DNA from: Lachnospiraceae bacterium | GTDB taxonomy: Bacteria > Bacillota > Clostridia > Lachnospirales > Lachnospiraceae | Direction: 5' to 3' | NCBI GenBank assembly: GCA_021199235.1 | Contig: JAJQIL010000037.1 | Location: 62,001-126,000, forward strand | DNA length: 64,000 nucleotides | Part shown: one piece after another, positions 1-64,000 of the stretch | How the letters are laid out: each line of letters begins with the position of its first letter | Numbering within the stretch: the first letter of the stretch is position 1 | Notes under the pieces: model-generated | The model's input: only the letters and a program-made list of their open reading frames with translations | Told to the model about the DNA's origin: nothing | Databases searched by the model: none | Made by a program: the position numbers and the translations under genes

Positions 1-226
1 TGAGCCCGTCTTCTTCCAGTTCATTTAGTACCGCCGTTACGCGCGGGGTAGTGACATGCATATAATCGCGCAAATCCCCAGGGGAAGCCTGCCCCTGGTG
101 CTCGTACAGATAATTGAGGACCATCCCCCGCCCGGAATCGGATTCTCCGAAGCGATTTCTTTTCCGGCTCACACGCATTTTCCAGATTGCATTCGTAACT
201 TCTTCAATCAGCTGTTCTCTGTCCAT
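1..226 (-). CDS. MarR-type winged-helix regulator, partial
   Basis: The reading frame starts at 226 on the minus strand and runs off the left window edge, so only the N-terminal 75 or so residues are visible. It begins MDREQLIEEVTNAIW and contains a segment ending PGDLRDYMHVTTPRVTAVLNE, which reads as the recognition helix of a MarR-family winged helix. A good ribosome site (AGGAGAGA) lies just before the ATG. It is downstream of, and in the same direction as, the nitrogenase-like genes, separated by about 110 bases, so it may regulate them or the iron transporter. The ligand is unknown and the C-terminal dimerisation part is not seen. Confidence 0.7.
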   Translation of the reverse strand, partial: MDREQLIEEVTNAIWKMRVSRKRNRFGESDSGRGMVLNYLYEHQGQASPGDLRDYMHVTTPRVTAVLNELEEDGL

Positions 227-339
227 CTGTCTCTCCTTCTGCCTTTCGTCATAACGCTTTCCGGTTATTCCCCAGTCGCTTTGGGTCACTTTTCCATTAC
301 TCTTTGTTCGCTCCCCTGACACTTTTCGAGCAATTTCGG

Positions 340-1242
<903 letters not shown>

Positions 1243-2616
1243 TTACAGCTCTTCCTGATCCAGCCAGGCATCCAGTGCACCGCCCATCATGTTAAACGCT
1301 TCCATTGATTCTGCCGGAAACATACTGCCTGTATTGGGGAGCTGCACCCAACGCACTTCTTTTTTCACCAGCGGCCGCAAGTCTCCATCGGCACATATGA
1401 TGCGGACAGACGCTGCATTGGCCTGCCTGACAAAGTCATCCTCTCCGGTCAGCTTCTGATCACCAGTCTCCATACAGGACCTGTCCATATCATAAAAACT
1501 GAGCACCCGGATCTTTGTTTTTCCGCGGCGAAGTAATTCCCGGCGGATCGCGTTGGCCGTAAACTGCTCCCCAACGATCAGAATTTCCGGCTCTGTATCC
1601 ACATCATTTTCTTTTCTCTGATCTTCATTCGGGCTCGCGGCAGACTCAATCAAATCGACATCTATCCTTTGTTTCTCTCCCGAATATTCCGTGTCAGTCA
1701 CTGGAACGGCTTCTTTTAACCTGATCTTCAGTGTCGCCGTAAAGTCCGCACCGAACGGCGCTCCTGCCAGATAGGGGATCCCATATTCGCTCTCCATATA
1801 CCTGGCCAGGCGCAGACCGGATTCGTTTACTACCAGGTTCAGCGCCGCGGCAGATGCCAGCTTCAGATTTTCTGTCGTCTCCTTCCATCCCCAGCGGGAG
1901 AGAATCTGAAATCCTTCCTGCTTCAAAAGTGCCTCCAGATCGGCAAACGATTCCTTTGCCCAGTCAATCGTATTGGCGCCAAGAATATTCAGGGATCCCG
2001 GAATCGTCGGTCGCGGTGTCAGCAAAAGACGTCCCATTGCTTCCAGCGTGCAGCTGATCCCATACAGATAATCCTTTTCACCGTCAATCTTCACCGACGC
2101 CGCGGGAAGGCCGCTCTGCACAGAAGCGCCGCCTCTCTCCGTTCGCAGGCTGGCCGGTTCGTCCATGGATGTTCGCTGCACGAAGGTAGAACCTTCCGTA
2201 ATCTTCTCTGCCGCGTATTCCAGATCTGATCCAATCATGGACGCAGATGGACCATAAGCAAGCAGGGCGAAATTCGGGGAAAGCTGCTTCACACCCTTAT
2301 CAAACGCAAGCATCACCTTCTTTTCCGTACCCGTAATAATATCCTCATTGCGTATGTCCGAATGAATAACACGCATTCCTGGCATAAGCCTTCCAAAGCC
2401 GCCCCGACCGCCTCCATGTCCATGGCGGCCTTCCATTCCTGGCCGTCCATGGTGGCCTTCCATTCCCGGCCGTCCATGCCCGCCGCGCCCAAACATAAGC
2501 GGCTTATAGGTGCTCGAATCATCGATCAGTCCCAGTCCTTCTGTCTCATTCACGACTGCCTCAAATCCCATCAGATCCGAAAGGCAGGGCGGCAGCACTT
2601 TCCACAATCGCTTCAT
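1243..2616 (-). CDS. Nitrogenase component 1-like protein with His/Gly-rich insert
   Basis: 457 residues. The body matches the nitrogenase component-1 fold as found in group IV nitrogenase-like proteins of clostridia: an opening VLPPCLSDLMGFEAV, then PGSLNILGANTIDW, LNLVVNESGLRLARYMES and YGIPYLAGAPFG. It would be the catalytic partner of the NifH-like protein. Residues about 44-76 hold an odd Gly/His/Arg-rich repeat with the unit GRPGMEG twice. This follows IDDSSTYKPL, where relatives as I remember them have a His-Asp-x-x-Gly-Cys motif, so a likely cluster cysteine is missing. Start ATG at 2616 with GGAG upstream. Substrate unknown; assignment to the fold is confident, activity is not. Confidence 0.75.
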   Translation of the reverse strand: MKRLWKVLPPCLSDLMGFEAVVNETEGLGLIDDSSTYKPLMFGRGGHGRPGMEGHHGRPGMEGRHGHGGGRGGFGRLMPGMRVIHSDIRNEDIITGTEKKVMLAFDKGVKQLSPNFALLAYGPSASMIGSDLEYAAEKITEGSTFVQRTSMDEPASLRTERGGASVQSGLPAASVKIDGEKDYLYGISCTLEAMGRLLLTPRPTIPGSLNILGANTIDWAKESFADLEALLKQEGFQILSRWGWKETTENLKLASAAALNLVVNESGLRLARYMESEYGIPYLAGAPFGADFTATLKIRLKEAVPVTDTEYSGEKQRIDVDLIESAASPNEDQRKENDVDTEPEILIVGEQFTANAIRRELLRRGKTKIRVLSFYDMDRSCMETGDQKLTGEDDFVRQANAASVRIICADGDLRPLVKKEVRWVQLPNTGSMFPAESMEAFNMMGGALDAWLDQEEL

Positions 2617-2709
2617 ATTATCAATGTCTCCTTTTCTTTTGTTTCATCGAATCCGCCTGTTAAACCAAACCGGCCGCAAAACTGCGCCTCGTTTTCCCAA
2701 AACACGCTG

Positions 2710-3129
2710 CTATTCATGATCTCCAAACTCCAGATGTGCGTCCTCAAATACAGTAAGGTCAATGCCATATTCCTGTTTTACCCGCTCTTTCAACAGTTCA
2801 CTGTCTGTTGAGAGAATGACCCACTGGCAGCCGCAGGCAATGACAAACCGCTTCTCCCCATGTTCCCTGGAAAGCTCAGCGAGCGCTTCAACGATCTGGT
2901 TCAGATAGCGTCCGCTGGAAAAATCGCTCATCGACGGGCAAAGCAGTGCCGCCCGTCCTTCACGCATCAGCACACCGATTCTCCGATATGGCTTATGGCG
3001 CAGGCAATTCACAGAACCCACAAAAAGCAGCATTCCCTTCTCCGCCAGTTCCTCAAGTAAAAGGTCTCCTTTTCCTCCGTGATGAGGCATACGCCCCTCG
3101 TCCATGTTTCTGTTCTTTTCTCTGTTCAT
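2710..3129 (-). CDS. Small nitrogenase component 1-like protein
   Basis: 139 residues, first gene of the nitrogenase-like operon. The core (GVLMREGRAALLCPSMSDF, then FVIACGCQWVILSTD, then EYGIDLTVFEDAHLEFGD) resembles one Rossmann-like segment of component-1 subunits. Cysteines at 42, 64, 99 and 101 could bind a metal cluster; the N-terminus has a short HH pair. It is far shorter than a full subunit (400-500 residues), so it is either a dedicated small partner of the downstream 457-residue protein, supplying cysteines that protein lacks, or a decayed subunit. Start ATG at 3129 has a strong GGAGGA site. The family placement is inferred by eye. Confidence 0.55.
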   Translation of the reverse strand: MNREKNRNMDEGRMPHHGGKGDLLLEELAEKGMLLFVGSVNCLRHKPYRRIGVLMREGRAALLCPSMSDFSSGRYLNQIVEALAELSREHGEKRFVIACGCQWVILSTDSELLKERVKQEYGIDLTVFEDAHLEFGDHE

Positions 3130-3192
3130 TCAGTTCCTCCGTACATGATGATTATAGAAAGCCAATATCAATTATTTAATTCACATGAGTTA

Positions 3193-3221
3193 ATCATATT
3201 CATTAATTATCTGTTTGTCAA
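3193..3221 (-). promoter_or_regulatory. Sigma-A-type promoter of the nitrogenase-like operon
   Basis: On the minus strand, TTGACA (3221-3216), a 17-base spacer and TATGAT (3198-3193): a near-perfect vegetative promoter, about 60 bases before the 139-residue gene. AT-rich partial inverted repeats downstream could hold a regulator site, but no consensus is recognised. The promoter shows the nitrogenase-like genes have their own start separate from the upstream iron transporter. Confidence 0.75.
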
Positions 3222-3223
3222 GT

Positions 3224-3270
3224 AAAAAAAGCCCGCAGCCCCTCTTCTGTCAGAACAAGAGCTGCAGGTC
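3224..3270 (-). terminator. Intrinsic terminator of the iron transporter operon
   Basis: Read on the minus strand, a GCAGCTCTT...AAGAGGGGCTGC stem followed by seven Ts lies 36 bases after the binding-protein stop codon. It separates the transporter from the nitrogenase-like genes. Confidence 0.8.
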
Positions 3271-3305
3271 ATCTATCTTCTCTGCACCAAAACGCTGTTA
3301 TACCA

Positions 3306-4250
3306 TTATTCCTCCGCGAGCAGTGCGCTCTCCAGATCCGCAAGCATCGTATCAAGTGCGGTAATCCCGCCTTCTGCGGTGTACCACACAGCCGGATGCT
3401 CCAGATACACGATATTGCCATTCTGGTATGCGTCCGTCTGCATCACCAGCTCATTTTCCATGATCTCCTGCGCCAGCTGCGCACCCTCTGTCTGAATCGC
3501 CGCGTCGCGGTCCATCACAAATATATAATCCGGGTTCTGTTCCAGAACCGTCTCAAACGACGACTCATTGCCATGTGTGGAGGTCGAGTCCGCCGCAGTC
3601 AGATTCTCAAAACCGATCTCCACGCCAATGATGGAGCAGCGGCCATCGTTTCCAAGCAGATTGAAGCTGCCGCTGGTGCACATACCGACAAGAGCTGTCT
3701 TGCCCGCCGCTGCTTCCTGGAGCGCTGCGATCCGGTCGTCAAAGGCTGCCATTTTTTCATCTATCTGATCCTCGAGTCCAAAGATGGAAGCGATGGTCGT
3801 CGCATTCTTACGAACGCTTTCTACCAGGCCGATCTCACTGTCCGTCGCCAGATACACGACCGGCGCAATCTCGCTCAGGTCGTCATAAATCGAGCTCAGA
3901 CGGCCGCCGATAAAAATAATATCCGGCTCACATTCCATGACTGCTTCCAGATCCGCCTCTTTAATATTACCAAGGTTCAGAATATTTTCATCCTCCGAGT
4001 AGGAAGAGAGGTAATCAATCGAAGTGCTGGCGGTGCCCACCACCCGGTCGCCCAGGCCAAGGTTATCCAGAATGTCCAGGGAAGCCAGATCCAGGATCGC
4101 GATACGTTCCGGATCATACGGAACCTCCACCTCTGCCTCTTCGCCATCCGCGTTCAATGCGGTGATGGTGATCGTTTCCGTTTCTTCCGCGCAGCAGGTT
4201 GCACTGATTGTCATTGCCGCGACAAGCGCAGCGAAAATAAGTCTTTTCAT
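3306..4250 (-). CDS. Siderophore-type iron ABC transporter, substrate-binding protein
   Basis: 314 residues, resembling the petrobactin/YclQ and FatB branch of the periplasmic-binding-protein 2 fold: an N-terminal export signal, then PERIAILDLASLDILDNLGLGDRVVGT, ADLEAVMECEPDIIFIGGR, and a C-terminal lobe with NLGN... and YLEHPAVWY. Role: capture of a ferric chelate (or another metal chelate) and delivery to the two FecCD permeases encoded upstream. It is the last gene of the four-gene operon and is followed by a terminator. The signal peptide ends SATCCAEE, which is not a canonical lipobox, so membrane anchoring is uncertain. Start ATG at 4250 has AAGGAG upstream. Confidence 0.85.
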   Translation of the reverse strand: MKRLIFAALVAAMTISATCCAEETETITITALNADGEEAEVEVPYDPERIAILDLASLDILDNLGLGDRVVGTASTSIDYLSSYSEDENILNLGNIKEADLEAVMECEPDIIFIGGRLSSIYDDLSEIAPVVYLATDSEIGLVESVRKNATTIASIFGLEDQIDEKMAAFDDRIAALQEAAAGKTALVGMCTSGSFNLLGNDGRCSIIGVEIGFENLTAADSTSTHGNESSFETVLEQNPDYIFVMDRDAAIQTEGAQLAQEIMENELVMQTDAYQNGNIVYLEHPAVWYTAEGGITALDTMLADLESALLAEE

Positions 4251-4322
4251 TTACATAATCTCCTTTTTTGAAAGTACTGAAACAATAGAATGATGTGTAA
4301 CCAGGAAACCTTTCCTGCTTTT

Positions 4323-5072
4323 TCAATAATAAATCGACAGCGGTTTCCCTTCAATCTCCATAATCTCAAAGTCTACATTATAAATGCGCGCCAGGGTCTC
4401 CTTTGTCATCACCTCCCTCACGGTACCGAATTTTTCAATTTTCCCGTCCTTGAACGCACAGATGTAGTCTGAGTAAAATGCCGCATAATTGATTTCATGC
4501 AGCACTAAAATCACCGTCTTCCCAAGCTCATCGCAGAGGCGACGGACAATTTTCATCATATTGGTGGCATGGTAAATATCCAGATTATTTGTCGGTTCAT
4601 CCAGCAGGATGTACTCCGTATCCTGAGCAATCACCATCGCAATATAAGCCCTCTGACGCTGCCCGCCCGAAAGCTCGTCGATAAACCGATCCTCAAATTC
4701 TTCCAGTTCCATATAAGCGATCGCCCGGCTGATGATTTCCTCATCCTCCTTCGTCGTATGATTTCCGGAATAAGGAAAACGCCCAAAGGTCACCAGCTCC
4801 CGAACTGTCAGCTTCATCTGAATGTTATTCGTCTGAGTAAGAATCGCCAGGCGCTTTGCCAGATCGCGGCTTTTCCACTGCGTAATATCCTTCCCTTCAA
4901 AATCCACCTCGCCGCCATCCCGCGCAATCAGCCGGGACAGGATATTTAATACGGTCGATTTGCCGGCGCCGTTCGGCCCGATCATAGAGATGACCGCCTG
5001 CTTCGGAATCTCAAAGCTGACGCCATCGACTACTGTTTTTCCGTCATATTGCTTCGTCAGTTTTTTTTGCAA
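4323..5072 (-). CDS. Siderophore-type iron ABC transporter, ATPase
   Basis: About 249 residues with Walker A GPNGAGKST, signature LSGGQRQRAYIAM and Walker B ILLDEPTNNLD: the YclP/FepC type that powers FecCD permeases. The start is odd. In this frame a TAA stop lies two codons before the first usable codon, a TTG at 5072. The well-placed ATG at 5076, with GGGAG six bases upstream, is in another frame and enters this gene only if a run of eight As (5061-5068) is read as seven. So either translation starts at TTG, or the gene depends on slippage, or there is a sequence error. Family members usually have about ten more N-terminal residues forming the first beta strand. Confidence 0.85.
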   Translation of the reverse strand: MQKKLTKQYDGKTVVDGVSFEIPKQAVISMIGPNGAGKSTVLNILSRLIARDGGEVDFEGKDITQWKSRDLAKRLAILTQTNNIQMKLTVRELVTFGRFPYSGNHTTKEDEEIISRAIAYMELEEFEDRFIDELSGGQRQRAYIAMVIAQDTEYILLDEPTNNLDIYHATNMMKIVRRLCDELGKTVILVLHEINYAAFYSDYICAFKDGKIEKFGTVREVMTKETLARIYNVDFEIMEIEGKPLSIYY

Positions 5073-5132
5073 ACATTATCTGCTCCCTTCTTTTTTGCGC
5101 ACGGCTGCGAAACGAAATTAGTGTCTATGTGC

Positions 5133-6104
5133 TCACCTTCTCGAGTTCTTCAAGATCAGATAAAGGAAATAAATTCCGCCCCACAGAGTAATAAACACGC
5201 TGACCGGCACGGAGTATACGAATACCCGCTCCACAACCAGCTGTCCCGCGACCAGCACCAGCATGCCAAACAGGGTGGAACCGATGATCAGTTCCGAATG
5301 GCGGTAGGTCTTCAAAAGCTGCCGCGACAGGTTCGCAATAATCAATCCGAGAAAAGAAATCGGCCCGACCATTGCCGTCGCCACTGCGATGTAAAGCGTC
5401 ACGCACAGCAGAAGCCTGCGGATACATCTGTCATAATCAACACCAAGATTGATCGCCTGATTTTTCCCAAGCGTAATCACATCCAGCAAGGCCAGATCCT
5501 TTCGGAAAAGAAATGCCAGAGCTGCAAGTACAAGCACAGAAAAAACAATAATCTCGGTATTGATATTGTTAAAGCTCGCGACCAGCGTTGCCAGCAGGGT
5601 GTCATACTCATTCGGATCCATGACACGCGTCAGCGTGGACTGAATACTGGAGAAAAAAGAACTCAGCACCGTGCCGACCAGCAGGACATAAAGAACATTG
5701 TGTCCGGTCTTTTTAAACAGATAGCTGTAAATAATCGTCGCCGTAATTCCCATCAGCACCAGGTCAATGCCAAACGCCAGATTCGATTTCGTCATGATAA
5801 AGCTGGTTGTACCAAAGACAAAAACCACCGCCGTATGAATCAATGTATACAGCGAATTCATTCCCAGCAGACACGGTGTCACAATCGTGTTGTTGATAAT
5901 CGACTGAAACACGATCGACGCGCTGCCAATGGCAAATGCAGTAATCAGCATCGCGGCCAGCTTTGGCGTGCGAATTTTCATAGAGTAGTGAAACAGCTTC
6001 GGATTGGCAAATTTCACACCAATCGTCATGTAAAGAATCGCCGCCAGAATGACAAGTATGCCCAGGATGGCCAGCTTCCGGAGGTTCGAAACATTCCCTT
6101 TCAT
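5133..6104 (-). CDS. FecCD-type iron ABC permease, second subunit
   Basis: 323 residues with about nine hydrophobic segments; typical of FecCD/BtuC permeases such as YclO. The family motif GPISFLGLIIANLSRQL is visible near residue 245, where the coupling helix contacts the ATPase. Its start ATG overlaps the stop of the first permease gene (ATGA, 4 bases), which implies translational coupling and a heterodimeric channel. GGAGG precedes the ATG. The ATPase follows after 60 bases. Confidence 0.9.
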   Translation of the reverse strand: MKGNVSNLRKLAILGILVILAAILYMTIGVKFANPKLFHYSMKIRTPKLAAMLITAFAIGSASIVFQSIINNTIVTPCLLGMNSLYTLIHTAVVFVFGTTSFIMTKSNLAFGIDLVLMGITATIIYSYLFKKTGHNVLYVLLVGTVLSSFFSSIQSTLTRVMDPNEYDTLLATLVASFNNINTEIIVFSVLVLAALAFLFRKDLALLDVITLGKNQAINLGVDYDRCIRRLLLCVTLYIAVATAMVGPISFLGLIIANLSRQLLKTYRHSELIIGSTLFGMLVLVAGQLVVERVFVYSVPVSVFITLWGGIYFLYLILKNSRR

Positions 6105-7159
6105 TTCTCAGCTCCTCCTTCCTCTGCCTTTTTCTGCACGTCAAAATGTTTTCTGAGAACTTCCCCGACATTGACCGCTTTCCGCCCATGCCTCAGGCGG
6201 TACATCAAAAGCCCGATAAACAGAATGCTGCCGAGAATACCGATGATCAGTTCGATCGGCAGCTCATAGGGTGCAATCACCACCCGTCCGATCATATCGC
6301 ATACCAGCACGAAGATCGCCCCAAAAAGCGCAATATCCGGCAGAGTCCCCCGAATTTTATCGCCCTTGAACATTGCCACCAGGTTCGGCACAATCAGGCC
6401 GATATAAGAGATAGAACCAACCACTACCACCACGCTCGCCGTGATCAGCGCGGCAATAGTCAGTCCGCCAAACAGCACCAGATTGTAGTGGACTCCCAGG
6501 TTATTGGAAAAATCCTTTCCCATACCGACAATGTTAAAATGATTCGCGAATATGAAAGCCAGAATCAGCATCGGCACCACCAGATACACCAGCTCATAGC
6601 GCCCGCGGATAATCATCGAAAAATGCCCGACCGTCCAGGTGGAAAGTGCCTGCGTCATCTCATAGCGATAGGCGAAATAATTTGTAATCCCCGTAATCAC
6701 GTTGCCAAACATAATGCCCACCAGCGGCACCATCACTACGTCCTTAAACTGAATCCGCTGGATAAACCAGACAAAAATCCAGGTGCCAAGAATCGCGGTC
6801 GTAAACGAGAACAGCGCCCGGCTCCAGATTGTCGAATTCGGCATAAACAACAGGGCCAGTAAAATCCCCAGCTCCGCAGAGGAGATCGTCGCGCCGGTTG
6901 TCGGCGAGACAAACTTATTCATGCAAAGCTGCTGCATAATCAGCCCAGCCACACTCATGCCCATACCCGTACATAAAATTGCCAGCAGCCTCGGCAGTCT
7001 CGACGCCATAAAAATCAGCCACTGCCCGGAATCCCCCGCGGCCAGACCTGCCAGATTCACATCAATCACGCCGACAAAGAGCGAGAAAAAAGAAAGTAAA
7101 ATCAGTGCCAGTCCAAGCAGCACTGTACTCCGGTGTTCTTTCAAAAATCCCTGTTTCAT
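6101..7159 (-). CDS. FecCD-type iron ABC permease, first subunit
   Basis: 352 residues, multi-spanning, with the FecCD signature VGSISYIGLIVPNLVAM and an N-terminal region of the YclN type (ASRLPRLLAILCTGMGMSVAGLIMQ). It is the first gene of the iron transporter operon, which reads permease, permease, ATPase, binding protein, an order known from petrobactin systems. The C-terminus carries a charged tail (VLRKHFDVQKKAEEGG). A ribosome site GGAGG lies just before the ATG. Confidence 0.9.
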   Translation of the reverse strand: MKQGFLKEHRSTVLLGLALILLSFFSLFVGVIDVNLAGLAAGDSGQWLIFMASRLPRLLAILCTGMGMSVAGLIMQQLCMNKFVSPTTGATISSAELGILLALLFMPNSTIWSRALFSFTTAILGTWIFVWFIQRIQFKDVVMVPLVGIMFGNVITGITNYFAYRYEMTQALSTWTVGHFSMIIRGRYELVYLVVPMLILAFIFANHFNIVGMGKDFSNNLGVHYNLVLFGGLTIAALITASVVVVVGSISYIGLIVPNLVAMFKGDKIRGTLPDIALFGAIFVLVCDMIGRVVIAPYELPIELIIGILGSILFIGLLMYRLRHGRKAVNVGEVLRKHFDVQKKAEEGGAEK

Positions 7160-7229
7160 GTAAACCTCCGAAAAAGAACAGCAGGCTGTTCTGAATGGTT
7201 AAAAACAGCAGCACTGCGCATAAATAAAA

Positions 7230-7350
7230 ATGAATGCGCCTTGGCGCATTCTCGCGCCGAGCGCGGTCGCTTCAGCGACATAATTCTTTTCGCGCGAGTG
7301 CGCATCCTCGCGGAGCGTTTTTACTTTATAGGAACGAATTTTCCTATAAA
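7230..7350. repeat. GC-rich multi-hairpin intergenic element
   Basis: A run of nested hairpins: GCGCCTTGGCGC near 7236, GGTCGCTTCAGCGACA near 7264, and CTTTATAGGAA/TTCCTATAAAG at 7323-7350. Composition differs sharply from the AT-rich flanks. It is probably a copy of a dispersed palindromic element; only one full copy is in this window, so repeat status is inference. Confidence 0.4.
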
Positions 7351-7362
7351 GCAAAAAAACAT

Positions 7363-7381
7363 CCACTATAGAGTATAGTGG
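7363..7381. promoter_or_regulatory. Candidate operator, perfect inverted repeat
   Basis: CCACTATA-GAG-TATAGTGG, two perfect 8-bp arms with a 3-base centre, lying between the divergent iron operon and esterase gene. The size suits a dimeric repressor. The regulator is unknown; the MarR-type protein at the window's left end is one candidate. Confidence 0.4.
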
Positions 7382-7622
7382 ACTGCTATCCGGTAAGTTC
7401 CGCAAATCTTTTATTAGTTATGTCTAATTTTTGTTAGGATGATAACACACGTTGACAAAGAATGCAAGCATTATTTTCATGTTTGTGTAATTACGCTTGC
7501 CTATATGGAAATACTATTCACATATCCAACACAAAATGGACATTCTTTTGTCACAAATAAGATGATAGAATGCAACGGCAGTTTAAGCACTGCCAAAATA
7601 TTTTTCGGGAGGCATTCCTATC

Positions 7623-9425
7623 ATGACATGCAGTATTAAAAGAAATCTGTCGTCTTTCCTTTCCCTGACGCTTGCCTTTGCGCTTGCCGCAGGCTGCGGA
7701 GTAACCGCAGGGGCCGAAGAAAGTGAAGAAACATCAGCTGCGGCTGCCGCAGAGGAAGTCCTGTCTGAAACCAGTACAGATTCATCTGGCGTTGCCAGCT
7801 ATTATCTCGTAACAAATATGTACGGCGATGGACAAAAACCCTGGTATCTTGTGATTGAATACAACACAGAGCTTGACCCGTCAGGTGTCTCAGCGGATGA
7901 TTTTGAAGTGAACAATTATGAGATTGAAGCCGTTTATACAAATTCAGAGGCTGCTCTTCCTGACAGCAGTACAGCCGGGAATTATGTACTGATCGAACTC
8001 TCCACCGACTATACTACCACAAACTACGGCGGGAGCGGCTCCGGCAGCAGCGGATCTGACGCGGACAGTTCCTTCGGGAACGGCTCTTTGGGGGATGATG
8101 CACCTGAAGATGGCTCTGAGGGCGGGCGTTCCATGGGCGAAGATTCCTTCGGAGGTGGTTCTTTCGGAGATGATTCTTTCGGTGATGATTCTTTTGGAGA
8201 TGATTCTTTCGGTGATGGTTCTGCGGAAGACAGGGAGAATTCCGGTAATAGTGGAAACACTGAATTTCTCAGCTATGAAGAAAACGAAACAGAATCCAGT
8301 GTTCCGGATGGCCTGAACGATTCCGGCTTCGGCAATCGCGGCGACCGCTCGGATATGGGCAACTCTGGTATGGAGGACTTTGATACAGGCGGCTTTGGTA
8401 CAGGCGGCTCGGATACAGGTGACTCTGACACAGGCGACTTCGATGCATCCGATAAGGCTGACCGCTCCGCACAGGGCGGCAACAGCAGCAGAGGCTCCAT
8501 GTTCTCCTCACAGTCTGCGCTCAGCAACCAGCTGACTGTGACGTTCCGGCAGACCGGCAGCATCTCCTGCTCTGACGGCACGACTCTGGATGCGTGGACA
8601 GAAAGCTGTACCACAGATTATGAAAACAACGTAAATCTTCTGGTCGAAAATTTTTCCCGGTATACATTTACGCTTTCGGACGGCACTTCCCTGATGTACA
8701 GCCTGTATCTGCCGGATGATTACTCCGAAGATACAGAATATCCTCTCGTTCTGTTTATGCCGGACGCTACCGGGGAAGGCAGCGATGAATACCTCGCCCT
8801 GACGGAAAGTCTGGGCGGCGTGATCTGGACGACCGAAGAATGGCAGAGCGAGCATGAAACTATTGTGCTTGTCCCGCAGTATGAATCTTCCAACACGGAA
8901 GATCCGGCGTATACCATGGAGCTGGTCACTGAAATCGTCAGCCAATACAGTGTAGACACGTCCAGAGAATATCTGGTCGGACAGTCTTCCGGAACCATCC
9001 GCTCCATCAAACTGCTCATTGATTACCCGGATGAATTTGCGGGCGCGCTTCTGGTCGCCGGCCAGACCGATTCGGCCTACACCGATTTAATCTCGCAGCT
9101 GTCCACGCAGAACATCTGGATGATCTGCTCCGAAGGCGATGCGAGAGCTTATCCTGGCATGACCGAGATCACCGAAGCCGTGGAAGCAGAAGGAACCGAA
9201 GTGACCATTGCCCAGTGGGCAGCTACTCTGACTGACGAAGAGCAGGAACAGCTGGCAGCCGAACAGGCTTCGGCAGGGACTACGATCAACTGGACCATTT
9301 TCGACGCGAATACCGTAATGAGAGAGGATGTAACCTCCACGGACGCTACAGAGCACATGAACACCTGGCGCGTGGCATATGACCTGGATACGGTAAGAGA
9401 ATGGCTGTTTGAACAGACACTATAA
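7623..9425 (+). CDS. Secreted alpha/beta-hydrolase esterase with repetitive insert
   Basis: 600 residues. An export signal ends near LAAGC (possible lipoprotein site). Residues about 45-133 look like the Ig-like N-terminal domain of EstA-type esterases (YLVTNMYGDG...KPWYLVIEYNTELD). Residues about 134-292 are a Ser/Gly/Asp-rich low-complexity segment with units FGDDS and DTGDS. A PHB-depolymerase/feruloyl-esterase-like domain follows (YSLYLPDDY), with nucleophile Ser455 in GQSSG, probable Asp506 in SEGDAR and His578 in TEHMNTW. It likely deacylates an extracellular ester, such as a decorated plant glycan; the substrate cannot be told. Start ATG at 7623 has GGGAGG upstream; the leader has a small GGCAGT/ACTGCC hairpin. 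Confidence 0.75.
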   Translation: MTCSIKRNLSSFLSLTLAFALAAGCGVTAGAEESEETSAAAAAEEVLSETSTDSSGVASYYLVTNMYGDGQKPWYLVIEYNTELDPSGVSADDFEVNNYEIEAVYTNSEAALPDSSTAGNYVLIELSTDYTTTNYGGSGSGSSGSDADSSFGNGSLGDDAPEDGSEGGRSMGEDSFGGGSFGDDSFGDDSFGDDSFGDGSAEDRENSGNSGNTEFLSYEENETESSVPDGLNDSGFGNRGDRSDMGNSGMEDFDTGGFGTGGSDTGDSDTGDFDASDKADRSAQGGNSSRGSMFSSQSALSNQLTVTFRQTGSISCSDGTTLDAWTESCTTDYENNVNLLVENFSRYTFTLSDGTSLMYSLYLPDDYSEDTEYPLVLFMPDATGEGSDEYLALTESLGGVIWTTEEWQSEHETIVLVPQYESSNTEDPAYTMELVTEIVSQYSVDTSREYLVGQSSGTIRSIKLLIDYPDEFAGALLVAGQTDSAYTDLISQLSTQNIWMICSEGDARAYPGMTEITEAVEAEGTEVTIAQWAATLTDEEQEQLAAEQASAGTTINWTIFDANTVMREDVTSTDATEHMNTWRVAYDLDTVREWLFEQTL

Positions 9426-9489
9426 GAACAGACACTGTAAGAACAGAATCACAAACAGAAACGTGAACCGCCAGACGCAAGCGATTATC

Positions 9490-9529
9490 AGGCCGGATAT
9501 ATAAATATCCGGCCTGTTCTGCTTTTTAT
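9490..9529 (+). terminator. Intrinsic terminator after the esterase gene
   Basis: AGGCCGGATAT-ATAA-ATATCCGGCCT stem, 11 bp perfect, followed by a T-rich stretch. It lies between convergent genes and may also serve the SDR operon on the other strand. Confidence 0.8.
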
Positions 9530-9545
9530 CCCTGCGTCAGTCATT

Positions 9546-10394
9546 TTATATCCTGCGCAGCAGCGCCCAGATTCCCATCATGATTTCACTCGGGATATAT
9601 TTTGCAGCGATGCGGTGAACCGTACAGACCAGTCCGGGCGTGGACACAGGCAGCCCCAATTCTGCGTCAATCAGAGCATGACGAACGACATTCTTTTCAT
9701 GGGACGCAAGCGGGAAATGCCGGATATAGGTGCTGTTTTCTGTATTTTGTGCTGTACCGATAAATTCCGTATCCTTCACCCAGTAAGGGCAGACTGCTGT
9801 CACATGAATACCCGCTCCAAACAATTCCACGCGGAGGGCACGACTGTAACGGTAAAGGAAAGCCTTGGACGCAGAATAAACGTTCAGATATGGAAAAGGC
9901 TGGAAGCCTGCGGTTGAGCAGATTTCCAGCACATTTGCTCCCCTGCTCATAAAGGGAAGCACCAGCTGTGTCATATTTACTGCCGCACGGCAGTTCAGGT
10001 CTATCATATTGTCGCAATCTTCTATGGAAATATCTTTCCATGAGCCGATCTTTCCGAATCCAGCCGCATTAATGAAATAGCGCACATCTGGCTGTTCCTC
10101 TTCCAACAGGGTACGGATTGTCTGATACGATTTCTTTTGTGTCAGGTCAAGCGGAATCACCCGCAGAGCCGTGCTGACCTGACTGCGCAGTTTGGCCAGC
10201 CGTTCTTCTCTGCGGGCGATAACCCACATTTCATCCAGAATATCATTCGATTTTTCTTTTGGATTTTCATTCAGATTTTCCGTTCCTGCACTTTTCTCAC
10301 GAAACATCACCATTTTTTTATCCAGCTGCCTGACAAATTCTCTCCCCAGGCCGCTCGACGCCCCTGTAATTATCGCGATTCTCTTTTTTACCAT
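9546..10394 (-). CDS. Short-chain dehydrogenase/reductase
   Basis: 282 residues. Classical SDR: NAD(P)-binding TGASSGLG at about residues 10-17, NAAG in FINAAGFG, catalytic Ser in EICSTAG and the YxxxK motif in YSASKAFLYRY. Between the glycine motif and the second beta strand sits a charged insert (residues about 28-53, rich in Glu/Asn/Lys), longer than usual. It starts directly at the stop of the 1516-residue activase gene, so the two are co-transcribed and maybe coupled. Substrate unknown; the DltE/YqjQ-like subgroup is a possibility. Confidence 0.85.
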   Translation of the reverse strand: MVKKRIAIITGASSGLGREFVRQLDKKMVMFREKSAGTENLNENPKEKSNDILDEMWVIARREERLAKLRSQVSTALRVIPLDLTQKKSYQTIRTLLEEEQPDVRYFINAAGFGKIGSWKDISIEDCDNMIDLNCRAAVNMTQLVLPFMSRGANVLEICSTAGFQPFPYLNVYSASKAFLYRYSRALRVELFGAGIHVTAVCPYWVKDTEFIGTAQNTENSTYIRHFPLASHEKNVVRHALIDAELGLPVSTPGLVCTVHRIAAKYIPSEIMMGIWALLRRI

Positions 10395-13300
10395 TCAGGA
10401 AACCTTTCTGCCCGGTTCTTCCGGGCTGTGGTTCATGATCAGCATCTGCAGCCGGTTCTCCACATTCGCATAGCTGGTGTCGGGATCAAGGTCGAGCGGC
10501 AGGATTGAAATGTCCGGATATTCCTCTTTCAATCGCTTGATGACTCCGCGCCCGCAGACGTGGTTCGGCAGACAGCCGAAGGGCTGCAGGATGATAAACG
10601 ACTTTACTCCTTCTTTCGCGTTGTGCGCGATCTCCGCCGCCATCAGCCAGCCCTCCCCGCAGCTTAAGGTCTCGGGGATGATGTCGCTGACTTCCCTGTA
10701 TAGTTCTTTTGGCTTTTTTTCGTATTCATACAACTCATGGCGGACGGCAACCTTTTCCAGCTGCTTCTGAACATAGTCAAACAGCCCCTCTACCAGCTGC
10801 GGCCAGGGAGGAATGCTGACATGGTAGTCTTTGATCTCGCATTCGGTAGCACGGAAATCCTTCCGCAGCTGGTCAGTAATCCTGGGGAATGCCGTCTCCA
10901 TGCCGTTGGCTTCCAGATACCGTTCAATATTGAAGTTGGAGCCGGGATGATAGGTCACCAGCAGTTCTCCGGTGACAAACACCTTCGGTTTCAAATGACT
11001 CCGGTCATAGGGGATCTTCCCCATCCGGTCAATACAGGTCTCAAAAACCTTTCTGGCGTTTTTCACGCCTTTGCGAATGCCTTCGGCCAACTGATTCACG
11101 CAGTCATTGTAAACCTCGTCCGTCTCCCCGGGATGCAGTTCGTAAGGACGGATTTTCCGGCAAATATCCGTGAGAATATCCAGCATCATAAAGGTCCATA
11201 CCGCTTCCCAGATGGCGGAAATTCCAAGAATCATTACACCCGGGTGCATATCCTTCGTGTCATTGGCATCGGTGGTCACAATAGGAACATCTGTAAAACC
11301 GGCCCGGTCCAGGCCTTTCCGCAGAAGTCCCGCATAATGCGACATCCGGCAGTCACACTGGAATTTTACCATGGCCACGGCCACTTCATCCTGCCGGTAG
11401 TTTCCCCTCTGCAATTCACTGATCAGTTCTCCGATCACCATCTGACACGGAAAACAGATATCATTATGGACATACTTCTTTCCCAGGGCAATCTGCTCCG
11501 GTCCGCCGATGGGAAGCGTTTTCACGGTGTAGTTTTCCTTTTCCATAATGGCAGACAACAGAACAGATACCTCTTTGGAGATATTCGGCACCAGGATCGT
11601 GCGCCGTTTTCGGTCTTCTTTGCGGAATTTCGCGGGACTCGGCTCTGATAGTTTTCCCTGAAAAGTGCCGGCCATACGTGCAGCGTTTTCTACATGTCCG
11701 ACACAGCTTTCCGCCGTCCGTGACGAAACAGAAAGCGTTTCCGTACGTTCCATGCATTCCCGGACGCACTCATTCCTGCGCCTGATCGCAATCGTTTCCA
11801 GAAACGACTGAATGCGAATGCCAAGTGAGCCGGTGGCGTCGCTTTCGTCCACCTTGAGGATCAGCGGAGATTTGTTGCCGCACTCTGCCAGAATCCGGGT
11901 TATCTCATCGGACAGGATGGCATCATGTCCGCAGCCAAAGCTGACGATCTGCACATACTCCAGCGCCGGGTCTTTTGCCGCAACCATCGCACCCTCCAGC
12001 ATCCGCGTGTGAAAGTCATTGGTAATCTCGATTCTGGTATTTTTCAGATCCTGCTTACTAAGGTCGGGCAGACTGTCCACCGTCAGCACCGAAACACCAC
12101 GCTCGGTGAAGCGTCTGGACAGGTCGTGACAGATAAAAGGATCGGTGTGATAGGGACGTCCGGCCAATACGACCGCATACGTGCCGGATTCATGCGCCTG
12201 TCGGATGATCTCACTGCCCCGCCGCACCAGCGTTTCCCGGAAAGAGAGCAGCGCCTGCTCCCCGTCCGCAAAGGCCGACGCCGCTTCCGCTTTCGTCACA
12301 CCCAGCGTCTCTACTGCATAACTGCAGATCTGCTTTTTCCGGTCTTTCTCCTCAAACCAGTGAAACACCGGCGTATCAAATACGACTTTTCCCTCTTTCT
12401 CCGGATTCTGCGAATTGCGCACGACCATCGGGTATCCCTGAAGGACAGAACAAACATAAGGACTGAGCTTGTCCACTCCCTCCGGAGGCATGTGCATCAC
12501 ATAAGGGAAAAAGATACGGTCGACGCCCATCCCGGCCAGATTCATAACATGCCCATGCACCAGCTTGGCGGGAAAACAGACCGTATCCGACGCTACATAT
12601 TGCAGCCCCTGCTCATAAAGCTTCCGCGAGCTTTTGTGGGAAAACTTCGTCTGATACCCCAACGCCCGGAAAAAGGTACTCCAGAACGGCATACTGTCCC
12701 AGAATTCCAGCACCCTGGGCAGACCGACCACCTCTCCTTTATCCGGAGCTGCCTGATGGTACGGATAGTCTGCAAAAAGCAGGTTTTCGCGCTCTCTGAA
12801 CAGATCAGCAGGTCTCTCTGTTTGTTTTTCTGTCGGCTTCTCTGTTGATTTCTCTGGCGCTGCCTTGTGTTCCTTCGTGGATTTCATATAATCTGCTTTA
12901 CTCTGTTGTCCACATCCTGCGGTCACATCTTTTTCTTCAACCCCCGCCCCTTTCTCGCACCGGTTGCCGGATACCCAGGTTTTCCCGGTGGAAAAAGTGA
13001 CGATCGTGCGATTGCACCGGTTTCCGCATCCGGTGCATTGTACGCCGCTGCGCGTCTCATAGGAAAACTTCTCAAGAGCGTCAAATCCTATAAAAGAGGA
13101 TTCTTTTCCGTCCGGATAACCCGCTTCTGTTATCTGACGTTTCACTTCCAGAGCCGCACCGATGGCTCCCATCTCTCCCGGATAAGGAGCCAGCTTTACT
13201 TCAGCGCCGAGGTATTCCTCCAGAGCGCGCAACACCGCCTGATTGCGGAACGTACCGCCCTGCACGACCACATGATTCCCCAACTGACCTGTATCAGAAA

Positions 13301-14945
13301 TACGAATGACTTTCGTAAAAACATTCTCGATCACAGAGCGGCAGAGTCCGGCCATAATATCGTCCGGGCCTTTCCCGTTTCGCTGTTCCGTAATGATCGT
13401 ACTGTTCATGAACACCGTGCAGCGGCTGCCAGGCTTTGCCGGAGATTCGGAGCGAAAGGCTGCTTCCGCAATCCTGTCCACCGGTATCTGCAGACCGGAG
13501 GCAAAATTCTCCAGAAAAGAGCCGCACCCGGACGAGCAGGCCTCATTCAGCATGATGTTCGTGATAATGCCATCCTCCAGCCAGATTGCCTTCATGTCCT
13601 GACCGCCGATGTCCAGCAAAAATGTGGTATCCGGATAGTAATGGGTACACCCTACGGCATGCGCCACTGTCTCGACCGTATGATAGTCCGCGCCAAATGC
13701 CCGCGCCAGCAGGTTTTCTCCATAGCCTGTCGTGCCAAGCCCCAGAATATGCAGCCTGATGCCCTGCGCATCATATTTTCGCTTCATTTCAAGCAGACCG
13801 TCCCGTACTACCAGCAGGGCTTCCCCTTTATTGGGTGCATAAAAGCGGTCAACCACCCGGCCTTCCTCATCCAGCAAAACAAACTTTGATGTGGTACTGC
13901 CGGAGTCAATGCCAAGCCAGACCCGCAGCTCCCCATCCACCGGTTTCGGGCTGCATAGCGCCTGCAGTTCCCTGGCATGTCGTTCCTGAAACCGCTGTTT
14001 TTCTTCCGGCGAGCAAAAGAAAGGCTTTGTCTTGTCCTCCATCTCCTGAGAAGATTTTTCCGGAGCGGCAAGTCTCCTGGCCAGTTCACGTAAAGTGACT
14101 GTATCCGCTTCTTCCTCAGCCTCCGGAAAGATCTGATCAATGGCGATAGCCGTCCCATAGGCTACAATCGTTTCCGGGTGCTCCGGCCGCACAATATTCT
14201 CATCTTTCAAACTCAGTCTCTCTGCAAAGGTCTTGATCAATGTCGGATTGAACGTCAGCGGTCCTCCTTCGAAAATAATAGGCGGCGCCAGCTCAAGACC
14301 CTGTGCCAGACCGCCAATGGTCTGTTTTGCGATGGCGTGAAACGTGGAAAGTGCAATATCCTCTTTCTTTGCCCCGGAGAGCAGCAGAGGCTGGATATCT
14401 GTCTTTGCGAACACGCCGCAGCGGCCGGAGATATCATAGACGGTCTGACCCTGCGACGCCAGAGCCTCAAACTGCTCCGTCTCCACATTCAGAAGCGCCG
14501 CCACCTCATCAATAAAAGCGCCGGTACCGCCGGCACAGCTTCCATTCATCCGCATGTCAGAGGTCTGCAGCTGCTCTTTTTGTTTATCATAATGAAAAAA
14601 CACAACCTTCGCGTCCTGGCCGCCAAGTTCAACAGCCGTTTTTACCTGTGGGTACAACGCCCGGACCGCTGCCGAGTTGGCCACCACTTCCTGTATGTAA
14701 TGAACGCCCAGCTTTTGGGCAATCGTCCGGCCTCCGGAGCCGCAGACCGCCGCCCGGAACCGCTGATCCGGATATTGCACCTCCGCCTCCGCAAGCAGAT
14801 TGCCAACCGTCTCTTTCTGTCTGGCGTTATGCCGCACATATCTTGCGTACAGCATCTCCTGCGTCCTGGCATCCGTGATCACCACTTTTACAGTTGTGGA
14901 ACCTACGTCGATTCCGATTCGGAGTTCTCTGTCTGTACTTTCCAC
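10395..14945 (-). CDS. Fused 2-hydroxyacyl-CoA dehydratase activase/DUF2229 protein
   Basis: 1516 residues. Two BadF/HgdC-type ASKHA ATPase domains in tandem (residues about 8-260, GIDVGSTTVKVV; about 345-600, GIDSGSTTSKFV), each with a Gly-Ser-Cys-Gly-type cluster region (MNGSCAGGTGAF; NEACSSGCGSFLENF). A Cys-bearing segment CTGCGNRCNRTIVTF, a DUF2229 region (about 730-950) and a HgdB-like C-terminal part (about 1000-1490) follow. Such proteins are widespread in clostridia; a role in ATP-driven low-potential electron transfer is inferred from the activases. A Lys/Glu/Thr-rich insert lies near residues 660-710, and a palindromic repeat copy adds GHVENAARMAG near residue 1085. The start is GTG with GAGGAAG upstream. 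Confidence 0.85.
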   Translation of the reverse strand: MESTDRELRIGIDVGSTTVKVVITDARTQEMLYARYVRHNARQKETVGNLLAEAEVQYPDQRFRAAVCGSGGRTIAQKLGVHYIQEVVANSAAVRALYPQVKTAVELGGQDAKVVFFHYDKQKEQLQTSDMRMNGSCAGGTGAFIDEVAALLNVETEQFEALASQGQTVYDISGRCGVFAKTDIQPLLLSGAKKEDIALSTFHAIAKQTIGGLAQGLELAPPIIFEGGPLTFNPTLIKTFAERLSLKDENIVRPEHPETIVAYGTAIAIDQIFPEAEEEADTVTLRELARRLAAPEKSSQEMEDKTKPFFCSPEEKQRFQERHARELQALCSPKPVDGELRVWLGIDSGSTTSKFVLLDEEGRVVDRFYAPNKGEALLVVRDGLLEMKRKYDAQGIRLHILGLGTTGYGENLLARAFGADYHTVETVAHAVGCTHYYPDTTFLLDIGGQDMKAIWLEDGIITNIMLNEACSSGCGSFLENFASGLQIPVDRIAEAAFRSESPAKPGSRCTVFMNSTIITEQRNGKGPDDIMAGLCRSVIENVFTKVIRISDTGQLGNHVVVQGGTFRNQAVLRALEEYLGAEVKLAPYPGEMGAIGAALEVKRQITEAGYPDGKESSFIGFDALEKFSYETRSGVQCTGCGNRCNRTIVTFSTGKTWVSGNRCEKGAGVEEKDVTAGCGQQSKADYMKSTKEHKAAPEKSTEKPTEKQTERPADLFRERENLLFADYPYHQAAPDKGEVVGLPRVLEFWDSMPFWSTFFRALGYQTKFSHKSSRKLYEQGLQYVASDTVCFPAKLVHGHVMNLAGMGVDRIFFPYVMHMPPEGVDKLSPYVCSVLQGYPMVVRNSQNPEKEGKVVFDTPVFHWFEEKDRKKQICSYAVETLGVTKAEAASAFADGEQALLSFRETLVRRGSEIIRQAHESGTYAVVLAGRPYHTDPFICHDLSRRFTERGVSVLTVDSLPDLSKQDLKNTRIEITNDFHTRMLEGAMVAAKDPALEYVQIVSFGCGHDAILSDEITRILAECGNKSPLILKVDESDATGSLGIRIQSFLETIAIRRRNECVRECMERTETLSVSSRTAESCVGHVENAARMAGTFQGKLSEPSPAKFRKEDRKRRTILVPNISKEVSVLLSAIMEKENYTVKTLPIGGPEQIALGKKYVHNDICFPCQMVIGELISELQRGNYRQDEVAVAMVKFQCDCRMSHYAGLLRKGLDRAGFTDVPIVTTDANDTKDMHPGVMILGISAIWEAVWTFMMLDILTDICRKIRPYELHPGETDEVYNDCVNQLAEGIRKGVKNARKVFETCIDRMGKIPYDRSHLKPKVFVTGELLVTYHPGSNFNIERYLEANGMETAFPRITDQLRKDFRATECEIKDYHVSIPPWPQLVEGLFDYVQKQLEKVAVRHELYEYEKKPKELYREVSDIIPETLSCGEGWLMAAEIAHNAKEGVKSFIILQPFGCLPNHVCGRGVIKRLKEEYPDISILPLDLDPDTSYANVENRLQMLIMNHSPEEPGRKVS
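11667..11702. repeat. In-frame palindromic repeat, type A, in the activase gene
   Basis: Core CAGCGTTTTCTACATG with outer arms of the CGGCCA/TGTCCG kind, matching the NAD-synthetase copy closely. On the coding strand it gives GHVENAARMAG. It sits in a poorly conserved linker before the C-terminal domain. Confidence 0.7.
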
Positions 14946-15062
14946 TTAATGACTTCCTCTCTTCTTTTGTTATAGGCGTGTTATAACGTATGTTTTCTTT
15001 TATGTCAAGCCGGAACCAGACAGCCGCCTTTCCGAAAAAAGGCGCAATCGTCTCCGGAATAG

Positions 15063-15083
15063 AAAAGCAGCCTTAATGGCTGC
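15063..15083 (-). terminator. Intrinsic terminator after the acyltransferase gene
   Basis: On the minus strand AGCAGCC-ATTA-AGGCTGCT followed by TTTCT, directly after the stop codon. Confidence 0.75.
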
Positions 15084-15965
15084 TCATACAGACACCCGTT
15101 CTCGATCTTCAGGCGGAATCCATCCTGCAATATCCTCCGTTCTGAAATCGTAGGTAAGCGTTTCTCCATAGGCCTGCTCATAGGCAGCCACTTTCTGCCG
15201 ATAATCCTGCCGCATCATTTCCCGACTGTTCTCTCTGGCGTTTTTGGCCGGATCCGGGTATATGGGTTCGAGGATATGCATCACATACCGGGTTTTGTGA
15301 AATTCTTCATTTTCTTTGTCCTGCAGATCCCGGATCTCCACAAAGCAGGAAATGACAGGGACATGGTTGACCGCTGCATAATAATATGCGCCGCGTTTGG
15401 GCGGGCGGGGTTTCCGGTAGTGAAACCACATCTCCTGCTCCGGGTAGATCAGAACCGCGTCTCCATGTCTCAGCCGTTCCCGGATCATAGGGTCGAAATA
15501 TTTACGCAGGTATTCAGAATGATTCACCAGCGGAATGATATCCTCATGATTCATAAGAAAACCAATCCACCCTTTCATGGCAAGATTCGTCTCCTGACTG
15601 ACGATGAAAAGCCGCCGATAGCCTGCCTTGTTCATCGCTTCCCTCACCGCCGTGTTATCCAGAGGGCTGAAATGGTTGCTGGTAACAATCGCCCCGTCAT
15701 GGATCTCTTTTATGTTTTCCAGCCCTTCAATCCTGGTGTCCCGATTCAGCCATCTGGTAGCCGTGTCTGTCAGCGCCCGCGCGCACACATTGCAGAACCG
15801 GTATCCGAATGTCCTGTATTTGTCCAGATACTTCCGGATAATCTTTTCCCGCTCTTCCTGAGACAGAACCGGATCATCCGTTTCTACCTTACAGTTCAGA
15901 TCGCCCCGTTCTGCGGCATCTCTCATATTGGCGATCACCTTTTCTTTGTTTCCGCCGATCAACAT
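15084..15965 (-). CDS. PlsC-like lysophospholipid acyltransferase
   Basis: 293 residues. The acyltransferase motif NHFSPLDN (HX4D) is near residue 98 and the substrate-binding YPEQEMWF near residue 175, as in 1-acyl-glycerol-3-phosphate acyltransferases. It has no clear membrane span beyond amphipathic segments. The N-terminal 60 residues are charged and not recognised. Its start overlaps the GT8 gene's stop by 7 bases, so both are made together. A role in glycolipid or phospholipid synthesis with the glycosyltransferase is likely; it could also be a more distant acyltransferase. Confidence 0.8.
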   Translation of the reverse strand: MLIGGNKEKVIANMRDAAERGDLNCKVETDDPVLSQEEREKIIRKYLDKYRTFGYRFCNVCARALTDTATRWLNRDTRIEGLENIKEIHDGAIVTSNHFSPLDNTAVREAMNKAGYRRLFIVSQETNLAMKGWIGFLMNHEDIIPLVNHSEYLRKYFDPMIRERLRHGDAVLIYPEQEMWFHYRKPRPPKRGAYYYAAVNHVPVISCFVEIRDLQDKENEEFHKTRYVMHILEPIYPDPAKNARENSREMMRQDYRQKVAAYEQAYGETLTYDFRTEDIAGWIPPEDRERVSV

Positions 15966-16927
15966 ACGCGAATTGTTTCCCCTTTCTCAAGCATTTTGCG
16001 AAAAGTGACCTCCTGGGTACACACTCCTGGACCTTTTGCGATCATGTTTTTCAGACAGGTCTGATCTGATTTTTTCTGTTCGTCCGAATAGTGATCCTTA
16101 AAACGCACGATGTCCGGATAGAACGGAGATTTTTCCGCGCAGCTCCAGAAATACTCTTCATACGGGATATTGTCATAGCACCACGGCTTCTGAAACAGGT
16201 TGTAATGAATCAGTTTGGGATTCTTCAGCACTTCAGCGTCTTTTCCGCCCATCGGCGGCATGGCATCCCACGTCTCATCCAGATAGACGATTTTGCCGCT
16301 GCACATCGCATTGATGTAATCCTGATCGGGAGCAAGACAATCAAAGTGAAAGGTATGCAACAGCCGGAGAAAATGGTCACAGAATCCCGCTTCCCGCATT
16401 TTTTTCAGGTTCATCAGCAGAATACCGGAATTGATGTACTCATCAATCGGCACACCGACTGCGTTTTCTACATATTCCACCAGTTCAGGAACCGGCGTGA
16501 TGGAGCGGTCGGCACAGGCTCCAATGATATTGTCGCCCAATTCTACCTGGTACAATTCTGAAATATCACCGGGCACCACAATATCACTGTCAAGATAAAT
16601 TCCCTTGTCATACTCAGGGAACCGATCAGCAATAAACAGCCGGAAATATATAGTCAGCGTAAAATAATCACAGCGCAGACGGTTTTCCGTCCTGTCAGTA
16701 ATGCCTGCCAGTTCCTTTTCCATCGGAACAAAGCGAATCTCAAATGGTGCGTGCACACCGGAGGCAATCTTATCCTGACTCTCTTCCGTTAAATCCTGAT
16801 GCAGGACAATGATCTGATACCTGTATGCTTCAGACGCGTGCTCCTCCAGCGAGCGGATCGCGCAGTCCAGCCAGGGAGCATAGCTCTCATCCGTTGTAAA
16901 AAAAATGGGTACTGCATTCTCTTTCAT
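15959..16927 (-). CDS. Family 8 glycosyltransferase
   Basis: 322 residues of the GT8 family: PIFFTTDESYAPWLDCAIRSL at the N-terminus, the metal-binding DxD in IYLDSDIVVPGD, and INSGILLMNLKKMRE plus the C-terminal IHYNLFQKPW. It transfers a sugar from a UDP donor with retention. Clostridial relatives act on lipid-linked or surface glycans. First gene of a two-gene operon with the acyltransferase; start ATG has GGGAGG upstream and a clear promoter lies about 95 bases before it. Confidence 0.88.
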   Translation of the reverse strand: MKENAVPIFFTTDESYAPWLDCAIRSLEEHASEAYRYQIIVLHQDLTEESQDKIASGVHAPFEIRFVPMEKELAGITDRTENRLRCDYFTLTIYFRLFIADRFPEYDKGIYLDSDIVVPGDISELYQVELGDNIIGACADRSITPVPELVEYVENAVGVPIDEYINSGILLMNLKKMREAGFCDHFLRLLHTFHFDCLAPDQDYINAMCSGKIVYLDETWDAMPPMGGKDAEVLKNPKLIHYNLFQKPWCYDNIPYEEYFWSCAEKSPFYPDIVRFKDHYSDEQKKSDQTCLKNMIAKGPGVCTQEVTFRKMLEKGETIRVC

Positions 16928-17019
16928 TGTTACCTCCCCGCGGCAATGTTTGCATTATATTATTATATTTTTGCAGCTTCAGTTTTTATTGGCACACGAA
17001 TATTGATTTTGTTACAGGA

Positions 17020-17048
17020 AATATAGCACAATCATTAGCACTCGTCAA
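17020..17048 (-). promoter_or_regulatory. Promoter of the GT8-acyltransferase operon
   Basis: Minus strand TTGACG (17048-17043), 17-base spacer, TATATT (17025-17020). Good sigma-A match. Confidence 0.7.
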
Positions 17049-17099
17049 CAGCAGTTGCTGATAATTTATATTTATTTCATAATTACAACCGTTTCCTGA

Positions 17100-17152
17100 A
17101 AAAGATAGCCGCTTTTTCGATTTTTTATTCAATCCTGCGGCTATTTTTCATT
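17100..17152 (-). terminator. Terminator of the cobalamin-riboswitch operon
   Basis: Minus strand ATAGCCGC ... GCGGCTAT stem with a loop of about 24 bases, then CTTTTTC, 38 bases past the DUF2284 stop codon. The long loop makes it less certain than the others. Confidence 0.6.
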
Positions 17153-17189
17153 TGTTATATATACGATTGGCATTATCGAACCGGTCAGA

Positions 17190-17729
17190 TCAAAGCAGAA
17201 GATAACAGCTCGTATATGCGATGGAGCAGGGGCCGTAATAATAATCCAGATGATTGGCCTGACAGACCTGAGTGACCAGCATGCCATAAGCTTCCATGGA
17301 GGAAAAAGCCTCTCCCGGGAAACGGCAGGGATGATCCGGGCAGGTACATGTTTTGCATTTTGTGCAGCAGCCTGCACCAATCGCCAGCATCCCGGGATAC
17401 AGACCGCGCAGGGTCTTCTCAAAAGCATAAAAATTCTCTTTATGCCGGCTCTCTGCCTCCATCATACCCTCTCCGTCCAGCTCATCTTCCAGTTCGCCGA
17501 CCGTCTGCACGATGATTCCCTCATGATACCGGCTGACCTTTTCCCGGCATTCGTCCAGTGTACCGCAGCCCGGCGGGCAGCTCCAGCATTTGCCGTACAT
17601 ATGGCAGGTATTTGCCTCGCACATCCGGCGCACCTCTTCACGCAGCTCCAGAGTAGAACAGTCCAGAAACACGACATGGGAAAATCCCTGTGCTTCTCCC
17701 AGTTTTTTCAGTTCCTCCATATTGATCAT
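17190..17729 (-). CDS. DUF2284 cysteine-rich metal-binding protein
   Basis: 179 residues with many cysteines in two clusters: CEANTCHMYGKCWSCPPGCG (about 35-54) and CCTKCKTCTCPDHPC (about 119-133). The layout is that of DUF2284 proteins, thought to bind Fe-S clusters or metal. It is the last gene before a terminator, 66 bases after the ABC ATPase gene in the same direction. This suggests a cytoplasmic partner for the imported cobalt or tetrapyrrole, but no reaction is known. Start ATG at 17729 has GGGAGAG upstream; an in-frame ATG at 17720 is an alternative. Confidence 0.75.
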   Translation of the reverse strand: MINMEELKKLGEAQGFSHVVFLDCSTLELREEVRRMCEANTCHMYGKCWSCPPGCGTLDECREKVSRYHEGIIVQTVGELEDELDGEGMMEAESRHKENFYAFEKTLRGLYPGMLAIGAGCCTKCKTCTCPDHPCRFPGEAFSSMEAYGMLVTQVCQANHLDYYYGPCSIAYTSCYLLL

Positions 17730-17795
17730 TTTGCATCTCTCCCATCATAACAGGATTGCGAAAGAAAAAACGTAATCCGTAATTTCATGCCTCTA

Positions 17796-18923
17796 TTATA
17801 ATTCTTTTATCAGAATCCCCAGCTGTTCCGCTTCTTCCCGAAGCTTTTCATTAAGCGCGTTCATCGACCCGAACGAGGGAATGCAGCAGATGACACTGCC
17901 GCAGGTGCGCAGGATTTTTCCCGCCTCCTGAACCTTTGTCTCGCTGACCGGTTCAAACGCCTGCTCGGATATCACTGCGCAGGCAAGGGATTTCGCCACT
18001 TCGTAATCGATGTCGTTTTCATGCAGGACGCCGGTGGCAAAGGGCACACCTTCACGCTGCAGTCTGCGGTAGGTGGGGATTGCGCTGCCGCCTCCGCCGA
18101 TCACAAACACCTCGGGAGTGCCGTGCACCCCTTCCATCTCAATACAGCCGAAAAGCGGATCATAGCTTCCGGTCGTGATCCCGTAGAGCCGGCGGATATA
18201 GTCCGGCGTAAAGACTTCCTCGGGCGTTCCGTAGCGGTCGATCGTGCCGCACAGATGCGGATCGTTTTCTCCGTGCACACAAAGCACCTGATCAGAAACC
18301 TTCTGCGCGAGATCCAGTTCATGCAGAGACATGATCACCGCCAGCTGATTCTGCGCGACCAGTGTTTTCAGAATGGACAAAAGCTCCAGCTTGTGGCGGA
18401 TATCAAGGTAGGAGGTCGGTTCGTCCAGGATGATGATCTCCGGCTCCTGACAGATGGCGCGGGCGAGCATGATCCTCTGCCGCTGCCCGTCGCTGATGGC
18501 CTTGAAATCCCGGTCGCACAGGTCGAGGGCGTGGACCATCTCCATTGCCTTGTGCACCTTTCTGCGGTCCTCATCTGTCAAAAGCCCCAGCGTTCCGGTG
18601 TATGGATAGCGGCCGGTCGCTACAATGTCCTCGCAGGTCATCAGCTCGGACTGCATCCGTTCTGTAAGGACGACCGCCATTTTCTGCGAGAGGTCCTTGC
18701 CGGAAAGCCTCTCTATCGTCTCATTTTCCAGATAAACCGCACCGGCAATCGTTTTCAGCTGCCGCGTGATGCTCTTTAATATCGTGGATTTCCCGCCGCC
18801 GTTGGGTCCGATCAGCGTGAGGATCTCCCCGCGGTGCACGTGCATCTCGATATCTTTGATCAGCGGTCTGCCATCGTAGCCGACCGTCAGTTTTTCCGTG
18901 TGAAAATACCAGGTGTTGTTCAT
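17796..18923 (-). CDS. ABC transporter ATPase with extra C-terminal domain
   Basis: 375 residues. The first 255 are a FepC/BtuD-type ATPase: Walker A GPNGGGKST, signature ISDGQRQRIMLAR, Walker B IIILDEPTSYLD. Residues about 268-375 are an added domain starting EVFVIGGGGSAIPTYRRLQ, with a Rossmann-like glycine stretch, then VAKSLACAVISEQAFEPVS and CGSVICCIPSFG. I do not recognise it; it may bind a nucleotide or sense the cargo. The start overlaps the permease stop (ATGA), so it is coupled to the FecCD gene. Confidence 0.85.
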   Translation of the reverse strand: MNNTWYFHTEKLTVGYDGRPLIKDIEMHVHRGEILTLIGPNGGGKSTILKSITRQLKTIAGAVYLENETIERLSGKDLSQKMAVVLTERMQSELMTCEDIVATGRYPYTGTLGLLTDEDRRKVHKAMEMVHALDLCDRDFKAISDGQRQRIMLARAICQEPEIIILDEPTSYLDIRHKLELLSILKTLVAQNQLAVIMSLHELDLAQKVSDQVLCVHGENDPHLCGTIDRYGTPEEVFTPDYIRRLYGITTGSYDPLFGCIEMEGVHGTPEVFVIGGGGSAIPTYRRLQREGVPFATGVLHENDIDYEVAKSLACAVISEQAFEPVSETKVQEAGKILRTCGSVICCIPSFGSMNALNEKLREEAEQLGILIKEL

Positions 18924-20035
18924 GCTGATCTCCTCCGTATCATGATATAGATGACGACAGGCGCACCGAAAATGGCCGTCACGGAGCTGATGGAAAGCTC
19001 AGTCGGGGAAAAGGCCGTCCGGGCGATCAGGTCGCAGAACAGGCAGAACGCGGCTCCGCCCAGAAAGCAGGCCGGAATCACGAGGATTGGTTTTGCCGTA
19101 TTCAGCAGACTTTTTACCAGATGCGGCACCGCAATCCCGACGAAAGAAATCGGTCCCGCAAAGGCGGTCACGCAGGCAGAAAGAACGCTGGAAAGAAGGA
19201 TCAGCGCCACACGGAAAAGGCGGATGTTGACGCCGAGGTTCTGCGCATACACCTCGCCGAGCTGGTAGGCAGCGATCGGCTTGGAAAGGAAAAAGGCGAT
19301 CACCAGAGATATGCCGACCACGACCGCCATCACGCTCACGTTGCTCCAGGTCATGCCGGAAAAACTGCCGAGCGACCAGTTGTGAAGATTGACGATGTTT
19401 GAGTCGTCGGCAAAGGTCACCACGAAGTCCGTGATCGATGAACAGATATAGCCGATCATCACGCCGCAGATGACGAGCATCGACATGTTTTTCACTTTTC
19501 TCGACACAAGCAGGACGAATCCCATCGAGATCATCGCCCCGATAAACGCGGCAACAATCATCATGCCGGAAGACATGGTTCTGGATACGGAAAGATAATA
19601 AACCATCAGCAGTGCCACGATCAGCTTGGAGCCGGACGAAATACCGAGCACGAACGGTCCGGCGATCGGATTGGAAAAGAAGGTCTGCAGCAGAAAACCG
19701 GACAACGAGAGCGCACCTCCTAAAATGATGACAGCCAGGATCCTCGGAAGCCGGATCTGCCAGATGATGTTGTAGGCGGTCGTATCGCCGGTCCGCAAAA
19801 AGATGATCTGACAGATCTCACGGATGGACAGGTCGACGCTGCCGGAATTGATATTCCAGATAAACAATATGCCGGTCAGCAAAAGCAGGATGACAAACGA
19901 CGCCGTATAGCGCAGGCGGCGTTGCGCCGCCTTGTCCTTTGTTCCCCGATCCTTTGCTTCTGCATTTTTCCCGTCTGTATTTTTCCGGCCTGTAATCATT
20001 TGCTCTGTGTTTTCCGCCTTTGTATTTCTCATCAT
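18920..20035 (-). CDS. FecCD-type ABC permease of the cobalamin-riboswitch operon
   Basis: 371 residues. After a hydrophilic N-terminal tail of about 45 residues (rich in Lys, Asn, Glu, Thr; unusually long) come nine to ten membrane segments with the motifs RLPRILAVIILGGALSLSGF and AGPISFVGIAVPHLVKSL of the BtuC/FecCD family. It probably works as a homodimer since only one permease gene is present. It lies between the NEAT-like binding protein and the ATPase in one operon. Substrate is likely a metal-tetrapyrrole or corrinoid given the riboswitch. Confidence 0.88.
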   Translation of the reverse strand: MMRNTKAENTEQMITGRKNTDGKNAEAKDRGTKDKAAQRRLRYTASFVILLLLTGILFIWNINSGSVDLSIREICQIIFLRTGDTTAYNIIWQIRLPRILAVIILGGALSLSGFLLQTFFSNPIAGPFVLGISSGSKLIVALLMVYYLSVSRTMSSGMMIVAAFIGAMISMGFVLLVSRKVKNMSMLVICGVMIGYICSSITDFVVTFADDSNIVNLHNWSLGSFSGMTWSNVSVMAVVVGISLVIAFFLSKPIAAYQLGEVYAQNLGVNIRLFRVALILLSSVLSACVTAFAGPISFVGIAVPHLVKSLLNTAKPILVIPACFLGGAAFCLFCDLIARTAFSPTELSISSVTAIFGAPVVIYIMIRRRSA

Positions 20036-20069
20036 TTTTTCCTTTCAGGCAGTTCGTTCTGAATGGTTC

Positions 20070-21779
20070 TCATTCTTCCACAATTCTGTGCAGAAATTCC
20101 AGTTCGCTTTCATCCGCATCCTCATCGGTAAGGATTTCGTGGATCTCTACGATCAGGTCTCCCAATGAGGTCGTCTCCTGGAACAGATTTTTGCCGGTAC
20201 ACCAGACATTTCCGTTCTGCACGGCCGTGAAGTCAGCCAGCAGAGCGCTTTTCCCGAGCAACTCGTCCATAGTATAGAGTTCGCCGTCGATCGTGCTGTT
20301 GTAAATAATGTAATCGGCGTCACAGACTCCGGCGTAAAATTCTTCCATCGTCATGTTGACCGTGGAGGTCGCGCTGTCGTCCTCCCCCAGATCCTCAAAT
20401 ACGTAAGTACCGCCCGCCAGCTCGATCATTTTCGCTACATAATCGTTGGATTTGCGGACATTCGCAGTCCCGGCCGAGGTAATGTAGAAAAAAGCGACTG
20501 TTTTCCCAAGAGACTCTTCTGACTCAATCGCCTGCACATTCGCGACCTGTTCGTCAAAAAGCTCCTCCGCCTCATCCTCCAGGCCGAGCAGCACCGCGTA
20601 TAGCCTGATCCATTCCGTCCGGCCCATCGGATGCGTCTCATAACTGGAGCGTTCTACCAGCACGGGAATACCGAAGGTCTCCAGTTTCTCCTGTACTTCA
20701 GGATTATGATATATCATCGTGGACTCAATAGCAAGCCCGCAATTTTCCGACAGGATCAGTTCATAATCCGGAGCGCTGTATTTTCCGGCGTACAGGATAT
20801 TCCCGGCCTCCATCGCCTCCTGTGCTTCCTCTATGTACCAGCCGTCCGCGTTCGTCCCCGAAAGACGGATGGAATCCAGCGCGTCCAGCGAGACGAAAAA
20901 GTCCATCGCCGAGGTCGCGACCAGATAAATATTTTCAATCGGCCGCTGCAGGACAACCACGTCGTCAGGCAGATTTTCCAGAACAACATCTGTATCCACG
21001 GACGCCTCCGCAGAAGCGGAATCCATGCCGGCTGTATTTTCAACAGTACCGCCGGTTCCGTCATCGGTCAGGTCGTCGTCTGTGTCACCGGTTCCGCTCT
21101 CCGGCAGCAGCAAATAGACATCCTCATCCGCGATTACGATTCGTGTGAAGCCGCCTTCATAGTAGTCAACTGTAAACTGCTCCGCGTACAGGAGCTCCAG
21201 AGAGCTCTCCCAGGTGAGGCCGCACCAGTCCTCGCCGGAGGGATAATTGCGCGCGGTATCGGAATCCTCTGCAGAAGATGCAGCGTCTGCATTCGCGGCT
21301 TCATCTGCATCCGAATCTTCATTCACTTCTGCTGCATCCGTGTCTTCGTTCGCATCCGCTGTGGCATCTGCTTCTGCTGTGTCATCCGCGTTCTGGATCG
21401 TCGCCGAATCAAAATACAGAGTATAGTCAATCTCATGGGGCGTACTCATCGCAGTAGTGTCCGCGGTCACCGTAATCTCACAGTCAAAGGCACTGACCGG
21501 AATCTCGAATGTCGAATTTCCTTCTGTATTCACCGGCTCATACCGTTCCCCATCCACAAGCACATAGTCATAGTAAGGACTGCTGAATATGATAGAAGCC
21601 GTCATCTGTCCGTCCTCGATCACCACAGTAGCAGGACTTTCCACACTTGCCCTGCCGGATCCGCCCGAGAGCGTTACCCCGACCAGGTAAGTGCCGTCCT
21701 CAATGTCGAAAGCCGCAGCAGCGGTTCCGATCATGCACGCCAGTATCATTCCAAACAATAACGGTCTTCTGTGCTTCAT
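20070..21779 (-). CDS. NEAT-like domain fused to ABC substrate-binding protein
   Basis: 569 residues from the ATG at 21779 (AGGAG upstream, MKHRRPLLFGM signal). The frame is open further upstream, but that part lies in the intron. Residues about 25-130 form a NEAT-like beta domain (DGTYLVGVTLSGGSGRASV, then YYDYVLVDGERYEP) of the kind that binds haem. An acidic Ala/Asp/Glu segment follows (about 145-180), and then a TroA/FecB-type binding-protein fold (TFGIPVLVERSSYETHPMGR). Role: bind haem, a corrinoid or another metal-tetrapyrrole at the surface and hand it to the FecCD permease. The signal lacks an obvious lipobox. Confidence 0.75.
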   Translation of the reverse strand: MKHRRPLLFGMILACMIGTAAAAFDIEDGTYLVGVTLSGGSGRASVESPATVVIEDGQMTASIIFSSPYYDYVLVDGERYEPVNTEGNSTFEIPVSAFDCEITVTADTTAMSTPHEIDYTLYFDSATIQNADDTAEADATADANEDTDAAEVNEDSDADEAANADAASSAEDSDTARNYPSGEDWCGLTWESSLELLYAEQFTVDYYEGGFTRIVIADEDVYLLLPESGTGDTDDDLTDDGTGGTVENTAGMDSASAEASVDTDVVLENLPDDVVVLQRPIENIYLVATSAMDFFVSLDALDSIRLSGTNADGWYIEEAQEAMEAGNILYAGKYSAPDYELILSENCGLAIESTMIYHNPEVQEKLETFGIPVLVERSSYETHPMGRTEWIRLYAVLLGLEDEAEELFDEQVANVQAIESEESLGKTVAFFYITSAGTANVRKSNDYVAKMIELAGGTYVFEDLGEDDSATSTVNMTMEEFYAGVCDADYIIYNSTIDGELYTMDELLGKSALLADFTAVQNGNVWCTGKNLFQETTSLGDLIVEIHEILTDEDADESELEFLHRIVEE

Positions 21780-21880
21780 AATTTCACTCCTTATATGATC
21801 AGGCAGGAGGCACTGGCTCCTGCCCGCCCGCGCCGGCCGCGAGTGGCAGCGCCACTGACTTCCTTTCGCGGCCGTGCGCA

Positions 21881-23776
21881 ATCGGATAGGGGGATGATTA
21901 GTCCCCCTTCCACACCACCTGGCATACCGTTCGGTACCAAGGCGGTTCAATAGTTTACACGTACTTTTAGATAGTGGTCAGTCATGGAGGGATATCCCAG
22001 CCTGCTCACTATTATTGTTTTCGTGAGCGCACCGTTCAGCATTTTTGCTGCTCGCCACGTTCCTTTCCGACAGTTCGCCATTTCATGCACTTTCCCCTCT
22101 GGTAGATGTAATGCTCGCAGCATTCTATATCTCGTGCGAACCTTTTTCCATTGTTTCCAGTACACTGCCCGGATTCGATGGCGCAGCCATTCATCCGTTT
22201 GTGCCATCAGAGTTTTCATGTCTGCATAGCGAAAATAGTTTATCCACCCAGTCGTATATTCCCTGAGCTTCTTCTCTCTTTCCGCGTTGCTCCATTTGTT
22301 GCCTCTGGTCGTCAGTTCCCTCAGTCGATTTTTCATTTTGGTCACCGATTTTGGGTGTACTCTTAGCCTGCATTTCCCTCTGTATCGGTAGAATCCATAG
22401 CCAAGGTATTTTATCTTGCTGACATGGCTTACTGTCGTTTTCTGAAGATTGATTTTCAGGAATAGTTTATCAGTGATGTATGGCACGATATTGTTCAGTG
22501 TCCGCTCTGCACTCTTCTGACTTTTGCAGAAAATAATGCAGTCATCGGCGTACCGGACAAATTTGTGTCCCCTTTGTTCCAGTTCCTTGTCCAGTTCGTT
22601 TAGCATGACATTCCCACATAGCGGGCTGAGTGGACCGCCCTGCGGTACACCTTCTGTCGTCGCATGAAATCCTCCGTCTTCCATGACTCCTGCGTTCAGG
22701 TATTTGTGTATCAACGATATGACCCGGCCATCCTTGACCGTCCTCGACAGCACTTCTATCAGTTTGCTGTGGTTAACGGTATCAAAGTATGACTGTAAAT
22801 CCATGCTGACCACGTATACGTACCCTTCATCGACGTATTCTTTACATCTTTTCAGCGCGTCATGGGCACCCCTTTTGGGGCGGAAGCCGAAACTGTTGTC
22901 GGAAAACTGTTCTTCGTAGATTAGTGTCAGTTCCTGTGCGATTGCCTGCTGCACCATCCTGTCCACCACCGTGGGTATTCCTAATTTCCTTACTTTTCCC
23001 TTCTCCTCCTTGGGTATCTCTACCCTCCGAACCGGGTTGGGCTTGTATTTCCCCTCCCTCAACTGTTGAACCAGCTCCTCCCGATGGCCTCTCAGGTAGG
23101 GCAGAAGTGCATCCACCTGCATACCGTCAATGCCACCTGCGCCCCTGTTCGCCTTTACTTTCTTGTAGGCCGCGTTCAGGTTGTCGCTTCTGAGAATTGT
23201 ATCCAACAGGTTGTTCGTCCAAAAGTCCGTGTTGGTGTCGGGGTTCCGGGTAATCCATTCATGGGCGTACACTCCTGTTGTCCTTCCCTGTTCCGCAGGT
23301 ATCTTTTGCAGGTAGTCTTCGGTATGAAGTTGTCTGTACTTATTTCCATGTCCGGTTTCCATTTGGAAATGGCACCTCCTATTGTTCAGCCCTTCCCGGA
23401 GCATCTATAGCTGTTCCAGTACTATGGCCTCTGCTGACTTCTCACGGCAAGCTTTACTCCATGGCTGCGAATGTTATATCACTTATACCGCGTCCGTGAG
23501 ACCTCCCCGGGTACTCACACGTTCTTTCCCTCCATGTCCCCACCATTTTTACTGTGCAGGATTCCGTGCAGTTATAGGACTTCGACTTGTGTAGCAGCCT
23601 TATCCTCCTTTTACAGCCTGTAAATGGTTTCTGTGCGTTGGGGCAGAGGTTTGCCTACACCTTCCTTCAGCCCTCTTAAACCTCACGGCGAGAACCTTGG
23701 TGTTCAGCTATATCCTTCCCACTGCCGGGCGGATTCGGGACTTTCACCCGTTAGAACGTGCGCCCGCCGGGCGCAC
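21881..23776 (-). mobile_element. Group II intron with maturase gene
   Basis: On the minus strand the 5' end reads GTGCGCCCGGC at 23776, followed by AACGGGTGAAAGTCCCGAAT, typical of domain I. After the maturase gene, domain V reads GAACCGCC...GGTACCGAACGGTA...GGTGG and domain VI contains a GGGGGA/TCCCCC stem; the 3' end is near 21881 (CCGAT). The maturase lacks an HNH endonuclease domain, and the insertion is just after a GC-rich stem-loop, both features of bacterial class C introns. Exact 3' end is uncertain by a few bases. Confidence 0.85.
21947..23362 (-). CDS. ltrA: Group II intron reverse transcriptase/maturase
   Basis: About 471 residues from the ATG at 23362, chosen because GGAGGT precedes it; a longer frame begins at 23404 without a ribosome site. 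It has the reverse-transcriptase domain with the catalytic YADD in FVRYADDCIIF and GVPQGGPLSP before it. It also has the maturase domain X (GWINYFRYADMKTLM) and no C-terminal HNH nuclease. It assists splicing and mobility of the surrounding intron. The frame is intact, so the element may be active. Confidence 0.92.
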   Translation of the reverse strand: METGHGNKYRQLHTEDYLQKIPAEQGRTTGVYAHEWITRNPDTNTDFWTNNLLDTILRSDNLNAAYKKVKANRGAGGIDGMQVDALLPYLRGHREELVQQLREGKYKPNPVRRVEIPKEEKGKVRKLGIPTVVDRMVQQAIAQELTLIYEEQFSDNSFGFRPKRGAHDALKRCKEYVDEGYVYVVSMDLQSYFDTVNHSKLIEVLSRTVKDGRVISLIHKYLNAGVMEDGGFHATTEGVPQGGPLSPLCGNVMLNELDKELEQRGHKFVRYADDCIIFCKSQKSAERTLNNIVPYITDKLFLKINLQKTTVSHVSKIKYLGYGFYRYRGKCRLRVHPKSVTKMKNRLRELTTRGNKWSNAEREKKLREYTTGWINYFRYADMKTLMAQTDEWLRHRIRAVYWKQWKKVRTRYRMLRALHLPEGKVHEMANCRKGTWRAAKMLNGALTKTIIVSRLGYPSMTDHYLKVRVNY

Positions 23777-23783
23777 TACGACA

Positions 23784-23811
23784 CTGCCCCCGCCGGTGAA
23801 AGCGGGGGCAG
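23784..23811 (-). terminator. GC-rich stem-loop, intron target and possible terminator
   Basis: CTGCCCCCGC-TTTCACCG-GCGGGGGCAG on the minus strand, 10-bp perfect stem, 7 bases before the intron's first base and about 75 bases after the chelatase stop. Class C group II introns insert after such stems. No T-run follows, so termination is uncertain. Confidence 0.6.
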
Positions 23812-23885
23812 GCAAATATTTCAATCACTTCGTCCTGCGATGATAACAGATCATCACGCCGGATTTCCTGCAAATCTGATGTTTC

Positions 23886-25520
23886 TTACCCTATCGCCAC
23901 CGGGTTCGTCACGCTGACCTTATGGTCATACCATACACCCTTTGTGCCAATCAGTGCAACATCAAATTCTTCATCCAGTGCTGGAACCGGGATATCAAAT
24001 CCATAAACTTCTTCCGTCAGTCCGTCGCTGTAGGTTACTGTGTCAGTCGTCGGCTCAAGTAATACTGCTCCTTCTGTTTCAGCATCCGCAGCCAGCCCGA
24101 AATAGAGGTTCACGATACTCTTCGATACCAGTGTCACATGTACGGTCATCTCGCCGTTTTCCACAGTCAGAGTAGCCATGCCGTCCAGTGCCTCATTTAC
24201 GTGAAACATGCTGCTGTCGGTATTAAAATTTACTGAATAAAGGCCGTCCTCCAGAGCCGCAGTCTCTGTAGCATCCTCAGTATCCGCTTCTTCAGCATCT
24301 GCGCTGTCTGTCAGTCCCAGAGACTCGATTGCTGCAGCAGTATGTGCTACATAAAGATCCTCGATTGCCTCAATGCGGCCCATGCCTTCGATCTGCGTAT
24401 CTACGCTCTCAAAGAGACCGGACGCGTTGAACATGGACAGCCAGGAATCCTCGTCCTCACCAGCCATATCGTTGTTCGCGTGGTCGCCTGCCACTACCAT
24501 CAGCGGGCGAAGGATAACCTTCGTATAGCCTGCAGCTGCTACTGCCTCAATGACTGCCTCGCATGCGGTCTCTTCCGGCTCGCCCTCAACAGTGCCGATG
24601 AATACGTTGTCATAGCCAAGCGTTTCCATCTGGGTCTGCATCTGGCTGTAGGATACCTTCGCGGTATGAGAGGTGCCATGGCCCATCAGCACGATCGCGG
24701 TGCCGTCCTCAGCTGCTGCGTCAAGGCTGTCATAATCCGAGCTCTCTACTGCCGCTGCAACGATTGCTTCCGCTACTGCCGCCTTATCCTCATTGATCAC
24801 GGTCGCGTCGTCGCCAACCTCGCCGAGAAGCGGCTCCGCTACTACTACGCTCTCAAACTGATCCGCGTACTCATTGACCGCCTCGACCAGCTCGTCATAC
24901 TCTGCGCCATGCATCAGATGCGTCGGCTGTACGACCAGGTTCTTCACGCCGTTCGCGACCGCGCGCTCCAGAGCCTGATCCATATTGTCAATCGCTTCGC
25001 CGTCGCGAGCCTGTACATGGTTGATGATGATCTGCGCCGTAAACGCTCTTCTCACCGACCAGTCCGGATATGCCTCAGCGATCGCGTCCTCGATAGCCTT
25101 GATATCCTCAACACGGCTGTCGTTAAAGGATGTACCGAAGCTCACGACCAGGATCTCATTCTCGCCGATCTCATCAGCATTCCCCGGATCATCCAGGGAT
25201 GCGTCGCCGGTGTCTCTGCCAAAATAATCCGGATCCGCGTTCTCGCCCTCGACCAGCTCCTTCTGCTCGTCAGTCAGCGCGTCCCAGGCTTCCTTTGCCG
25301 CCGCGCACTGCTCGTCCGTGTCGTCCGTTCTTTCCTGCACATAGATCGCGTCAATCAGAGCAGCCACTTCATCCGCCGCAGCCTGATCCTCATCTGATAC
25401 TTCCGCAGCTGCTTCAGCCGCTTCGGTCTCTTCCTCCGCAAGTACGTTCGCGGAACCCATCGCAAACACGGTGGTCATCGCAAGCGCGACTGCAAGAGAT
25501 TTCACTGTTCTTTTCTTCAT
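23886..25520 (-). CDS. Exported CbiK-like cobaltochelatase with C-terminal NEAT-like domain
   Basis: 544 residues. An export signal (MKKRTVKSLAVALAMTT...VLAEEE) precedes an acidic linker. Residues about 120-400 match the class II chelatase CbiK: VVSFGTSFNDSR, VVQPTHLMHGAEYDEL, VLMGHGTSHTAKVSY and LMVVAGDHANNDMAGEDEDSW, which carry the metal-binding histidines. Residues about 430-544 look NEAT-like (LEDGLYSVNF...MFHVNEALDG). CbiK normally inserts Co2+ into sirohydrochlorin in the cytoplasm, so export plus a haem-binding-type domain suggests surface metal insertion, removal or tetrapyrrole binding. Start ATG at 25520 has GGAGGAG upstream. First gene after the cobalamin riboswitch. Confidence 0.82.
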   Translation of the reverse strand: MKKRTVKSLAVALAMTTVFAMGSANVLAEEETEAAEAAAEVSDEDQAAADEVAALIDAIYVQERTDDTDEQCAAAKEAWDALTDEQKELVEGENADPDYFGRDTGDASLDDPGNADEIGENEILVVSFGTSFNDSRVEDIKAIEDAIAEAYPDWSVRRAFTAQIIINHVQARDGEAIDNMDQALERAVANGVKNLVVQPTHLMHGAEYDELVEAVNEYADQFESVVVAEPLLGEVGDDATVINEDKAAVAEAIVAAAVESSDYDSLDAAAEDGTAIVLMGHGTSHTAKVSYSQMQTQMETLGYDNVFIGTVEGEPEETACEAVIEAVAAAGYTKVILRPLMVVAGDHANNDMAGEDEDSWLSMFNASGLFESVDTQIEGMGRIEAIEDLYVAHTAAAIESLGLTDSADAEEADTEDATETAALEDGLYSVNFNTDSSMFHVNEALDGMATLTVENGEMTVHVTLVSKSIVNLYFGLAADAETEGAVLLEPTTDTVTYSDGLTEEVYGFDIPVPALDEEFDVALIGTKGVWYDHKVSVTNPVAIG

Positions 25521-25551
25521 GTTGATCTCCTCCTGTGAAAATAGATTTAAA

Positions 25552-25582
25552 ATAAAAAAACCTTTTACACAGGGCAAAAGGA
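25552..25582 (-). terminator. Riboswitch expression-platform terminator
   Basis: Minus strand CCTTTT-GCCCTGTGT-AAAAGG followed by seven Ts, 30-60 bases before the chelatase start codon. It is the likely switch-off point when cobalamin binds upstream. Confidence 0.75.
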
Positions 25583-25683
25583 TGAGCTAAATCAGATTGA
25601 AAAAACTTTCAATCTTTTCGCAGACCAATTCCCCGTGGTCCGAAGCCGCACCTGCCAAAAGCGGGCACTGCTTCCACGCATGC

Positions 25684-25870
25684 AGCAGGCAGGTCTCCTG
25701 GCTTATAGTTCATCACGCGAACCGCCTTCCCGGTCTCCCAGTGGCGTTTCGGCCGCGCTCCTTAAATACAGTGACGGGATCGTACAGGATTCGCACCTGT
25801 TTCCCTCTTAGCCAAATCGCAGGCCGCATCTCTCACAGACAACATCTGTCATGTGAGAAAAGCAGTCCCT
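25684..25870 (-). promoter_or_regulatory. Cobalamin riboswitch
   Basis: On the minus strand the B12 box AGCCAGGAGACCTGC is at 25703-25689, preceded by the conserved core GAGGGAAACAGGTGCGAATC and by GATCCCGTCACTGTA, all in the usual order. The aptamer binds adenosyl- or related cobalamin and would lower expression of the chelatase/NEAT/ABC operon when B12 is plentiful. Outer boundaries are approximate. Confidence 0.92.
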
Positions 25871-25974
25871 TGATTCGGAACCCGCTGCGTTATTTAGTTA
25901 TGGCGGCAGTCCATCAGCTCCGATAAGAGAAGTCCCGCACCGCTTGCTGCAATGCGGTATGTTCTGCCGCAAAC

Positions 25975-26003
25975 AGTGTACTACAACCGCTATCAAATTT
26001 CAA
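25975..26003 (-). promoter_or_regulatory. Promoter of the riboswitch operon
   Basis: Minus strand TTGAAA (26003-25998), 17-base spacer, TACACT (25980-25975), about 100 bases before the riboswitch aptamer. Confidence 0.55.
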
Positions 26004-26033
26004 GAAAAGATTCTGCCGAACTCCTTATCTCTT

Positions 26034-26176
26034 GTTACTATTCACAGCTGCGCTGTGAATGTAACGATTTCGCCCCATTTTAAATGCATCTTCGATGCAT
26101 GGGGGCGAAATCACACATCCGAAACGTGTTTTGGCGCAGCCTGACAGCAAGTGTCAGGCTCGCCGTGAATAGTAAC
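26034..26176. mobile_element. MITE-like element, 143 bp, with target duplication
   Basis: Perfect 12-bp terminal inverted repeats (GTTACTATTCAC at 26034, GTGAATAGTAAC ending 26176). Both sides are flanked by TATCTCTT (26026-26033 and 26177-26184), an 8-bp target duplication. Inside are three hairpins: ATTCACAG/CTGTGAAT, GATTTCGCCCC/GGGGCGAAATC and AGCCTGACA/TGTCAGGCT. It carries no gene, so a transposase elsewhere would have to move it. It sits directly after the NAD-synthetase stop codon. Confidence 0.8.
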
Positions 26177-26184
26177 TATCTCTT

Positions 26185-28263
26185 CTACAGCCTCTCCAGC
26201 TCATCCATCCAGATCCGCACGCTGGCGTCGCTTGGCATGCGCAGGTCGCCGCGCGGCGAGAGTGCAACGCTTCCGACCTTGGGGCCGTCCGGAATACAGG
26301 AGCGTTTGAACTGCTGCGCGAAGAAGCGGCGGTAAAATGTTTTCAGCCATTTCAGGATTGTCTTCTCGTCATAGACTCCCTGAAATGCCCGCTTCGCGAT
26401 CCGGTAAATCTTCGCCGGAGGATACCCGAACCGCAGCAGATAATACAGGAAAAAGTCATGCAGCTCGTAAGGCCCGACCAGATCCTCGGTCTTCTGTGAA
26501 ATTTCCCCGTCCTTCGGCGGCAGCAGCTCCGGGCTGACCGGAGTATCAAGTACGTCGTACAGAATCTCACTGACTGTCCGGTTCCCACAGGTGTCCGCGT
26601 AATAGCGCACCAGATGACGCACCAGCGTCTTCGGCACGGAGCAGTTCACCCCGTACATCGACATATGGTCGCCGTTGTAGGTCGCCCAGCCAAGCGCCAG
26701 CTCCGACATGTCCCCAGTGCCGATGACCAGGCCTCCGGTCTTATTCGCCAGATCCATCAGAATCTGCGTCCGCTCCCGCGCCTGTCCGTTTTCATAGGTC
26801 ACATCATGCACTTTGGGATCCTGCCCGATATCCCGGAAATGTATGTTCACAGCGTCCCGGATGTCCACCTCAAGCAGCTTCGCTCCCAGACTTTTCGTCA
26901 GGCTGCAGGCATTGTGATACGTGCGGTCTGTCGTGCCGAAGCCCGGCATCGTCACCGCCGTCATCGTATCACGCGGCAGGCCAAGCAGATCGCATGCTCT
27001 GGTCATCACCAGCAGGGCAAGCGTCGAATCCAGACCGCCGGAAATGCCGACCACCAGACTTTTCGCGTTGGTATGCTGAATCCGTTTTTTCAGGCCAAGC
27101 GCCTGAATCGAGAGGATCTCTTCACATCTGCGGCTGCGCTCCTCGTCGGCGTCCGGTACAAAAGGTGCCCGGTCAAAGGTGCGCGTCAAAACAGTTTCTT
27201 CCATATTTAAATGAAACGGTATGCGCAGGTACTTTTCCCAGTCGGGTGAAGTCTGAAACGTGGTATTCCTCCTGCGTTCAGCACAAAGTCGGCTGATGTC
27301 AAACTCTGTATACGTGGCTTTGCAGCGTGCAAAGGAAGCAGCCATGGGGTGGCTCTCCGCATATTGTCCGTACTCGCCTCGCGAGTATGGACGCAGGTCG
27401 GCGCATCGTCCGCAGGACGATTCTGCGGCATCGGCCAAACGCTCAGCGTTTTCTGCATGGCCGATGCGACCTGCCGCCGAGCCCTGGCGAGGGGGCGACT
27501 CCACATGCGCCGACTCTCCAAGAATATGTCCGTTCTCCGCCAGCAGGCAGTGCCCGCCGTAGACGACATCCTGTGTGGACTCGCCCTCTCCCGCGCTCGC
27601 GTAAATGTATCCGCACAGCAGCCGTGCCGACTGTCCCGCCACCAGTGCCCGGCGATAATCACTTTTTCCGATCACTTCATCACTCGCGGAAAGGTTCACG
27701 ATCACATTCGCGCCGACGAGGGCATGCGCTGTACTCGGCGGATTCGGCGCCCAGAGATCCTCGCACAGCTCGGCCGCGACGCACAGATCTTTTGTATAAA
27801 ACAGCAGATTCATCCCGAACGGAACCGTCTGCCCGTTGAAATCTATAAACGAAACCTCTTCACATCCCGGGGTGAAATATCTCGCCTCATAAAACTCATT
27901 ATAATTTGGCAGATGCCGTTTCGGCACGAACCCCAGCAGGTCTCCGTCTGAAAAAGCCGCTGCCACGTTGTAAAGCTTTCCATTCCGTTCTATCGGCATT
28001 CCGACAAAGATCAGAGCATCCTTTCCCGCGGAAAACGCGATCAGCCTTTCAAGCGAATCCCGCGCGGCCTCCAGAAGTGTTTCCTGCCAGAACAGATCCC
28101 CGCAGGTGTAGCCGGTCACGCACAGCTCCGGAAACACCAGAATCTTCGCGTGTTCCCGCAGAGCCTCCTCAATTCCGGCGCAGATACTCTCCGTATTGTA
28201 TACACAGTCCGCTACCCGTATTTCCGGCGACAGCGCCGCCACCTTTATAAAGCCATCTTTCAT
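26185..28263 (-). CDS. nadE: Glutamine-dependent NAD+ synthetase
   Basis: 692 residues. An N-terminal nitrilase-type glutaminase domain (about 1-290) with Glu in VFPELCVTGY, Lys in FVPKRHLPNYNEF and Cys in AAELCEDLWAP is followed by the NAD synthase domain with the pyrophosphate loop VGISGGLDSTLAL and SELALGWATYNGDHMSMYGVN. It makes NAD+ from deamido-NAD+, ATP and glutamine. It is about 50 residues longer than usual. The excess is a block of palindromic repeats translated in frame near residues 255-300, between the two domains. Stop codon borders the MITE duplication. Confidence 0.93.
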   Translation of the reverse strand: MKDGFIKVAALSPEIRVADCVYNTESICAGIEEALREHAKILVFPELCVTGYTCGDLFWQETLLEAARDSLERLIAFSAGKDALIFVGMPIERNGKLYNVAAAFSDGDLLGFVPKRHLPNYNEFYEARYFTPGCEEVSFIDFNGQTVPFGMNLLFYTKDLCVAAELCEDLWAPNPPSTAHALVGANVIVNLSASDEVIGKSDYRRALVAGQSARLLCGYIYASAGEGESTQDVVYGGHCLLAENGHILGESAHVESPPRQGSAAGRIGHAENAERLADAAESSCGRCADLRPYSRGEYGQYAESHPMAASFARCKATYTEFDISRLCAERRRNTTFQTSPDWEKYLRIPFHLNMEETVLTRTFDRAPFVPDADEERSRRCEEILSIQALGLKKRIQHTNAKSLVVGISGGLDSTLALLVMTRACDLLGLPRDTMTAVTMPGFGTTDRTYHNACSLTKSLGAKLLEVDIRDAVNIHFRDIGQDPKVHDVTYENGQARERTQILMDLANKTGGLVIGTGDMSELALGWATYNGDHMSMYGVNCSVPKTLVRHLVRYYADTCGNRTVSEILYDVLDTPVSPELLPPKDGEISQKTEDLVGPYELHDFFLYYLLRFGYPPAKIYRIAKRAFQGVYDEKTILKWLKTFYRRFFAQQFKRSCIPDGPKVGSVALSPRGDLRMPSDASVRIWMDELERL
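27363..27502. repeat. Composite in-frame repeat, types C+A+B, in nadE
   Basis: From left: type C hairpins (GTCCGTACTCG/CGAGTATGGAC and ATCGTCC/GGACGAT, 27363-27428), type A (27429-27466: outer arms CATCGGCCA/TGGCCGATG, inner AAACGCT/AGCGTTT), and type B (27475-27502, CGCC...GGCG followed by AGGGGGCG). Coding-strand peptide includes PPRQGSAAG and GHAENAERLAD. All three types recur elsewhere in the window. Confidence 0.85.
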
Positions 28264-28290
28264 CAGTCCGCTCCCATTTTTGTTTTATCG

Positions 28291-29232
28291 TTACTTCCTC
28301 GCCAGATTTAAAAGTTTCTGCAGTTCTTCCACACTCACCTGATATTTTTTATCGCAGAACTGGCAGTTGACCTCGATCGGCTCTCCGTCCGCGATCATCT
28401 CTTCCAGTTCCTTTTTGCCAAGGCTGATCAATGCCCGTTCAATCCGCTCCCGCGAACAGTCACAGTGATAACGGGTCGGTATCTTATCCGAGATCTCCAG
28501 CCCGAACTCGCCGAGCAGCTCCTCGAGGATCGCCTCCGGGCTCATGCCATCGTCCAGCATGGCCGTGACCGGTCTCACCTCCGACAGCTTCTGCTCCAGC
28601 CGGTCAATGATCTCATCTGAGGTATACGGCATCAGCTGAATGATAAAGCCGCCCGCCTGCCGGACCTGTCCGATCTCTGCTAAATCCTGCACAGGAGTCA
28701 TCGCATCGGCAGCTTTTGGGGAGGCCGCTGCCCTGCTCCTTTCAAGCAGTACACCCAGCCCCACCGAGGACGGCACCTGCTCCGACATCGCAAAATAATA
28801 CGTAAGATCATCGCCGATCTCGCCGGTCTGCAGATTACTCTGCCCAATATACGGCTCTTTCATTCCCAGATCGCGGATCACGCTTAAAATACCGCGTCCG
28901 ACCGCGCCGCCCACATCCAGCTTGCCCTTTGCCGTTGCCGGAAGATAGACGCCGGGATTGTTCACATAGCCCTTGACATTTGCCGCAGAATCCGCTGTGA
29001 CCGTCAGCCCGCCGATCGGACCGTCTCCTCTGATCTGAAGAGTCAGAAGGTCTTTTTCCCCTTTCATCATCACGCCCATCATCGCTCCCGCGGTGAGCAG
29101 ACGTCCAAGCGCGGCCGTCGCCACCGGACTCGTTTTGTGATATCGGCGCGCCGTCTCCACCATATCCTTTGTCGTCGCCGCAAACGCGCGGATCTGCTGA
29201 TCCGCGGCCACGGCCCTCACTATATAATCCAT
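28291..29232 (-). CDS. hslO: Redox-regulated chaperone Hsp33
   Basis: 313 residues. Hsp33 fold with TSPVATAALGRLLTAGAMMG and RGDGPIGGLTV in the N-terminal half. The C-terminal zinc-binding cysteines are CDCS (about 262-265) and CQFC (about 295-298), which form the oxidation switch. It protects proteins under oxidative stress in the cytoplasm. A single gene 27 bases upstream of nadE in the same direction, so the two may share a transcript. ATG start at 29232. Confidence 0.95.
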   Translation of the reverse strand: MDYIVRAVAADQQIRAFAATTKDMVETARRYHKTSPVATAALGRLLTAGAMMGVMMKGEKDLLTLQIRGDGPIGGLTVTADSAANVKGYVNNPGVYLPATAKGKLDVGGAVGRGILSVIRDLGMKEPYIGQSNLQTGEIGDDLTYYFAMSEQVPSSVGLGVLLERSRAAASPKAADAMTPVQDLAEIGQVRQAGGFIIQLMPYTSDEIIDRLEQKLSEVRPVTAMLDDGMSPEAILEELLGEFGLEISDKIPTRYHCDCSRERIERALISLGKKELEEMIADGEPIEVNCQFCDKKYQVSVEELQKLLNLARK

Positions 29233-29417
29233 GTTGTTGTCTCCATACTCCTGTCTTCTTGTCTATGTTGTCTGCCTGGATATTCAAGACGATATCTCGC
29301 AACTGTAAAGGTACTGCACAGCTGCGTCCGCTTTATCAGTCATACACAACTATTTTGTTTTTCACATACTGCTTTTTCGCAGGCTGCGAATCAGGCTGCA
29401 ATCGCTGTGATGTATTT

Positions 29418-30581
29418 TCATTCCACAATCGAATACGCCGTGTTGCGCAGCCTGCGGATCATCTGCGGGTTGTAATATCCGCCGACCTGCAGCATCAGCA
29501 CAAAGGCAAACTCTTCCTTCGGATTCGCCATGAAATACGGCCCGGTCCAGCCGTCCCAGCCGAACTCGCCTTCATTTCCGCTGCAGGCAGCCTCCGTGCG
29601 GTCGTCATAGACACGCATGAAATTGCCATAGGTAAAGCCGCGGATCTGGTCAAAATAAATGGTCTTTTTCTGCGCTTCGGAAAGCTGTCCATGCTCAAAG
29701 CTCTCGACCGTCTTGCGTCCGAGAATCCGGCAGTCTTTTCCTTTTCCATAATGTGCGAGCATATCCGCGAATTTTGAATAATCATCGAGGGTCGACACAA
29801 TTCCCGCGCCGCCGGACTCAAAAGCCGGAGGCGTCAGGCATTCGGTCAGGCACAGATGCCGGCCGGCTGCCTCTTTATAACGAAGCGCTCCCATATTCTC
29901 CGATACCTCATAAAGTGTCGTGAAGCGATCCTGTTTTTCCTCCGGCACATAGAAGCCGGTATCTTCCATGCCAAGCGGCCGGAAGATTTCTTTCTCATAA
30001 AATTCGCTTAAGGGCTGATCGGCCGCCTTCTCGATCGCGGCTCCCATCACGTCGCAGCTTAAGCCGTAGCGCCAGCGCTCTCCCGGATGAAAGGCCAGAG
30101 GCCGCTCCGCGATCAGGCGGCAGAGCTCCTGCGTGGAGGTCTGTTTTCCCTGCGTGATTTCCTTCTGGATGCGACCAAAAAGCTCATCCATCTCTTTTCC
30201 TGCCGGATCTGTATCAGGATAGACAATGCCGGACGTCATCCGCAGCAGATCGATCAGATCAATCGGGCGGGCAGCCGGGACCAGACCTTCCTCCGTAAGC
30301 ACATTCATATGTTCAAATTCCGGCAGATAATAAGAAAGCGGCGTGTTCCAGTCCAGCTTTCCGCGTTCCCAGAGGATATGCGCGGCGACCGCCGTGATCG
30401 GCTTGCTCATCGAATACACCCGGAAAATGTCATCCGGCGCATAGTTGATCTGCCGCCGGATGACCGTCTCCCCGCGGTACAGCACCGCAAAGGACGCGCC
30501 CGGCACACCCCCGCTCTGCATCTCCTGCCTTAATATTTCTTCCATGCAGTCGGCTGCACGGTCAATTCTGTTCATTTGCAT
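29418..30581 (-). CDS. Serine beta-lactamase-like hydrolase
   Basis: 387 residues of the class C beta-lactamase/esterase fold (COG1680). Catalytic SxxK is SMSK at 57-60, with a Tyr motif in RYGLSCDVMG and the C-terminal GWTGPYFMANP. There is no export signal, so it is probably a cytoplasmic esterase or D-amino peptidase rather than an antibiotic-resistance enzyme. The start ATG has GGGAGG upstream and a good promoter; it appears to be transcribed alone. Confidence 0.85.
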   Translation of the reverse strand: MQMNRIDRAADCMEEILRQEMQSGGVPGASFAVLYRGETVIRRQINYAPDDIFRVYSMSKPITAVAAHILWERGKLDWNTPLSYYLPEFEHMNVLTEEGLVPAARPIDLIDLLRMTSGIVYPDTDPAGKEMDELFGRIQKEITQGKQTSTQELCRLIAERPLAFHPGERWRYGLSCDVMGAAIEKAADQPLSEFYEKEIFRPLGMEDTGFYVPEEKQDRFTTLYEVSENMGALRYKEAAGRHLCLTECLTPPAFESGGAGIVSTLDDYSKFADMLAHYGKGKDCRILGRKTVESFEHGQLSEAQKKTIYFDQIRGFTYGNFMRVYDDRTEAACSGNEGEFGWDGWTGPYFMANPKEEFAFVLMLQVGGYYNPQMIRRLRNTAYSIVE

Positions 30582-30618
30582 TGGTTCCTCCCTTACTCAT
30601 CTGCTAAAAACTGTTTTC

Positions 30619-30647
30619 AGTATAAAGAAAATCCCTGATTTTCGCAA
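30619..30647 (-). promoter_or_regulatory. Promoter of the serine hydrolase gene
   Basis: Minus strand TTGCGA (30647-30642), 17-base spacer, TATACT (30624-30619), about 40 bases before the start codon. Confidence 0.65.
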
Positions 30648-30663
30648 GATATATTTGTATAGT

Positions 30664-30697
30664 TGAAAAAGAAACGGCAGAATCTCTCCGCCGTTTC
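30664..30697 (-). terminator. Terminator of the oligosaccharide operon
   Basis: Minus strand GAAACGGC-GGAGAGATTCT-GCCGTTTC followed by TTTTTC. It ends the transcript that includes GH3. Confidence 0.85.
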
Positions 30698-30796
30698 TCT
30701 CCACACCTCTGTTCGTCTATCCAGAATCTCTGTAAATGTTCCGTACCTTCACAGTACCTTAACTGTCATAACTGTGGAGATACTGAACTGTTACCC

Positions 30797-32899
30797 TTAT
30801 CTTTTATACACCAGCTTCACCGGCCTTGTCCCGGTCAGCTCCGCGCTGCGCTCATCCGGCTGACTGCAGCCCACAAAAACTTCAAACGTACCGCCCGCTT
30901 CACAGCGCGTGCCGTCTTCGTCCACGACCGTAAAGGCTCCGGCAGTGACCGGCAGCGTGACCTCAATGGTCTCGCCCGCTTTGACACTGACGCGGGCAAA
31001 CGCTGCGAGCTGCGGATTCGGCACAGCCAGCGGGGAATCCAGATTTTTCACGTAGACCTGCACGACCTCCTGTGTATCGAAGGAGCCGCTGTTCGTGAGC
31101 TCCGCAGTGACAGATACGGTACCGGATGAAGCAGTCTCCGTATCCAGCTTAGCCTTCGTCACCTCGACTTTTCCGTAGGTAAGGCCGTATCCGAACGGAT
31201 ACTGTGCCTTCTGTGTTATATAGCGGTAAGTACGTCCCTGCATGGAGTAATCCGTGAACTCCGGCAATTCCTCGAGGGAATTGTAAAAGGTCACCGGCAG
31301 CTTGCCCGACGGGGAGACTTCCCCGAACAGCACCTTCGCCGCCGCGCGGCCGCCCTCGCAGCCCGGATACCACAACACCAGAACTGCGTCAAAATGCTCT
31401 GCCGCGTAACTCATGTCAATGTCGCTTCCCGCCATCAGGCAGAGGACCGTCGGTTTGCCGCTCGCCGCCACAGTCTCCATCAGTTCGCGCTGCACCTTCG
31501 GAAGCTGCAGATCGATCTTATCGCCGGAGGCGTCGCTGTTGCCGGTATCGCCTTCCTCACCTTCCAGTGTCTCGTCCAGGCCGACACAGAGGATCACGAC
31601 GTCGCTCATATCCGCCACAGTACGGGCTTCTGCCAGACGGTCTGGTCCGGCGGAAAGGCTCTCCGCTTTCTCACCAAAAAGCGGGCAGCCGACACTCGTC
31701 AGCAGGCGCACCTCTTCTCCCAGGTAATCCTGAATGCCTTCCTGTAAGGTCACATAACGGGAAGCCGTTCCGTGATAATTACCTGCCAAAGCCGCGCGGC
31801 TGTCCATATTCGGTCCGATCAGGCCTATTGTCTTTACGTTTTCTTTCTTCAGCGGGAGCAGTCCGTCATTCTTTAAAAGGACAAAGCTTTCCTCCGCCGC
31901 TTTTTCCGCCAGTGCCAGGTGCTCCGGCGACTCCACTTCCAGCCAGGAAATGGCATCATACTCACTTCCGTCAAACAGGCCGAGCAGATAACGGGTCGTA
32001 AAGAGCCGCACCGCGGCCTCCGTGATCGTTTCTTCACTCACGAGCCCTTCCTGATACGCTTTCAGAACATACAGATATGTATTTCCGCAGTTCAGATCGC
32101 AGCCGGTATTGAGAGCCATCGCCGCAGACTCTGTCGCGTTCTTTGTCACCAGATGGTTCTCATGGAAATCGCGGATTGCCCAGCAGTCCGAGACAAAATG
32201 TCCCTCAAAGCCCCAGTCTCCGCGCAGCTTTTTCTGCAGATAATGGTTCGCGCAGGCCGGCTCGCCGTTGACGCGGTTGTAAGCCCCCATCACAGACTCT
32301 ACGCCTGCCTCCTCGACCAGTGCTTCAAACGCCGGGAAGTAGGTCTCCTCCATATCTTTGGCAGTGGCCTCCGCGTTGAACTCATGGCGAAGCGCCTCCG
32401 GTCCGGAGTGGACCGCAAAATGCTTGGCGCATGCCGCCGCTTTCATCGTCTCGCCGTCTCCCTGCAGATGTTTGACAAACGATACGCCCAGACGGCTGGT
32501 CAGATACGGGTCTTCTCCGTAGGTCTCATGTCCGCGTCCCCATCTGGGATCGCGGAAAATATTCACGTTTGGAGACCAGAAGGTCAGTCCCTTATAAATG
32601 TCGCGGTCTCCTCTTTTGGAGAGCGCATTGTATTTTGCGCGTCCTTCCGTCGCGATCACTTCCGCGATCTCGCCGATCAGGCCGGTATCAAATGTCGCCC
32701 CCAGGCCGATCGCCTGCGGGAACACCGTTGCCTGCCCCGCGCGTGCGACTCCGTGAAGAGCCTCGTTCCACCAGTTGTAGGCCGGAATGTTAAGCCGCTC
32801 GATTGCCGGCGCGTCATAACGCAGCTGGCTGGCCTTTTCCTCTATCGTCATCTGTGAAACCAGTTTTTCTGCTTTTGTTCTCGCCTCTTTTCGATTCAT
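30797..32899 (-). CDS. Family 3 glycoside hydrolase (beta-glucosidase/beta-xylosidase type)
   Basis: 700 residues without an export signal. GH3 N-terminal barrel (YNWWNEALHGVARAG; nucleophile Asp in HFVSDCWAIRDF), the alpha/beta sandwich domain (KTIGLIGPNMDSRAALAGNYHG) and a C-terminal fibronectin-III-like domain. Motif layout is closest to beta-xylosidase/glucosidase members that act inside the cell on imported oligosaccharides. It is the last gene of the operon binding protein - permease - permease - GH3. Start ATG with GGAGGA. Confidence 0.9.
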   Translation of the reverse strand: MNRKEARTKAEKLVSQMTIEEKASQLRYDAPAIERLNIPAYNWWNEALHGVARAGQATVFPQAIGLGATFDTGLIGEIAEVIATEGRAKYNALSKRGDRDIYKGLTFWSPNVNIFRDPRWGRGHETYGEDPYLTSRLGVSFVKHLQGDGETMKAAACAKHFAVHSGPEALRHEFNAEATAKDMEETYFPAFEALVEEAGVESVMGAYNRVNGEPACANHYLQKKLRGDWGFEGHFVSDCWAIRDFHENHLVTKNATESAAMALNTGCDLNCGNTYLYVLKAYQEGLVSEETITEAAVRLFTTRYLLGLFDGSEYDAISWLEVESPEHLALAEKAAEESFVLLKNDGLLPLKKENVKTIGLIGPNMDSRAALAGNYHGTASRYVTLQEGIQDYLGEEVRLLTSVGCPLFGEKAESLSAGPDRLAEARTVADMSDVVILCVGLDETLEGEEGDTGNSDASGDKIDLQLPKVQRELMETVAASGKPTVLCLMAGSDIDMSYAAEHFDAVLVLWYPGCEGGRAAAKVLFGEVSPSGKLPVTFYNSLEELPEFTDYSMQGRTYRYITQKAQYPFGYGLTYGKVEVTKAKLDTETASSGTVSVTAELTNSGSFDTQEVVQVYVKNLDSPLAVPNPQLAAFARVSVKAGETIEVTLPVTAGAFTVVDEDGTRCEAGGTFEVFVGCSQPDERSAELTGTRPVKLVYKR

Positions 32900-32931
32900 T
32901 GCACTTATGTCCTCCTTATAGTTGCCTTGCT

Positions 32932-32963
32932 GTTACATTCACAGCGCATCTGTGAATAATAAC
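32932..32963. repeat. Short palindrome related to the MITE end
   Basis: GTTACATTCACAG...CTGTGAATAATAAC, 32 bases, closely similar to the left 32 bases of the MITE at 26034. It lies between the permease and GH3 genes and may be a solo end or a separate small element. Confidence 0.6.
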
Positions 32964-33062
32964 GCCTCGCCTGAATTCTCTGAATCGTTTGATTGATCCC
33001 GGCTTTCGTTCATGGCGAATTCGAAATTCGAGATCCTTCCATTGTGAGAATTTCTGCTCCCC

Positions 33063-33908
33063 TTATCCTTTCACTGCACCGGTCGTCAGACCATCCACGA
33101 TCTGGTTGCTGAACATGCAGTATACCACGATCGTCGGAATGATCGCAACCACGATTGCCGCAAACATCTGTGTATAATTCGTATTATACGGGCCAACAAA
33201 TTTGGACAGCGATACCGGCAGTGTCTTTTTCGTGTCATCTGAGATGAATACCATGGCGAGCAGCAGCTCGTTCCAGTTCGCGACAAATGTCATCAGCCCC
33301 GTCACAAACAGTCCGGTCTTCGCCAGCGGCATACAGATTTTGAAAAAGATGCCGTAGATCGTGCAGCCGTCCATACACGCCGATTCCACCAGTTCATTCG
33401 GAATGCTGCGGAAAAATCCGGTCATGATAAAAATCGTGGTCGGCAGGGAAAAGGTCAGGTAGGGCAGGATCAGTCCTACCAGGGAATTGGAAAGCCCCAG
33501 CTTCGTGAATCGGGTAAACAGCGGAATCAGCACGCAGTGTACCGGAATCATCATGCCTGTCATAAAATAAACCATCATCGCACCGGAAGCTTTCCAGCGC
33601 AGACGCCCGATCGCGAAAGCTGCCATCGAGCCAAACAGCATGCTGAGCACCAGCGTCGACGCACAGACGATAAACGAGTTCAGCGTAGCTGTTCCCAGGT
33701 GACCGGCTGTCCAGGCCACCTGATAGTTTTCCAGATAAAAGGTCTCCGGCAGGGCAAACGGAGTGGAAAATATCTCTGAATTTGTCTTAAAAGAAACCAG
33801 TACCACCCAGACCAGCGGCAGAAGATATACGAGTGCCAGAATGCTGAGGAATACATAGATCAGGATGGTCGGAATGCTGATTTTTTTCTTATTTAATTTC
33901 GTCTCCAT
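33063..33908 (-). CDS. Carbohydrate ABC permease, MalG type
   Basis: 281 residues with six membrane segments and the EAA loop ESACMDGCTIYGIFFKICMPLAKTG that contacts the ATPase. Member of the CUT1 family MalG/ThuG branch. Partner of the MalF-type permease just upstream (11-base gap). No ATPase gene is nearby, so a shared MsmK-type ATPase elsewhere is expected. Confidence 0.9.
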   Translation of the reverse strand: METKLNKKKISIPTILIYVFLSILALVYLLPLVWVVLVSFKTNSEIFSTPFALPETFYLENYQVAWTAGHLGTATLNSFIVCASTLVLSMLFGSMAAFAIGRLRWKASGAMMVYFMTGMMIPVHCVLIPLFTRFTKLGLSNSLVGLILPYLTFSLPTTIFIMTGFFRSIPNELVESACMDGCTIYGIFFKICMPLAKTGLFVTGLMTFVANWNELLLAMVFISDDTKKTLPVSLSKFVGPYNTNYTQMFAAIVVAIIPTIVVYCMFSNQIVDGLTTGAVKG

Positions 33909-33919
33909 ATCCGTCCCTC

Positions 33920-34804
33920 CTACATCTCATAGTTTTCTGTCTTAAACACACGGTTGATGAGGAATGTCGTCAGCAGGCAGAGCACCAGCAGCACCACGCC
34001 GATGGCGCTGGCATATCCGTATTTGAAATACTCAAACCCCTGCGTATACAGATGCGTCGCGAGCACCTCCGTCTTATGATTCGGTCCGCCTTCCGTCATG
34101 TTAAAGATCAGGTCAAAAAATTTCAGGGAACCGATCGCGTTCAGCGACATCGCCGTACCGACCATCGGTTTGATCAGCGGCAGCGTAATGTAGCGGAATG
34201 CTTTCACCTTGCCGCAGCCGTCGATATAAGCAGCCTCATACAGGGAGCTTCCGATGCCGGAAATCTGCGCCATATACAACATCATCGACTGCCCGACATA
34301 CTGCCACAGCGCCACAAAGGCGATCACCCACATTGGCAGGATAATAAAGCCATCCGTGGACATCAGCCACAGCGGACCTTCAATCCCAATTTTTGCCAGC
34401 AGCTGGTTGATACCCAGCTTGGGGCTGAAAATAAACATCCACAACAGTCCCAGCGCTGCAGAAGACAGAACACAGGGAAGGTAAATGATGTTCTTGAAAA
34501 GATTCCTGCCCTTTTTGATATTCGTCAGAAGGCCTGCCAGGATCAGTCCCATGATCAGCTGAGAGACGCAGGAAAAGATCAGGAAGAACAGGGAGTTTTT
34601 CAACGCGGTCTTCATTGTCTTATCAAGAAGCATCCTTTTGAAGTTTTTCAGTCCGACAAATACCGGAGCCGACAGCGCGTCGTAATCGCAGAACGCGTAG
34701 TACACCGACTGGCAGATCGGGATAAATAAGATCAGCGTAAAAAGAAGAAAAGCCGGCAGGAGAAAAAACAGTATGGCTTTCTTATCCTTTAACAATTTAT
34801 CCAT
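33920..34804 (-). CDS. Carbohydrate ABC permease, MalF type
   Basis: 294 residues from the ATG at 34804, which has GGAGG upstream; the frame is open further left but that part falls in a palindromic repeat. It has six membrane segments and the EAA loop EAAYIDGCGKVKAFRYITLPLIKP. CUT1 family. It forms a heterodimer with the MalG-type permease to import oligosaccharides delivered by the binding protein. Confidence 0.9.
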   Translation of the reverse strand: MDKLLKDKKAILFFLLPAFLLFTLILFIPICQSVYYAFCDYDALSAPVFVGLKNFKRMLLDKTMKTALKNSLFFLIFSCVSQLIMGLILAGLLTNIKKGRNLFKNIIYLPCVLSSAALGLLWMFIFSPKLGINQLLAKIGIEGPLWLMSTDGFIILPMWVIAFVALWQYVGQSMMLYMAQISGIGSSLYEAAYIDGCGKVKAFRYITLPLIKPMVGTAMSLNAIGSLKFFDLIFNMTEGGPNHKTEVLATHLYTQGFEYFKYGYASAIGVVLLVLCLLTTFLINRVFKTENYEM

Positions 34805-34819
34805 AGTCACGCCTCCAAA

Positions 34820-34888
34820 TACTGTCCATGCCCGCTTTGCAAGTATGGACGCAGGCCGCCGCATCGAAAGCAGGACGATTCTGCATGC
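34820..34888. repeat. Type C palindromic repeat between binding protein and permease
   Basis: Hairpins GTCCATGC/AAGTATGGAC and a segment CAGGACGATTCTGCATGC that match the type C part of the nadE repeat (shared TATGGACGCAGG and GCAGGACGATTCTGC). It is intergenic here, showing the element occurs both in and outside genes. Confidence 0.7.
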
Positions 34889-34902
34889 AGCGGCTCTCCT
34901 AT

Positions 34903-34944
34903 CAGAAAAAGCGGGATTGCCATCAAGGTGACAACCCCGCTTTC
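34903..34944 (-). terminator. Attenuator between binding-protein and permease genes
   Basis: Minus strand GAAAGCGGGGTTGTC ... GCAATCCCGCTTTTTC, a strong stem ending in Ts. It probably lets the binding protein be made in excess over the permeases. Confidence 0.75.
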
Positions 34945-35028
34945 AGGCAACATTCAGGTAATAATACCTTGTCTATGCCATTTGATCATCTAAGTTCGTA
35001 AAGTCTGTATGTTCCAGACTCTTTTTCA

Positions 35029-36309
35029 TTATCTGATCTCCAGATTGTACCAGTCCTCAAGTGCCTGCAGTGCTTCCTCCGGAGTCTCATCGCCGAGATA
35101 GATGGATACCATCTCATCATCGAACATGGAGCCTGCCTCTGTAGTAGCCAGAGACTCATTGTAGAAACCGAATGTACCGCTTGCGTTGGAGAAGATATCC
35201 ATTACATATGCCAGCTGTGCCGGAGCAACATCTGCGTCATACTCTACGTTCGTAACCGGGATCTTGCCGCCGACTTCCGCCGTATACTTCTGAGCGGTGT
35301 CGTCTGTAAAGTACTTCATCAGAGCGATGCATGCTTCCGGATACTCTGTAGCAGAGCTCATAGCCAGAGAGTCAGATTTCGCGATGATTCTGTCGCCGTC
35401 ATTGCCTCCCTCGATAGCCGGGAACTGGAACACGCCGCACTTCTCTTCGAAATCCGGATTGGAGCCGTTGATCTGTGCAATCGCCCAGGAGCCCTGGATC
35501 AGGATAGCCGCTTCTTCATTATAGAATGCTGCCGTCGCTACGTCGTTGGTATCGCCAGCTGCTGTCGGCTGGAAGTATTGGGAAAGCTCTACCATCTTCT
35601 CTGCTGCTGCGAGTGTCTGATCATTTACCCAGCTGATCTCTCCGGACTCAACCGCATCAAGGTCAAGGCCTTCTCTGTCGCACAGATAACCGGCTACCAT
35701 GGACAGGCACCATGCCGTACCGGCACTGATGCTGATCGGCGTATAGCCCGCATCCTGCAGAGCCTGGCAAACCTCAAGGAACTCATCCCATGTGGCCGGA
35801 ACTTCCACACCAGCGTTCTCAAACATCTCGGTGTTGTAGAATACGCATGCCGCAGCGATGTTAAGCGGAACTGCGTAAATACTGTCGTCATAGGTCATCT
35901 GAGAGAATACCGCGTCGCTGGAGAAGGTCTCTTTCCAGCCGTCCGCTTCCAGATACTCATCAAGCGGAGCCGCGATGCCGGGATCTACGTACACATCAAG
36001 GTTCGGGCCCGGGCTGACGATAAATACATCCGGCGTATCACCTGCAGCTACCAGTGCGTTCAGCTTGGTGTAATACTCCTCGAGATTCGTCGTGATCGCC
36101 GTTACATGATAAACGCCGTCATAATCCTCGTTGAAGCGCTCGATAACTTCCGCATAGCCAAGAGAGATCAGATCCTCTGTAGCCTCCAGATCATCCCAGA
36201 ACATCCAGGTGATCTCCTGTACGTCATCCGCTGACGCAACTGTCGGAACTGCGATCGTACCCATCGCTGTGACTGCCGCAAGTGCAAGTGCCATCTTTTT
36301 TCTTCTCAT
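35029..36309 (-). CDS. Carbohydrate ABC substrate-binding protein
   Basis: 426 residues of the UgpB/MalE type: ITWMFWDDLEATEDL at the N-terminus, then LNALVAAGDTPDVFIVSPGP, YAVPLNIAAACVFYNTEMFENAGVEVP and AILIQGSWAIAQING. The signal peptide ends VASADD, a signal peptidase I site, not a lipobox, which is unusual for a monoderm binding protein. First gene of the uptake operon with two permeases and GH3, so the substrate is likely a beta-linked gluco- or xylo-oligosaccharide. GGAGGA precedes the ATG. Confidence 0.9.
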   Translation of the reverse strand: MRRKKMALALAAVTAMGTIAVPTVASADDVQEITWMFWDDLEATEDLISLGYAEVIERFNEDYDGVYHVTAITTNLEEYYTKLNALVAAGDTPDVFIVSPGPNLDVYVDPGIAAPLDEYLEADGWKETFSSDAVFSQMTYDDSIYAVPLNIAAACVFYNTEMFENAGVEVPATWDEFLEVCQALQDAGYTPISISAGTAWCLSMVAGYLCDREGLDLDAVESGEISWVNDQTLAAAEKMVELSQYFQPTAAGDTNDVATAAFYNEEAAILIQGSWAIAQINGSNPDFEEKCGVFQFPAIEGGNDGDRIIAKSDSLAMSSATEYPEACIALMKYFTDDTAQKYTAEVGGKIPVTNVEYDADVAPAQLAYVMDIFSNASGTFGFYNESLATTEAGSMFDDEMVSIYLGDETPEEALQALEDWYNLEIR

Positions 36310-36705
36310 ATTCCATTCCTCCTTCTTGAATGATAAAACGTATCACAATTGATGCTTAAACTATAACAAAAAAAAACACCCCTCTTCTGCTTATTTATTG
36401 CCTTTTAGTAATCAAATCTTGCGAATTTGATGATTTTGTATTGGTCATTCCGTTAATTTCTCTGGTTGTCACCAGTTTTTTTTGTGCAGATTTCCATCTG
36501 TTTTTCATAATCATTTTCACATTCGAGGGATATTTTGCCGACTTTTTTTAAGGAAGTAAAATTTTTCATGCACAATATACAGAATGGTTCATGACAATTT
36601 TTGAGAATTCGATTGGATTGCCGTTTTTTCTCACTTGCATGTTTTTTATTGTATGTTATAGTAGCGGGGATAAAGCATCAAAAAAGTATCCAAAGCACTG
36701 AAACG
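36310..36705. other. Intergenic region upstream of the sugar operon
   Basis: About 400 AT-rich bases. A TATAGT near 36360 on the minus strand could be the -10 of the binding-protein gene, without a good -35, which would fit activator-dependent control. Imperfect repeats TCAAATCTTGCGAATTTGA (about 36412-36430) form an inverted repeat that could be an operator. A plus-strand promoter is noted separately. No coding frame seen. Confidence 0.5.
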
Positions 36706-36740
36706 AAAACCCCGGATCTGCCAATCCGGGGTTTTCTCAT
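36635..36740 (+). ncRNA. Candidate small RNA with own promoter and terminator
   Basis: Plus strand TTGCAT (36635-36640), 16-base spacer, extended TGT-TATAGT (36657-36662), then about 70 bases ending in the terminator at 36706-36735 with a T-run. No gene lies downstream on this strand. The terminator is also needed by the opposite-strand gene, so the RNA is only a candidate. Confidence 0.35.
36706..36735. terminator. Bidirectional terminator
   Basis: AAAACCCCGGAT-CTGCC-AATCCGGGGTTTT: strong stem with Ts on both sides. It ends the argS-transporter transcript on the minus strand. Confidence 0.85.
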
Positions 36741-37723
36741 ATCATCAATATGAGTGTGCCGACCAGCATACCCGCAAGCAGCCCGCTCACATACAATGTC
36801 GCCGTAAGGATCAGATTCTCCTTCCGGTTATCATTCTCCCGATACAGCACGAGCAGTCCGGTGCCCGCGCCGCAGAGTAGGCCGGCAAACAGCGCTCCGA
36901 TATTCAGAACACCTTCCAGATAAAGCTCTGTGATCAGCACAGAGGCAGCACAGTTCGGGATCATGCCGATGAGCGCGGCCAGCGCCGCCTGCACACCAGG
37001 CAATACAAAGACTCCCCTCGAGAAGGCCGTGCCCTCAAACCAGTCCATGCCGAATTCAAGGACAAGGGAGATCAGCAGAATAAACGCACCCGTCTGTGCC
37101 GTATGATACAGCGACGCGCGGAAGATTCCCTGTTCTTCACAGTGGCAATGATCCTGCTCACAGATGTGCTGACGGGATCGGTGGCCGTTTCCTGAATTAC
37201 ATCCATCCCGAATCGTTTGTGCGCAATTTATATACTCCGTCTTATTTTCCATTCTCTTCTGGTACGTGTTTTCCCGTTTCCCCCGGGGAACGATCCGTAG
37301 TCTATCCTTTCCGGCCGCGTTCCAAAGATGCAGCCGTGCAGCAGCAAAATCCACAAGCAGTCCAGCCACTGCTCCCACGATTCCCTTTACTGCCAGGATC
37401 CGGAAAATAAAGCCAGGATGGATGCCTTCTGAGAGCATAAGCGGAAGCATTTCATCTGATGTAGATAAAAAGATGGCCAGCAGAGTTCCGGGGGATACAA
37501 TCCCCGCAGCAAAAAGACCCGCAGCGGCGGCGGAAAAACCGCACTGCGGGATCATTCCGACCAGAGCGCCGATCACCGGGTCGGCCTTGCCCGCCCGGTA
37601 GATCCACTGCCTGCTCCGGTCGCTCATGCGATGTTCGATGTATTCCACTGCCAGATAGGATATGAATAAAAACGGCAGCAGCTTCAGGCTGTCCAGGAGA
37701 CTGTCAAAGATGACATCCAGCAT
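36737..37723 (-). CDS. Putative manganese/arsenic-type efflux permease
   Basis: 328 residues, about eight to ten membrane spans in two repeated halves, each with a conserved motif: IGALVGMIPQCGFSAAAAG and LAALIGMIPNCAASVLITEL. This matches the putative ten-TM exporter family annotated as arsenic efflux or manganese transporter. A cytoplasmic loop (about residues 175-205) is rich in Cys and His, including CEQDHCHCEE, and could bind metal. The gene lies 11 bases after argS in the same direction. Substrate metal unknown. Confidence 0.75.
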   Translation of the reverse strand: MLDVIFDSLLDSLKLLPFLFISYLAVEYIEHRMSDRSRQWIYRAGKADPVIGALVGMIPQCGFSAAAAGLFAAGIVSPGTLLAIFLSTSDEMLPLMLSEGIHPGFIFRILAVKGIVGAVAGLLVDFAAARLHLWNAAGKDRLRIVPRGKRENTYQKRMENKTEYINCAQTIRDGCNSGNGHRSRQHICEQDHCHCEEQGIFRASLYHTAQTGAFILLISLVLEFGMDWFEGTAFSRGVFVLPGVQAALAALIGMIPNCAASVLITELYLEGVLNIGALFAGLLCGAGTGLLVLYRENDNRKENLILTATLYVSGLLAGMLVGTLILMI

Positions 37724-37734
37724 AGTTTATCCTT

Positions 37735-39531
37735 TCACATCCGTTCCGGTGCTTCAAATCCCAGCAGTTCAATCCCTGTTTCGAGCACACGCAGGGTCAG
37801 CGTAAGAAGCGCGATCCAGCCTGCCTGCTGCGCGGCGTCCTCATGTGAAAGAATCTTTGTCTCATGATAGAAACGGTTCAGCGCATTGGACAGATCGTAG
37901 ATGAAGGAGCAGATCTTATGCGGCGCAAGCTCCTCTTCCGCCTGTTCGATCACACTGTTGAACTTCGTCAGCTCCAGCATCAGGGCTTTCTCGCTCTCGC
38001 CGGCTGGAGTAAGGATTTCTGCGTTCTCTCCCGCAGCCGTGTTCGCGCGATATTTTGCCAGGATCGACTTGATCCGCACCATCGTATACAGAATGTACGG
38101 GCCGGTGTTCCCCTCAAATGAGGTAAACTTGTCTACGTCAAACACATAATCCTTGGAGGCCTGATTGGAAAGATCGCCATACTTGATCGCGGAAAGGCCG
38201 ACGAGCTTTGCTGTCCGGCGCGCTTCCTCAGGATCCGCCTCATGGTTCTCCATGATCTTATTGTACATTTCCTCGTTAATCTCGGAAATCAGGCGTTCGA
38301 GCCGCATCACACCGCCTTCGCGGGTCTTGAACGGCTTGCCGTCTTTTCCGTTCATCGTACCGAAACCGAGGAATTTCAGATCCATATCTTCCTTTACCAG
38401 CTTTGTCTTCCGCGCGCAGCGGAACACCTGCGTAAAGTGCATCTCCTGTCGTTTGTCCACGACATAGATGATCTCGTCCGGGTCGTAGTTTTTCACACGG
38501 TCAATGATCGTCGCCAGGTCGGTCGTTGTATAGAGCGCTGCCCCGTCCGATTTTAAAATGATACAGGGCGGCACTTCCTTGGTATCGCTTTCTTCCTTCA
38601 CATCCACGATCAGTGCGCCCTGATCCTCGTAGGCGTAGCCTTCCTTTTTCATCATTTCCGCCATATCCGGGATGTAGGGCTGCGCATCGGATTCCTTTTT
38701 CCAGAGGTCAAATTCTACGTTCAGGTTGCCGTAATTCTTCTTCAGGTCTGCAATCGAGACATTCAGGATATGCTGCCACAGCGCATGATAGCCGCGGACA
38801 CCCTCCTGCAGCTTCGCCGTCGCCTCCAGCGCTTCCTCACGATAAGACTCGTCTTCTTTTGATTTTGCGCTTGCAGTCGGATAGATTTCTTCCAGTTCTG
38901 AAATGGTAAACGGTGCTTCCTGCGGGTACTCTCCCTCGAAGCTTTCATCAAAATACGGCAGATCCGGATTCCGGTGCCGTACCTCCGTGATAATCAGCCC
39001 CATCTGCAGACCCCAGTCGCCCAGATGCACATCGCCGATCACCTGATGCCCCGCAAAGCGGCAGATTCTCTTGATGCTCTCGCCGATAATAGCTGAGCGC
39101 AGATGTCCTACATGAAGTGGCTTTGCGACATTCGCTCCGCCATAATCAATGATGATCGTCTTCGGCTGAGCGGCCTTTTCAACGGAGAGATTCTCATCTG
39201 CTGCCATTTCCTTTAAATATCCCGCCAGATAATCCCCCGACACCTTCAGATTGATAAAACCGGGATTCACGGCTTCCACCGAGTCAAACACCGGAGTCAT
39301 CCCCTGCTCCCGTGCTGTCTCCATATTCGCCATAAGCTTTTCCACGACTTCATTCGCGATCACGATGGGCGCCTTCTGATATTTTTTCTTTGCCGCCATC
39401 GCGCCATTGCACTGATATTCACACAGGTCCGGGCGGTTTGAAATACCCGTTTTTCCATAGGAAGCCTCGTAGCCGCAGGCTTCAAACGCGGACGCCACCT
39501 CCGCACTGATCAGGTCCAGAAATTTTTTCAT
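37735..39531 (-). CDS. argS: Arginyl-tRNA synthetase
   Basis: 598 residues, class I synthetase with the N-terminal Add-1 domain, the HIGH motif as HVGHLRSAIIGE near residue 139, and the DALR anticodon-binding C-terminal domain (SFIYDLSNALNRFYHETKIL). The KMSKS position appears degenerate (FKTREGG), as in many ArgS. Charges tRNA-Arg in the cytoplasm. It follows the GntR gene by 29 bases and precedes the efflux permease. Confidence 0.96.
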   Translation of the reverse strand: MKKFLDLISAEVASAFEACGYEASYGKTGISNRPDLCEYQCNGAMAAKKKYQKAPIVIANEVVEKLMANMETAREQGMTPVFDSVEAVNPGFINLKVSGDYLAGYLKEMAADENLSVEKAAQPKTIIIDYGGANVAKPLHVGHLRSAIIGESIKRICRFAGHQVIGDVHLGDWGLQMGLIITEVRHRNPDLPYFDESFEGEYPQEAPFTISELEEIYPTASAKSKEDESYREEALEATAKLQEGVRGYHALWQHILNVSIADLKKNYGNLNVEFDLWKKESDAQPYIPDMAEMMKKEGYAYEDQGALIVDVKEESDTKEVPPCIILKSDGAALYTTTDLATIIDRVKNYDPDEIIYVVDKRQEMHFTQVFRCARKTKLVKEDMDLKFLGFGTMNGKDGKPFKTREGGVMRLERLISEINEEMYNKIMENHEADPEEARRTAKLVGLSAIKYGDLSNQASKDYVFDVDKFTSFEGNTGPYILYTMVRIKSILAKYRANTAAGENAEILTPAGESEKALMLELTKFNSVIEQAEEELAPHKICSFIYDLSNALNRFYHETKILSHEDAAQQAGWIALLTLTLRVLETGIELLGFEAPERM

Positions 39532-39560
39532 AATAGTCCTCTCACTCTTTCCTTATTATA

Positions 39561-40235
39561 TTACGCATTCTGCGTCAGTTCCGCAATGATATGCTCCCTC
39601 TGCCGCGCGATATGCCGCCGCGTTGCTTCAAGCGCTTTTTGTTCGTCGCGGTCTTCCAGTGCCTGCAGGATCTCGGCATGTTCCTCCGCCAGTACCTGAT
39701 GGGACGACCTGTCCTTCAGATATTCCATACGGTAGCGGTACATCTGCTCCCGCAGGTTGTTCAGGATCTGCACCAGGCGTTTATTCCCCGTCGCATTGTA
39801 GATTGCTTCATGAAAAGCCATATCCGCCTGCGCGCACGCTCCAACGTCATTCCCGTCCAGAGTCCTGCCAAACCCTGCCGCCAGCCCTTTCAGTTCATCA
39901 AGCTGTTCCCTGGTAAGTTTTTTGCAGACAATCTGTACTGCCAGTTCTTCCAGTGCCAGACGCACCTCCAGCACATCCTCCATATCGGAAACTGTAATAT
40001 CCGCCACGACCGCGCCGCGGCGCGGGATGGTCGTCACCAGTCCTTCCAGCTCCAGCATCCGGATGGCCTCCCGCACCGGTGTCCGGCTGACTCCCAGCTT
40101 CTGTGCGAGATGGATCTCCATCAGCCGCTCTCCCGGCCGGATTTCTCCTCTTAAGATTGCCTGCCGGAGTGTCTGAAACACCACGTCCCGCAAAGGCAGG
40201 TATTCATTCATTTCCAGATGTAACGTCTCTACCAT
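39561..40235 (-). CDS. GntR-family regulator, FadR/FCD type
   Basis: 224 residues. N-terminal winged helix (LRDVVFQTLRQAILRGEIRPGERLMEIHLAQKLGVSRTPVREAI region) and an FCD ligand domain with metal-binding histidines (DMAFHEAIYNATGN, EEHAEILQAL, TRRHIARQREHI). Such regulators sense small carboxylates. The target is not clear; neighbours are housekeeping genes. ATG at 40235 has AGGAGAGG upstream. Confidence 0.9.
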   Translation of the reverse strand: MVETLHLEMNEYLPLRDVVFQTLRQAILRGEIRPGERLMEIHLAQKLGVSRTPVREAIRMLELEGLVTTIPRRGAVVADITVSDMEDVLEVRLALEELAVQIVCKKLTREQLDELKGLAAGFGRTLDGNDVGACAQADMAFHEAIYNATGNKRLVQILNNLREQMYRYRMEYLKDRSSHQVLAEEHAEILQALEDRDEQKALEATRRHIARQREHIIAELTQNA

Positions 40236-40382
40236 GCATTCCTCTCCTGTTACAATATATCTTTATCTGATTCTGAATCGAGCAGCGGGGCCTGCGATCG
40301 AGCAGGAGCCGGCTTTTGCCTCATGCTCGCCCACGCCGGTACGGACAGCACAGCTGTCATATTCCTTACGCACCCCTGCGCA

Positions 40383-41345
40383 TCAAAAAAACGTTGTGAG
40401 GAAAACCTCGTTTGCAAGTGTTCCCCGGCAAAGCTCCTCATACGCATTTTCCGCCCTGCCGCGATCGTCAAACAGTCCGAACACCGTCGGTCCGCTCCCG
40501 CTCATCATTGCGTTCACAGCGCCGAGCTGCATCATCTGTTTCTTTATCTCCCCGATCACCGGATATCCCGGAACTGTCACCGTCTCCAGAACATTCCCCA
40601 TCAAAGCCGCCATCCGATAAAGGTCTCCTTCCCGAATGGCCCTCACCTGCGCGTCAATGTCCGGATGAGTGATCCCGACCGGGGCAGTTTTCACAGGCTC
40701 TTCTGATGCAGAAGCATCCTCTGACCGGTCAGCGTCATCTGCTGTCGGATTGCTGCCGGAAAAGGCTTCCCTATCCAAATGCGTATACACATACTTTGTC
40801 GATACTGCAACCGGCGGCTTTGCCAGCAAAACAAACGCTTCCGGTGCTTTCGGAAGCGGAGTCAGCCGCTCACCGATCCCTTCCGCAAGCGCTGTGCCGC
40901 GCAGGATGCAGTAGGGAATATCCGCTCCCAGCTTCACGCCCTGCTCCATCAGTTCTTCTTTGCTTAACCCCAGTTCAAAAAGTTCATTCGTTCCGACCAG
41001 AACTGCCGCCGCGTCCGAGCTTCCGCCCGCCAGACCGGCCGCCACGGGAATATGTTTTTCCAGAATAATCTCCAGCCCCTGCCGGATCTCAAATTCCTCC
41101 ATCAGAAGCTGCGCCGCCCGGTACGCAAGATTGCGGGAATCCGCAGGCACCAGATCTTCTGCAGATTCGCTGCTGTGCACAATGAGCCGAATCCCCGGCT
41201 CATTCTCCAGCACCCGCAAGGTAATCTCATCGCACAGATTCACCGTCTGCATCACCATGCGCAGGTCGTGATAGCCGTCCGGACGCCTTCGCAGCACATC
41301 CAGTCCCAGATTTATTTTTGCCCTTGCCTGTAATTTTCGTTCCAC
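40383..41345 (-). CDS. ispE: 4-diphosphocytidyl-2-C-methylerythritol kinase
   Basis: 320 residues of the GHMP kinase family. ATP-binding PVAAGLAGGSSDAAAVL, N-terminal ARAKINLGLDVLRRRPDGYHDL and C-terminal MSGSGPTVFGLFDD. It catalyses the fourth step of the MEP isoprenoid pathway. An insert of about 30 residues rich in Ser, Asp and Ala (about 203-232) lengthens the protein relative to the usual 280-290. Start is GTG with AGGAG upstream. Confidence 0.94.
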   Translation of the reverse strand: MERKLQARAKINLGLDVLRRRPDGYHDLRMVMQTVNLCDEITLRVLENEPGIRLIVHSSESAEDLVPADSRNLAYRAAQLLMEEFEIRQGLEIILEKHIPVAAGLAGGSSDAAAVLVGTNELFELGLSKEELMEQGVKLGADIPYCILRGTALAEGIGERLTPLPKAPEAFVLLAKPPVAVSTKYVYTHLDREAFSGSNPTADDADRSEDASASEEPVKTAPVGITHPDIDAQVRAIREGDLYRMAALMGNVLETVTVPGYPVIGEIKKQMMQLGAVNAMMSGSGPTVFGLFDDRGRAENAYEELCRGTLANEVFLTTFF

Positions 41346-41609
41346 AATAGTAAAATCTCCTGTAAATGTAAAGGCACTGAACAGTTACAATATCCTGGTT
41401 TGTATACAATATCCTATATTCTATCTTGTGAACAAAACCTTGTCAATATTCGGTTGAAATATTATTTTATAGTAAACGACGTAAGTCGTTTTACTTTGCG
41501 CCAGACGCGAGGCTGTGTGCATTTTAATCTTCGAAAAAGCATCCAAACGGAATATTTTCCCACTCCGCGCAATAAGAATAAGAGTAATGACACCGGAAGA
41601 TCTGTGAAT
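41346..41609. other. Divergent intergenic region, ispE/lipoprotein gene
   Basis: 264 bases. A short repeat with CACTGAACAGTTAC is at 41361-41388 and a hairpin AGTAAACGAC-GTAA-GTCGTTTTACT at about 41471-41495. No convincing promoter was picked out. Confidence 0.5.
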
Positions 41610-42044
41610 ATGAAAGACAGGTTTCAAAAATTTCGGAGCATCCTGCATCGGTCTGCAGTAATCTTTGTATTGTCCGGCATCCTGCTTTTCCCCGCAGGCT
41701 GTCAAAACCAGGAGGATAGTGAAAAAACAGAGGTGGAATACACCGTAGCTGCTGCAGAGGAAATACCGGATGAGCTGGCGGCAGTCATCGAGGAAAACAG
41801 GGAAAGCGAAATGTGGCTGACCTGGATGGACGGCGACGAGATGTATCTCATCAGAGGCTACGGAAAGCAGGCGACCGGCGGATACAGCATTGCGGTCGCG
41901 GAATGTACGGAGGATGAAGAAACGCTGTGGTTTGACACCAGGCTGATCGGTCCGCAAAAGGAAGATACCGCTTCTGCGGAGCCCTCTTATCCCTGGCTGG
42001 CTGTAAAAATCACAGCTACGGATAAAGAAGTGGTAATTGAATAA
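41610..42044 (+). CDS. Small lipoprotein, PrcB C-terminal-like domain
   Basis: 144 residues from the ATG at 41610; a GTG two codons earlier is an alternative. A basic N-terminus and hydrophobic stretch end at FPAGCQNQ, a probable lipoprotein cysteine. The rest (MWLTWMDGDEMYLIRGYGKQATGGYSIAV...) looks like a protease-complex subunit PrcB C-terminal domain, a small beta fold. It lies 23 bases before the SipL-like gene, so they are probably co-transcribed during sporulation. Function unknown. Confidence 0.65.
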   Translation: MKDRFQKFRSILHRSAVIFVLSGILLFPAGCQNQEDSEKTEVEYTVAAAEEIPDELAAVIEENRESEMWLTWMDGDEMYLIRGYGKQATGGYSIAVAECTEDEETLWFDTRLIGPQKEDTASAEPSYPWLAVKITATDKEVVIE

Positions 42045-42067
42045 TCAATCCCTGACGGAGGCAAAAC

Positions 42068-43771
42068 ATGGACTTATTAATGAAACATATTCACATGTGC
42101 AGGCAGACGAAGCATGGCGAAACGCAGATCACTCTCGACGAGGATCTGAACGTACCGGATATCCGTCCGGATGTTGAGCGGATCATCCAGAGCAGAGGGC
42201 GGATCGTCATTGAACACACAAGAGCGGAAACGCAGAAGCTTTACGCGGACGGCTTTATGGAAGTTGACATTCTCTACATGGATAACACAAAGGAACGGCA
42301 GCTGCATCGGCTTAATACGAAGCTGCCCTTTGATGAAGCCTTTTCCATGGATGAGCTGGAGCCCGGGCAGGAGGGAATTCGTCTGCGCCATGAGATTGAG
42401 GATCTGAGCATCTCGCTGATCAACTCCCGCAAGCTGGCCATCCGGGCGCTTGTGAGTCTGGATGCTTCCGTTGATGAGATTCAGGATCTGTCAGCGGCAG
42501 TTCAGGCTCCTGTTTCAATACATTCTGACGCTTCCGAAAGCAGCGCGTTCGATTCATCCTCCCATGAATCTTCCGGAAGTATCCCTTCTCTTTGCGAGAA
42601 AACACAGAAGCTGGAATTTTTGCAGCTGGAGGTGCGCAACAAAGATATCCTGCGTTTAAAAGAAGATGTGCAGCTGCCTTCCAACAAGCCGGACATCCGC
42701 GAGATCCTGTGGGAAGATGTCGAGCTTCGCGGATGCCGGACGCATCTTGCGGATGGTAAGATCACGGTGCAGGGAAGCCTGTTTCTGTTTGTTCTTTACC
42801 TCGCCGACGCTGAAAGCGAAAGCCTGCAGTGGCTGGAACAGTCCATCCCTGTGGAGGGCGAGCTTGCCTGCAGCGGCTGCACAGCGGAGCTGATCCCGGA
42901 CATCGAAGTGACGCTTGCTGAAAGCAGCATCACCGCAAAGGAAGACAGCGACGGGGAGATGCGCACTTTTCATCTGGAAGGCACGCTGGAGCTGACCATC
43001 CGTCTGTACGGAACCGGTCAGGCAGAAATCCTGACGGATGTTTATTCGCCGGAAAAGGATCTGGAGCTGGTGACGAGCGACGAGACTTATGAAACACTCA
43101 TCGTGCGCAACGAATCAAAATGCAAAGCGCAGGGAAAGCTCCGCATCCAGAGTGCAAAGCCCCGCATCCTCCAGCTTATGCACAGCAGTGGGAGCGTCAG
43201 AATCGACAAGACGGAAATTGTGCCGGATGGGATAAAAATACAGGGTGCGCTGCCGGTTTCGATCCTGTATATTTCCCCGGACGATACGCAGCCGATCGCC
43301 GTACTGGAGGGAAGTATACCGTTTTCTCATGTGGCCGAAGCGCAGGGAATTACCGGCAGCACAAGTGATGATGCAGAAAATCCGGATGTTTCTGCCCTGG
43401 AACAGACGAACACTCCCTGCCGTTACTCTCTCACCACGAGCCTTGACCAGCTTTCTGCCACGATGTCCGACAGCGAGGAAATAGAAGTCCGCGCCTCTAT
43501 CGGTCTCAACCTGTTTGCCGTGCGCACAGAAAAGCAGCGCTGCATACACGAAATTCATGAAAGTGACTATGCTCCGGAGCGTCTTGAAGCAGTACCCGGC
43601 ATCACCGGCTATATCGTGCAGAAAGGCGACACGCTCTGGGATATCGCAAAAGAATATTTCTCCACCCCTGCGCAAATCATGGAAATGAACGGGCTGACAT
43701 CAGACCAGATCAAAAAAGGAGACTGCCTGATCCTGATGAAAAATGTGAGGCTGCTGAAAAACGCAGTGTAA
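42068..43771 (+). CDS. sipL: SipL-like spore coat morphogenesis protein (SPOCS + LysM)
   Basis: 567 residues. Several SPOCS/DUF3794 repeats: the first around residues 10-135 (QITLDEDLNVPDIRPDVERII), the second from about 178 (VQLPSNKPDIREILWEDVEL), and a third near 350-400. A C-terminal LysM domain follows (YIVQKGDTLWDIAKEYF, about 515-560). In Clostridioides difficile SipL binds SpoIVA and is needed for coat attachment. Ser-rich inserts lie at about 155-175 and near 425-445. It indicates a spore former. GGAGG upstream of the ATG. Confidence 0.85.
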   Translation: MDLLMKHIHMCRQTKHGETQITLDEDLNVPDIRPDVERIIQSRGRIVIEHTRAETQKLYADGFMEVDILYMDNTKERQLHRLNTKLPFDEAFSMDELEPGQEGIRLRHEIEDLSISLINSRKLAIRALVSLDASVDEIQDLSAAVQAPVSIHSDASESSAFDSSSHESSGSIPSLCEKTQKLEFLQLEVRNKDILRLKEDVQLPSNKPDIREILWEDVELRGCRTHLADGKITVQGSLFLFVLYLADAESESLQWLEQSIPVEGELACSGCTAELIPDIEVTLAESSITAKEDSDGEMRTFHLEGTLELTIRLYGTGQAEILTDVYSPEKDLELVTSDETYETLIVRNESKCKAQGKLRIQSAKPRILQLMHSSGSVRIDKTEIVPDGIKIQGALPVSILYISPDDTQPIAVLEGSIPFSHVAEAQGITGSTSDDAENPDVSALEQTNTPCRYSLTTSLDQLSATMSDSEEIEVRASIGLNLFAVRTEKQRCIHEIHESDYAPERLEAVPGITGYIVQKGDTLWDIAKEYFSTPAQIMEMNGLTSDQIKKGDCLILMKNVRLLKNAV

Positions 43772-43811
43772 CCGTCTGCGAAAGTGCTGAACAGTTACGT
43801 GTAATTTTGCA

Positions 43812-43840
43812 TTGTCTCATCTGCGATTCTGTGTTAGAAT
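43812..43840 (+). promoter_or_regulatory. Promoter of malQ
   Basis: TTGTCT (43812-43817), 17-base spacer, TAGAAT (43835-43840), about 60 bases before the start codon. Confidence 0.65.
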
Positions 43841-43903
43841 GAGTTCCAGGCTTACTTTGAAGAAATATGAAACAAACATTAAATACAAAGGAGTTTTTCT
43901 GGC

Positions 43904-45442
43904 ATGAATACAAAAACGACAGCATCAGCGGAACCGGCTGTGGAACTGCCGGACTACAGCCGCGTATCCGGCATACTGGCGCACCCGACCTCCTTCCCGT
44001 CCCCGTACGGGATCGGCGATCTGGGACCGGGCGCATACGATTTCATTGATTTCCTGGAGGCTTCCGGGCAGCATCTCTGGCAGGTGCTGCCCCTTGGTCC
44101 TACCGGATACGGAGATTCGCCGTATCAGGGTCCGTCCGCATTTGCCGGACAGCCGCTTCTGATCAGCCCGGACAAGCTGATCGAACAGCATCTGCTCACC
44201 AGAGAGGACGTGGCGGAGAGTCCCAAATGGGACGAGGATAAGGTAGATTACGGCCCGGCGATTGAATTTAAGACCGCGCTTCTGAAAAAAGCATGGCATT
44301 CGTTTTTACATACGCCGGATAAGACGATGATCGAGAATTTCGAGGCGTTCTGCGAAGAACAAAAAAGCTGGCTGGATGATTTCGCGCTTTTCATGGCGTG
44401 CAAGGATGCGCAGAAGGGCGTCTCCTGGCTGGAGTGGGAGCCGGAATACCGCGATCCCACCGAAAAGCAGAAGAAAGCGCTCCGCGCAGAGCTTGCCGAT
44501 GAGATTCAGTATTACTGTTTCCTGCAGTTCCTGTTTCAGGAGCAGTGGGACGAGCTCCGCACCTATGCGCACGAAAAAGATGTGCGGATCATCGGCGACA
44601 TCCCGATCTTTGTCTCCACGGACAGCGCTGATGTCTGGAGCAACAAAAAGCTGTTCCAGCTGGATGAGGACGGGTATCCCAGTCACGTAGCAGGAGTACC
44701 GCCTGACTATTTCAGCGCGACCGGACAGCTCTGGGGCAACCCGCTCTATGACTGGGATTACCATGCGGACACCGGCTACCGCTGGTGGATCAGCCGCGTA
44801 CGTCGCCAGCTCTCACTGACCGACTATCTGCGCATCGACCATTTCCGCGGTTTTGAGGCATACTGGGCTGTGCCGGCAAAAGAAGAGACGGCCGTGAACG
44901 GCCAGTGGGTCAAGGGCCCCTGTGAAAAGCTGTTCAAAGCTATTGAAAAGGAGCTGGGCGAGAATCTCCCGATCTGGGCGGAGGATCTCGGCGTCATCAC
45001 CCCCGAAGTGGAACACCTGCGCGATTCACTCGGATTCCCGGGCATGAAAGTGCTGCAGTTCGGCTTCGGCGATATGAACGACACCACCTACATACCGTTC
45101 TACTATACAACAACCAACTGTATCTGCTACACCGGCACGCATGACAACGACACCACCATGGGCTGGTACAAAGAACAGCCGGACATCATTCAGGACCGCA
45201 TCCGCCGCATGAGAAATACGGACGGCAGCAACGTCGGCCATGATTTTATCTGCATCGCCATGAACAGCATCGCCAGATACGCGATCTTCCCGGTGCAGGA
45301 TCTGCTGCAGCTCGGAAGCGAAGCGCGCATGAACACGCCTGGCGTGGCGATGGCGAACTGGGCGTTCCGCTTTAAAAAAGGAGATCTGCACGAGGGACTT
45401 GCGAAGTGGCTGCTGGCGACGACCAGACTTTATGGGAGGTAA
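43904..45442 (+). CDS. malQ: 4-alpha-glucanotransferase
   Basis: 512 residues, GH77. SGILAHPTSFPSPYGIGDLG at the start, catalytic Asp in LRIDHFRGFEAYW, Glu in PIWAEDLGVITPEV, and TGTHDNDTTMGWY. It disproportionates maltodextrins and trims glycogen in the cytoplasm. Start ATG at 43904 follows AAAGGAG. It fits with the GlgC/GlgD genes a few kb away. Confidence 0.95.
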   Translation: MNTKTTASAEPAVELPDYSRVSGILAHPTSFPSPYGIGDLGPGAYDFIDFLEASGQHLWQVLPLGPTGYGDSPYQGPSAFAGQPLLISPDKLIEQHLLTREDVAESPKWDEDKVDYGPAIEFKTALLKKAWHSFLHTPDKTMIENFEAFCEEQKSWLDDFALFMACKDAQKGVSWLEWEPEYRDPTEKQKKALRAELADEIQYYCFLQFLFQEQWDELRTYAHEKDVRIIGDIPIFVSTDSADVWSNKKLFQLDEDGYPSHVAGVPPDYFSATGQLWGNPLYDWDYHADTGYRWWISRVRRQLSLTDYLRIDHFRGFEAYWAVPAKEETAVNGQWVKGPCEKLFKAIEKELGENLPIWAEDLGVITPEVEHLRDSLGFPGMKVLQFGFGDMNDTTYIPFYYTTTNCICYTGTHDNDTTMGWYKEQPDIIQDRIRRMRNTDGSNVGHDFICIAMNSIARYAIFPVQDLLQLGSEARMNTPGVAMANWAFRFKKGDLHEGLAKWLLATTRLYGR

Positions 45443-45516
45443 CTATTAAGAAAAAACAGTCAGGCTTCGATCCATGCGGTTCCTGCCGATGATAGGGAAA
45501 AAGGGAGAAAAAGAGT

Positions 45517-46560
45517 ATGAAAAAAATGTTTTTACCACTGTTTCTGTCATTGTTTTTGTCACTTGCCTTTCTGTCGGTTGTCCCGGTTCTGGCGGCCGAA
45601 GGGCAGCTCACCGATGCTGCCGCTGCTGCTGACGGCTGGAACGGAACACAATATTATCAGAACGGCACAGCCGTAACCGGTTTTATGACCATTGATGGTT
45701 TAAAATATTATTTTGACGAAACCGGAAACCTTGTGACCGGCTGGAAGACCATCAGCGGAAAAAAATATTATTTTGCGGAGACTGCCGCAGATGGTTCAGC
45801 ACTCGGAGCTGCCTTTTCAAAGGGCATGCATGCTGTCGACGGAGCCACTTATTATTTTACATCCGACGGCTATATCAAGACCAGCTGGTGGTACAAATCT
45901 TCGAATGGAAACAAATATTATTTTAACGCGAAGGGAATTCGCGTAACCGGAATCCAGAAGATCAAAAAGAAATATTATTATTTTAAATCTTCCGGCGTCC
46001 TGCTCAAAAAGACGAAAAAGATCGGCGGCACCACCTATTATATCGACAGCAATGGTTATCTGGAGGCTTATAAAAAAGGCTCCAAATATTACAATCCGAA
46101 CGGGAAGAAAAAGAGCGCGCAGGCGACAACGAGCTTCAAAACACTCCTGAGGGCAAAAGCTGTGGTCGCGAAGATCACCACCTCAAAAATGTCGAAGTCG
46201 CAAAAACTGAAGGTCTGTTTTGACTGGGTCGTCAACCGTCCCTATCGGATTTACAGGAATTTTCACAAAACCTCCAAAAGCAGCTGGATCACGACCTACG
46301 CCAATGATCATTTTCTCAGGGAAGGCGGCGAATGCCACGCAGACGGAGCCGCCATGGCCTATCTGGCAAAAGCCATCGGCTACACAAATGTCTATGTATG
46401 CCTGGACTGCGACGGGATCAAAAACCAGGGACATTGCTGGGCGGAGATCAACGGTAAAGTATATGATCCCCGGTTTGCGGCTGCAAGAGGATATAAGAAC
46501 TACTATGCAGTCACTTATTCCAAATATGTCCTGCGGCCGATCACGCATATAAAAATCTGA
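45517..46560 (+). CDS. Secreted cell-wall-binding transglutaminase-like protein
   Basis: 347 residues. A signal peptide (cleavage near VLAAEG) precedes about five cell-wall-binding repeats of the YYFDETGNLVTGW type (residues about 45-190). A C-terminal transglutaminase-like cysteine domain follows, with a probable triad of Cys in GGECHADGAAMAYL, His in NQGHCWAEING and Asp in KVYDPRF. It likely acts on peptides or proteins at the wall. Start ATG at 45517; no strong promoter seen, possibly read through from malQ. Confidence 0.85.
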   Translation: MKKMFLPLFLSLFLSLAFLSVVPVLAAEGQLTDAAAAADGWNGTQYYQNGTAVTGFMTIDGLKYYFDETGNLVTGWKTISGKKYYFAETAADGSALGAAFSKGMHAVDGATYYFTSDGYIKTSWWYKSSNGNKYYFNAKGIRVTGIQKIKKKYYYFKSSGVLLKKTKKIGGTTYYIDSNGYLEAYKKGSKYYNPNGKKKSAQATTSFKTLLRAKAVVAKITTSKMSKSQKLKVCFDWVVNRPYRIYRNFHKTSKSSWITTYANDHFLREGGECHADGAAMAYLAKAIGYTNVYVCLDCDGIKNQGHCWAEINGKVYDPRFAAARGYKNYYAVTYSKYVLRPITHIKI

Positions 46561-46585
46561 AACCATTGAAAGGATTCTGTTACAT

Positions 46586-47320
46586 ATGCTTCGTTTTTTT
46601 CTGATTATGATATTTCTGATCTGTTTTCACATTGTGTCCATTCCGATCTTTTTTGTGGAGTGGATACTTGGAAAAACGATCCCCGCCGCGCGTGAGGTCA
46701 GCTCCCTGCGCATCGTCCAGTGGGCACTGAAGGTCATCACATGGCTTGCCGGAGTCGATCTCACCGTGATCGGCGAGGAAAATGTTCCTGAGGATGTCCC
46801 GGTGCTGTATATCGGAAACCACCGAAGCAACTTCGACATCGTACTCACTTACGCGCGCTGTCCGCGGCCGACCGGCTATGTGGCCAAAAAGGAGATGCTT
46901 AAGATTCCGCTGCTCTCCCGCTGGATGAAGATCCTGCACTGCCAGTTTCTGGACCGCTCCGACCTGCGCGCCGGGATGAAGACCATCCTCACCTGTATCG
47001 ATCTGGTGAAAAACGGCGTCTCGATCACTATTTTCCCGGAAGGGACCCGCGGGAAAGGGAAAGACGAGCTGGATATGCTGCCCTTCCACGAAGGTTCTTT
47101 CAAGATCGCATCCAAATCCGGCTGTCCCATCATCCCGATGGCAATCACCGGCTCTTCCGCGATCTTTGAAGATCATATGCCATATGTCCGCAGAAGGCAT
47201 GTCACGCTGGAATACGGTGCGCCGATCCGCCTTTCCGAACTCACAAAAGAGCAGCAGAAAGCGCCCGGAAAATATGTGCAGGGAGTCATTACCGATATGC
47301 TTGCCTCACATGCAGCCTGA
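46586..47320 (+). CDS. plsC: 1-acyl-sn-glycerol-3-phosphate acyltransferase
   Basis: 244 residues with an N-terminal membrane anchor, the HX4D motif in GNHRSNFDIVLTY and the substrate site FPEGTRGKGKDELDM. Makes phosphatidic acid at the inner face of the membrane. It follows the transglutaminase gene by 25 bases and ends before a strong terminator. Confidence 0.92.
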   Translation: MLRFFLIMIFLICFHIVSIPIFFVEWILGKTIPAAREVSSLRIVQWALKVITWLAGVDLTVIGEENVPEDVPVLYIGNHRSNFDIVLTYARCPRPTGYVAKKEMLKIPLLSRWMKILHCQFLDRSDLRAGMKTILTCIDLVKNGVSITIFPEGTRGKGKDELDMLPFHEGSFKIASKSGCPIIPMAITGSSAIFEDHMPYVRRRHVTLEYGAPIRLSELTKEQQKAPGKYVQGVITDMLASHAA

Positions 47321-47340
47321 CTCATAATAAGAATTGTAAA

Positions 47341-47390
47341 AAGGGATACTCTATTGAGACATCACAGAGTATCCCTTCTCTTTTTCTCTT
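47341..47390. terminator. Bidirectional terminator, plsC/spoVG
   Basis: AAGGGATACTCT ... AGAGTATCCCTT, 12-bp stem, with a long CTTTTT repeat tail on the plus strand and a T-run on the other, between convergent genes. Confidence 0.88.
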
Positions 47391-47406
47391 TTTCTCTTTT
47401 TCTTTT

Positions 47407-47679
47407 TTACTCCTCCGGCTCCGCGTCTGCCGCTTTCTCATACGCGTCCAGAATGATCTGCTGGATCCGCTCACGCGTAGCGGAATTGATCGGGTGGGCG
47501 ATATCCCGGTACTCGCCGTCCGCGGCTTTGCGGCTCGGCATGGCGATAAACAGGCCTCTCTCGCCCTCGATCACCTTGATGTCGTGAACGACAAACTCCT
47601 CATCCAGTGTAATGGACACGATGGCTTTCATCTTGCCCTCTTTTGCTACTTTTCTGACTCTTACATCGGTTATCGTCAT
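47407..47679 (-). CDS. spoVG: Septation/regulatory protein SpoVG
   Basis: 90 residues: [20 protein letters not shown], then [15 protein letters not shown] and IAMPSRK, all characteristic. SpoVG is a small nucleic-acid-binding regulator involved in sporulation and cell-surface control. It is downstream of glgC-glgD in the same direction. Start ATG with GAGG upstream. Confidence 0.95.
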
Positions 47680-47719
47680 TGCAAATACCTCTTATCTTTC
47701 CATAATTGCATTAAAACTA

Positions 47720-48838
47720 TTACATGACATATCGGTTATCCGACTCAATCACGATCCTGGGTTCGCCCTCTCCCACAATGTGTGAATTGGCGCGGATGGT
47801 ACCGCGGCTCTCGACAATGCAGTTCTCCAGATATACATTGTCACCGAGATACACGTCATTGAGTACGATAGAATTTTTAATCGTACAATGATTCCCGACA
47901 AACACATTTTTAAATATCACGGAATTCTCTACCGTGCCGTTAATGATGCAGCCATTCGCCACAAGGCTGTTTTTCACATTGCTGCCCGGATTGTACTTGG
48001 CCGGAGGATTATCATCTACTTTCGAATAAACATCCGGATGCTCGCGGAAAAAGTAGTCCCGCACATCCTTCTTCAGGAAATCCATATTTGTCCGATAATA
48101 AGATTCCACTGAAGCCATGTTGCTCCAGTAACCTTCCATCCGGTATCCGTAGATCCGTTTTACATCCTTATAGCGGATCAGCACATCTCTTACAAAATCA
48201 TGCCTGCCCTCGTATACCGCCTGCTCAATCAGCTCGATCAGCAGTCTGCGCCGGACCACGTAGATCCCGCAGGACACGATATTGGACGCCGCAGCCATCG
48301 GTTTTTCATCAAACCGGACGATGCGGTTGTCCTCATTCATCTGCACCAGACCGAACCGCGTGATATCTTCACTGGACGGCAGTTCCTTGCAGACAACCGT
48401 GATATCCGCCTTTTTCGCGATATGATACTCCAGTACCTTCCCGTAATCCAGCTTGTAGATACCATCTCCGGAAGTGATCACCACATAAGGCTCATGGCAC
48501 TGTCTGAGGAAATCCAGATTCTGATGGATCGCATCCGCCGTCCCGCGGTACCAGTGGCTGTTGTCCGTGGTCAGCATCGGCGGAAAGATAAAAAGCCCTC
48601 CCTGCTTTCTGCCGAAATCCCACCACTTCGAAGAGCTCAAATGCTGATCCAGCGATCTGGAATTAAACTGCGTCAGCACGGCCACCTTCTGTATGCTCGA
48701 ATTGGACATGCTGCTCAGGGCAAAATCGATCGCGCGGAAGCTTCCGGCCATCGGCATGGCCGCGATCGCGCGTCTGTTCGAAAGCTCCTTCATCCTGTAG
48801 CTGTTGCCGCCAGCCAGGATCATTCCCACCGCCCTCAT
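47720..48838 (-). CDS. glgD: GlgD, regulatory ADP-glucose pyrophosphorylase subunit
   Basis: 372 residues. A nucleotidyltransferase fold ([15 protein letters not shown]) with a left-handed beta-helix C-terminus, but the family's catalytic residues are less well kept than in GlgC. In Firmicutes GlgD pairs with GlgC to raise activity. Its start overlaps the glgC stop (ATGA), so the two are coupled. Confidence 0.93.
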
Positions 48839-50178
48839 AGCACATCACCTGCCTTTTCCTGTCCGGCATCGTCTTTAGATTCGCCCATCGCCTCCAGGCG
48901 ATTCTGCAGAGAGCGGCTCTCCACATCCAGCGTCTCTCCGCCCGCAAGAATACCATCCGGATAGTCCTCCGGAACTGTGACGCCGGAAACCGCTGTATTT
49001 TTGCCGATACAGACATCCGGCGGAATCACCGAGTCTTCCCCGACGACGACCAGTCCGAACGCGTATACCGACGGTTTTAAACGATTCGGCACTTCTTCGC
49101 CGATTCCCATCTTTACATGTTCTCCCACAACTGTATTTTCAGCAATGATCGCCTTATAAATATCCGCTCCCGCTTTGATGACGGTATTCTGCATAATGAT
49201 AGAATCCCGCACCACAGCGCCTTCCTCAATCACCACGCCGCAGCCGATGATGGAATTGTATACCCTGCCGTAAATCTCAGAGCCGTCTCCCACCAGGCAG
49301 CGTTCAATCACAGAATCCTGTGAGGCATACTGCGGAGGAAGAATATCATTCTTCGTATAGATCTTCCAGAATTCCTCATAGAGATTGAACTCCGGAATAA
49401 TGTCGATCAGTTCCATGTTGGCTTCCCAGTAAGAGCCAAGCGTGCCCACGTCCTTCCAGTAGCCATTGAACTGGTACGCTACCAGCGTCTCGCCCTTCTC
49501 ATGACAGTACGGGATCACATGCTTGCCAAAATCGCAGCCGCTCTGCCCGGAAAGAGCGATCAACGCCTCCTTCAGGGCATTCCACGAGAATATATAGATT
49601 CCCATGGACGCCAGGTTGCTCTTCGGCTCGGCCGGCTTCTCCTGAAACTCCGAAATGCGCCCGTTCTCATCGGTCACTACAACGCCGAACCGGCTGGCTT
49701 CTTCCATCGGAACCGGCATGACCGCGATGCTCACGTCCGCATTGTGCGCCTTGTGGAAATCCAGCATCACCTCATAATCCATCTTGTAAATATGATCCCC
49801 TGATAAGATCAGGACATAGTCCGGATGGAACGACTCCATATAGGTCAGGTTCTGGTAGATTGCGTTCGCGGTACCTGTGTACCATTCGGTGTTCTCCACC
49901 TTCTCATAAGGGGGAAGAACCGTGACACCTCCTACATTCCGGTCAAGATCCCACGGAATACCGATCCCGATGTGGGAATTCAGCCGCAGCGGCTGGTACT
50001 GGGTCAGCACCCCCACCGTATCCACACCTGAATTGATGCAGTTGCTCAAAGGAAAATCAATAATCCGGTATTTTCCGCCAAAAGCGACTGCCGGCTTGGC
50101 TACCTTCGAGGTCAGGACACCGAGCCGGCTCCCCTGTCCGCCCGCAAGCAGCATTGCTATCATCTCTTTTTTAATCAC
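48835..50178 (-). CDS. glgC: Glucose-1-phosphate adenylyltransferase
   Basis: 447 residues from the GTG at 50178, preceded by GAGGTG; the longer frame to 50274 lacks a ribosome site. It has the family N-terminus [15 protein letters not shown] with [20 protein letters not shown], then [12 protein letters not shown] and [13 protein letters not shown]. Makes ADP-glucose for glycogen synthesis. No glgA/B in this window. Confidence 0.96.
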
Positions 50179-50401
50179 GTTATCACCTCTGCGATGTCTC
50201 TCTTTTGGCGTATTATAGCACACCTTTTCTAAATAGTGAACATTTTTTACAATAATTTCTATGTTTTTTATCAATTCTTATTCTAAATAACGGATGGAAG
50301 AAATATAGATATTCTTTTTTCGACACGAAATGCGTTATTTTCGATGAGTTTTTAAAAATTCTTTTGTCTATTATTTATGCTGTTTCCAATTCCTTTTATC
50401 A

Positions 50402-50430
50402 TAGACTTTTGAGGAAAAAATGAGTATAAT
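50402..50430 (+). promoter_or_regulatory. Promoter of murC
   Basis: TAGACT (50402-50407), 17-base spacer, TATAAT (50425-50430). The -10 is perfect, the -35 weaker. Confidence 0.6.
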
Positions 50431-50505
50431 CAGTCGTGGTGAATGCGAAGCACAGAGCAATCCGTGGTATTATCGTATTATCACACAGAGAAAAGCAACG
50501 TGGAA

Positions 50506-50537
50506 TCGCCCATGCAGAATCGCTCCGCGATGGGCGA
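50506..50537. repeat. Palindrome in the murC leader
   Basis: TCGCCCAT ... ATGGGCGA, 8-bp perfect arms enclosing GCAGAATCGCTCCGCG. The inner part resembles the type C repeat (GCAGAATCG...), so it may be a related short copy. Confidence 0.5.
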
Positions 50538-50572
50538 ATCTACAGAAGATTAGAAAAGGAGCATCCCCAGAT

Positions 50573-51991
50573 ATGGTTCAGATTAATTTTGACCGGCCGA
50601 TCCATGTGCACTTCATCGGAATCGGCGGTATCAGCATGAGCGGCCTTGCGGCGGTACTTTTAAGCCGCGGCTTTACGGTCACCGGTTCTGATTCCCGAAA
50701 AAGTGAGCAGACTTTCTGGCTTGAAAGCCTTGGAGCGTCCGTTTCCATCCCGCAAAGTGCGGCCAATATCACGGACGGCATCGACCTTGTCGTCTATACT
50801 GCCGCCATTCATCCGGATAATCCGGAATATGCCGCCGCAGCGGCTGCAGGAATTCCGATGATGCCGCGCGCTGAGCTTCTCGGTCAGCTGATGACACAGT
50901 ATCCGACTTCCGTGGCTGTCGCCGGTACGCACGGCAAGACGACCACGACCTCCATGATCGCTCATATCATGATGGCGCAGGAGATGGATCCGACGATCTC
51001 GGTCGGCGGCATTCTTCCATCCATCGGCGGAAATATACGTGTCGGGCATTCCGGCTCTTTCCTGACGGAAGCCTGCGAATATACGAACAGCTTTCTCCAT
51101 CTGACACCGCAGATCGGCGTTATCCTCAACATTGACGCGGATCATCTGGATTTCTTTAAAGATCTGAACGACATCCGGCATTCCTTCCGTCTCTTTGCGG
51201 AAAAGATTCCGGCCGGGGGCACGCTGATTATAAATGCCGGGATTCCGGAGATTGATACTTTCACCGAAGGGCTCGCCTGTCAGGTCGTGACATTCGGCGA
51301 GGGCTGCGGCGGCTATCACGCGGAACATATCTCCTGGGATGACTTCGGATGCGCCTCATTTGATCTCTATGTACGCTCCGGCAATGCCTCCGCCGCAGAC
51401 TCCGGGAACGGCGGCTCCGATTGCCTGCTCGGCCATTTTTCCTTACATGTGCCCGGCGAACACAATGTTGCAAACGCTGCGGCCGCGCTCGCCTGCACAG
51501 ATCTGCTCGGAGCATCCGTATCCTCCATGGAAGCAGGACTTTCCGGCTTTACCGGCACCGACCGCCGTTTTCAGAAAAAAGGAGAGATCGGCGGTGTCAC
51601 GATCATTGACGATTATGCGCATCACCCGACCGAGATCCGGGCGACACTGTGTGCCGCGCAGAAATATCCGGCACAACGGATCTGGTGCGTCTTCCAGCCG
51701 CATACGTATTCCCGCACGAAAGCCCTGTTCGACGAATTTGCCGACGTGCTTTCCCTGGCGGATCATGTCGTGCTGGCTGATATTTACGCAGCCAGAGAGA
51801 CGGATACTCTCGGCGTCAGCTCCGCTCTGCTCTGTCAGAAGCTGAAAGAAAAAGGCCGTGAAGCATGGTACTTCCCGACCTTTGATGAAATCGAAACTTT
51901 TTTACTTGAAAACTGCACCGCGGGCGATCTGCTGATCACCATGGGGGCCGGCGATGTCTACCGCATCGGCGAGCGGCTGCTGGGACAGTGA
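50573..51991 (+). CDS. murC: UDP-N-acetylmuramate-L-alanine ligase
   Basis: 472 residues from the ATG at 50573 (AAGGAG upstream). FIGIGGISMSGLA, the ATP loop AGTHGKTTTTSMIAH, and the conserved IDDYAHHPTEI with FQPHTYSRTKALFDEF. Adds L-Ala to UDP-MurNAc in peptidoglycan synthesis. A Gly/Ser/Asn-rich insert (RSGNASAADSGNGGSD) precedes LGHFSLHVPGEHN. A terminator follows. Confidence 0.96.
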   Translation: MVQINFDRPIHVHFIGIGGISMSGLAAVLLSRGFTVTGSDSRKSEQTFWLESLGASVSIPQSAANITDGIDLVVYTAAIHPDNPEYAAAAAAGIPMMPRAELLGQLMTQYPTSVAVAGTHGKTTTTSMIAHIMMAQEMDPTISVGGILPSIGGNIRVGHSGSFLTEACEYTNSFLHLTPQIGVILNIDADHLDFFKDLNDIRHSFRLFAEKIPAGGTLIINAGIPEIDTFTEGLACQVVTFGEGCGGYHAEHISWDDFGCASFDLYVRSGNASAADSGNGGSDCLLGHFSLHVPGEHNVANAAAALACTDLLGASVSSMEAGLSGFTGTDRRFQKKGEIGGVTIIDDYAHHPTEIRATLCAAQKYPAQRIWCVFQPHTYSRTKALFDEFADVLSLADHVVLADIYAARETDTLGVSSALLCQKLKEKGREAWYFPTFDEIETFLLENCTAGDLLITMGAGDVYRIGERLLGQ

Positions 51992-52020
51992 TCCGTCCCC
52001 ACATGCCATCTGTTTTCATA

Positions 52021-52053
52021 CAGGTCTTCGCAAGGACTGCGGAGACCTGTTTT
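52021..52053 (+). terminator. Terminator of murC
   Basis: CAGGTCTTCGCA-AGGAC-TGCGGAGACCTG followed by TTTT. Confidence 0.8.
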
Positions 52054-52064
52054 GGATCATACTC

Positions 52065-53243
52065 TCATTTCTTATGTGCTGCCAGGAACTTATTGATCCG
52101 GCCGGTTGGCGTCAGCAGGTCGCTGACCGAGCCGTCATGATTCAGTGTGTCAATGATCAGAGCGATATATTTGCTCAGGTCGCAGCCGGTATAGTAGGGC
52201 TTCGAGAGCAGTTCCGGCGGCTGATAGACCAGATTCGTCGTCACCAGCGCGTCAAACAGCCCCTCCTTCCAGGCTTTGTCAAACTTATCCAGACTCTTTG
52301 TGAACAGGCCGAACGTCGAGCAGATCAGCACGCGGTTCGCCTTTCTTATTTTGAGCTGCTTCGCCGCAGCCAGCATGCTCTTACCGCTGACGATCATATC
52401 GTCAAGCAGTACGACATCTTTTCCGCTTAAATCCCTGCCGAGAAACTCATGTGCGACGACCGGATGCTTTCCATCCACCATCCGGGCATAATCACGCCGC
52501 TTGTAAAACATTCCCATATCGACGCCGAGCAGGTTCGCCATATAGATCGCACGTCCGGCCGCACCCTCATCCGGGCTGATGATCATCAGCCGTTCCGGGT
52601 CAATCTCCAGATCCGGAACCGCCCGAAACAGTCCTTTGATAAACTGATAGACCGGAAGAATGTTCTCAAATCCGTGAAGCGGGATCGCGTTCTGCACACG
52701 CGGATCGTGCGCGTCGAAGGTGATGATGTTCTCCACGCCCATTTTCACCAGCTCCTGCAGTGCAAGACCGCAGTCCAGAGACTCCCGGCCCGTGCGTGTA
52801 AACTGGCGGCTCTCGTAGAGAAAAGGCATAATCACATTGACCCGCCTGGCCTTGCCGCCGATCGCGGCAATGATACGCTTCAGATCCTGATAATGGTCGT
52901 CCGGCGACATGCGGTTCGTATATCCGTTGAGTGAATAGGTGAGGCTGTAGTTGCAGACATCTACCAGAATATAAATGTCCTTTCCCCGCACAGAATCATT
53001 GATCTGTCCCTTGCCTTCTCCCGATCCAAACCGCGGAAGATCCGTACTTACCAGATAAGAGTCTTTATCATAGCCCTCCAGAAGCGGACTGTCCTGATGC
53101 TCATGGACACGTTCCGAGCGCCAGTCAACGATGTGATCATTAATCTTTCTTCCCAGTTCCTCACAGCTTTTCAGAGCGATGATTCCAAGGTCCCCGACCG
53201 GGATCGACTCCAGATTCCGCTCATAGCCTGTCTGAAACTCCAT
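52065..53243 (-). CDS. prs: Ribose-phosphate pyrophosphokinase, long form
   Basis: 392 residues, longer than the usual 310-320 by an N-terminal extension of about 70. Recognisable parts: LVDVCNYSLTYSLNGYTNRMSPDDHYQDL, FDAHDPRVQNAIP, ISPDEGAAGRAIYMANLL and the PRPP loop VLLDDMIVSGKSM. The last is DDMIVSG instead of DDxxDTGGT, so it belongs to a divergent branch common in Lachnospiraceae. It would make PRPP from ribose 5-phosphate and ATP. Start ATG with GGAGGAG. Confidence 0.85.
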   Translation of the reverse strand: MEFQTGYERNLESIPVGDLGIIALKSCEELGRKINDHIVDWRSERVHEHQDSPLLEGYDKDSYLVSTDLPRFGSGEGKGQINDSVRGKDIYILVDVCNYSLTYSLNGYTNRMSPDDHYQDLKRIIAAIGGKARRVNVIMPFLYESRQFTRTGRESLDCGLALQELVKMGVENIITFDAHDPRVQNAIPLHGFENILPVYQFIKGLFRAVPDLEIDPERLMIISPDEGAAGRAIYMANLLGVDMGMFYKRRDYARMVDGKHPVVAHEFLGRDLSGKDVVLLDDMIVSGKSMLAAAKQLKIRKANRVLICSTFGLFTKSLDKFDKAWKEGLFDALVTTNLVYQPPELLSKPYYTGCDLSKYIALIIDTLNHDGSVSDLLTPTGRINKFLAAHKK

Positions 53244-53314
53244 ACTCTCTCCTCCTCATTCAAGCCAACCCTGTACTATGTGCAGGACTGCCCCCGGCCG
53301 GAATGTCAGCCGGA

Positions 53315-54352
53315 TCAGTCTCCATACTTCTTCTGTATCCTTATATCTTCTCCGATCAGCTTCAGCATCTGATAGCTGCCGGTGATCCGCGAGACGACGC
53401 GTTCCGAATAGCGGTCCGCCATCTGTCCCAGAGACAGATTCGTCGAGATCAGTGTGCTCTTCTGCCGCAGGATCCGCTCATTCAGCACATGAAAAAGCTG
53501 CGAAGCGACAAAGGAATTGGTCTGCTCCGTCCCCAGATCATCGATAATCAGAAGGTCGCACTCAAAAATATGCCGCTCCAGCTCCCCCGCTTCCTCTTCC
53601 CCCGTCCTTCTGAAGGAAGAATCCGCCAGAAGCTCAAAAAGATCATAGGAAGAAAAATAAATCACCGAATGTGTCGTCTCCAGCAGCGCGTTCGCGATAC
53701 AGTGAGAAAGGAATGTCTTCCCCAGTCCGGTACTGCCGGAAAGGAACAGGTTCCCCGCGTTCTCATCAAACTCCTGCACAAACCGCCTGCACTCCTCCAG
53801 CGCGTGCGAAGCCATCTGCGCCGCTGTAAGTCCCGTCGCCGGATCGTTAAGATCATCCGCATAATATCGCAGGGAAAATGCCGGGAAAGTCTCTTCTTTG
53901 TAGTGTTCACGAAGGTTCGACTGTGTATACAGCAGATCAATCTCCGCTCTCTGAAAACAGTGGCATTTTGCCTGCCCGATGTATCCGGTATCCTGGCAGT
54001 CCGGACAGTCATACCGCATTTTCAGATAATCCTCCGGATATCCGGCTTCCTTTAAAAGCTGCGCTTTCTGAGCGCTGAGATTGCTGATGCGCTCGCGCAG
54101 CGCATGAAGGGGATCCGGCACCGTCTTCCCGATCGTATCGGCCGAACTTTGGCGAAGGGGCGTTTCCACCTGTGCCAGCATCATCCGCGCACACGCTACT
54201 CCCGCCGCGGCAATCTGCGCGTCCAGATCCGCCAGCGCCGGGATACGGCCGCGAACCTCCTGCTCACGTTCCGAGAGCTCCCTTCTTGCCCGGTTCTGAC
54301 GGCGCTGATAGTCCCGCATGATTTCATCATATTGAGAATTTGTCAGTCCCAT
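53315..54352 (-). CDS. dnaC: DnaC/DnaI-like helicase-loading ATPase
   Basis: 345 residues. A zinc-type CPDCQDTGYIGQAKCHC motif (about 112-129) comes before an AAA+ domain with Walker A GSTGLGKTFLSHC and Walker B CDLLIIDDLGTEQ. It loads the replicative helicase. A type B repeat in the N-terminal part gives ETPLRQSSAD. It follows the DnaD-like gene and is preceded by an 8-bp tandem repeat that abuts its ribosome site (AAGGAG). Confidence 0.88.
   Translation of the reverse strand: MGLTNSQYDEIMRDYQRRQNRARRELSEREQEVRGRIPALADLDAQIAAAGVACARMMLAQVETPLRQSSADTIGKTVPDPLHALRERISNLSAQKAQLLKEAGYPEDYLKMRYDCPDCQDTGYIGQAKCHCFQRAEIDLLYTQSNLREHYKEETFPAFSLRYYADDLNDPATGLTAAQMASHALEECRRFVQEFDENAGNLFLSGSTGLGKTFLSHCIANALLETTHSVIYFSSYDLFELLADSSFRRTGEEEAGELERHIFECDLLIIDDLGTEQTNSFVASQLFHVLNERILRQKSTLISTNLSLGQMADRYSERVVSRITGSYQMLKLIGEDIRIQKKYGD
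54138..54167. repeat. In-frame type B repeat in dnaC
   Basis: CGGCCGAACTTTGGCGAAGG then GGCGTTTCC. Same order and spacing as the type B part in nadE and GH2 (CGCC...GGCGAGGGGGCG). Peptide ETPLRQSSAD versus ETPPRQSSAD in GH2. Confidence 0.7.
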
Positions 54353-54359
54353 GCCGCTC

Positions 54360-54407
54360 CTTACTATCTTACTATCTTACTATCTTACTATCTTACTATA
54401 TTACTAT
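54360..54407. repeat. Tandem 8-bp repeat upstream of dnaC
   Basis: Six units of CTTACTAT (last unit ATTACTAT), directly before the AAGGAG ribosome site of dnaC on the minus strand. Such runs change length by slippage and could alter dnaC translation or the spacing from dnaD. Confidence 0.9.
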
Positions 54408-54462
54408 CTTTCTGTCATCACATCCGACAATATGTATGTCTTTCTGTATTATATCTGCCTGT

Positions 54463-55632
54463 CTATTTCCGGCCAAAGACTTTCCTTTCCAGACTGTCAT
54501 AATCATAGCTTCGCTGATCAAAGCTGTTGAACCGGTTGGTCCGCCCGGCCGATGCCTGATCCTTCGCACCGGCTTTGGCCTGGCTCTGCGTATTCTGTGC
54601 ATTCTTTTTCTGAGCCTGTCCCTGCTCCCATTTCCGGTCGGCCGTCTCCACGTCCTTCATGGTATGTATATTATCGTTATGCCACTGCCCGAGAATACCG
54701 TCCGCGTATTTAAAATTCGGCTCATGCGTCTGGTCGATCGTGCGCCTGCAGGCCTCCAGAATCAGATCAGTTGAAAAGCCATATTCGTCCAGCCACTTCT
54801 GCATCAGCGCCTGCTCCGACGGAGCCGGATGACGGCCGCGAATGCCGAATGCTTTCATGATCAGATAATAATTCCGGTTGTAAAGTCCCGACTCCCGCTT
54901 CGCCTCCTGTACGGTCGTAATCCCGGCTTCTGCCCAGGAAAGCGCTACCTTTTTCATATAATGGCGGCTGGTCGTCCCATGCGTGAGGCAGTAATCCAGC
55001 AGATATTCGATCAAATCCGTGGAAAATCCCAGCGTATGATAATAGTAGACAAAATCATTCTGTTCTGAAGAAGAAAGCGGCCGGCGCAGATACTGCTCCG
55101 CCACCAGAAACAGCTCCCGCAGCTCCTGCTGCGCGGATGCGGAAAGCGCGGACAACGCGGGTACAGCCTCGGACGCATCAGCCTGAAGCGCGGCGTTTTC
55201 TGCATGTTCTGCCTGTTCCGGCTTCTCTGTCTTTTCCAGCTTTTCCGGCTTTGCAGTCATCTCGATATTGTAACTCGCAATCCCGTCGCTGTAAAGAGGC
55301 TCGCTGACCGAAAGCTCCTCCGCCAGAATCACCGGCGTGGAATAGCAGCCCGGATCCGTAAATGTCACCGAAAGGATCTCACCCTCATCATTCAGCTTCG
55401 TCCGGATCAGATTCTGCCTTTCCCAGTATGTCAGCGCGCGGCGCACATCCTTCTCCGTATGTTCAAAGACATCCGCCACCGACGAAAGAGAAAACTCCCG
55501 TCCACTGTCCGCGCAGCGCAGCAGATACAGATACACCTTGACGAATTCTCCGTTCGCCTGCGGCATATACTGATCAATAAATGTATTCTGAACAACAGTA
55601 ACCCCCTCCGGGGTGTCCGTATAAATCTTCAT
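54463..55632 (-). CDS. DnaD-domain replication initiation protein
   Basis: 389 residues from the ATG at 55632 (GGAAGG upstream; the frame is open further but without support). An N-terminal winged-helix part (VYLYLLRCADSGREFSLSSVADVF...ALTYWERQNLIRT), a Glu/Lys/Ala-rich linker with a type A repeat (AEHAENAALQADA, about 145-157), and two DnaB_2/DnaD C-terminal domains (about 175-330, with YKADG-like FKYADGILGQWHNDNIHT). Works with DnaC in helicase loading. Its upstream region has several DnaA-box-like sequences. Confidence 0.85.
   Translation of the reverse strand: MKIYTDTPEGVTVVQNTFIDQYMPQANGEFVKVYLYLLRCADSGREFSLSSVADVFEHTEKDVRRALTYWERQNLIRTKLNDEGEILSVTFTDPGCYSTPVILAEELSVSEPLYSDGIASYNIEMTAKPEKLEKTEKPEQAEHAENAALQADASEAVPALSALSASAQQELRELFLVAEQYLRRPLSSSEQNDFVYYYHTLGFSTDLIEYLLDYCLTHGTTSRHYMKKVALSWAEAGITTVQEAKRESGLYNRNYYLIMKAFGIRGRHPAPSEQALMQKWLDEYGFSTDLILEACRRTIDQTHEPNFKYADGILGQWHNDNIHTMKDVETADRKWEQGQAQKKNAQNTQSQAKAGAKDQASAGRTNRFNSFDQRSYDYDSLERKVFGRK
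55179..55210. repeat. In-frame type A repeat in the dnaD-like gene
   Basis: Contains CGGCGTTTTCTGCATG, the type A core. Outer arm on one side is degraded. Coding peptide HAENAAL, in the linker between domains. Confidence 0.65.
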
Positions 55633-55782
55633 GGCTGCGCCTTCCTGATCCTGAAACGTATTCTCCTGTTTCCATATTGCCGTGCGCACCCGGTGTGCAC
55701 CTTCACCGTGCATCGTTCGTGAGCAGCCGGCCCTTAGCTTACGCACAGTATATCATACTTCCGCCGGAATGAGAACCGCTAC

Positions 55783-56005
55783 TTTTCCACAAATGACGGC
55801 TCAACCCACCTCACTTTTTCGTGTGAATAATGTGGATAGTGTGGATAAGTGGTTGACAATAACATTGATCTCAAGTCCGTCAGGCCTGAAAATAAGCGAA
55901 AAACGGCATTTTTTGTCGAAATATTATGTAAATCAGATTATCCACAAAAAATCCCCTTCCCGGTCACGGCAAACCCGTGCATAAAAGTGTGAAATATGTG
56001 AATAA
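55783..56005. promoter_or_regulatory. Cluster of DnaA-box-like 9-mers
   Basis: Three head-to-tail 9-mers: TGTGAATAA (55822-55830), TGTGGATAG (55831-55839), TGTGGATAA (55840-55848). In addition there are a TTATCCACA (55938-55946) in the other direction, TTTTCCACA (55783-55791) and TGTGAATAA (55997-56005). The region is AT-rich in part. It could be a DnaA-controlled promoter for dnaD-dnaC or a DnaA titration site. Confidence 0.6.
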
Positions 56006-56007
56006 CC

Positions 56008-56042
56008 CGGAGAAAAGCGCCAGAAAAGCCTTTCTCCGGGTG
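56008..56042. other. Hairpin downstream of the polyol dehydrogenase gene
   Basis: CCCGGAGAAA...TTTCTCCGGGT stem. On the minus strand no T-run follows, so it may be a weak terminator. Confidence 0.4.
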
Positions 56043-56084
56043 TGAAAAAATTGTTAGTAACTGTCCTGAATAGTTACCAAATGT

Positions 56085-57116
56085 TCAAATCTTAATAACG
56101 CCTTTTACGATCTCCGCCTTATTATCTACGCAGGAATCCAGCGCATTCTGGATATCATCCAGTTCAAAATAGTTCGTCACGATGTCTTTGATGTGGACTT
56201 TGCCGGAAGCCACCGCGTCGATTGCCATCGGGTAGATGTTCCGGTAACGGAACACTGTCTTAAACGTCAGCTCCTTGTCCAGCGCCATGCCGATCGGAAG
56301 CGTCATATCTCCTGACGGGCTGTAGCCTACAAATACGATCGTCGCGCCCTTTTTCGCCGCGCGGATCTGCTGCTGCGCCGTGATCTGCGAGCCGGCTGTC
56401 TCAATGCCAAGGTCAAAGCCTTTTCCTTCCGTGATCTGGGCAATGCGGGCCACAGTATCCTCCTTCGCGCCGTTGATCACCTCGTCCGCGCCAAGCTCCT
56501 TCGCTTTCTCCAGACGTTTGTCCATCACGTCCACAACAATCACCTTTGATACGCCTCTCGCCTTCAGGGAAAGCATGGAGACCAGCCCGATGCACCCGGC
56601 GCCAGTCACAACGGCCGTCTGGCCCAGATGCGCATCCCCCTGATTTGCCGCGTGCATGCCGACCGCCAGCGGCTCGATCAGAGCGCCCTCCATGGTGCTG
56701 ACATTATCCGGAAGCTTAAAGCAAAGCCCCGCCTCATGCGCCACATACTCCTGAAATACACCGTCCACCGGCGGCGTCGCAAAGAAAACGACGTCCTTGC
56801 AGAGATTGTATTTGCCCTGTTTGCAGAATTCGCAGTGGCCGCAGGTCTTTCCGGGCTCAAGCGCCACGCGGTCGCCGATCTGCAGATTTTTCACATTGCT
56901 GCCGACCTCGACCACCGTACCGCCTGCCTCATGCCCAAGCACAAAAGGCGGCTCCACGATGAAATCACCGATCCTCCCTGCCTCATAATAGTGCAGATCC
57001 GAACCGCAGATGCCTACATACTCAATTTTTACGAGTACCTCGTCTTCTTTCGGCACCGGGATCGGCCTTCTCTGGATCTCGACCTTGCGGATGTCTGTCA
57101 TGACCGCGGTTTTCAT
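56085..57116 (-). CDS. Zinc-dependent polyol (sorbitol/xylitol-type) dehydrogenase
   Basis: 343 residues from the ATG at 57116 (GGAAGG upstream); the ATG at 57128 is an alternative. Medium-chain dehydrogenase: catalytic zinc Cys in [16 protein letters not shown] with His in [12 protein letters not shown], structural zinc cysteines in [15 protein letters not shown], and the NAD loop [13 protein letters not shown]. Closest to L-iditol/xylitol 2-dehydrogenases. In the glycan locus with GH115 and GH2, so it may oxidise a pentitol or hexitol released from the glycan. Confidence 0.9.
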
Positions 57117-57257
57117 AGTTCCTTCCATGTTCTTTGTTCCCCTTTCTTTATTTTATCAGGCAGGATGATGAACCCCCGCCCGCAGCGCGGGCTGCATCCG
57201 GCAACAGCAAAAAATCCCTTTCGCAGCCTGCACATAATAATGACCGATATAAGTGTT

Positions 57258-60200
57258 TTACTGCCCTTTTCGCCAGCTTTTCTCCGGTCCGAAGTAAGAC
57301 GGCAGCAGCTCCGTTCCCTCTCTGACCAGTGTCAGCCGTTCCAGCGCAATGCCGGCGTCCCCGGCAAAAACAGTGATCCGGTTCAGGCCTTCTTTCAGGT
57401 ATACCTGAATTTCTGCCTCGTGTTCCTGATCCAGTGCCGCACGGCACCATTCCTCACAGGAAGGATCTCCGCCCCGGTAGTTATCCCCGGTAATACATAC
57501 TGTCTGGACCGCTTCCCCGTTCACAGAGACACCCAGACGCAGCTGCCCGCCGTATACCAGCGGGTTGGACGGGGAAGTGTGCAGGATCAGCCGGAAGCCG
57601 CCCGCAAACGTCTCACAGCCGCACGCATCGCCGGTATAAGCCGCCCCGTCCGGAAGCGAAGCAGGGTGGTATTCTTCCGGACTCACCCAGACTTCCCAGG
57701 TCAGGGAAGGCGCACGCCCTGCCACCTGATCCTCTTTATTATATACGGCCGTAGTCGGAAACGCCTTCACAGCAGAGCCATATTTTCCATAATCCTTCAG
57801 CACGCCGAACCCAGGGCTGCATACACTTCCATTGAGCAGCTGATCCGAAGCGTCTTCACTGGTGCATCCGCCCGCATAAGCTGCAGGGACTGACTTGCAA
57901 AAGTCCTCCGCATCCAGGACGCAGACGCCGTCCTGCATCAGAAACGCGCCGTCCGGCACCTCTGACAAATCCCGGTTCTTCGCGGAAAGAAGAAGCGGTA
58001 CTTTTTCCCTTCCCGCACGGACCGCGCAGCGGAATTCCACAGTCTCCCCTGCGGGAATCCGCTCACGCAAAACACGGATCTCCACCTCCGTCTGAAGCTC
58101 TGTGCTTCCTTTTGACGGCGTGATCATAAAACAGTCTTCCGGCTTTATACTGCCGGCAGAACCAGTCTGAAAGCCCGTTTCCCCGACAATCTCCCAGTCC
58201 ACCGCGCCCTGACCGCCGTTCGCGATCTGCAGCGTCACGCAGTCCGTCCCCGCATTCCGGAAATCATCCACCACCAGCGGATCCGGAAAATACTGGTTGG
58301 TATAGCTTTCCGTCCGGTCTGCACGGGATACCACAAGCCTCGGCTGCTTCGGCAGGGTCAGCATATGGCGCACCGGATAGCGGAAATCCTCGTCATTCCA
58401 GTTTACAAAGCCGATATGCCGTTCAAGCTCCATGCCTCTCCATTTACCGTCCCGAAAAGCCGCCATTTCCTCCGCGAGCGCCTCATCCCGCGCAATGCAT
58501 TCTTCAAGCAGTTCCCCATACTGATTCGCGATCGCTTTTCCCTGATCCCCATACAGATGATTCAGTCCCGTATACAGATGCATCTTCAGCAGATTGGCAA
58601 TCCCGGCCGCCGGAAAATAGATCAGGCTGTAATAAGCATCCTCGCAGGAGCTTCCCTCCAGTGCCTGCCGCAGCTCCTCATTTTTCTTCTCCAGCGCCTC
58701 TGCCCGTGCCAGCAGCTTTCGTCCTTCCGCATAATGTGTCGGATGATAGATACGGTCATTCAGCGCCTCCGCCCGGCGGAAGCTGTGCAGCCGCACAGAT
58801 TCTGTGAGCACCCAGGTAATATCATCTACAGCCCCGGCCAAACGTGCAGCGGCATCTGTATTTCCCGATTTTTCCCAATGGGCTCCGATTGGAGAAAACT
58901 GGTGCGTCATCATCCGGGGAGCGGGCGCTCTCCTGCGCTCGTGTCTGCCAAAGACTGATGAAATCCATTCTTTCGGATAAGCAAGGGTGTGCTCATAAGC
59001 TCTATAAGTATCAAAATCATAAGCCAGCGACAGAAAATAGCCCAGCGGATATTCGTTGAAGCGTACATCGCCCACATTCAGTATCCAGACATCGCGTATC
59101 CCGTAATCCCAGGCCTGCGTCATCTGTTCCCAGATCCTGGTGACCGGCGTCGAATTGACCCATTCATAGGAAATCGGGCTGCCATGATAGTCCACATGAT
59201 AATACATGCCGTATCCGCCGCGGTGCGGACGCAGTCTCTGTCCCGATGATGCTTCCGTCTCTGCTGACAGTTCTTTGCCTTCCGCCATTTTTTTGCACTC
59301 TCCGCCGGAAACTGCATAATCCTGCGGCAATGCACGCATATAATTGAAATTGTCCTCGCAGAACATCAGTGTGACATCTTCCAGCTCCTCAAAGCCCTGC
59401 AGGCCTTCGGAAGCGCCGGCCGGACACGGCTCGTTTTCTGCATCCCCCGCATTGCCGAAATAGTAGTCTTCTACTTCTTTATAAATGGCAAACAGCTGCG
59501 GTACCTGCTTCAGATCCGGATTGATGTGCTTCGCGATCAGCTTTCTCTGCTCCGTGATGATCTCCTTCAGCAGAGTGACGTTTTCCTCCACGGTCGAGTC
59601 CTCGCCCAGCATTTTGGAGTCATTCTCCCCGCGCATGCCGATCGTCGGAAAAATATTCTGCCCCTTTACGCGGCTTAAGCCGTCCTCCCAGAAACGCAGC
59701 AGTCCTTCTTTGTTCGTCACGTAGCTCCACTCATTGCCATAGGGCGAATTTTCCCCCTTAAAAATGGAAAATTCCGCGCCGGAACGCATACACGGCTCAT
59801 GATGGGACATCCCGATGTAAATACCGTACTCGGTCGCCAGCTCCATCGAGGCAAGCCCCGGCCCGTCCAGAAGAAAAGAGGAAGACCACATCGCCGGCCA
59901 GAGATAGTTGCCTTTCATACGCAGCAGATATTCAAAAATATGATCATACATCTCTGCCGTAAAGCCCTGATAGTGAGAAAATGTCCAGCTGCCAAAACAG
60001 GGCCACTCATCGTTGATAAAAAAACCGCGGTATTTGACGGAGGGTTCTCTGGAGATGCCGTTTTCTACAAAAATCCGATAAGGGGCCTCTTCGCCGGCTT
60101 CCTCTCCCGGTTTCCGTGCCTCATCGGCCGGACACGCATCGTTGGAATTCTTCGCCTCCACAAGCGTCACATTCCCCAGCCAGGGCGGCGCGGCATCGCC

Positions 60201-60590
60201 CCAGAAGCCCCAGGCCGTCACGCCCAGAAGCTCCGACAGATGAAACATTCCATAAATCGTACCGATCCGGTCGCTGCCGACGATCACCAGTCCCTGTCCG
60301 ACTCCGTCGATCGGCTGCTCTGCCAGATAAAAGCCATAGCTCTCCCATTTTCCTTTTAATAAAGCCAGTTCCGGGATCCTCTCTGCCAGCGTATCCGCCA
60401 GCGCATCCTGTCCCATCTGCGCGACAAGGATCGCGTACGGAACCTTTGCGCCGGGAAGGTTAATCTGACTCTTCGTACCGGTGACCGCCTCCACATCCGA
60501 AGCCACCTTTGCACCAATCTTCCGGATCCCCTGCGACGCGTGCGGATCCAGAATCACATTGATGTATCCGTCTAATCTCAATTCTGCCAT
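57258..60590 (-). CDS. Family 115 glycoside hydrolase (xylan alpha-glucuronidase)
   Basis: 1110 residues, no export signal. GH115 core: ILVAQ...YGMFHLSELLGVTAWGFWGDAAP, then SREPSVKYRGFFINDEWP, FEYLLRMKGNYLWPAMWSSSF and GMYYHVDYHGSPISYEWVNS. A beta-rich C-terminal accessory domain follows. The family removes (4-O-methyl)glucuronic acid from xylan. Three repeat-like segments are in frame: near residues 157-170, near 385 and near 585, one giving TDAAARLAGA. Confidence 0.9.
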   Translation of the reverse strand: MAELRLDGYINVILDPHASQGIRKIGAKVASDVEAVTGTKSQINLPGAKVPYAILVAQMGQDALADTLAERIPELALLKGKWESYGFYLAEQPIDGVGQGLVIVGSDRIGTIYGMFHLSELLGVTAWGFWGDAAPPWLGNVTLVEAKNSNDACPADEARKPGEEAGEEAPYRIFVENGISREPSVKYRGFFINDEWPCFGSWTFSHYQGFTAEMYDHIFEYLLRMKGNYLWPAMWSSSFLLDGPGLASMELATEYGIYIGMSHHEPCMRSGAEFSIFKGENSPYGNEWSYVTNKEGLLRFWEDGLSRVKGQNIFPTIGMRGENDSKMLGEDSTVEENVTLLKEIITEQRKLIAKHINPDLKQVPQLFAIYKEVEDYYFGNAGDAENEPCPAGASEGLQGFEELEDVTLMFCEDNFNYMRALPQDYAVSGGECKKMAEGKELSAETEASSGQRLRPHRGGYGMYYHVDYHGSPISYEWVNSTPVTRIWEQMTQAWDYGIRDVWILNVGDVRFNEYPLGYFLSLAYDFDTYRAYEHTLAYPKEWISSVFGRHERRRAPAPRMMTHQFSPIGAHWEKSGNTDAAARLAGAVDDITWVLTESVRLHSFRRAEALNDRIYHPTHYAEGRKLLARAEALEKKNEELRQALEGSSCEDAYYSLIYFPAAGIANLLKMHLYTGLNHLYGDQGKAIANQYGELLEECIARDEALAEEMAAFRDGKWRGMELERHIGFVNWNDEDFRYPVRHMLTLPKQPRLVVSRADRTESYTNQYFPDPLVVDDFRNAGTDCVTLQIANGGQGAVDWEIVGETGFQTGSAGSIKPEDCFMITPSKGSTELQTEVEIRVLRERIPAGETVEFRCAVRAGREKVPLLLSAKNRDLSEVPDGAFLMQDGVCVLDAEDFCKSVPAAYAGGCTSEDASDQLLNGSVCSPGFGVLKDYGKYGSAVKAFPTTAVYNKEDQVAGRAPSLTWEVWVSPEEYHPASLPDGAAYTGDACGCETFAGGFRLILHTSPSNPLVYGGQLRLGVSVNGEAVQTVCITGDNYRGGDPSCEEWCRAALDQEHEAEIQVYLKEGLNRITVFAGDAGIALERLTLVREGTELLPSYFGPEKSWRKGQ
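58831..58867. repeat. In-frame type A repeat in GH115
   Basis: CCCCGGCCAAACGTGCAGCG shares almost its whole left half with the copy at the window's right edge. The right arm has decayed. Peptide AAARLAGA. Confidence 0.65.
59415..59450. repeat. Degenerate type A repeat in GH115
   Basis: Contains CGTTTTCTGCAT with a GCCGG arm, but the second arm is poorly kept. Peptide NAGDAENEPCPAG. Lower certainty than the other copies; a similar weak copy may lie at 60121-60155. Confidence 0.45.
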
Positions 60591-60703
60591 AGCTCACTAT
60601 GCTTCCTTTCTCTGCCAATCATTTGAATTGTCAAACAGGAACCTGCTGTCCCCCAGCCTGCACGCACCCATTCCGTTTCTGAATTCACAACTGTCCTGAA
60701 CAG

Positions 60704-63700
60704 CTACACCGCATCAAACCGCAGCCAGTGAAAATCAAAGCTGCAGCCCGGCAAAAACACGAGACTGATCTGCTTTTTCCCGGTCAGCGGCTCCAGCGCA
60801 AACGTATACTCGTCCGCTTCTCCCGGAAACTCCAGCACACGGCGGTCAGCCTCGGTCAAACGCGAAGCGTTTTCTGCATGACCGAGGCGACCTGCCCTCG
60901 CCGGGTGGCATCCTCGCCCTTCGGGCGGGATATCCGCCGAGCTCTGGCGAGGGGGCGTTTCCTCTTCCTCGGTCAAACGCGAAGCGTTTTCTGTATCAAT
61001 ATCCTCCAGCTTCAGAAGAATGCTGTTTTTGGGAAGCGGCGTCCGTCCCGCGATCGTAATCCGCATGGCGCCGGTCTCTCCAAAGTCCAGCTCTCCGAAT
61101 TCCAGCGTGACATTGTTGCCGATATTCTTTACCCACTCGCCGTCCCGTTCAAACTGATCGCCGTAGACACTCCGGCAGTCCAGCGCCGTCAGGCGTTCAT
61201 AGGCCAGCGTCTGACGCGTAAAGGAAAAGCCTTTGATATGGATCTTATCCCGCAGGACAAAGCAGAGCGATGTCACTCCCCGCAGGCGGCGATTCAGATG
61301 ATACGTCTCCGGCTGGTAGGTATTCCAGATTGATTTTTTCTGATATACCACTTCCGCGATCTTCTCCGCATGCGGTTCTCCCGGCATTCCTTCATATATC
61401 TCAATCTCATACGGATTGTCCGTAAGCGCAAAGATCGGGATCGTAATCTCATCCGAACCATCCGTTCCGAAGTCAATATTGTGATAACCCACCTGCGTCT
61501 CTCCGTCCCGCGCGGTCGCGACGCCATGCTCATTCCCGCTGCCCGGCGTCCCGCGGCTGTAGTCATAAAGCGCACCCGCGATAAAGCCATACGGATCCAG
61601 AAATGCCTTCCCGAGGCCTTTCGCAGTAAATTCGATCTGCGAGATCATCCGCACATCCTCTGTCCCGCTGCGTGAGGTGCAGCGCAGACGCACCTTGCCG
61701 TCGCTCACCGCGCACACACGCACCAGCCGGTCAAATCCGGAGAATGCCTCCGTATCGGACAAACGCGCAGCGTTTCCTGCCTGATCAGCGCCGGGCTGCA
61801 TCTCAGGGGGCAAATAATCCACCGGCTCCGCCACTGCAAGCGAAGAAGGGATCCCGGAATCATCCACCACACTGAACGACAGCTCGCGGTCCGTCGCATC
61901 CGGCGGACAGATGACCGCTGCCACAAGTGTCTCCGGATGCTCCGCGGTAAGAATCGTGCCGCCGAGACTTTTCAGCCGGATCGCCCTCACTGGAGTATCG
62001 GCCAAACGCGCAGCGTTTTTATCATGGCCGCCCTGCCGCAGTACCTGCTCCGGCAGGTACGCGAGCGGGCTGCTGCCGGGAACGGGCGTTCCTTCCGTCA
62101 CCGGTACAGACAGCACCGCATCCTTCAGGCCATGCGAAGCCACCGTGACTGTCAGTGTGCCCGGATTGCTATCCGCTTTTACTATAGCCAGCAGCTTGCC
62201 GCTGAACAGCCGGCGGCAGCCGCTTTTATAGCTTTCCCGGTCCGTGCTGTCGCCGTTGTCTGTCCCGACGAGAGCACCGGCTCCGGTCACGGAAATGTTC
62301 ACCCGGTTCAGCGCGTTTTCCACGGGGTTCCCCTCTCGGTCTTCCATTGAGATCTCTATAAAAAGCAGATCCGTTCCGTTTGCCGTGAGCGCACATTCCT
62401 GTCCTTCGGGCCGGATATCGTCCAGGCCCTGCGAAGAGGCGCTCCTGTAAGGCCTCAGCACAATCCTGTCCGGTTCACCGAAGGAGCGGTGCACATCCTC
62501 AGCAATGATGCGCCCCTTCTCATCATAGGCCGCCGCGCGGATCTCGCCCGGTGTATAGCGTACCTTCCAGGTCGCCGAAAGACGGACTCCCGCGCCCTTG
62601 CAGCGTACCTTCTCTTCCGGAGACAGGAGCGCCGGCGGGTCTGTCAGCTGACGAACCCCCTGACTTTCTCCGTTCAGGAACAGCTCGACCGACGCCGCGT
62701 TGGAATAAACACGCACATCAATCTCCTGCCCCTCATTATAATCCCAGTATGGGAACAGATGCACCATCGGATGCTCCTTCGGATCCCGCCAGGCTGCCTG
62801 GTAGCAGTAAAACGCGTCTTTCGGGAACCCCGCCGTGTCAATCTGTCCAAAATAAGAGTTTTTTGTATGATAAGGCGTCGGCTCTCCGATATAATCAAAT
62901 CCGGACCACAAAAACTGCCCGCAGGAATACGGATGCTCCCACTCAGCCCTGACACACTCCTCATGCGAATTCGCGCCCCAGCTCGTGGTCGAATTCCCCA
63001 GAGATGAGCACTGCTGATCCTCATCCGCCAGGACCGACTTGTCATACGGAAAATGATAAATCCCGCGGCTCTGTACAATAGAACCCGTCTCACTCCCGTA
63101 CAGGATCCAGTCCGGGTGTTCCCTGTGGTGCCGTTCATAATAATTCGCGCCGTAATTGTAGCCCTCGAGCTTCACCAGATCCGCGCATTTCTGCGCGTTC
63201 TCCCACGGCATATAGTTCGAACCGATCGTCACACGCGCATTGCCCAGCGGATCGTGTTTCTGCGTCTCCTCCATCAGCACACGCGTCCACATCTGCCCTC
63301 TCTTACCGGTATGCGTGTCATGAATCTCGTTCCCGATGCTCCACATGATCACGCAGGGATGATTCCGGTCCCGGCGGACCCAGCTCGCTACATCCTTCGG
63401 ATACCATTCCGTGAAAAAGCGCGCATAGTCATACGGCGTTTTGCCGGATTCCCACATATCAAACGCTTCCGCCACCACCAGAAATCCCATCCGGTCGGCC
63501 AGCTTCAGCACCTCCGGCGCCGACATATTGTGGGAGCAGCGGATCGCGTTGCATCCCATCTCCTTTAACACCCGCAGCTTTCGTTCCATCGCCTGCGGAT
63601 GAAACGCGCTGCCAAGACATCCCAGATCATGATGGTCGCAGACGCCGTTCAGCTTCAATTTTCTGCCGTTCAGGCAGAAGCCCTCATCCGGCAGGAATTC

Positions 63701-64000
63701 TACCGTGCGGAACCCCACTTCCTGCTCTTCTTCCTGGATCACCTCGCCGTCCCGCACAAGCTTCACCCGCAGAAGATACAGATACGGCTGCTCCACATCC
63801 CAGAGCACGGGATCATCTACAAAACCGCTGAAGCAGTGAATTTGCATTTTCTCCGGTGCCGGATTCCCCGGTGCCGCATCCCCATCCGCTCCTGTCACCA
63901 CTCTGCCATTACCCGAAAGCACGATACGGGACGCATTGCCGGAAAACGGATCCCAAAGTTCAAAAAGCGTCTCCACAGCCCCGGCCAAACGCGCAGCGTT
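60704..64000 (-). CDS. Family 2 glycoside hydrolase, N-terminus beyond window
   Basis: At least 1098 residues; the frame is open through the right window edge. GH2 core: LKLNGVCDHHDLGCLGSAFH, GCNAIRCSHNMSAPEVL, acid/base Glu in MWSIGNEIHD and nucleophile Glu in LYGSETGSIVQ. Sugar-binding and malectin-like accessory domains follow. Specificity could be beta-galactosidase, glucuronidase or similar; with GH115 adjacent, a xylan side-chain sugar is plausible. At least four good in-frame palindromic repeats and one weaker one lie in it, mostly in the linkers of the C-terminal half. Confidence 0.88.
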   Translation of the reverse strand, partial: NAARLAGAVETLFELWDPFSGNASRIVLSGNGRVVTGADGDAAPGNPAPEKMQIHCFSGFVDDPVLWDVEQPYLYLLRVKLVRDGEVIQEEEQEVGFRTVEFLPDEGFCLNGRKLKLNGVCDHHDLGCLGSAFHPQAMERKLRVLKEMGCNAIRCSHNMSAPEVLKLADRMGFLVVAEAFDMWESGKTPYDYARFFTEWYPKDVASWVRRDRNHPCVIMWSIGNEIHDTHTGKRGQMWTRVLMEETQKHDPLGNARVTIGSNYMPWENAQKCADLVKLEGYNYGANYYERHHREHPDWILYGSETGSIVQSRGIYHFPYDKSVLADEDQQCSSLGNSTTSWGANSHEECVRAEWEHPYSCGQFLWSGFDYIGEPTPYHTKNSYFGQIDTAGFPKDAFYCYQAAWRDPKEHPMVHLFPYWDYNEGQEIDVRVYSNAASVELFLNGESQGVRQLTDPPALLSPEEKVRCKGAGVRLSATWKVRYTPGEIRAAAYDEKGRIIAEDVHRSFGEPDRIVLRPYRSASSQGLDDIRPEGQECALTANGTDLLFIEISMEDREGNPVENALNRVNISVTGAGALVGTDNGDSTDRESYKSGCRRLFSGKLLAIVKADSNPGTLTVTVASHGLKDAVLSVPVTEGTPVPGSSPLAYLPEQVLRQGGHDKNAARLADTPVRAIRLKSLGGTILTAEHPETLVAAVICPPDATDRELSFSVVDDSGIPSSLAVAEPVDYLPPEMQPGADQAGNAARLSDTEAFSGFDRLVRVCAVSDGKVRLRCTSRSGTEDVRMISQIEFTAKGLGKAFLDPYGFIAGALYDYSRGTPGSGNEHGVATARDGETQVGYHNIDFGTDGSDEITIPIFALTDNPYEIEIYEGMPGEPHAEKIAEVVYQKKSIWNTYQPETYHLNRRLRGVTSLCFVLRDKIHIKGFSFTRQTLAYERLTALDCRSVYGDQFERDGEWVKNIGNNVTLEFGELDFGETGAMRITIAGRTPLPKNSILLKLEDIDTENASRLTEEEETPPRQSSADIPPEGRGCHPARAGRLGHAENASRLTEADRRVLEFPGEADEYTFALEPLTGKKQISLVFLPGCSFDFHWLRFDAV
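60850..60997. repeat. Composite in-frame repeat (A+B+A) in GH2
   Basis: Type A with perfect outer arms CCTCGGTCA/TGACCGAGG (60850-60887), then a GC-rich hairpin, type B (60935-60962) and a second type A lacking its right arm (60967-60997). Peptides ENASRLTE occur twice and ETPPRQSSAD once. Confidence 0.85.
61753..61787. repeat. In-frame type A repeat in GH2
   Basis: TATCGGACAAACGCGCAGCG followed by TTTCCTGCCTGATCA. Peptide QAGNAARLSD. Confidence 0.75.
61996..62032. repeat. In-frame type A repeat in GH2
   Basis: CGGCCAAACGCGCAGCGTTT followed by TTATCATGGCCG. Peptide GHDKNAARLAD. Confidence 0.75.
63981..64000. repeat. Type A repeat at the window edge, partial
   Basis: CCGGCCAAACGCGCAGCGTT, the left half of a type A element cut by the window end. 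Peptide NAARLAG in the GH2 frame. Confidence 0.7.

Follow-up and report, generated by a model that had tools for sequence, protein, structure and literature searches.

Palindromic elements lying in frame within protein-coding genes of this Lachnospiraceae genome probably form a Lachnospiraceae branch of the Rfam family GA-cis (RF02987), a non-autonomous mobile palindrome with a codon-compatible length. Here GA-cis appears to be a gene-invading mobile element, new as such, whose sites differ between close species. In the literature searched, GA-cis and RF02987 appear only as a table row in the Rfam 15 paper, and nothing relevant to palindromic in-frame insertions in Lachnospiraceae or Clostridiales was found among the literature matches listed. 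A sequence-only reading of the 64,000-nt stretch analysed here (the window) had proposed a palindrome family inserted in frame into genes; this is borne out by 72 of 83 genomic copies in open frames and by clean empty sites in relatives.

The GA-cis unit and its copies in the window

The unit, of about 77 nt, has a stem whose arms vary and covary, an inner hairpin with a GNA loop, and a second hairpin. The types A and B that the earlier reading kept apart are, in the alignment of copies, two halves of this one unit. The sequence it did not recognise belongs to a described family, which Rfam lists as an RNA gene of sRNA type and which has the same two-hairpin architecture. Among 20 loci drawn from the best matches to our covariance model R1, 19 reached the RF02987 gathering cut-off of 34.7 bits. 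Base-pairing is well conserved (paired cells 91.1% vs. 76.1% when shuffled; covariation score 0.395 vs. 0.122), with changes on both sides in 13 pairs and compensation in 8 of 9 outer-stem pairs. The core AAACGCGNAGCGTTT (≤1 mismatch) gave 45 matches in the genome, one palindromic place being scored on both strands, vs. 1 for the reversed control, and the tail GCCGCCGARCNNNNGCGAGGGGGC (≤3 mismatches) gave 46 vs. 1. The six-frame openness of the element (0.736 vs. 0.663 in dinucleotide shuffles) is only mildly in excess. Arm types cluster locally (same-contig mean distance 3.14 vs. a permuted mean of 4.22, with 0 of 5000 permutations as low). The nearest-neighbour score among the genome's own copies has a median of 0.84 and a best value of 0.95; no near-identical pair was found, which is unusual for recent jumping. 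As a special case, in genomes G068 and G069 the element is carried within a longer multicopy repeat.

Window copies were scored with R1. The complete element, 77 nt, lies inside nadE, in antisense orientation, at 27427..27503 (+ strand; host residues 254-279; 90.8 bits, E 4e-18); the segment 27423-27506 scores 42.8 bits against RF02987, and the remaining window copies fall below gathering. Adjoining it at 27355..27426 (+) is the repeat previously called type C, found by repeat search and forming with the nadE element parts of one 58-aa insert. A second copy lies at 34813-34884; with up to 3 mismatches allowed in 25 nt the genome yields no third, and type C is not a dispersed companion family.

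The GH2 gene holds several copies, all on the + strand. The element at 60848..60963 (116 nt; host residues 1009-1047; 65.5 bits, E 1.4e-12) carries a 39-nt extra module in its tail and is followed directly, in frame, by a tandem partial copy with an exact core, consisting of arm and inner hairpin only (60967..60996; 17.1 bits, E 0.056). Farther along are an in-frame relic of hairpin 1 alone, also with an exact core (61751..61782, reading QAGNAARLSDT; 13.3 bits, E 0.39 over 61751-61821), a truncated in-frame copy (61994..62046, GHDKNAARLADT; 27.8 bits, E 2.5e-4), and the start of a third element at 63977..64000, also found with R1, whose 116 nt run past the window end (C23:125977-126092).

In the BcrAD-type activase gene (host Pfam PF01869), a degenerate copy at 11664..11743 (+) reads GHVENAARMAGT in frame and scores 27.0 bits (E 3.7e-4). 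The match in the DnaC-like ATPase gene (54104..54168, +) scores weakly with R1 (E 0.5; 3 mismatches to the tail pattern). Its in-frame translation, VETPLRQSSADT, nevertheless points to a probable relic of the tail half. On the − strand lie a weak copy of hairpin 1, close to where a Mur ligase ORF starts (50488..50541; 23.4 bits, E 0.0023), and a weak degenerate match, in sense orientation, in a nitrogenase-component-like gene (2121..2194; 24 bits, E 0.0017). The host frame reads through the nadE, GH2 and activase copies, giving ENA-RL-like and ETPPRQ-like peptides. Of the other host genes first listed, dnaC is weak, and GH115 and dnaD give matches no better than chance, without support by DNA score: their cores carry 4 mismatches, a stringency at which 49 matches are expected in shuffled windows.

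Host genes, reading frame and empty sites

The genome contains 83 GA-cis matches at E≤1e-3 (77 under stricter filters), many more copies than the window alone; four of the 87 matches at E≤0.01 have E above 1e-3 and were excluded from counts. The 72 copies within open frames of at least 200 aa occur in both orientations and all six frames. Since their share (87%) is close to that of 600 random window segments (88%), genes are not avoided by the element. A single frame is strongly preferred, by 40 of the 63 copies in the frame test (63% vs. 33% predicted from target availability), and the commonest insert peptide is rich in alanine and charged residues. On the element strand, GC skew is negative in 46 of 52 antisense copies and in 8 of 20 sense copies. 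Orientation by replication strand was considered and is not supported; local GC skew tracks the host gene.

Judged from the reading frames, each host protein should gain about 25 extra amino acids. A Pfam family was found in 18 of the 20 host ORFs scanned (64 host ORFs in all), and hosts include nadE, purL, dnaX, mutL, mfd, alr, hemD, a PBP and a UvrD-type helicase. The suggestion that every copy occupies a linker or loop, which we tested in part, does not hold as judged by domain maps. It fits dnaX and mutL (outside or between Pfam domains) and purL (within a linker-domain match). It does not fit the PBP, where the insert falls within the transpeptidase match, or alr, where it falls within the N-terminal domain match, flanked by aligned residues 120 and 121 of the 4luy chain.

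For 17 of the 83 copies a comparison was possible with sequence stretches retrieved from two close relatives, G008 and G014. Eleven were empty in at least one relative, two were filled in only one of the pair, one was filled by length in both, one was intermediate and two were uninformative, so that 11 of 15 informative sites were empty in G008 or G014. In this tally the N-filled C125 pair counts as uninformative, and C104:34638 was scored empty from its alignment. Net gain was measured in 16 comparisons at 14 sites (C125 uninformative), chosen because BLAST showed a break at the element; it was a multiple of three at 12 of 13 sites thus picked as empty, the exception being C160 (net 76). The purL element was absent from 10 of 10 aligned relatives, close and distant, and the nadE element from 14 of 14; the relatives examined lack the insert peptides, which together with the many further genomic copies leaves the earlier reading unrefuted by either of its own two tests. 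Two mfd copies and the copy at C64:11691 are common to this genome and G008; G014 lacks the mfd copies. The copy at C37:62024 resembles a decayed form of a copy that G014 retains intact. Because closely related species carry purL, mfd and further core genes in paired alleles with and without the element, the cost, tolerance and mechanism of in-frame insertion become directly testable.

Insertion and alternative readings

The usual net insertion is 75 or 78 nt, or 114 nt with the extra module, and tandem copies with 78-nt spacing occur in several genomes. Target preference (n=71) is visible as C at −4 (45/71, P 4e-10), T at −5 (36/71, P 4e-6) and C at −1 (38/71, P 4e-6), although the full TC at −5/−4 is present in 22 of 63 placed copies, making the motif a weak one. 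Position-wise flank comparison of 72 near-complete copies revealed no target duplication of fixed length. Apparent duplications of 3-10 nt are seen at some sites only, and we rejected a fixed duplication as a general feature because the excess of flank identity comes mostly from tandem copies and a few sites. We also rejected arms copied from the target, as aligned empty sites mostly lack the arm sequence on inspection (C20 is a partial exception).

No mobilising gene was found, the candidate family tested being Y1_Tnp. It is present in 25 of 47 congeners and absent from G013 (41 copies), G031 (61) and G061-G063 (38, 46 and 75), where loss after amplification or assembly gaps are possible; with these five copy-rich genomes lacking it, the Y1 transposase is a doubtful driver. 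Viral contigs gave 0 matches to two exact element patterns, and plasmids gave no match for one element copy.

In our reading the element inserts as a unit, usually with a net gain of 75 or 78 nt, and weakly favours T at −5 and C at −4 of the target. An enzyme acting in trans may read both hairpins by their shape, as single-stranded DNA; the GNA triloop, the variable arms and the better kept tail are the cues that suggest this. Genes would not be avoided; selection would purge frame-breaking products, and units of 3n length, open in most frames, would persist as extra peptides. Part of the frame bias may arise because TC on the element strand corresponds to the GA of in-frame Asp and Glu codons on the gene strand. 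A tentative and rather doubtful extension makes GA-cis a recombination element recognised by its shape, a folded single strand with stems free in sequence like those of integron attC sites. A putative recombinase would move its 3n unit to TC-like sites, and whole proteomes could gain in-frame inserts of about 25 residues with function kept. Such unit-exact insertion would have as consequences the near-constant 3n unit, the arrays of period 78 and an end motif that keeps register with the target.

Could GA-cis instead be a structured regulatory RNA whose copies regulate their host genes? Its Rfam type and the strong stem covariation would suit such a role, as would its placement in other Lachnospiraceae genera, where open frames of at least 200 aa hold only 6 of the 22 GA-cis rows parsed (two of the 22 misplaced), so that many may sit in leaders or between genes. 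We nonetheless consider it unlikely in this genome, where 72 of 83 copies lie within long open frames, with both strands and every frame represented, the scanned hosts share no single function, and many sites are empty in relatives. The last two points weigh also on a second idea, in which selection has favoured the inserts as protein features, a useful tag or linker spread through an adaptive peptide. The preferred frame and the charged, alanine-rich commonest peptide are what it would predict, but the same DNA is read in all six frames, the scanned hosts are unrelated, and a close relative lacks the element at 11 of 15 informative sites, leaving it very unlikely.

The elements might alternatively be old, lost from relatives by precise excision and no longer mobile. 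The fairly divergent state of all the genome's own copies and the decayed appearance of C37:62024 beside its intact G014 counterpart agree with this reading; the empty purL and nadE sites in every relative aligned do not, since fewer events are required for gain in a single lineage than for many exact losses, and we regard it as improbable. Chance or compositional repeats, which the GH115 and dnaD matches do resemble, are refuted, for the whole family, by the control counts, the covariation and the Rfam scores, and as an explanation have practically no weight.

With GA-cis read as a mobile element, a curated RNA family of obscure role appears, at least in this clade, to be mobile DNA that alters proteins. 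Inserts of about 25 residues in the proteins of these bacteria can derive from the element instead of being functional domains, and Rfam matches within genes may flag mobile DNA.

Comparison with known systems

Compared with GA-cis rows in other genera, which often begin with a purine-rich GAGG and of which 16 of 22 lie outside a long open frame, the present genome has dozens of copies within open frames and a codon-compatible unit. Bacterial MITEs (ERIC, Correia/NEMIS, YPAL) are described as small non-autonomous repeats, some of them fused in frame to genes (PMC2229807). Our element differs in having no fixed target duplication, and, by inspection of the alignment, terminal inverted repeats are not visible over the whole unit. 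The GTAG and CGTC REPs are short palindromes of 20-40 bp, some intragenic and many of those in replication and repair genes, according to PMC3733652. The copies in dnaX, mutL and mfd are comparable, but inspection of a 31-copy alignment shows no GTAG or CGTC tag at the consensus ends, and the Y1 transposases cognate to REP/RAYT systems are missing from the five copy-rich genome assemblies.

The closest parallel is with the Rickettsia palindromic elements (RPE) and the Wolbachia WPE, which are palindromic, lie in frame in many unrelated genes and leave products functional where tested (PMC3767692, PMC2229807). RPE measure about 100-150 bp, and every rickettsial ortholog of an affected gene is stated to have the insert at the same locus (PMC3767692). 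The likeness to RPE drawn in the earlier reading holds for behaviour, our element likewise being palindromic and in frame inside coding genes. In contrast to RPE, its unit is 75/78 nt, its hosts are unrelated bacteria, and its sites are both filled and empty between close species. The best reading is of an element that works like RPE yet probably belongs to a separate family.

Structure and occurrence of the GA-cis element

The sequence-only reading had reported three palindromic repeats, types A, B and C, in this stretch. Patterns written for the two halves of the element, core and tail, matched 45 and 46 times in the organism's own genome (3.47 Mb, 161 contigs) vs. once each for the controls, the core control being the reversed pattern. 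The repeats are thus real, and they are palindromic, but A and B are not separate types: the hits aligned side by side are halves of a single element, about 77 nt long. Read along the window's plus strand, it comprises an A, a 9-nt arm and an inner hairpin (AAACGC-GNA-GCGTTT), followed by a one-sided 7-nt bulge (often TCTNCAT), the complementary arm and GAYCT. A second hairpin, GCCGCC-GA-RC-NNNN-GY-GA-GGGGGC, then leads into TTTCCA, and some copies carry an extra 39-nt module within the tail. Among 31 aligned copies, 91.1% of cells paired vs. 76.1% after shuffling, 13 pairs had changes on both sides, and 8/9 pairs of the outer stem were compensated. The arms comprise 61 distinct sequences in 72 copies, yet still pair. 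When all 77-nt copies were compared two by two, divergence was greatest in the arms (0.46 and 0.51 per site) and smallest in the inner hairpin and tail (0.24 and 0.28 per site). It is the plus strand that carries the GNA loop; loops of this type are very stable in single-stranded DNA.

The element corresponds to GA-cis (Rfam RF02987), an RNA family whose model scored above cut-off at 19 of the 20 own-genome loci tested. Within the window, the copy at 27423-27506 exceeds the Rfam cut-off and the remaining copies fall below it. Across the order, the Rfam model matched 11/392 genomes at E ≤ 0.001 (10 over cut-off), in 8/173 genera. In other genera, 6/22 parsed rows fell within open frames of 200 aa or longer (two rows misplaced), so most GA-cis rows there lie outside long frames. 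By our covariance model R1, built on the 31 copies, 16 of the 60 relatives have copies, as do 8 of 11 additional congeners, while the 24 other-family genomes among the relatives examined have none. An unrooted tree of 30 PurL rows, which leaves out six copy-bearing genomes, has a branch with 100/100 support that separates 11 rows with at least 21 copies from 19 with 0-8. By nadE, the closest relatives are Lachnospiraceae, uncultured ones among them. In two other genomes (G068 and G069), GA-cis sits within a multicopy repeat of about 0.5 kb with apparent terminal inverted repeats (L457, L459, L461, L462, L464, L466, L467); the copies of this repeat hardly differ from one another, and several contigs break off there.

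Other repeats and RNA features were also seen. A second palindrome of ATCGTCCAGTGGACGAT type, in one variant, abuts the GA-cis tail on its 3' side in four own-genome copies (C19:41364, C92:9617, C140:2883, C68:437) and is a nested insertion of another family. Another dispersed repeat of about 135 nt (L380, around 16222-16357) has copies about 70-93% identical at many loci of the own genome and of two close relatives, G008 and G014. The window also holds group II intron domains D1-D4 at 23389-23692(-) (Rfam, 113.8 and 49.3 bits), adjoined by a 485-aa ORF (21947-23404); a Cobalamin riboswitch at 25671-25848(-) (Rfam, 88.9 bits); about six tandem copies of the octamer CTTACTAT at 54360-54415, between the dnaC-like and dnaD-like genes; and an inverted 32-nt pair (26034-26065 and 32932-32963), each palindromic around TTCACAGC, which flanks a 6.9 kb segment.

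Copies inside genes and their reading frame

R1 matched the own genome 87 times at E ≤ 0.01 and 83 times at E ≤ 0.001. Of these 83 copies, 72 (87%) sit within frames that run for 200 codons or more without a stop, vs. 88% of 600 random 77-mers from the window; thus, genes are not avoided by the element. The host ORFs number 64, and 18 of the 20 scanned gave a Pfam family. We read these hosts as purL, dnaX, mutL, alanine racemase, mfd, a hemD fusion, a penicillin-binding protein, a UvrD-type helicase, GH2, GH31 and others; in the window, Pfam bears out the hosts nadE, the activase, GH2, GH115 and the DnaC/DnaD-like genes. Among congeners, 15 of the 21 top-scoring copies are in long frames (one of the 15 misplaced; seven further loci were not parsed).

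Copies occur in both orientations and all six frames, with a single antisense phase dominant (40/63 placed copies). An element length of 3n+2, for a net gain of 3n, was found in 59/72 copies within long frames vs. 5/11 elsewhere. The upstream flank has C at -4 in 45/71 copies, T at -5 in 36/71 and C at -1 in 38/71. The target TC and the TTTCC end of the element are in register, the motif is weak (full TC in 22/63 placed copies), and no fixed target duplication was found. TC on the element strand reads as GA on the other, which makes in-frame Asp and Glu codons natural targets. Target availability alone predicts 33% for the dominant frame class vs. the 63% observed, so that selection or tolerance must be invoked as well.

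Filled and empty sites

The sequence-only reading had proposed looking for clean insertion points in alignments with relatives and for empty sites in strain comparisons; relatives show both. The nadE insert (58 residues, element plus the adjoining type C) is absent from 14/14 aligned relatives, and the purL insert (exactly 78 nt) from 10/10, one of which has a PurL 99% identical across residues 232-1342. Aligned to the solved chain 4luy, alanine racemase has its insert between residues 120 and 121 of that chain. The purL of another genome, G013, has its own 116-nt GA-cis at a different position (L316:4678-4793).

For an unpicked tally, the sequences flanking each of the 83 copies were sought in the available G008 and G014 stretches, which made 17 copies testable. 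Eleven were empty in at least one of the two relatives (one by its alignment). G008 has both mfd copies, whereas in G014 these two sites are empty. At C30:25993 both relatives are filled by length, the G014 sequence there being unlike the element; C121:5087 is intermediate, and two copies on C125 were uninformative. Thirteen sites chosen for alignment as empty gave net gains of 78 (five sites), 75 (three), 72, 81, 93, 114 and 76, divisible by three at 12/13. G008 also shares one more copy, C64:11691, with the own genome. An intact G014 copy (L294 / L396:8375-8451) matches a shortened relic at C37:62024 in the own genome, showing decay in place.

Proposed movement and comparison with known elements

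Close species differ in the presence or absence of copies, which insert as whole units and with a target preference. The element may be recognised by shape, as a single strand, by an enzyme that would act in trans; Y1 transposases were absent from five genomes with 38-75 copies. No pair of copies in the own genome is near-identical (nearest-neighbour score median 0.84, best 0.95), and copies on the same contig are more alike than chance. Short-range movement within an old, diverse copy population would fit both observations.

The kind of element is already known. In behaviour, GA-cis resembles the Rickettsia palindromic elements (PMC3767692, PMC2229807) and intragenic REPs (PMC3733652); we claim membership of neither. 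It lacks the GTAG tag of REPs, and does not share the conserved orthologous sites of the Rickettsia elements. As far as literature searches tell, what is new is that this family takes such a role, its host group, the differences in its sites between close species and the reinterpretation of GA-cis.
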